Shown here piece after piece: positions 1 to 21,484 of a stretch of 21,484 bases of DNA. The notes beneath the pieces are model-generated. The model was not told the origin of the DNA and did not search any database. It saw nothing but the letters and a program-made list of their open reading frames with translations. Source of the stretch: Lachnospiraceae bacterium UBA4292 (GTDB lineage: Bacteria; Bacillota; Clostridia; Lachnospirales; Lachnospiraceae); contig DGVE01000041.1 of assembly GCA_002395865.1 (NCBI GenBank), forward strand, positions 1 to 21,484, in the 5' to 3' direction. Both the position numbers and the translations under genes were made by a program. Position 1 is the first letter of the stretch. Each line of letters starts with the position of its first letter.

Positions 1-1133
1 TCGTCGGCCTTTATCGGGTCGAAATGGAATGTGTACACGGTTTCATCACCTGTCTCGGCGCTGTAGCGGCTCACCGCGTCGCACACAGCCGGATAGAGTC
101 CGTCTCCCATGAGACCGAGGGCGCAGATAATGGCGGCGTCGGGATTTTTCCCTCTGACCAGCTTCAGAAAATCCACGTAGCCCAGAGTGTACTCCTCTAT
201 CCTGTCGGCATCCTTCCTCGTGTAGCTCTCGTCATTGGTGCCGAGATTTATAACTATCACATCGGGCTGCCTTGCGAAATCCCATGCGACATTCTCAAGC
301 CTATTGGCGCCCGCAGTGCCGTAGCAATGTCCGTGGTTCCCGTAGAAATCGGACATGAGCTGCTTATCCTGCTTTACGCCATTGCCCGTGTAGCCGCTCA
401 CTATGCCGTGACCGCTTATCGCCACCAGACTGCAGTCCCAGCCCAGAAGCTGCGCCGTCCTGTAGCCGTATGCCTTTGTGGCGTCCTCCGTGGAGGTGGA
501 GAACGGGTGAGTCCTGTCCTCGTCATCCACGCCGTAGCCGCAGGTTATCGAATCTCCTATGAACTCGATGAGCCTGTCGGAGCCGCCCGCGGGCTTTATA
601 TCGCCCATGACTGTTATCTGCTTTACTCCTATGATGCTGCTGGCCACCTCCGAGAGCTTTATGAGCTTCAGGTCATGAGTACCTGCGCTGTCCGCGTGTA
701 CCGTCACCCTGTCCGCGCCCTTTTTTACCATCTGCGCGTCGAGCTTTGGCTCATCGTCTATGTAGACCGCATACCTCACGCCGCTGTTCTCATCAAGCGT
801 CGATGCCTTCGAATCGCCGTAGAATACAAGCTCCACATCGGTTCCGGAGAATTCGAACTCTATGCCCGAAGCCGAATAGGTGAGCCATCTCACTCCTGTT
901 GTGTCATCGAAAAATGTCCTTCCAATGAGTCTCACGTGCGCCTCGTCCGCGGCGAATGACTGCTGCACGGGCTCGGCCTCGGTGCTGGGGGCCTGCGTGG
1001 CCTCCTCGGTGACCTGGGCCGTGGTCTGAGCTTCTGACGCGGATGTGGCAAGCGTTTTGTCGTCCGTCTTCGCGCACCCGTACAAAAGCAGCGCGGCGCA
1101 CATCAGAGCCGATATCTTTTTAAACTTAAACAT
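1..1133 (-). CDS. CE2-type acetyl esterase lipoprotein (3' end cut by window edge)
   Basis: This is a probable secreted carbohydrate acetyl esterase of family CE2, which removes O-acetyl groups from plant or cell-surface polysaccharides. Reading leftwards from the ATG at 1133 gives 377 residues with no stop before the window edge. A lipoprotein signal ends in LLLYGC (Cys20). Residues 21-58 form a Thr/Glu/Ala/Gln-rich linker. A beta-rich domain at about 65-180 matches the jelly roll that precedes the esterase domain in CE2. The SGNH hydrolase domain follows, with FIGDSITCGYG (Ser195, the expected nucleophile) and LGTND at 297-301. The C-terminal block with the catalytic His should lie just outside the window. 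AAGGGAG sits 10 bases upstream of the start. The gene begins 15 bases after the DHHW gene, so it is probably the last known member of the cassette A operon. Family assignment is by motif recognition; the substrate is inferred only. Confidence 0.85.
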   Translation of the reverse strand, partial: MFKFKKISALMCAALLLYGCAKTDDKTLATSASEAQTTAQVTEEATQAPSTEAEPVQQSFAADEAHVRLIGRTFFDDTTGVRWLTYSASGIEFEFSGTDVELVFYGDSKASTLDENSGVRYAVYIDDEPKLDAQMVKKGADRVTVHADSAGTHDLKLIKLSEVASSIIGVKQITVMGDIKPAGGSDRLIEFIGDSITCGYGVDDEDRTHPFSTSTEDATKAYGYRTAQLLGWDCSLVAISGHGIVSGYTGNGVKQDKQLMSDFYGNHGHCYGTAGANRLENVAWDFARQPDVIVINLGTNDESYTRKDADRIEEYTLGYVDFLKLVRGKNPDAAIICALGLMGDGLYPAVCDAVSRYSAETGDETVYTFHFDPIKAD

Positions 1134-1148
1134 AGGTACATGACTCCC

Positions 1149-2294
1149 TTATCTGTTATTCAGAACGCTCACCAGACAGTTGTCCTTAGAGAGCGTATTT
1201 ACATTGTATAAAAACAATATGTCGTCATATCCGACGCTATCGGCCTGAAGGTCCAGGTCCTCGCTGTAGTACCTCGGGTCGATGACGGTTATCTGCTCAT
1301 ACGATCTCAGAAGAAAAGGCACGAAGCAGTTCGCGTAGGAATCCTTTATGAGAAGGAGCTTCCTGCCTTCCCCGCAGTCAGTCTTTATCGTAATGCGCGG
1401 GTAGTTACCGCCGAAGAAGACGAGATATTTATCGTCCTCCTCCAGCTTTGTCGTATCGTAGCAGGATACTGCCATCCTTCCCTCGCCGTCATAGCTTACA
1501 GTGTAATTCTGCTGTGAAAGGGGAAGATAGACTTTCACTGAATCCATCTTTGAAAGAGTATACCCGCTGCTTCCCGACAGGGTCCCGAGGAACTCATTGT
1601 CTATGACCACGGCGGAATACTCCTGCGATGTCAGCCCCATAACGGCCTGCGCGGCCAGAAATCCCATGTAGGCTCCGTCGCTCGTCCAGTGATGGTCGCT
1701 CGCGTAATATATATCAACCCTGTCCTTGTTGAGGGCAAATATCTCGCGCACGTCTATTGCCTTCAGTGACGAGAGCCCTCTGTAGATGTCGTCAATGTAA
1801 GCGTTCTGATCATCCCCCGGACAATACTCTCCGGCCCTGTCCGAGTACGTGCTCACGGCGTTCGGAACGAGGCAGAAATACGTCTTCGAATCCGCGTGAC
1901 GGGTGGCGAAGGCATTTACCGCCCAGGTGAGTTCCGTCGTATCCTGCGCACCGGGCTCGGTGAAGCACTCCGCCAGATGATCGGCGTCGAGCCTTATTAT
2001 GCCGTGGCTGGACTTTTTCCCCATGAGCGCAGCTGCCTCGGTCTTAAGAGTTATGAGACCGTCCCTCGCGGGAAAATGATCCGCCTCGTAGTCCTCCAGC
2101 CCCTCCATGAACCTTCCGTCCGTGACGGAAGCAGCGGATAGCTGCGGGAATGACGCGAGCACTCTCTTTTCGCGGGATGAGTATTCATTTTTAGGCAGGA
2201 TTACAAAGCAGAAGGTGCAACCAATGATCACAGCGGCAAATATAACACCATACAGCTTATAAAACAAACTGTTTTTATTTTTTTTCATGACCAC
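1149..2294 (-). CDS. DHHW-family (AlgX/AlgJ-like) O-acetyltransferase partner, cassette A
   Basis: This is an exported, membrane-anchored SGNH-like protein of the DHHW family. Such proteins usually pair with an MBOAT and are thought to transfer acetyl groups to extracellular glycans. The 381 residues start with one uncleaved-looking membrane segment at about 12-34, then a long extracytoplasmic domain. The family signature DHHWTSDGAY lies at 200-209; by analogy with AlgX, its Asp and His belong to the catalytic triad. A likely Ser nucleophile is Ser319 in KDSY, after the conserved stretch GGNY...ITIKT at 296-305. The start used is a GTG directly after the MBOAT stop, with AGG 6 bases upstream. 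An ATG two codons later, at 2288, is an equal alternative. The paralogue at 11474-12631 shares the signature, the GGNY and KDSY blocks and the IDPR(Y/F)Y block. The acyl group and target glycan cannot be read from sequence. Confidence 0.85.
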   Translation of the reverse strand: MVMKKNKNSLFYKLYGVIFAAVIIGCTFCFVILPKNEYSSREKRVLASFPQLSAASVTDGRFMEGLEDYEADHFPARDGLITLKTEAAALMGKKSSHGIIRLDADHLAECFTEPGAQDTTELTWAVNAFATRHADSKTYFCLVPNAVSTYSDRAGEYCPGDDQNAYIDDIYRGLSSLKAIDVREIFALNKDRVDIYYASDHHWTSDGAYMGFLAAQAVMGLTSQEYSAVVIDNEFLGTLSGSSGYTLSKMDSVKVYLPLSQQNYTVSYDGEGRMAVSCYDTTKLEEDDKYLVFFGGNYPRITIKTDCGEGRKLLLIKDSYANCFVPFLLRSYEQITVIDPRYYSEDLDLQADSVGYDDILFLYNVNTLSKDNCLVSVLNNR

Positions 2295-3668
2295 TTAGAA
2301 CCTGAAATACATGAACGGATTGTAGCTCTGCGCACTCATAAAGGCGGTGCACAGTACAAGAAGTGCCATTGCGTAGATCATAACGGCCGCTTTACCGGCC
2401 TCATTGTCCGTAAGCTTTTTGCAGAGCATGGCCGGCAGAGGCGTCGCAAAGAGCGCTCCGACGATAATGAGCTTCCAGCTCTCGATAAGGGCAAGTACGC
2501 TTAACTTATCGGTCAGTCCTGCCGCTCCGGCACCGAACATCGCCCCGATGGATGAAAACGCGGATGCCATATCGTTTGCGGAGAAGATCACCCAACCGAT
2601 GATGACAAAAAGCATGGTCAGTGGAAGCGCGACCGCCTTCGGAAGCTTTATATGCGATAAAACGTATTTTTCAAAGAGAAGCAGCAGACCGTAATACAGT
2701 CCCCATACTATGAAATTCCATGCGGCTCCGTGCCATAGGCCTGTCAGAAACCACACGATCATGATGTTTCTTATGTGCTTTGCAGCGGACACGCGGTTGC
2801 CGCCGAGGGGTATGTACACATACTCCCTGAACCAGCTTCCGAGGGAGATATGCCATCTCCTCCAGAACTCTGTGACGGATGAGCTGATGTATGGATGGTC
2901 GAAGTTCTCCCCGATGCGAAAGCCCAGCATACGCCCGAGACCGATAGCCATATCCGAATAGCCCGAAAAATCGAAGTAGATCTGAAGAGTGAAGCATACC
3001 GCCGCGATCCAGGCGCCGAGCACCGTGAGGTCTCCTGTGCCCAGCATCTCCACGGTCTCTCCGAGCACATTGGCCAGAAGGACCTTTTTCGCAAGACCGA
3101 ATGTAAATCTCATCGAGCCCCTTCCGAAGCCCTCGAGACTGATTCTCCTCTTCCTAAGCTGCGCGCTTATGTCCGAGTAGCGAACGATGGGTCCCGCTAT
3201 GAGCTGGGGGAACATGGCGATATATGCCGCGAAATCAACTATATTTCTCTGCGGCTTTACCTTGCCCCTGTAGACATCTATGACGTAGGAAAGCGCCTGA
3301 AATGTGTAGAAGCTTATTCCTATCGGAAGTGCCACCTTTAATTCCGGTATGTCCGCTCCTGTGATATCCCTCACGATACCGGTGAGGAAGCCGCAGTATT
3401 TGAAGAAGCCCAGTATCAGCAGGTTCGTGACCACGTTGAAGACGAGCACCTGCTTTTTGTTCGGTGACGACTCCATGATAAGTGCCGAAGCGTAGTTGAG
3501 TACTACGGAGTAGAGCATGAGAAGCACATACACCGGCTCGCCCCACGCGTAGAACACCAGCGAGAACATCGCCAGCACCGCGTTCTTGCGCTTAAACGGC
3601 ACCAGATAGTATACCAGCAGCACCGAGGGCAGAAATATGAATAAAAAAACCAGTCCCGAAAAAACCAT
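2295..3668 (-). CDS. MBOAT-family membrane O-acyltransferase (AlgI/DltB-like), cassette A
   Basis: This is an integral membrane acyltransferase of 457 residues, the usual size for AlgI/PatA-type MBOATs. It would move an acyl group, usually acetyl from a cytoplasmic donor, across the membrane for glycan modification. The N-terminus begins MVFSGLVFLFIFLP, and many hydrophobic segments follow. Family blocks visible in order are FYAWGEP (39-45), LPIGISFYTFQALSY (114-128), FPQLIAGP (153-160), FDFSGYSDMA (232-241), FWRRWHISLGSWFR (268-281), YIPLGGNR (285-292) and TGLWHGAAWNF (309-319). His313 in the last block is the invariant MBOAT histidine. The gene ends directly against the DHHW start and begins 23 bases after the DUF4358 stop. 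It is clearly related to the MBOAT at 12641-14062 but diverged along its whole length, so it is not a recent copy. Family is certain; the donor and acceptor are inferred. Confidence 0.93.
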   Translation of the reverse strand: MVFSGLVFLFIFLPSVLLVYYLVPFKRKNAVLAMFSLVFYAWGEPVYVLLMLYSVVLNYASALIMESSPNKKQVLVFNVVTNLLILGFFKYCGFLTGIVRDITGADIPELKVALPIGISFYTFQALSYVIDVYRGKVKPQRNIVDFAAYIAMFPQLIAGPIVRYSDISAQLRKRRISLEGFGRGSMRFTFGLAKKVLLANVLGETVEMLGTGDLTVLGAWIAAVCFTLQIYFDFSGYSDMAIGLGRMLGFRIGENFDHPYISSSVTEFWRRWHISLGSWFREYVYIPLGGNRVSAAKHIRNIMIVWFLTGLWHGAAWNFIVWGLYYGLLLLFEKYVLSHIKLPKAVALPLTMLFVIIGWVIFSANDMASAFSSIGAMFGAGAAGLTDKLSVLALIESWKLIIVGALFATPLPAMLCKKLTDNEAGKAAVMIYAMALLVLCTAFMSAQSYNPFMYFRF

Positions 3669-3691
3669 ATTTTACTTAATCGCCTCTCGTG

Positions 3692-4171
3692 TCAGTAAAC
3701 AAGTTTCTTGATCACATCATACCACTCGCCCGAATAAGGAGAGCAGATGTAGAAAGCATATCTTCCGCAGTTGAATACCTGCGCCTTTTCAAGCATGGCT
3801 ACCTGGTCCGGACCGTAGCCGGTAAAAGCAGTTATCTGGTCGCTCTTCCTCTTTTCAAGTGAGGCGAGGACCTCTTTTGCGCCTTTCTCGTTGCCTGCGT
3901 CCACCCACAGAAACTCGTTCACATCCATGGCTCGCTCATTGCCGTAGTAGACGAATGCGGGGTAATCGTTCATGTTCAGGCCGAAATTGCGTTTGACACT
4001 CATCTCGTAGGCGCGTTCCCCGCTGAAGCGATCCTGCGTAACATAGGGTTCACAGGCGGAGACTACAGCGTCCGCATCGATGTCTCTCACTTCATCCCGT
4101 CCGGTCAGTATATATATCACCGGCACCAGAAGAAGCACCAGCAGTATCTCGGCAGCGATGGTCTTTTTCAT
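3692..4171 (-). CDS. DUF4358-family membrane-anchored protein, cassette A
   Basis: This 159-residue protein has a short cytoplasmic tail (MKK), one membrane segment at about 5-23 and a small extracytoplasmic domain. It matches the DUF4358 pattern. Residues 86-109 carry the strand-helix block ending in ASLEKRKSDQ, followed by FTGYGPDQVAMLEKAQV (116-132) and a C-terminal strand and helix. No enzymatic motif is visible and the role is unknown. The ATG follows the SGNH lipoprotein stop directly (TAAATG), and GGGAG lies just upstream within the end of that gene, so the two are probably translationally coupled. The same SGNH-then-DUF4358 pairing recurs in cassette B. That makes an accessory role in glycan acylation, such as a scaffold or folding partner, a reasonable inference but no more. 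Unlike the cassette B copy it has three cysteines outside the membrane (Cys40, 135, 143). Confidence 0.8.
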   Translation of the reverse strand: MKKTIAAEILLVLLLVPVIYILTGRDEVRDIDADAVVSACEPYVTQDRFSGERAYEMSVKRNFGLNMNDYPAFVYYGNERAMDVNEFLWVDAGNEKGAKEVLASLEKRKSDQITAFTGYGPDQVAMLEKAQVFNCGRYAFYICSPYSGEWYDVIKKLVY

Positions 4172-5173
4172 TTAGTTCTCCCAAAGCCTCATCTGAATAG
4201 CCATGGCCTGAGCCCAGTACAGATGGTATTGCAGGTTGTAATGCGCACCCGAACCGTCGTCGATCTGGAACTGAGGCACGGCCCACAGCGACGCCTTCAC
4301 ATATGTACAGTTCTTCTCCGCCGCTATCTCGCGTATCATCTCATTATAGCGGTCCATGCGGAAATGGTTGTACCAGCGGTAGTAGTAGTTGGGGTTTATG
4401 GGCATGATCTCCTGAAGGTAGATCTGCCCGCCGGGATTGATCTCCCTGTATTTGTCAATGAGGGCGCAGTAGTCGTTCTTGAAACGCTGCTCCTCCCACA
4501 TATAATAACCCATATCGTTGACGCCGAGTATGATGAGCAGCTTGCCGCGATAAAGCCTTGCAGCTCTCTCAAACTCCTCCATCATGTCGTCGCAGTGGCA
4601 GGCCCACTTGTAGATGACCTCGTTGTTCGTCAGAAGTCCGGTATCCACCACGCACTGCGCGCGCGAATTGCCCACGATTATGACATCGGAGAACATGCGT
4701 CTTATGGCTGCGATATTGTCCGCACTTATGTTGTTTATCTTCCACGGCTCCATGGGCTCGTTCGAGGGTGCTCCCGATGCCAGAAAATCCGCAAATTCAG
4801 CCGCTTCTCTATCCCAGTCGATACCGTCGCGATAGTCCGTGCGGGGCGGCTGGGTTGGAGGTTCGGTGGGTGGTTCCGTCTGCGTCTCGGTAGGTTCCTC
4901 GGTCGTATCCTTTATATTGATGATTATCACCCCGGGATCGCTTTCTGTGGTCGTCTCCTGCTGAGGCTCCGGTTGCCGGGTCTGAGTTTCCTCAGCCGTG
5001 GGTTCTGCCTCCTGCGTCCCCCTCATGGCGGCTACGACGTGTGCCACATCCGCGTTCTCCCTCTCCTTCAGATAGGCGAGAGCGCTCTCATTTACGGTAT
5101 CCCCCGGCTTCGGTGAGCAGGCACCAAGCAGCAGAGCAGCCGCGATCGGCCATATTATCTTAGTTCTTTTCAT
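4172..5173 (-). CDS. SGNH/GDSL-like lipoprotein with GNS variant motif, cassette A
   Basis: This is a 333-residue exported lipoprotein. The signal runs from MKRTKI to LLLGAC (Cys19). Residues 55-110 form a low-complexity linker rich in Thr, Glu, Gln and Pro, with repeated TEPP/TEEP units. The C-terminal domain (about 130-333) looks like an SGNH hydrolase: block I is VGNSRA (Ser170) where most members have GDS, block III is LGVND (216-220), and a late GAHY (His311) may supply the catalytic His. A GTG at 5185 could extend it by four residues. The ATG at 5173 is preferred because the paralogue at 10471-11460 begins MKRT in the same position. The start lies inside the end of the CYTH gene. The role is unknown: it may be an acyl-transfer partner or an esterase acting beyond the wall. 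Whether the Asn for Asp change affects catalysis cannot be judged here. Confidence 0.8.
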   Translation of the reverse strand: MKRTKIIWPIAAALLLGACSPKPGDTVNESALAYLKERENADVAHVVAAMRGTQEAEPTAEETQTRQPEPQQETTTESDPGVIIINIKDTTEEPTETQTEPPTEPPTQPPRTDYRDGIDWDREAAEFADFLASGAPSNEPMEPWKINNISADNIAAIRRMFSDVIIVGNSRAQCVVDTGLLTNNEVIYKWACHCDDMMEEFERAARLYRGKLLIILGVNDMGYYMWEEQRFKNDYCALIDKYREINPGGQIYLQEIMPINPNYYYRWYNHFRMDRYNEMIREIAAEKNCTYVKASLWAVPQFQIDDGSGAHYNLQYHLYWAQAMAIQMRLWEN

Positions 5174-5678
5174 ATCCGTATTCACTTATGTAGCTGTTGT
5201 GGTATCTCGGCTCGAATGACACATCCTCCGAGAACACCTCAGCCATCTCATACGCCCGGGCCTGCCCCGCATCCGCAAATTCTATCTCGGCTATGACGAG
5301 TCCCTCGCACTCTCCCGAAAAAACATCGAGCTCGATGACTCTTCCGCCCCCGACTTCATCATGCGTCACAGTTCTTACAGGCTCCTCATCATCCCAGTGG
5401 ACGATATCCTCTGTATCTATGTAGTACCTGGTCTTTTCGATCCTGATGCCCTTTATGAGCGAGGAGAGTTCGGTGTAATCCTTCTCGGAAATAGGAAGAT
5501 TCACCTCGGTCCTCTTCAGAAAACCGTTCCCCTTTATCGTAAGGACATACGCGTCATTCTCACGCCTTATCCTGACGACCGGATCTGTCGAAATATACCC
5601 CTGCTCCATCCTGACTGACGCGAATCTGTCTATGGCCGCGGGGAGTCTTTTTACCAGAAATTTTCTCTCGATCTCCAT
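5160..5678 (-). CDS. CYTH-domain protein, probable triphosphatase
   Basis: This 172-residue protein of the CYTH (triphosphate tunnel metalloenzyme) family probably hydrolyses a triphosphate compound such as inorganic tripolyphosphate. The diagnostic ExExK is at the very N-terminus (MEIERKFLV; Glu2, Glu4, Lys6). Basic residues that line the tunnel follow in VRIRR (35-39) and TIKG (47-50), then EKTRYYI (81-87), and acidic strands ELDVF (117-121) and AEIEF (130-134). The open frame continues upstream to a TTG at 5717, but that lies inside a hairpin and family alignment demands the ATG at 5678. AGG lies about 15 bases upstream. The 3' end overlaps the SGNH lipoprotein start by 14 bases, an unusual link between a cytoplasmic phosphohydrolase and an envelope cassette. 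The true substrate is unknown. Confidence 0.88.
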   Translation of the reverse strand: MEIERKFLVKRLPAAIDRFASVRMEQGYISTDPVVRIRRENDAYVLTIKGNGFLKRTEVNLPISEKDYTELSSLIKGIRIEKTRYYIDTEDIVHWDDEEPVRTVTHDEVGGGRVIELDVFSGECEGLVIAEIEFADAGQARAYEMAEVFSEDVSFEPRYHNSYISEYGYEKN

Positions 5679-5715
5679 TTTCAGTACGATTCTACCTGCC
5701 TTGAAAACACAGTAC

Positions 5716-5737
5716 AAAGGAGGGGTATCCCTCCTTT
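5716..5737 (-). terminator. Perfect 9-bp hairpin between lipoprotein and CYTH genes
   Basis: AAAGGAGGG at 5716-5724 pairs with CCCTCCTTT at 5729-5737 around a 4-base loop. On the minus strand it follows the small-lipoprotein stop by 12 bases and is followed by TGTACTGTGTTTTC, only a weak U-rich tract. It could be a partial terminator or attenuator that lowers expression of the CYTH and cassette A genes, or an RNA processing or stability element. Its 5' arm, read on the minus strand, contains AAAGGAGG, a full ribosome-binding sequence with no start codon nearby. Confidence 0.55.
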
Positions 5738-5749
5738 GCCGTTATAATA

Positions 5750-6262
5750 TCACGGAGCTGCCGGCTCCTTATCGTCTACCATCTGCGCGCTCACGATCTT
5801 AGGTCCCTCAGGACTGACGACCTCTACGGTGATAACGTAGGTCTTTTTGGCATATTTTTCTGCGTAGAACTTGTTGCCGCCGGTTCCTATCATGGATTTG
5901 ACCTCCTGAAGCAGCACATCGTTCTCGCTGCGAAGTCCCTTGGATGAGAGCTTGACCACGGTCGTGCCCTTGATCGAGTCTCTGACCTCCTCCTCGGTGA
6001 GTGCAGAATTTACCGCGTCCTTCACCTTTTCGGCCAGCTTGTCATCCTTCTCGCGAAACTTCTTCTGCACATATTCCGTGTCGTCGTTTGAAAAGCCGCT
6101 CTCTATCTCGGGTATCTGATTTATATACTCGTATGCTGCATCGTAATCGCCCTCATCAAACGCGCTCGCAGCCAAAGACGCGAGCTTCTCCTGTTTGGAA
6201 GCTCCGCCGCAGCCGCACAGCAGTGCCGCAGCCGTAATCAGGCATATAACAGTCTTTTTCAT
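5750..6262 (-). CDS. Small lipoprotein of unknown function
   Basis: I do not recognise a named family for this 170-residue protein. The signal peptide MKKTVICLITAAALLCGC ends in a lipobox-like sequence (Cys18), so it is probably anchored to the outer face of the membrane. Residues 25-75 are helical and acidic, with a stretch FDEGDYDAAYEYINQI that resembles a single TPR-like repeat. Residues 125-165 look like a beta-rich C-terminal part (YVITVEVVSPEGPKIVSAQM). The ATG has GGGAGG 5 bases upstream, and that site overlaps the stop of the Abi gene, leaving a one-base gap. The two genes are therefore surely co-transcribed and probably coupled. No catalytic motif is seen. It could be an extracytoplasmic partner of the Abi protein by position, but that is only inference. 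Confidence 0.75.
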   Translation of the reverse strand: MKKTVICLITAAALLCGCGGASKQEKLASLAASAFDEGDYDAAYEYINQIPEIESGFSNDDTEYVQKKFREKDDKLAEKVKDAVNSALTEEEVRDSIKGTTVVKLSSKGLRSENDVLLQEVKSMIGTGGNKFYAEKYAKKTYVITVEVVSPEGPKIVSAQMVDDKEPAAP

Positions 6263-6263
6263 A

Positions 6264-7235
6264 TCAACCTCCCGAGCTGAGTGTGTACATACCCAGAAGC
6301 CTCTTTATGAGAAGCCAGCTCTCCTTGAGAATCAGGCTTCCGTCATAGTACTCCGCATGAAGCTTCGCGTCCCTGAATACCTGCATGAGCCCTGTGGCAG
6401 CCTCCCTTGTCTGAAGAAGCCCGCAAGCCTTCTCGTACGCGTAGAACAGGGCAATGATCTCGAGCGTAGGGCGCCCTGTGTATATCCTCTGATCGAACCT
6501 CCTGTCCGTTGTAAACCTGCCGATATATTCAAGCAGATCTCTCTGTATGAAGGTCCTCCCGCTGTTTAAGTCCACGAGCAGCTCATTGTTGTGAGCGCAA
6601 CCGTTTCTCAGGTCCCTGATAAGCGATATAACCGCACCCGCGATGTAATCCCTGTCTCTGCTCTCGTAATATGATTTGTAAAACTTCGAAAAATCGTAGA
6701 AATTCAGCGCCTCGGTGAGCACCCACGCCGGACAGTCGTCGTACGCGAGTATAGGTCTGCACTGATCGTCGCCCTTGTCCAGGGTGAAATACTTCTCGAG
6801 CATGCCCTTGGAGAACACCGTGGTCGCGTTGGTCTCTATCTGATGAAGTGCCGACTTGTCCTTCATGAGGAACTGCCTGACTATGTCATATCCGTCGGTC
6901 GTACCGTCAGCATCGATATCCACGAGTATCTTCGCCTTGAGTGCCTGCTCCAGATCCAGACACATGATGAGAAGCTCGCGCCTCAGAGCCCTGTCCAGTC
7001 TGTACAGCTCGAGCAGGGCTCCGAAATCAAGTCCTATGTATTTGCCGTTTTCGTCCTTGATATAGTTCTTTCTGAAGGCAGCCACACGGAAATAGTTCAT
7101 CTCGCGCGACAGCATGGCAAGCGCCTCCTCCTCACTCACGTGTTCAAAGGTTATGCCTTGATCCTTCAGCTTCTCTATGATCTGCTGCGGACTCCTCTTC
7201 GGCTTTGTTTTTTTATTGCTGGATCTTTCTCCCAT
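6264..7235 (-). CDS. Abi_2-family (AbiD/AbiF-like) HEPN protein
   Basis: This 323-residue protein of the Abi_2 family is best known from phage abortive-infection genes AbiD and AbiF. The N-terminal part is basic (GERSSNKKTKPKRSPQQ). The family block with NYFRVAAFRKNY (47-58) follows, then the helical region YRLDRALRRELLIMCLDLEQ (78-97). The HEPN-type R-x4-H motif is RDLRNGCAHNNELL (207-220; Arg210, His215), the expected metal-independent RNase centre. GGAGAG lies 4 bases before the ATG, fixing the start. It sits 31 bases downstream of the transketolase gene and one base before the lipoprotein gene. Family knowledge suggests an RNA-cleaving toxin activated by phage infection. Its placement inside what looks like a metabolic operon, with no antitoxin, transposase or adjacent non-coding gap, is unusual, so a housekeeping role is also possible. 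Confidence 0.85.
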   Translation of the reverse strand: MGERSSNKKTKPKRSPQQIIEKLKDQGITFEHVSEEEALAMLSREMNYFRVAAFRKNYIKDENGKYIGLDFGALLELYRLDRALRRELLIMCLDLEQALKAKILVDIDADGTTDGYDIVRQFLMKDKSALHQIETNATTVFSKGMLEKYFTLDKGDDQCRPILAYDDCPAWVLTEALNFYDFSKFYKSYYESRDRDYIAGAVISLIRDLRNGCAHNNELLVDLNSGRTFIQRDLLEYIGRFTTDRRFDQRIYTGRPTLEIIALFYAYEKACGLLQTREAATGLMQVFRDAKLHAEYYDGSLILKESWLLIKRLLGMYTLSSGG

Positions 7236-7266
7236 GGCACTCTCCGCCGCTTATATACTCTGAAGC

Positions 7267-8211
7267 TTATCTGCCAAGCTCTGACATTATCCTCTTCGCG
7301 ATGCCCTCGCCGTCAAGACAGTACTTGTGCAGAAGCTCGAGTGCGGGACCGGACTCGCCGAAGGTATCCTCAACACCGATGCGGCTCATCTTAACGGGGA
7401 ACTCCTCGCAGAGCACCTCTGCGACTGCGCTCCCGAGTCCGCCGATCACAGAATGCTCCTCAGCAGTAAATATCCTTCCCGTCTTCTTGGCCGCCTCGAC
7501 TATGATCTTTCTGTCGATGGGCTTGATGGTGTGGATGTTTACAAGCTGAGCACTGATGCCGTTTGCAGCGAGTATATCACAGGCCGTTATGGACTCTGCC
7601 ACCTCGAGACCCGTGGCGATGATGGTGCAGTCGCTTCCGTCGCGAAGAATCTCTCCCTTGCCTACCTCGAAATGATAATCCGGGCGGTCATTGATGACCG
7701 GAACGGCCAGACGGCCGAAACGCAGATAAACAGGTCCCTGCATCATATATGCGGCGCGGACAGCGGCTCTCGCCTCCACATCGTCCGCGGGATTGATTAT
7801 GGTCATGCCCGGGATTGCTCTCATAAGAGCGATATCCTCGTTGCACTGGTGTGTGGCACCGTCCTCGCCGACAGAGATGCCTGCGTGTGTGGCACCGATC
7901 TTTACATTGAGGTGAGGGTAGCCGATGGAGTTTCTTACCTGCTCGTAGGCACGTCCGGCCGCAAACATCGCAAATGATGAGCAGAAGGGAACGAAGCCCA
8001 TGGTCGAAAGACCTGCTGCGACACCCATCATATTCGCCTCCGCGATACCGCAGTCGATATGTCTGTCGGGGAACTCCTTCTTGAAAACAGCTGTCTGTGT
8101 GGCAGCCGCGAGATCCGCGTCAAGCACCAGGAGGTTATCATATTCTTTTCCGAGCTCCACGAGCGCTGCGCCGTAGCTGGCTCTGGTAGCGACCTTTTTT
8201 ACATCTGACAT
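7267..8211 (-). CDS. Transketolase, C-terminal subunit
   Basis: This 314-residue protein holds the pyrimidine-binding and C-terminal domains of transketolase, which in many Firmicutes and archaea are encoded apart from the pyrophosphate domain. Together the two subunits would move two-carbon ketol units between sugar phosphates in the non-oxidative pentose phosphate pathway, using thiamine diphosphate. The key block is CGIAEANMMGVAAGLSTMG (54-72), whose Glu58 should activate the cofactor. Then come FCSSFAMFAAGRAYEQVRN (76-94) and the C-terminal Rossmann-like domain with EEHSVIGGLGSAVAEVL. The start overlaps the end of the N-terminal subunit gene by 13 bases, and GAGGAG lies upstream, so the subunits are probably coupled at 1:1. 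It could be confused with DXP synthase or pyruvate dehydrogenase E1-beta, but the paired N-terminal subunit next door supports transketolase. Confidence 0.93.
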   Translation of the reverse strand: MSDVKKVATRASYGAALVELGKEYDNLLVLDADLAAATQTAVFKKEFPDRHIDCGIAEANMMGVAAGLSTMGFVPFCSSFAMFAAGRAYEQVRNSIGYPHLNVKIGATHAGISVGEDGATHQCNEDIALMRAIPGMTIINPADDVEARAAVRAAYMMQGPVYLRFGRLAVPVINDRPDYHFEVGKGEILRDGSDCTIIATGLEVAESITACDILAANGISAQLVNIHTIKPIDRKIIVEAAKKTGRIFTAEEHSVIGGLGSAVAEVLCEEFPVKMSRIGVEDTFGESGPALELLHKYCLDGEGIAKRIMSELGR

Positions 8212-9038
8212 AATCTCTTCTCCTCCTCGTTAAGCTCGTTCATGGCGATCTCGTACTCCGCGTCGTTCGGCGCCTTGCCGTGCCAGCCGACGCTTCCCTC
8301 CATGTAGGATACGCCCTTGCCCTTTAAAGTCTTCATGATGATGGCCGTGGGTCTTTCCTTCTCCTCGCGCGCCTTTGCGAACGCGTCGCGAAGCTGGTCG
8401 AAGTCATTGCCGTCGGCAACATTTATAACATTGAAATTGAATGCTTCGAACTTTTTGTCGATCGGATAGGGCGAGTTGACCTCGTCAATGGGGCCGTCGA
8501 TCTGAAGGCCGTTGTTGTCCACGATGACAACGAGATTCGAAAGCTTTCTGAAACCCGCGAACATGGCAGCCTCCCATACCTGGCCCTCCTCTATCTCGCC
8601 GTCGCCGAGAAGAGTGTACACTCTTAAGCTGCTGCCCTTTCTCTTGGCGCCTAAAGCCATGCCGACAGCGGCGCTGATGCCCTGTCCGAGCGAGCCTGAG
8701 GACATATCCACACCCGGTGTGTGGCCGAGGCAGGGATGTCCCTGAAGGTTCGAGCCTACATGTCTCAAGGTCTTTAACTCCTCAACGGGGAAATATCCGC
8801 GGTTTGCGAGTGCGGAATAGAGTCCGGGCGCTGTATGTCCCTTTGAGAGCACGAAACGGTCTCTCTCGGGATCATCCGGGTGCTTCGGGTCGATATTCAT
8901 CTCCTCGAAGTAGAGATATGTAAAGAGATCTGCGGCTGAGAGCGATCCGCCCGGGTGCCCGCATTTTGCGGAGTGAACGCCCTCTATGATGCCCTTTCTG
9001 ACTTGCAGTGCCTTCTTTTGCAGTTCAAGCTTGTCCAT
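8199..9038 (-). CDS. Transketolase, N-terminal subunit
   Basis: This 279-residue subunit binds the thiamine diphosphate pyrophosphate group. Visible motifs are CGHPGGSLSAAD (26-37), LSKGHTAPGLY (64-74) and SSGSLGQGISAAVGMALGAK (113-132). The classic thiamine diphosphate and Mg binding signature runs from GDGEIEEGQ (145-153) to VIVDNNGLQIDG (171-182). The length is normal for the N-terminal half of a split transketolase. The start is clear: AAGGAGG lies just upstream of ATG 9038, and the next upstream in-frame sequence is intergenic. It is the first gene of the long leftward run, and a promoter with an extended -10 lies about 40 bases upstream. Function is confident from motifs and pairing. 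Confidence 0.94.
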   Translation of the reverse strand: MDKLELQKKALQVRKGIIEGVHSAKCGHPGGSLSAADLFTYLYFEEMNIDPKHPDDPERDRFVLSKGHTAPGLYSALANRGYFPVEELKTLRHVGSNLQGHPCLGHTPGVDMSSGSLGQGISAAVGMALGAKRKGSSLRVYTLLGDGEIEEGQVWEAAMFAGFRKLSNLVVIVDNNGLQIDGPIDEVNSPYPIDKKFEAFNFNVINVADGNDFDQLRDAFAKAREEKERPTAIIMKTLKGKGVSYMEGSVGWHGKAPNDAEYEIAMNELNEEEKRLCQM

Positions 9039-9079
9039 AAAAACCTCCTTGTTTTTGCATTAAAGCATACCTGTTCCAT

Positions 9080-9088
9080 ACTATAACA
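9080..9088 (-). promoter_or_regulatory. Putative extended -10 promoter for the transketolase run
   Basis: On the minus strand the sequence reads TGTTATAGT, an extended -10 (TGnTATAGT) with the hexamer at 9080-9085. The best -35 at normal spacing (GTGAAA) is poor, which an extended -10 can offset. The hexamer lies 41 bases before the ATG at 9038, giving a leader of about 35 bases that contains AAGGAGG. It is the only good promoter-like element upstream of the transketolase pair. Confidence 0.5.
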
Positions 9089-9191
9089 TAGAACTTAACA
9101 TTTTTCACCAACAAAATTCGCAAATCAGCAAAAGAATCGCAAAAAATACCTCGGGTGGGGATTCGATGATACGTTAGACCCATAAAAAAAA

Positions 9192-9208
9192 TGTAAAATA
9201 AATGTAAA
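9192..9208. promoter_or_regulatory. TTTACA direct repeats, 11-bp period (possible operator)
   Basis: On the minus strand TTTACA occurs twice (9203-9208 and 9192-9197) with 5 bases between, so both lie on the same face of the helix. This matches the form of a PhoP box in Bacillus (TT(A/C/T)ACA repeats about 11 bases apart). It lies just upstream of the putative -35 at 9216. PhoP sites normally have more repeats and the region is AT-rich, so chance or an UP element is quite possible. Confidence 0.25.
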
Positions 9209-9215
9209 TTTACTA

Positions 9216-9244
9216 TTGCGAAATCGTTTCAGATAATGTACTAT
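9216..9244 (+). promoter_or_regulatory. Putative sigma-A promoter for the plus-strand membrane protein
   Basis: A -35 TTGCGA (9216-9221) and a -10 TACTAT (9239-9244) are separated by 17 bases. Each matches four of six consensus bases. The expected start near 9251 would give a leader of about 40 bases with AGGAGG at 9275-9280. The whole gap 9039-9291 is AT-rich and serves two divergent units; apart from these elements I see no gene or strong RNA structure in it. Confidence 0.45.
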
Positions 9245-9291
9245 CAATCAGTAGGAAATACATCACATCCCATCAGGAGGCACTGCATAAC

Positions 9292-9912
9292 ATGAAAAAG
9301 AAACCGATCATTGCATCTGTAATCATTCTCCTTGTCTTCGGAGCACTGACCATTTTTCTGACCATCTACACTATGGACAGACTTCTGGGAAAGGACGTTG
9401 ATTTCTATGAGCTCATAGAGAACAACGATCCGTCCTCTATGAAGGGCAAATACGTCTCGCTCCATGTGGACGGCGTTTTAGGCAACTATGCCGAGATGCA
9501 GCACAAGATCAACGGCATCATCCCCGCCGGTACCGATCAGTACTATGTGGTCTGGCTCGATAATGACTACGTCATATCACTCAAGGTCAAGAGCAAGGAC
9601 ACCATCAACAAGCTTGAGGAGCTCACCGACGATACTTGGGACTACATCGACGAAAAACGTAACGATCTTCCTGACGGCATCGTGGTCAAGGGTACCATCT
9701 CCACCACCAACAGCAAGATAGAGCCCTTCTATAAGGAGGCCCTTCAGAAGCTCGGCGTCCTTGACAGCGATTCCATCACGAAGCCCTACTATCTGACCAT
9801 CGATATCACCGAGGATCGCACGACTGCATTCCTCGAGGTTGGCTTCTGCCTGCTGATGACACTGGTAGGCCTTATCATGCTGATATCAAATATCAAGAAC
9901 AGGTATAACTAA
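9292..9912 (+). CDS. Two-pass membrane protein of unknown function
   Basis: I do not recognise this 206-residue protein with confidence. The only plus-strand gene in the window, it has a membrane segment near the N-terminus (about 6-27, IIASVIILLVFGALTIFLTI) and another near the C-terminus (about 180-199). A domain of about 150 residues lies between them, probably outside the cell if the KKK start stays in. The middle part has alternating strands (KYVSLHVDGVLGNY, YYVVWLDNDYVISLKVK) and an acidic helix, with no catalytic motif. AGGAGG lies 11 bases before the ATG, a slightly long spacing. Its own promoter lies upstream and a strong shared terminator downstream, so it is a single-gene unit wedged between the two minus-strand acylation regions. 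A sensor or envelope-maintenance role would be a guess. Confidence 0.8.
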   Translation: MKKKPIIASVIILLVFGALTIFLTIYTMDRLLGKDVDFYELIENNDPSSMKGKYVSLHVDGVLGNYAEMQHKINGIIPAGTDQYYVVWLDNDYVISLKVKSKDTINKLEELTDDTWDYIDEKRNDLPDGIVVKGTISTTNSKIEPFYKEALQKLGVLDSDSITKPYYLTIDITEDRTTAFLEVGFCLLMTLVGLIMLISNIKNRYN

Positions 9913-9933
9913 GACTGTTTCAGACAGCGAATA

Positions 9934-9977
9934 AAAAAGATCCTTCGACTCGTATACGCGTTTCGAAGGATCTTTTT
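9934..9977. terminator. Bidirectional rho-independent terminator
   Basis: GATCCTTCGA (9939-9948) pairs perfectly with TCGAAGGATC (9963-9972) across a 14-base loop, flanked by AAAAA on the left and TTTTT on the right. It therefore ends in a U-tract whichever way it is transcribed. It lies between the convergent ends of the plus-strand membrane protein and cassette B. Confidence 0.92.
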
Positions 9978-9985
9978 CTTTTCAT

Positions 9986-10474
9986 CTACTCTCCCGACGC
10001 GAGCTTCTCCCACGCCTGAAGCACCTCGGGGGCCTTCTCGTCTATTATCAGCCCCGCATACGGCCAGTGCACGAAGATCTGTGCCGCATTTATCTTTACC
10101 ATCTGCTCCACGCCGTAGTTCTTGAATACGTTCACGCGGTCATCTATCCTCTCCTGAAGAGCAGCCTTCACCGCCTCAGTCTGCGACTTGTCGCCTATGC
10201 GCAGTATCAGTATCTCCTTCGCGTCCATATTTGTCGCCGGAACATAAAGCACATGCTCCACCGTATCGGGCTCTATGCCGTAGAGATTTCGGATATCGAG
10301 GGACTTGCCCTCCTTCATATCCTCCTCACCCGTTATCGACAACGCCTTATTCATAAACTCGGAGATATCTGCTTCGGCGATCTTCTGTGGCCTCAGTATC
10401 AGCACAGCCACCGCAGCGATCACCGCAAATACAGCGATCTCCAGCGCTATAAGTGCTCTGTTAGCCTTTTTCAT
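9986..10474 (-). CDS. DUF4358-family membrane-anchored protein, cassette B
   Basis: This 162-residue protein begins MKKANRALIALEIAVFAVIA, a single membrane segment, followed by an extracytoplasmic domain of the DUF4358 type. The shared core is visible as KEILILRIGDKSQTEAVKAA and VNVFKNYGVEQMVKINAAQI, aligning with the equivalent block of the cassette A copy. The open frame extends upstream to 10657, but the ATG at 10474 overlaps the SGNH lipoprotein stop as ATGA, and it starts with MKK plus a membrane helix like its paralogue, so the shorter start is clear. It has no cysteines, whereas the cassette A copy has three outside the membrane. It is the last gene of cassette B. Function is unknown; the repeated pairing with an SGNH lipoprotein suggests they act together. 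Confidence 0.8.
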   Translation of the reverse strand: MKKANRALIALEIAVFAVIAAVAVLILRPQKIAEADISEFMNKALSITGEEDMKEGKSLDIRNLYGIEPDTVEHVLYVPATNMDAKEILILRIGDKSQTEAVKAALQERIDDRVNVFKNYGVEQMVKINAAQIFVHWPYAGLIIDEKAPEVLQAWEKLASGE

Positions 10475-11460
10475 ACAAGCACATCCTCCCAGTCGGTCAC
10501 TACCGCGGTGACATATTTCAGCCAGAGGTTGTAGAATATCTTGTTGAAATGTATGCCATCCGCAAGATATAAAGGCTGCGACACCATCCAGTGCAGGTCG
10601 ATGTAGGTCACATCCGCGGTCGGACACCAGGCCCGAAGCTGGTCGTCGAACATCCACGACCGAGCCAGATCCTCCCTGGCGGCCGCCACCGCATTGCTCG
10701 GAGGCAGGAGCGCGCAGATATATATCTTTACCCCGGGCACCCTCTCACGCAGGAGGTTCACAAGCGCCGCGTACTTTTCGCAATATGACACCGGATCCTC
10801 GTGGTCAACATCTCCCAGACCCTTGAAGAATACCACCTTCTCCGGAAATACGGATGCAGCTGCCTCCACATACGGCGTGATCTCCTTGAGCAGAACTCCC
10901 CTCTTGAAAAACACCATGCTCTCGGGCACCATACCCTCCGTCACCAGCGCCTGCGTGACCGAATCACCTACGAATACAGTTCCCGAAAGCTTGGAAAGAA
11001 GGTTTGCGTGTTCCTCGGAGCTTAACAGGCTGATATTTCCTTCAGCCACCTGAGCGCTCCACGCGGCCATCGCCTCCTCCTTCACCTGCTCCTTCGTTTT
11101 CGCGCTCGGTGCAGGCTCGGTTGGTATCTCCTCTGTCGTTGTTTCGATGTCCGGATCCTCATCCGTGACCGGGTTATCGTCTGTCTGCGCCTCCTGTGTC
11201 GCAGGCTGTGTGTCCGGCCTGATGGGCTCCTGCGTTATCTGTTCAGGGGTATCGGGTTCCTGCGCGGTCTGCTCCTGCGTAACGGTCTGCGAGGGCTTCG
11301 CGGTCTGCTCCCTCTGATAAGCCACCACCTCCTCCACGGCTATTGCCTCCATGGAGGACATATACTCCCTGGCCTCTTTGTATCTGTCCTCCTCCTTTGC
11401 ACAGCCTGCCGTGAGCATGCATGCGATCAGAGGACCTATGATATAACCTGTTCTTTTCAT
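10471..11460 (-). CDS. SGNH/GDSL-like lipoprotein, cassette B
   Basis: This is a 329-residue lipoprotein. The signal MKRTGYIIGPLIACMLTAGC gives Cys20. Then comes a helical stretch and a long Thr/Gln/Glu/Pro-rich linker (about 52-118), probably spanning the cell wall. The SGNH-like domain has FVGDSVTQ (163-170; Ser167 as nucleophile), a block III region reading KGLGD (213-217) and DGIHF (301-305; Asp301, His304). The usual GxND of block III is here GLGD, so the Asn that normally helps form the oxyanion hole is missing. The cassette A paralogue has the opposite pattern: GNS in block I but intact GVND. The start is preceded by GGGTGAAAG and lies 13 bases after the DHHW stop. The role is likely glycan acyl transfer or removal; the order of events with the DHHW protein is unknown. 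Confidence 0.82.
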   Translation of the reverse strand: MKRTGYIIGPLIACMLTAGCAKEEDRYKEAREYMSSMEAIAVEEVVAYQREQTAKPSQTVTQEQTAQEPDTPEQITQEPIRPDTQPATQEAQTDDNPVTDEDPDIETTTEEIPTEPAPSAKTKEQVKEEAMAAWSAQVAEGNISLLSSEEHANLLSKLSGTVFVGDSVTQALVTEGMVPESMVFFKRGVLLKEITPYVEAAASVFPEKVVFFKGLGDVDHEDPVSYCEKYAALVNLLRERVPGVKIYICALLPPSNAVAAAREDLARSWMFDDQLRAWCPTADVTYIDLHWMVSQPLYLADGIHFNKIFYNLWLKYVTAVVTDWEDVLV

Positions 11461-11473
11461 GATCTTTCACCCA

Positions 11474-12631
11474 TCACTGCTCTATCACCAGTGTAAATGA
11501 ATTATCCTCCAGAAAAGTATTCCTGCTGTAGCACACCAGGACCTTCCTGTCGCGGTACTGGCTCGCAAGAAGCGTCGCGTCCCCGTCGTAGAACCTCGGG
11601 TCGATAAAGGTTATCTCCTCGAAATCGTCCAGAAGATACGGCAGCAGCGCGTTGAAATACGAATCCTTGAATACCAAAAGCTTTCCGGCTCCCTTGTGCG
11701 ACGTCTTTATCGTCACCTCGCCATAGTTACCGCCCATAAATACCGTGTAAGGGTCGGGTCCGTCCACCGCATCCATGTCGTATATCGTAGTCGTATAACC
11801 GGTTTGGCCGGATATTCTGACGAGTATCATGGGCATTCTGTCCGGAACCGGTATGTCGATTGTATCGGTCTTAAGAGCCGTTCCGTACTTTGCCGCGAGA
11901 GTTCCGCCAAAACCCCCGCACACCGGCAGGAGCTTATACTCCTTTGCCTCCATACCCCAGAGCTTCATCAGCTCTTTGTAGGCTTCGTATGCGCCCGCGC
12001 TCGTCCAGTGGTGATCCGTACGGTAGTACACCTGCGTGCCGCCCTCGTAAGCTTTCAGAAGCGCATCGCGGACATCGCACACATTTACTGAAGATGGAAG
12101 CTTATCCGTAAGCTCGGAAAATGCCTCGAGTCTATCCTGCGTGCCCTCCCGCGCATATCCGGGCAGCAGGTCCGAGCAAACATCCGCCGCGGCAGGTACC
12201 GCTAAAAGCGTGATATCCTGCCATATATCGCAGGCACGCAGCAGTGCGCTGTACGCGGATGGGAGCTTTTCACCGGGCACCTTCGGCATATCCATCAGGT
12301 AACCGTCGGCGCACCTGTACACTCCGCCGTTTTCCCTGTTAAAAGTCGCGCTCTTTACCGCGCAGTACGCGCTCATCAGCGCGTCCCGCCCCGCGACCTG
12401 GTCCTTCGCGTACTCCTCGAAGCCCTCCTCGAACCTACCGTCAAGAACCGCTCCGTTTTCCGCTGACGGAAACTGCGCAAGGCTCCTCCTCTCCCTGTCG
12501 CTGTATGCGCGGGCGGGGAGAAGTGCGTTTATCAGCGCAAACGCGATCCACACTGCGGGGATCAGATATACACATATCAGTTTGCGGGCGGGATCCTTTT
12601 TCCTTCGTCCGCCCTTTTTCACATCAGTCAT
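11474..12631 (-). CDS. DHHW-family (AlgX/AlgJ-like) O-acetyltransferase partner, cassette B
   Basis: This 385-residue protein has a basic start (MTDVKKGGRRKKDPARK), one membrane anchor at about 18-38 and an extracytoplasmic SGNH-like domain. The signature TDHHWTSAGAY lies at 205-215. MGGNYGEVTIKT (299-310) and FKDSYFNALLPYL (321-333; Ser324 as candidate nucleophile) follow, then ITFIDPRFY. The early block YSDRERRSLAQFP (43-55) matches YSSREKRVLASFP of the cassette A copy, showing common descent. AGGGG upstream of the ATG overlaps the MBOAT stop region, leaving a 9-base gap, so the MBOAT and DHHW proteins are probably made together. By analogy with alginate and peptidoglycan systems it would accept an acyl group from the MBOAT and place it on a glycan. 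The target is unknown. Confidence 0.86.
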   Translation of the reverse strand: MTDVKKGGRRKKDPARKLICVYLIPAVWIAFALINALLPARAYSDRERRSLAQFPSAENGAVLDGRFEEGFEEYAKDQVAGRDALMSAYCAVKSATFNRENGGVYRCADGYLMDMPKVPGEKLPSAYSALLRACDIWQDITLLAVPAAADVCSDLLPGYAREGTQDRLEAFSELTDKLPSSVNVCDVRDALLKAYEGGTQVYYRTDHHWTSAGAYEAYKELMKLWGMEAKEYKLLPVCGGFGGTLAAKYGTALKTDTIDIPVPDRMPMILVRISGQTGYTTTIYDMDAVDGPDPYTVFMGGNYGEVTIKTSHKGAGKLLVFKDSYFNALLPYLLDDFEEITFIDPRFYDGDATLLASQYRDRKVLVCYSRNTFLEDNSFTLVIEQ

Positions 12632-12640
12632 TTAATACCC

Positions 12641-14062
12641 CTAAAATCTGAAATACAAAAACGGATTGTACGAATCGTGCACGAGCGCCATAAGGCACAG
12701 CACCAGAACCGCCAAAAGCCATGCGACGGTAATATATGCATGCTTTTTGTAAAGGTTCTTTAAGAACCTTCCCGTGCCTTTTAAAACACCGATCAGACAC
12801 AGTGCGAATGTGACGCCGTAACCCGACAGTATCCTGCCCATGGTCACAGATCCGGCAGCTCCGGCTATGCCCGCGGTCATTGAAAATCCTCCCGCACCGA
12901 ACATGCCTGCCAGAAACCTCCCCATGCTGCCCATATCGGTGAACGCGAATATCACCCATCCGACGATCACGATAAACATGGTATATATATGCCCTATCAC
13001 CGGGTGCGCCTCTATCCTGCTGCCCCACACATACTTTTCAAGTACAAGCAGCACACCGTAGTAGACGCCCCACAGCATGAAGTTCCATCCCGCCCCGTGC
13101 CAGAAGCCGGTAAGCAGCCACACGATCAGCAGATTTCTTATGTGCTTTTTTACGCCTCCCCTGTTGCCTCCGAGGGGAATGTATACATAGTCGCGAAACC
13201 ACGAGCTAAGCGTTATATGCCATCTTCTCCAGAAGTCGGTCACAGACTTTGCGGTGTAGGGAGCATTGAAATTCACAGGGAATTTAAAGCCGAACATTTC
13301 GCCCAGACCCATTGCCATATCCGAATAGCCCGAGAAATCATAGTAGATCTGCAGCGTAAATGCCGCCGCCCCGATCCAGGTAAAGCCGAAAGACCATTCG
13401 CCGCATTCGGATATCATGGTAAAAAGCTGCCCCATCGGATTGGCCAGAAGCACCTTTTTGCCAAGACCTATGATAAAGCGCCACATTCCCCTGCGAAGCT
13501 TCGCGCTCGTCACGGGGTGATCGCCCAGCTGGTCCTGCATCTCCTTGTATACCACGATCGGGCCCGCGATAAGCTGCGGAAACATCGTGATATAAAGAGC
13601 AAACGAAAGCAGATTCCTCTGCGGCTTGACCCCTCCCCCGGCCACATCGACCACATAGGACAGTGCCTGAAATGTGTAGAAGGATATACCTATCGGAAGA
13701 GCGACCTCTATCTCCTCCACCGGGACGATGTGCCCGAGCACACCGGTGAAGAAGCCCGCGTACTTGAACAGGCCCAGCAGGGAAAGATTCGCGGCCACAG
13801 CGAGGCCGAGATGGAGCCTGATCAGCTTATTGTCCGCATCGGTTACCGCCGCCTCCTTTGCCCGCCCTATCAACGCGCCGAAGGCATAGTTCATCATGAT
13901 GGAGAAAAGCATCAGCAGAAGGTATACCGGCTCTCCCCACGCATAGAAAAACAGGCTGGCAACGAGCAGCACCCCGTTCTTAAAAGAAGCGGGGCACAGA
14001 TAGTACACCAGCCAGAGCGTCGGCAGAAAATATAACAAAAATGTCAGACTTGAAAAAACCAT
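12641..14062 (-). CDS. MBOAT-family membrane O-acyltransferase (AlgI/DltB-like), cassette B
   Basis: This 473-residue multi-pass protein has all the MBOAT blocks: FYAWGEP (39-45), LPIGISFYTFQALSY (122-136), FPQLIAGP (161-168), YDFSGYSDMA (241-250), FWRRWHITLSSWFR (277-290), YIPLGGNR (294-301) and TGFWHGAGWNF (318-328), with His322 as the invariant residue. It is about 16 residues longer than the cassette A copy, mostly from an insertion at about 66-84 in a loop. Nucleotide identity with the other MBOAT is limited to short conserved cores, for example 13318-13335 against 2949-2966. That indicates an old duplication or separate acquisition. It is the first gene of cassette B, 69 bases after mfd, with a possible promoter in the gap. 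Confidence 0.93.
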   Translation of the reverse strand: MVFSSLTFLLYFLPTLWLVYYLCPASFKNGVLLVASLFFYAWGEPVYLLLMLFSIMMNYAFGALIGRAKEAAVTDADNKLIRLHLGLAVAANLSLLGLFKYAGFFTGVLGHIVPVEEIEVALPIGISFYTFQALSYVVDVAGGGVKPQRNLLSFALYITMFPQLIAGPIVVYKEMQDQLGDHPVTSAKLRRGMWRFIIGLGKKVLLANPMGQLFTMISECGEWSFGFTWIGAAAFTLQIYYDFSGYSDMAMGLGEMFGFKFPVNFNAPYTAKSVTDFWRRWHITLSSWFRDYVYIPLGGNRGGVKKHIRNLLIVWLLTGFWHGAGWNFMLWGVYYGVLLVLEKYVWGSRIEAHPVIGHIYTMFIVIVGWVIFAFTDMGSMGRFLAGMFGAGGFSMTAGIAGAAGSVTMGRILSGYGVTFALCLIGVLKGTGRFLKNLYKKHAYITVAWLLAVLVLCLMALVHDSYNPFLYFRF

Positions 14063-14131
14063 CTGCTACCGGAGCCTCCGACTATAATTCTCTGTTTTAT
14101 GTTACCACTCGCTGCGCGGGTGATATCATTA
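14063..14131 (-). promoter_or_regulatory. Gap between mfd and cassette B with possible -10 and leader hairpin
   Basis: On the minus strand a TATAGT at 14081-14086 is a good -10, but the -35 at 17 bases (GTGGTA) is poor. It lies only 18 bases before the MBOAT ATG, so any leader would be about 12 bases. The ribosome site GGAGG sits within CGGAGGCTCCG, a short self-complementary stretch that might partly hide it. An imperfect hairpin (14106-14122) after the mfd stop has no U-tract and is not a convincing terminator, so read-through from mfd is also possible. Confidence 0.3.
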
Positions 14132-17100
14132 TCAACTCACCGAGAGTTTTTCGACTATCCCGAGGAGTTTTTCTACCATTGCCGAAAGGTCATCATCCCT
14201 CTCACGCCGCGTGTAGGTAAAGACCACATTGTCACCGGCAGACACGCGAAGCGCACCGGAGAACTCCTTTAAAAGGCCGGGTATCAGCTCCGCGTTTAAC
14301 GAGGCGTCCTTGCCGAAGTATATAGCGCCACGCTTTGCGTCGGCTCTCACCTTCTGTGCTCCTATCCTGCCGGACAGCGCCTTTAAAAGTGCTACCGAGA
14401 GCAGGTTCTGTGTCTGAGGCGGTATGTCACCGAAGCGGTCTATAAGCTCGTCCACCATCTCCTCGTAGTCGGTCCTTGATGCGATCATGGTTATCCTCTT
14501 GTAGATATCCAGAAGCTCCTTCTCACTCTCGATATACGAATCCGGTATGAACGCATCGATATTTATATCTATAAATGTCTCCTGAGGCTTCTCGGTCTTC
14601 TCCTCCTTACCGGAGAGTCGTCCGACCGCCTCCCTTAGCATCTTGCAGTACAGGTCGTATCCGACCGCCTCGAGATGTCCGTGCTGCGCGTGACCGAGCA
14701 CATTGCCGGCGCCCCTTATCTCCAGATCCTTGAGGGCGATCTTCACGCCGCTTCCGAGCTCGGTGAACTGCCTTATGGCCTCGAGCCTCTGCTGCGCCTC
14801 CTCCTTTATTGACTTGTTCTGCCTGTAGAGTATAAATGCGTACGCCGTACGGCTGCTCCTTCCGACCCTTCCCCTCAGCTGATAGAGCTGGGAGAGTCCG
14901 AAGCGGTCCGCGTCGTCGATTATTATCGTGTTTACATTGGCGATGTCGAGACCGGTCTCGATGATGGTGGTGGACACCAGCACATCTATCACTCCGTTCA
15001 CGAAATCGACCATTATCCTTTCGAGCTGTCTCTCACCCATCTGTCCGTGCGCGAAAGCGATGTTCGCGTCTGGCAGCATATCCTTAAGCTCCTGAGCCAC
15101 GTGGGCTATATTCGTCACGCGGTTGTATACATAATACACCTGTCCGCCCCGCGAGAGCTCCCTCACTATCGCCTCGCGCACAAGCTCCTTGGTGTGCTCG
15201 CAGACATAGGTCTGTATGGGCAGCCTGTCCGTGGGCGCCTGCTCCATGACCGACATGTCGCGCACCCCGATAAGACTCATATGGAGGGTCCTCGGTATGG
15301 GTGTCGCCGTCATGGTGATGACATCCACCTCATTTTTGAGTTGCTTGATCTTTTCCTTGTGCGCTACCCCGAATCTTTGCTCCTCGTCGATCATCAGAAG
15401 GCCAAGATCCTTAAACTGCACATCCTTCGACAAAAGCCTGTGCGTACCAATAACTATATCCGCCCTGCCCGTCCTTATATCTGTGAGTGCCTGCTTCATC
15501 TGCGCCGGAGTGCAGAAACGGCTCAGCATCACGACATGCACCGGATAGTCTCCGATGCGCTGTGTAAATGTATTGTAATGCTGCTGCGCGAGTATGGTCG
15601 TGGGCACCAGATACGCGGACTGCTTTCCGTCCTGCGCCGCCTTGAAGGCAGCTCTTAACGCTATCTCAGTCTTTCCGAAGCCCACGTCCGCGCAGATGAG
15701 CCTGTCCATTATCCGGTCGCTCTCCATGTCGGCCTTCACCTGGGCAATGACCTTCAGCTGGTCATCAGTCTCCTCGTACGGAAATGCCTCCTCGAACTCC
15801 CTCTGCCACAGTGTGTCGGGTCCGAAGCGGTAGCCCTTCTTGTTCATTCTCGCGGCATAGAGCTCCACGAGCTCCTCGGCTGTCTTCTCGACACCGGCCT
15901 TCACCCTGGCCTTGGTCTTCTTCCACTCACTTCCGTACAGGGAGCTGAGCTTCACATTCTCCCTTGAGGAGTCGCCGTACTTCTGTATGTACTCGAACTG
16001 CGTCGCGGGTATGAAAAGACTTGAATCGTCGCCGTATTCGATCTTTATGTAATCTCTCCAGTTGTGGTCGGAGAATTTTCTCTCGATGCCCCTGAAGATA
16101 CCTATTCCGTAATTCTCGTGTACAACATAATCGCCCACGGTCAGGTCATCGAGGCTGTTCAGGCCCCTGCCCTTGTGCCTCACCGAGGCGCTCTTCGTGC
16201 TCCTTCTTCCGGATATATCCGCCTCCGCGAGCACTATAAATTTGATCTGCGGATAGTTAAAACCTCCCCGAAGAGAACCGGTCCTGATCATTACCTGACC
16301 GGGCAATACCTCCTCATCGGACTGCGAATAGAACGCGTCCAGCTCATAGTCCTGCAGATAACCGGCCATTCTTGCGGCCTTTGTCCGGCTCGCATAAAGT
16401 ATTATGACTCTGTATTTCTCCCTGCGCCATTTCTGCAGGTCATGTATCAGCAGCGTGATATTGTCCTTATAGGTCACAGCGGATGACGCGCCGAGGTCGT
16501 ACACCGACTTCACTGCCACCGCCTTCGCGCGGGTCGCCAGTCCCGTCAGAAGCACGGTATCCCTCTCCTTAAGAAGAGCGAACACCTCACGGGGCTCGAA
16601 TATCATCCGTCCCTGACCCTTAAGCATATATCCGCCCGAGAGCCTGAATGCGGCGCTCCCGGTGAATTCCGCGAATACATTGTCGCCGAACTCGGACATC
16701 GAATCGGGCTCCGACGCAAAGATAATGGTATCCTGCGGCATGCACTCGATCAGGGAGCAGCCCTTCTCCCCGAAATAGTTCATAAAGGGAAGCAGGTCAT
16801 CGGCTCCGATCCCTGAGTCATCCGCCACCTCGCCCACCGAGTTCTTAAGGTTCAGCGCGGCCTCGTAGTTTCCATCCTTTTTGAAGGCTTCGTAGGCTTT
16901 CTCGTACTCCGACTTTATCTTCTTTAGTCCCATCTCGCGCACAGCCGTGTTCATCACGAACTCGCTTGCGGGATAGATATTTATGCTCTCAAGCCTGTCT
17001 ATGGACCTCTGACTTCCCGCGTCGTAATATTTTATGCTGTCGACCTCGTTGTCGAAAAGGTCGATACGGATGGGGTTTTCCTCGGTGAAGGGGTAGATGT

Positions 17101-17635
17101 CTATGATGCTTCCCCTCATGGCGAACTGCCCCTGCTCTGACGCGGTCTCACGTCTCTCGTATCCCATGGTCACGAGCTCATGCGCCATCTTGTCCATATC
17201 CACGACACCGGCTTCGCTCACACAAAACGAGTGCCTCTTCCAGGAATCAAGACCGGGCAGCACGTTCATCAGCCCTTCCATGCTTACGACTATCGTCCCG
17301 CCTTCATCCTCACATATGGCCTTCGTCACGCGAAGCCTCTGCCCCGCCTGAAGTCTCCCCCTCACATCCGCCTGATAAAAAATCAGGTCCTTACAAGGGT
17401 AATAATATACCTTATCATCAAAAGCAGCGCAATCCTCATACATTTCTCTGGCGGCCTGCTCGCTTCCCGCGCACACCAGCCTCCATCTGCGGTCTTTGCC
17501 CAGCTCATGAATGATATGTGCCTTCTGTGTGGGCACACAGCCACCTGCCTGAACAGGAAACCTGCCTACCTTTATATCCTCCGTAAGACTTCTCGCGGAT
17601 GCGAGCTCCGACAACGGAATACGAAAAAGATCCAT
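14132..17635 (-). CDS. mfd: Transcription-repair coupling factor Mfd
   Basis: Mfd is an ATP-driven translocase that removes RNA polymerase stalled at DNA damage and recruits UvrA. This copy is full-length (about 1167 residues; numbers below count from the ATG at 17641). The UvrB-like N-terminal region is at about 1-340. The RNA polymerase-interacting domain is at about 498-570 with VGDYVVHENYGIGIFRGIE. The helicase motor follows: ADVGFGKTE (651-659, Walker A), IDEEQRFG (751-758, Walker B), TMTATPIPRTL (777-787), SGAGN-type motifs and QLRGRVGR (921-928). A C-terminal TRCF domain lies beyond about 1000. Two ATGs compete. The one at 17635 has AGGG 6 bases upstream, while 17641 has AGGG touching it, so 17635 is preferred. 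It follows pth by about 40 bases, the usual neighbour in Firmicutes. Nothing appears truncated. Confidence 0.97.
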   Translation of the reverse strand: MDLFRIPLSELASARSLTEDIKVGRFPVQAGGCVPTQKAHIIHELGKDRRWRLVCAGSEQAAREMYEDCAAFDDKVYYYPCKDLIFYQADVRGRLQAGQRLRVTKAICEDEGGTIVVSMEGLMNVLPGLDSWKRHSFCVSEAGVVDMDKMAHELVTMGYERRETASEQGQFAMRGSIIDIYPFTEENPIRIDLFDNEVDSIKYYDAGSQRSIDRLESINIYPASEFVMNTAVREMGLKKIKSEYEKAYEAFKKDGNYEAALNLKNSVGEVADDSGIGADDLLPFMNYFGEKGCSLIECMPQDTIIFASEPDSMSEFGDNVFAEFTGSAAFRLSGGYMLKGQGRMIFEPREVFALLKERDTVLLTGLATRAKAVAVKSVYDLGASSAVTYKDNITLLIHDLQKWRREKYRVIILYASRTKAARMAGYLQDYELDAFYSQSDEEVLPGQVMIRTGSLRGGFNYPQIKFIVLAEADISGRRSTKSASVRHKGRGLNSLDDLTVGDYVVHENYGIGIFRGIERKFSDHNWRDYIKIEYGDDSSLFIPATQFEYIQKYGDSSRENVKLSSLYGSEWKKTKARVKAGVEKTAEELVELYAARMNKKGYRFGPDTLWQREFEEAFPYEETDDQLKVIAQVKADMESDRIMDRLICADVGFGKTEIALRAAFKAAQDGKQSAYLVPTTILAQQHYNTFTQRIGDYPVHVVMLSRFCTPAQMKQALTDIRTGRADIVIGTHRLLSKDVQFKDLGLLMIDEEQRFGVAHKEKIKQLKNEVDVITMTATPIPRTLHMSLIGVRDMSVMEQAPTDRLPIQTYVCEHTKELVREAIVRELSRGGQVYYVYNRVTNIAHVAQELKDMLPDANIAFAHGQMGERQLERIMVDFVNGVIDVLVSTTIIETGLDIANVNTIIIDDADRFGLSQLYQLRGRVGRSSRTAYAFILYRQNKSIKEEAQQRLEAIRQFTELGSGVKIALKDLEIRGAGNVLGHAQHGHLEAVGYDLYCKMLREAVGRLSGKEEKTEKPQETFIDINIDAFIPDSYIESEKELLDIYKRITMIASRTDYEEMVDELIDRFGDIPPQTQNLLSVALLKALSGRIGAQKVRADAKRGAIYFGKDASLNAELIPGLLKEFSGALRVSAGDNVVFTYTRRERDDDLSAMVEKLLGIVEKLSVS

Positions 17636-17677
17636 GCTCATCCCTGTAAAGCTTCTCCCATGCCCTGTTACCGGGTA

Positions 17678-18247
17678 CTAATCCTTCTTCCTGTTGTAAA
17701 CATTCATGGCCTCATCCGGGCCCTTGGTGATCATCACCTTCACCGCAGCGCACGCGTCCACCACGCCGTCCTTTATCACCGGCCACTCCTCCTGCGGGAA
17801 ATGCCCCAGCACATAGTCGGCCAGATCCATTCTTGGAGGCTTCTCACCCACACCGAACTTCACCCTGCAAAAAGAGTCTCCCACAGCCGCTATTATGCTC
17901 TTTAAGCCGTTGTGACCTCCGGCGCTGCCCTTCTTCCTGATGCGAAGCTGCCCCACGGGGAGGCTCACATCGTCGTGGATTATTATGATGTCCTCAGCCG
18001 GATCCACCTTATAGTATCCGACCAGCTCACGCACCGACTCACCCGACAGATTCATGTAGGTCTGGGGCTTGGCAAGGACCACCTTCACTCCGTCGATCAC
18101 GCCCGTGCCGATCAGAGCCCTGTGCTTGTAGGTCATCACTCCAATGTTGTACTCACTCGCCAGCCTGTCTATAACATCAAAGCCTATGTTATGCCTCGTT
18201 CCCGTGTACTTCTCCTCCGGGTTGCCGAGGCCGATTATTATCTTCAT
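17678..18247 (-). CDS. pth: Peptidyl-tRNA hydrolase
   Basis: Pth frees tRNA from peptidyl-tRNA that drops off the ribosome and is essential in most bacteria. The 189-residue product starts MKIIIGLGNPEEKYTGTRHN, carrying the conserved Asn and the catalytic His of TRHNIGF. Later blocks include KPQTYMNLSGESV, IIHDDVSLPVGQLRIRKKGS (the Asp that orients the His is here) and AGGHNGLKSI. The open frame extends 22 codons further upstream to 18313, but that stretch runs through a terminator hairpin. The ATG at 18247 has GGGAGG 6 bases before it and matches the universal Pth N-terminus. It lies upstream of mfd, as in many Firmicutes. Length and motifs are normal. Confidence 0.97.
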   Translation of the reverse strand: MKIIIGLGNPEEKYTGTRHNIGFDVIDRLASEYNIGVMTYKHRALIGTGVIDGVKVVLAKPQTYMNLSGESVRELVGYYKVDPAEDIIIIHDDVSLPVGQLRIRKKGSAGGHNGLKSIIAAVGDSFCRVKFGVGEKPPRMDLADYVLGHFPQEEWPVIKDGVVDACAAVKVMITKGPDEAMNVYNRKKD

Positions 18248-18276
18248 GTCTGCCTCCCGACGCAGATACTCTAAAA

Positions 18277-18310
18277 ACCGCGTCCCGGGTAATTCTACCC
18301 GAAACGCGGT
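18277..18310 (-). terminator. Rho-independent terminator after the HAD gene
   Basis: ACCGCGT (18277-18283) pairs with ACGCGGT (18304-18310), and CGGGTA (18286-18291) with TACCCG (18296-18301). A 2x2 internal mismatch lies between them and the loop is 4 bases. On the minus strand the stem is followed directly by TTTTTAG. It closes the ParB-HAD/HAD unit 48 bases after its last stop codon. Confidence 0.85.
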
Positions 18311-18320
18311 CATATTTCAA
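18292..18320 (-). promoter_or_regulatory. Sigma-A-like promoter for pth-mfd, nested in the terminator
   Basis: On the minus strand TTGAAA (18315-18320) and TAGAAT (18292-18297) are exactly 17 bases apart. Each matches five of six consensus bases. The -10 spans the terminator loop, so transcription would begin near 18285, within the second arm. The new RNA would lack the first arm and escape termination. The leader to the pth ATG would be about 38 bases with GGGAGG. Confidence 0.6.
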
Positions 18321-18357
18321 TAGTCCTTTTTATCATTCCTGCGCTGTGGCCGTCAGT

Positions 18358-18855
18358 CTACTCGTGATGCTCCATCTTTTCTATCCTTTTCACCTCAGCT
18401 ATGACCTTCGCCTCCCAGTCATCATCCTGCGCGTCAAGACGGTATACGTTGAAGCCGTAGGTTCTGCCCTGCACCGCTACGATCTCCTCATCGTCGATGT
18501 GCAGAGATATCCTGTACTTGCTGGGCATCTTGTTGGGAAGTGTGTCCCTTTTTCCCCTCTGCACCTCATCCATATGCCTCTGCCCATTGACTATACCGTC
18601 GAATTTCACATGATAATGCTTAAACAGCCTTCTGATATACTTTTCAGTCCTGAACGACGATGTGTAGACCCAAACTTCATATCCCATCTCCTGAAGCTTA
18701 GGGATCAGTCTGGCTGCGCCGAGCCTCAGTCTCTCCTTGTATATCAGGCAAAAAGGCCAGGAAAGCTGCGGCTCAACCTTGTGATCCTTCGGGTCCACGA
18801 ACAGGACCTCGTCGAGGTCAAAGGATACACGCATTTTCCCTGATAGTTCGATCAT
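18358..18855 (-). CDS. Stand-alone HAD-like hydrolase
   Basis: This 165-residue protein is a compact HAD-like domain. Motif I is VSFDLDEVLF (10-19; Asp13 nucleophile, Asp15), motif II is VWVYTSS (61-67; Thr66 or Ser67), and the late acidic motif is HIDDEEIV (119-126; Asp121, Asp122). These are the expected residues for a phosphohydrolase or phosphotransferase. The substrate is not recognisable. It is a paralogue of the C-terminal domain of the gene just upstream: both share (R/L)VSFDLDEV, the (E/D)VWVYTS block and the DG(I/M)(V/I)NG block. The ATG at 18855 overlaps the upstream stop as ATGA and has GGAGGAG upstream; a GTG at 18867 is a weaker alternative. Co-translation suggests a complex or shared pathway. 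Confidence 0.78.
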   Translation of the reverse strand: MIELSGKMRVSFDLDEVLFVDPKDHKVEPQLSWPFCLIYKERLRLGAARLIPKLQEMGYEVWVYTSSFRTEKYIRRLFKHYHVKFDGIVNGQRHMDEVQRGKRDTLPNKMPSKYRISLHIDDEEIVAVQGRTYGFNVYRLDAQDDDWEAKVIAEVKRIEKMEHHE

Positions 18856-19718
18856 TCGCTCCTCCACCCCTTAACTATGCCGACTACCTGCTCTGCCCAG
18901 TCGGAGTTTTTATCGATATCGGTCTGCGTGAAATCCGAGCTCCCGGGATGGGATACCACCACTCCTGCCAGGTCGACATGAACGCTTTCCTTGTAGCTGT
19001 CGAAAAGGCTGTGGATTATCTCCTTCTGCCTTTTGGACTTTCTTTCGCCGAAGCCGTTTATCATCCCATCGGGTTCAGCCTTGTATGCCTTAAACAGTGT
19101 ACGCAGATACTCCTCCGAGCGGTAGCCGGATGTATATACCCATACATCATAACCCTTTTCCTTAAAAGCCCTGAACACCTTCGGCACGCCATTGCGGATC
19201 CGCTCCGTGTAATGCCTTCTCTTGAAGAAGGACAGCGGCTTCTCAGCCTCTGAAGGGTCAGCGGCAAAAACCACCTCGTCCAGATCGAAGGATACCAGTT
19301 TTTCGCCCCTGCACAGCTCACGCATCCTGTTAAGATCGCTCTTATGGACGAGGTTCACCACCTGGGCATTGATCTTCTCAAGTCCCATCTGCTTCGCCGC
19401 AGCCCACCGGTGATGTCCGTTTATCAGCATATACCCCTTCGGAAGCATCTTCTCGACTATCACGGGCTCCTCAAACTGGATACCCATGACGGGCGGGCTG
19501 TTGCGTATTATATCCTTGTATCTGCCGATGATCTCCATATTCGGACCTATCTCGGGGACGGAGAACTCGTCGTCCGGGTTGGGGTGCATGACCAGAGGCG
19601 ACAGCTCCTTTCTGAACATTCTTTCAAGGTGTCCGGCCTTTACGGGCTTACAGCTGTCCCTGTATCCGGCCACCTCATCAAACACCTCCTGCATAAAAGA
19701 GTTGGGTACTACCGCCAT
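18852..19718 (-). CDS. ParB/sulfiredoxin-like domain fused to a HAD-like domain
   Basis: This 288-residue protein has two parts. The N-terminal part (about 1-130) contains PVIVEKMLPKGYMLINGHHR followed by WAAAKQMGLEKINAQVV (85-121). This is the ParB/Srx superfamily pattern of a strand, a GHHRW-type turn and a helix; the fold includes ParB CTPases, nucleases, sulfiredoxin and free-serine kinase. The C-terminal part (about 139-288) is HAD-like, with LVSFDLDEVVF (141-151; Asp145, Asp147) and DVWVYTSGYRSEEYL (191-205). The late motif reads HVDLAGVV, so the second acidic residue present in the paralogue (HIDDEEIV) is absent. AAGGGGGAG lies upstream of the ATG. It starts a two-gene unit between two terminators. 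A nucleotide- or phosphate-handling role is likely from the two folds, but I cannot name the reaction. Confidence 0.72.
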   Translation of the reverse strand: MAVVPNSFMQEVFDEVAGYRDSCKPVKAGHLERMFRKELSPLVMHPNPDDEFSVPEIGPNMEIIGRYKDIIRNSPPVMGIQFEEPVIVEKMLPKGYMLINGHHRWAAAKQMGLEKINAQVVNLVHKSDLNRMRELCRGEKLVSFDLDEVVFAADPSEAEKPLSFFKRRHYTERIRNGVPKVFRAFKEKGYDVWVYTSGYRSEEYLRTLFKAYKAEPDGMINGFGERKSKRQKEIIHSLFDSYKESVHVDLAGVVVSHPGSSDFTQTDIDKNSDWAEQVVGIVKGWRSE

Positions 19719-19764
19719 AACATCTCCCCCTTAGGCGCCGGCTTATACAGCGCTCCTTTTGTAA

Positions 19765-19793
19765 AAAGAGCCCATCAAAATGACGGGCTCTTT
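19765..19793 (-). terminator. Rho-independent terminator after glgD
   Basis: AAAGAGCCC (19765-19773) pairs with GGGCTCTTT (19785-19793); the stem continues through one mismatch and three more pairs to a 3-base loop. On the minus strand it follows the glgD stop by 6 bases, and the stem ends in TTTTTAC. This separates the glycogen genes from the ParB-HAD unit. Confidence 0.88.
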
Positions 19794-19799
19794 ATCAGT

Positions 19800-20921
19800 T
19801 TACATTCCGTACCTTGCGCTCTTTTCGACTACTATCTTCACCTCTTCGGGTGTGCCGATGTAGCTTGTATTAGCGCGTATGGTGTCGCGGCTCTCAACAA
19901 TGCAGTTCTCTATGACTGTGTTGTCTCCCACATATACATCGTTCAGAATGATGGAATTCCTGATGACGCAGTTACTGCCGATGAATGCGCTCTTGAAGAT
20001 CACCGAATTCTCCACGGTACCATTGATGATCGAACCTGAGGAGATAAGGCTGTTCTTTACGGAAGAGCCGGGGTTATACTTCGCAGGCGGAAGGTCATCG
20101 ACCTTGGAGAATATGTTCGGATACTCTTTGAAGAAGTAGTTGCGGATCTCGGGCTTTAAGAAATCCATATTCGTAGCGTAGTATGCATCAACACTCGAAA
20201 TGCTGTTCCAGTATCCGTCGAGCATGTAAGCATATATGTGCTTCAGATTCTTATAACGGATAAGGATGTCATTTACGAAGTCGTAGCGATCCTCCTGAGC
20301 GCATCTCTCGATGAGCTCGATGAGGAGACGACGTCTTATGATGTAGATACCGCAGGAAACGGTATTGTAGCTGCCGACCATGGGCTTCTCCTCGAAGTCC
20401 ACGATCCTGCCGTCGGAATCCGTCTTTACAAGACCGAAACGTGTCAGATCGGTACCCTCAGGCATCTCCTTGCACACTACGGTGATATCCGCCTTTTTGT
20501 CGATATGGTACTCAAGTACCTTATTGTAATCGATCTTGTAAACAGCATCACCGCTTGCGATCACCACATAAGGCTCGTGGCTGGTCTTTAAAAAGTGAAG
20601 GTTCTGCGCAATGGAATCGGCTGTTCCTCTGAACCAGCTGGAGTTGCTTGCGGTGATGGTGGGTGTGAACAGGAACATTCCGCCCTGCTTGCGGCCGAAG
20701 TTCCACCACTTGCTTGAGCTTAAGTGCTCGTTAAGCGATCTCGAGTTGTACTGTGTGAGCACAGCAACCTTGCCGATGTTTGAATTCGTCATGTTGCTGA
20801 GTGCAAAATCAATGGCTCTGTAGCTTCCGGCGATGGGCATGGCCGCGATCGCTCTCTTGTCAGACAGCTCCTTCATTCTCTTGTTATTGCCGCCGGCTAA
20901 GATAATTCCTATCGCTCTCAT
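19800..20921 (-). CDS. glgD: Glucose-1-phosphate adenylyltransferase subunit GlgD
   Basis: This is the 373-residue second subunit of the Firmicute ADP-glucose pyrophosphorylase. With GlgC it makes ADP-glucose for glycogen synthesis. The N-terminus reads MRAIGIILAGGNNKRMKELS. Canonical GlgC proteins have a GGxGxRL catalytic loop, and here it is GGNNKRM, the typical GlgD form with little activity on its own. Other shared blocks are KRAIAAMPIAGSYRAIDFAL, TQYNSRSLNEHL and SWFRGTADSI. The C-terminal part (about 290-373) is a left-handed beta-helix of hexapeptide-like repeats such as NSVIFKSAFIGSNCVIRNSI. The start overlaps the glgC stop as ATGA, so the two subunits are coupled. A strong terminator follows 6 bases after the stop. 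Confidence 0.94.
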   Translation of the reverse strand: MRAIGIILAGGNNKRMKELSDKRAIAAMPIAGSYRAIDFALSNMTNSNIGKVAVLTQYNSRSLNEHLSSSKWWNFGRKQGGMFLFTPTITASNSSWFRGTADSIAQNLHFLKTSHEPYVVIASGDAVYKIDYNKVLEYHIDKKADITVVCKEMPEGTDLTRFGLVKTDSDGRIVDFEEKPMVGSYNTVSCGIYIIRRRLLIELIERCAQEDRYDFVNDILIRYKNLKHIYAYMLDGYWNSISSVDAYYATNMDFLKPEIRNYFFKEYPNIFSKVDDLPPAKYNPGSSVKNSLISSGSIINGTVENSVIFKSAFIGSNCVIRNSIILNDVYVGDNTVIENCIVESRDTIRANTSYIGTPEEVKIVVEKSARYGM

Positions 20922-21484
20922 TCTTTACCACCTGCCTTTATGATATATCCGCCGCTTGCAAGATTACCGTCCGGATAATCTGCGGCTTCTGTAACACCCG
21001 AAATGGCTACATTGAGTCCTATGGTCACGCTCTCCGGTATAACGGAATTCTCTCCGACAGTGACGAGATCGGCAGCATATACCTTCTTGTCGAACTGGCT
21101 GGGAGCATACTCGCCCACTCCGAGGACTGCGTTCTTACCCACCTTGCAATTCTCCGCTATGATGGACTTATAGACCTGTGCACCCTCCCCGATTACGGTA
21201 TTCTGCATGATGATGGAGTCTCTGATCACTGAACCGGCACCTATCACTACGCCGGAGCCTATGACTGAGTTGTACACCTCACCGTAGACCTCACTGCCCT
21301 CACCTATGATGGCGCGCTCGATCTTTGCGTTCTCTCCGATATACTGCGGCTGAAGTGCGTCTGTCTTCGTGTAGATCTTCCAGAACTCTTCATAGAGATT
21401 GAATACAGGTATAATGTCGATAAGCTCCATATTGGCCTCCCAATATGACTTGAGCGTTCCGACATCCTTCCAGTAACCGTTGAA
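20918..21484 (-). CDS. glgC: Glucose-1-phosphate adenylyltransferase GlgC (5' end cut by window edge)
   Basis: Only the last 188 codons are present; the frame is open to the right edge, beginning FNGYWKDVGTLKSYWEANME. That block is the conserved end of the nucleotidyltransferase domain of GlgC. The rest is a left-handed beta-helix with hexapeptide repeats (IERAIIGEGSEVYGEVYNSV, VIRDSIIMQNTVIGEGAQVY) that serves subunit assembly and allosteric control. An apparent ATG at 21430 is internal, not a start. The catalytic loop is outside the window, so catalytic status cannot be checked. The coupling with GlgD and the order glgC-glgD match the known two-subunit arrangement of Firmicutes. Confidence 0.95.
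   Translation of the reverse strand, partial: FNGYWKDVGTLKSYWEANMELIDIIPVFNLYEEFWKIYTKTDALQPQYIGENAKIERAIIGEGSEVYGEVYNSVIGSGVVIGAGSVIRDSIIMQNTVIGEGAQVYKSIIAENCKVGKNAVLGVGEYAPSQFDKKVYAADLVTVGENSVIPESVTIGLNVAISGVTEAADYPDGNLASGGYIIKAGGKE

What the first reader, a model, noticed from the sequence alone, without database searches (positions are those of the whole stretch)
1149..14062. Two four-gene O-acylation cassettes with circularly permuted order
Cassette A (5173-1149) runs SGNH lipoprotein, DUF4358, MBOAT, DHHW. Cassette B (14062-9986) runs MBOAT, DHHW, SGNH lipoprotein, DUF4358. All four families occur in both, on the same strand, about 4.8 kb apart. The pairs SGNH-DUF4358 and MBOAT-DHHW are each kept intact and tightly spaced, so two two-gene modules seem to be the units. 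B is also the inner frame of a tandem A-A array, so tandem duplication followed by loss is one possible origin. MBOAT plus an SGNH-like partner is a known acetylation pair; the constant addition of a linker-bearing SGNH lipoprotein and DUF4358 suggests a four-part machine that may not have been described as such.
Basis: partly seen in the sequence, partly recalled or inferred. Interest (0 to 1): 0.8.

Follow-up and report, generated by a model that had tools for sequence, protein, structure and literature searches.

The report
DUF4358-linked MBOAT acetylation gene cassettes
Two old copies of a four-gene kit that probably attaches acetyl groups to the cell surface of gut Clostridia sit close together here, and relatives with the parts fused into single proteins suggest that a domain of unknown function, DUF4358, is a working part of the kit.

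Summary
Both cassettes are real: SGNH-DUF4358-MBOAT-DHHW (A) and MBOAT-DHHW-SGNH-DUF4358 (B). Both MBOATs end in the FXYXXF acyl-shuttle motif of MBOAT-SGNH transferases; DHHW and SGNH keep Ser, His and Asp. In a class-wide sample, 53 of 83 DUF4358 genes lie within 6 kb of both MBOAT and DHHW, and 68 of 70 genomes with DUF4358 have DHHW. The strongest evidence is fusion: all 120 listed clusters carry DHHW, SGNH and DUF4358 in one protein; DUF4358 is also fused to DHHW alone, transglutaminase-like domains and DUF2599. A and B belong to two lineages present in same-genus genomes; a recent window-only duplication is rejected in all four families, and the permuted order occurs elsewhere. Corrections: SGNH is frequent (38 of those 53), not constant, and mostly not a lipoprotein. 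Most likely this is an envelope O-acetylation machine with DUF4358 as adaptor, working like alginate AlgIJFX but not a member. Whether SGNH is terminal transferase or esterase is open. No activity, polymer or contact is shown.

The parts
4172..5173 (-). Cassette A, SGNH (Lipase_GDSL_2) lipoprotein; GTG start at 5185 also possible
   Evidence: 52.7 bits, cut-off 32.9; lipobox-like LGAC; Ser, Asp and His present, block II Gly replaced by Ala
3692..4171 (-). Cassette A, DUF4358: N-terminal helix (probable membrane anchor) and an alpha/beta domain
   Evidence: 75.3 bits; AlphaFold2 mean pLDDT 91.7
2295..3668 (-). Cassette A, MBOAT with WHG and C-terminal FMYFRF (FXYXXF)
1149..2294 (-). Cassette A, DHHW (PatB1-like SGNH-type acetyltransferase family)
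   Evidence: 98.2 bits; PDB 5v8d B. cereus PatB1 E 1.2e-21, 4nzk E 8.5e-14
3..1133 (-). CE2-type SGNH esterase, lipoprotein-like, running off the window, 15 nt downstream of A; possible fifth gene of the A lineage
   Evidence: CE2_N 49.6 bits and Lipase_GDSL_2 47.7; a CE2_N protein follows DHHW in same-genus locus L145
12641..14062 (-). Cassette B, MBOAT with C-terminal FLYFRF (FXYXXF)
11474..12631 (-). Cassette B, DHHW with catalytic residues present
10471..11460 (-). Cassette B, SGNH lipoprotein; Ser, Asp and His present, block III Asn replaced by Gly
9986..10474 (-). Cassette B, DUF4358; ATG overlaps the SGNH stop codon (ATGA)

Best explanation
Each cassette most likely encodes one envelope O-acylation machine (acyl group probably acetyl). 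Inferred steps: MBOAT takes the acyl group from cytoplasmic acyl-CoA onto the Tyr of its C-terminal FXYXXF motif; that Tyr passes it to the catalytic Ser of DHHW outside the membrane; DHHW passes it to a surface polymer, directly or by way of the second Ser enzyme (SGNH). DUF4358 is a membrane-anchored, extracytoplasmic adaptor that holds DHHW and an exchangeable outer enzyme (SGNH here, transglutaminase-like in others) together. For SGNH I commit, narrowly, to a second acyl-handling step comparable to AlgX, as terminal transferase (about 0.4); an editing esterase is nearly as likely (about 0.35, rival 1). The confidence given is for the machine with DUF4358 as adaptor, whichever role SGNH has, so it overlaps with rival 1. 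Shown: gene order, motifs, fusions, co-occurrence, a predicted fold, matching lineages. Not shown: any activity, the acyl group, the polymer, or physical contact.
For: Window MBOATs end in FMYFRF and FLYFRF; 160 of 162 pooled MBOATs end in FXYXXF and 160 of 162 have WHG (frames under 380 aa and one contig-edge frame left out). This motif is the acyl shuttle of PatA and DltX (PMC12148441, abstract and passages). DHHW Asp 169/170, His 170/170, Ser 169/170 with one gap. SGNH Ser-Asp-His 95/101. All 120 listed clusters carry DHHW, Lipase_GDSL_2 and DUF4358 in one chain; in 79 of them aligned, the residues of both catalytic centres are invariant. Further DUF4358 fusions: with DHHW (L147; L150, L117), Transglut_core (L164; L116, L152), DUF2599 (L144). 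53 of 83 DUF4358 genes lie within 6 kb of MBOAT and DHHW; 68 of 70 genomes with DUF4358 have DHHW against 78 of 221 without (not corrected for relatedness). A and B show matching lineages. AlgF is the precedent for a non-catalytic adaptor between two SGNH-type proteins (PMC10641220, abstract and passages).
Against: 27 of 83 DUF4358 genes have neither MBOAT nor DHHW within 6 kb, 14 of these with SGNH only. 15 of the 53 with MBOAT and DHHW show no SGNH by my profile, so SGNH is not obligatory. In the MBOAT-centred sample only 36 of 80 loci have a DUF4358 hit of 35 bits or more; 16 more are weak (20 to 34 bits) and may be another family. SGNH keeps the hydrolase-type block II Gly in 71 of 101 and block III Asn in 95 of 101, and the SGNH-sized structural matches listed for the fusion model are mainly esterases and hydrolases. 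The fusion model has pTM 0.59, so it does not show how the domains pack. The adaptor role of DUF4358 is inferred from fusions and analogy. None of the 22 largest neighbour clusters looks, by eye, like a dedicated polysaccharide gene, so the polymer is unknown.
Confidence: 0.6

Rival explanations
1. Write-and-erase set: MBOAT and DHHW acetylate the polymer, and SGNH (plus CE2 in cassette A) are esterases that trim or recycle acetyl groups, as Ape1 does beside PatA-PatB. DUF4358 tethers the esterase to the transferase. (Overlaps with the best explanation except for the role of SGNH.)
For: SGNH block II Gly in 71 of 101 and block III Asn in 95 of 101; the two PDB sequences matched by the A SGNH at E 0.01 are a 'Sialate O-acetylesterase | Lysophospholipase L1' and a 'Lysophospholipase L1'; SGNH-sized matches of the fusion model are mainly esterases and hydrolases; precedent patA-patB-ape1 with Ape1 an authentic esterase (PMC6174289, passages); a CE2 protein follows cassette A and same-genus L145.
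Against: Esterase and transferase in one chain with both centres invariant risks a futile cycle; 39 of 79 fusion SGNH domains have Ser (26) or Ala (13) in place of the block II Gly, and a change to Ser or Asn goes with transferases in PMC12148441 (passages); window A has Ala there and window B lacks the block III Asn.
Confidence: 0.35
2. The association is only operon convenience: MBOAT-DHHW is a complete PatA1/PatB1-like pair, and SGNH-DUF4358 is a separate envelope module under shared control.
For: SGNH and DUF4358 occur without MBOAT or DHHW within 6 kb in 14 of 83 cases, and MBOAT-DHHW occurs without any DUF4358 hit in 22 of 80 MBOAT-centred loci, as also on the window genome's contig C140.
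Against: DHHW-SGNH-DUF4358 and DUF4358-DHHW fusions; 68 of 70 genomes with DUF4358 have DHHW; matching A and B lineages.
Confidence: 0.15
3. B arose from A by a recent tandem duplication in this genome followed by loss of the outer modules.
For: Same strand, 4.8 kb apart; MHSD is the inner frame of SDMH-SDMH; L141 and L136 show S-D-M-H followed by another SGNH.
Against: winA+winB as a pair is rejected: AU p 0.0024 (MBOAT), 0.00016 (DHHW), 2.4e-59 (SGNH), 0.0051 (DUF4358). B-type relatives exist in two same-genus genomes that also hold A-type loci. MHSD order also occurs in L070 and L130 and, fused, in the H-S-D group. The extra SGNH of L141 and L136 has very long branches and is not shown to be a B member.
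Confidence: 0.04

Closest known systems
Alginate acetylation complex AlgI-AlgJ-AlgF-AlgX (Pseudomonas)
   Same: MBOAT, an SGNH-type protein, a non-catalytic adaptor and a second SGNH-type protein; the fusion model matches AlgJ structures (4o8v, E 1.9e-9) and AlgX (4knc).
   Different: DUF4358 is predicted alpha/beta after one N-terminal helix, whereas AlgF is described as two beta-sandwich domains. The second SGNH here is a GDSL_2 type, not AlgX-type. No alginate gene was noted among the window's ORFs.
PatA1-PatB1, secondary wall polysaccharide O-acetylation (Bacillus cereus)
   Same: MBOAT plus DHHW; window DHHW A matches PatB1 5v8d at E 1.2e-21.
   Different: DUF4358 is not named in that review (PMC9487903, passages; word search); the DUF4358 association appears additional.
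CcsH-CcsI of the clostridial ccsZABHI cellulose locus
   Same: MBOAT-DHHW pair in Clostridia (PMC7710045, passages).
   Different: No cellulose synthase or endocellulase was found among the window genes scanned; DUF4358 is not named there.
OAP cluster PatA-PatB-Ape1 (peptidoglycan O-acetylation)
   Same: MBOAT, SGNH transferase and SGNH esterase in one cluster (PMC6174289, passages).
   Different: PatB is of the DUF459 type (PMC9487903), not DHHW; no DUF4358; the role of SGNH here is unproven.
DltB-DltX-DltD teichoic acid D-alanylation
   Same: MBOAT, FXYXXF shuttle Tyr and SGNH-type transferase (PMC12148441).
   Different: Window MBOATs score 167 and 152.9 bits against a DltB cut-off of 375, and the shuttle motif is on the MBOAT itself.

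Membership tests
Bacterial MBOAT-SGNH acyltransferase pair | MBOAT with conserved His | tested here: met
   Pfam MBOAT over cut-off for A and B; WHG invariant in A2 and in 160 of 162 pooled MBOATs
Bacterial MBOAT-SGNH acyltransferase pair | C-terminal FXYXXF acyl-shuttle motif | tested here: met
   FMYFRF (A), FLYFRF (B); 160 of 162 pooled
Bacterial MBOAT-SGNH acyltransferase pair | Adjacent SGNH-type partner with Ser, His and Asp | tested here: met
   DHHW adjacent in A and B, residues present
Bacterial MBOAT-SGNH acyltransferase pair | Acyl transfer from acyl-CoA to a surface polymer | not testable with these tools
   needs biochemistry
AlgIJFX | AlgJ/AlgX-like SGNH partner | tested here: met
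   ALGX Pfam profile 44.5 bits for DHHW B (cut-off 26.5) but 25.5, just below, for DHHW A; AlgJ structures match the fusion model
AlgIJFX | AlgF of two beta-sandwich domains | tested here: not met
   DUF4358 model has helices and two beta pairs after its N-terminal helix, unlike the AlgF description
AlgIJFX | Second SGNH is AlgX-type | tested here: not met
   The second SGNH of A and B matches Lipase_GDSL_2, with no ALGX match listed at E 1
Dlt D-alanylation | MBOAT is DltB | tested here: not met
   TIGR04091 167 and 152.9 bits, cut-off 375
Ccs cellulose locus | Cellulose synthase and endocellulase next to MBOAT-DHHW | tested here: not met
   None among the window proteins scanned; the rest of the genome was not searched for it
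OAP PatA-PatB-Ape1 | PatB of DUF459 type | tested here: not met
   Partners match DHHW and Lipase_GDSL_2; no DUF459 match listed at E 1
TiME (Mycobacterium tuberculosis) fold | Same fold as DUF4358 | tested here: inconclusive

The most novel reading that the evidence does not exclude
DUF4358 is the hub of an undescribed, modular surface-acylation platform of Clostridia: a fixed MBOAT-DHHW engine onto which DUF4358 plugs exchangeable outer enzymes (SGNH, transglutaminase-like, perhaps DUF2599). Where SGNH is present, the acyl group runs Tyr to Ser to Ser to polymer, a relay that arose independently of AlgIJFX and in one large group has collapsed into a single DHHW-SGNH-DUF4358 protein.
Probability: 0.35. 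Interest if true: 0.75.

Novelty: new variant of a known kind. Interest (0 to 1): 0.62.

Why it matters
DUF4358 is a domain of unknown function found in 70 of 291 sampled genomes of this class, and the word occurs in one paper of the open-access library searched, as a table entry in a proteomics study. Placing it beside a known chemistry makes its function testable with one deletion or pull-down. If right, many gut Clostridia modify their surface with a multi-part acylation machine that a two-part (MBOAT plus SGNH) view would miss, and the triple fusion is a ready single-chain subject for structure work.

Tried and rejected

Local-model DUF4358 hits that are false or weak: L145:7046-7825 is an SBP_bac_3 protein. 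In the MBOAT-centred sample 16 of 52 clusters with a DUF4358 hit score under 35 bits, 15 in D-M-H form and 1 D-M. In A4, used for folding, 30 of 39 members match PF14270 at E 0.01; the other 9 are variants.

Not followed: whether DUF4358 presence maps onto one MBOAT clade; whole-genome search for a cellulose or S-layer locus; 1 of 3 homologous-protein searches unused.
Full report
OBSERVATION. Eight genes on the minus strand form two cassettes, and all pass Pfam's curated cut-offs. A runs SGNH (5173-4172), DUF4358 (4171-3692), MBOAT (3668-2295), DHHW (2294-1149). B runs MBOAT (14062-12641), DHHW (12631-11474), SGNH (11460-10471), DUF4358 (10474-9986). Gaps are 0 to 23 nt, and in B the DUF4358 start overlaps the SGNH stop as ATGA. 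The two MBOATs are 51% identical. The assembly (71.7% complete, 231 contigs) has no other DUF4358 match and one further MBOAT-DHHW pair on C140.

DISTRIBUTION. DUF4358 matches 70 of 291 genomes of the class and DHHW 146 of 291 at E 0.001. Of the 70, 68 have DHHW, against 78 of the 221 genomes without DUF4358 (Fisher p 2e-22, not corrected for relatedness). I fetched 80 neighbourhoods; five weak matches (E 3e-6 to 5e-4) were not fetched. With local profiles, clusters in those 80 plus the window and C140 are: S-D-M-H 28, S-D 15, D 12, D-M-H 11, M-[H-S-D fused] 7, M-H 3, M-H-S-D 2, and seven other arrangements once each. Per gene, 53 of 83 DUF4358 hits have both MBOAT and DHHW within 6 kb (38 of these also SGNH), 3 have one of the two, 14 have SGNH only and 13 none. 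This sample was drawn by DUF4358, so it cannot say how often SGNH stands alone.

In the opposite direction, the 80 best relatives of the MBOAT alignment in named genomes give D-M-H 31, M-H 22, S-D-M-H 13 and other forms; 52 of 80 have a DUF4358 hit in the cluster, but only 36 of 80 at 35 bits or more. The weak 16 all lack SGNH; they sit at the DUF4358 position upstream of MBOAT and may be divergent members or another family. With strong hits only, D-M-H and forms with SGNH are about equal: 16 of 80 clusters hold SGNH, 15 of these with a strong DUF4358. L167 being Blautia sp. An81 and L155 of the window's family, that family is probably the one of Blautia (inference).

FUSIONS. The DHHW-SGNH-DUF4358 protein of L060 (821 aa, Pfam confirmed) finds 146 proteins at E 1e-20 (only the 7991 candidates sharing most words were scored); all 120 listed clusters carry PF14286, PF13472 and PF14270. 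In an alignment of 79 of these 120, the DHHW Asp-His-His, Ser and Asp/Arg and the SGNH Gly-Asp-Ser, Gly-x-Asn and Asp-Gly-x-His are invariant (assignment to blocks is mine). DUF4358 is also joined to DHHW (L147, L150; L117, where the AlgX profile is over cut-off and DHHW is not), to Transglut_core (L164, L116, L152) and to DUF2599 (L144); in L143 a DUF2599 protein is a separate neighbour. L144 also has DHHW fused to SGNH. Transglutaminase-like genes lie upstream of DUF4358 in L107, L146, L174, L180, L194 and L228.

MOTIFS. Both window MBOATs end in FXYXXF (FMYFRF, FLYFRF), as do 160 of 162 pooled MBOATs; the exceptions are L067 and L158. In PatA this Tyr is auto-acetylated, and an acetylated peptide of it serves PatB as donor (PMC12148441, abstract and passages). 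DHHW: Asp 169, second His 170, Ser 169 of 170. SGNH: full triad 95 of 101; block II Gly 71 of 101, Ser 19, Ala 5; block III Asn 95 of 101. Window A has Ala at block II; window B has Gly at block III. Of the six SGNH members lacking part of the triad, one shows only a gap. In the fusions block II is Gly 40, Ser 26, Ala 13 of 79. PatB transferases have Ser or Asn there (PMC12148441, passages), so this residue does not settle the role. A lipobox pattern is found in 10 of 89 SGNH and 85 of 146 DUF4358 standalone proteins.

TREES. Same-genus genomes hold A-type loci (L141, L142, L145) and B-type loci (L143, L144); two of the three hold both. The A lineage also includes L136 of another genus of the family. 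With 25 or 26 rows per family, chosen by me after the earlier trees: A clade support 99/99 (MBOAT), 99/95 (DHHW, without L142), 99/94 (SGNH), and for DUF4358 not recovered but not rejected (p 0.355). B clade support 60/93, 91/89, 100/99 and 82/74. A+B together: DHHW 100/98, SGNH 79/86, DUF4358 92/92, MBOAT not recovered and not rejected (p 0.41). Only some of these are starred by the tool (A: all three recovered; B: SGNH; A+B: DHHW). The pair winA+winB is rejected in all four. So a whole-cassette duplication before the genus split is the best reading. In L143 and L144 the DUF4358 gene faces the M-H-S genes, so it has moved within the B lineage. M-H-S-D order also occurs in L070 and L130 and, fused, in the H-S-D group. 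No window flanking gene tested was found in the same-genus loci (the CE2 gene was missing from that query), so the neighbourhoods are not conserved.

MECHANISM AND RIVALS. The first half (MBOAT to DHHW) follows established chemistry by homology. The adaptor role of DUF4358 rests on its fusion to different partners and on the AlgF precedent: AlgF binds AlgJ and AlgX, has no esterase activity and is proposed to bring them together for an acetyl relay (PMC10641220, abstract and passages). AlgX is placed as the terminal transferase (PMC4148444, abstract). For SGNH I favour a terminal transferase slightly over an Ape1-like esterase. The CE2 protein next to A is a likely esterase in any case.

PRIOR WORK. 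'DUF4358' is in 1 paper of the library, a table entry. MBOAT with DHHW gives two papers; MBOAT, SGNH and Lachnospiraceae one (listing only); MBOAT, transglutaminase and SGNH none; a wider query gave nine, of which I read passages of five, and none of the nine can name DUF4358 given. The library is open access only, so a description elsewhere is not excluded.

VERDICT. A real, recurrent and, in the library searched, undescribed extension of the MBOAT-SGNH acylation systems; ordinary in chemistry, new in its DUF4358 link and in the fusions.

Noticed in passing
window 6264-7235 (-): Abi_2 family protein (84.5 bits), also PADLOC AbiD (74.8 bits), between the two cassettes; possible abortive-infection gene.
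   Followed up: no
window 3-1133 (-): CE2-type esterase, lipoprotein-like, directly downstream of cassette A; a CE2_N protein is in the same place in L145.
   Followed up: partly
window 18358-19718 (-): Two adjacent proteins with a similar-looking C-terminal part (by eye); the longer one has a ParB_N match just below cut-off, the shorter no Pfam match.
   Followed up: no
window 9292-9912 (+): DUF6709 protein on the opposite strand between the split transketolase genes and cassette B.
   Followed up: no
L010 (G000 C140) 3-2045: The DHHW frame ends in what looks like an unrelated tail and is followed by a DUF4340 gene of different look; the contig may be a chimera.
   Followed up: no
L107, L108, L146, L148, L174, L180, L194, L228: Transglutaminase-like proteins form one sequence cluster near DUF4358; six were confirmed by Pfam. 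A second type of outer partner.
   Followed up: partly
L129:11495-14932 and L203 (1207-aa frame): DHHW at the end of proteins over 1100 aa; in L129 the long N-terminal part has no clear Pfam match; L203 seen only.
   Followed up: no
L081, L093, L103, L105, L123: SGNH partners of DUF4358 that have lost catalytic Ser and/or His, possibly structural only.
   Followed up: no
L042, L084, L101, L170, L213, L235: A protein resembling an ECF sigma factor (by eye, not scanned) recurs near DUF4358 in six loci.
   Followed up: no
L171, L179, L184, L186, L190, L193, L195, L198, L200, L202, L208, L231, L240 and others: A small lipoprotein-like or membrane-anchored protein upstream of MBOAT with only a weak DUF4358 score (20 to 34 bits); perhaps a divergent relative taking the same place.
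   Followed up: partly
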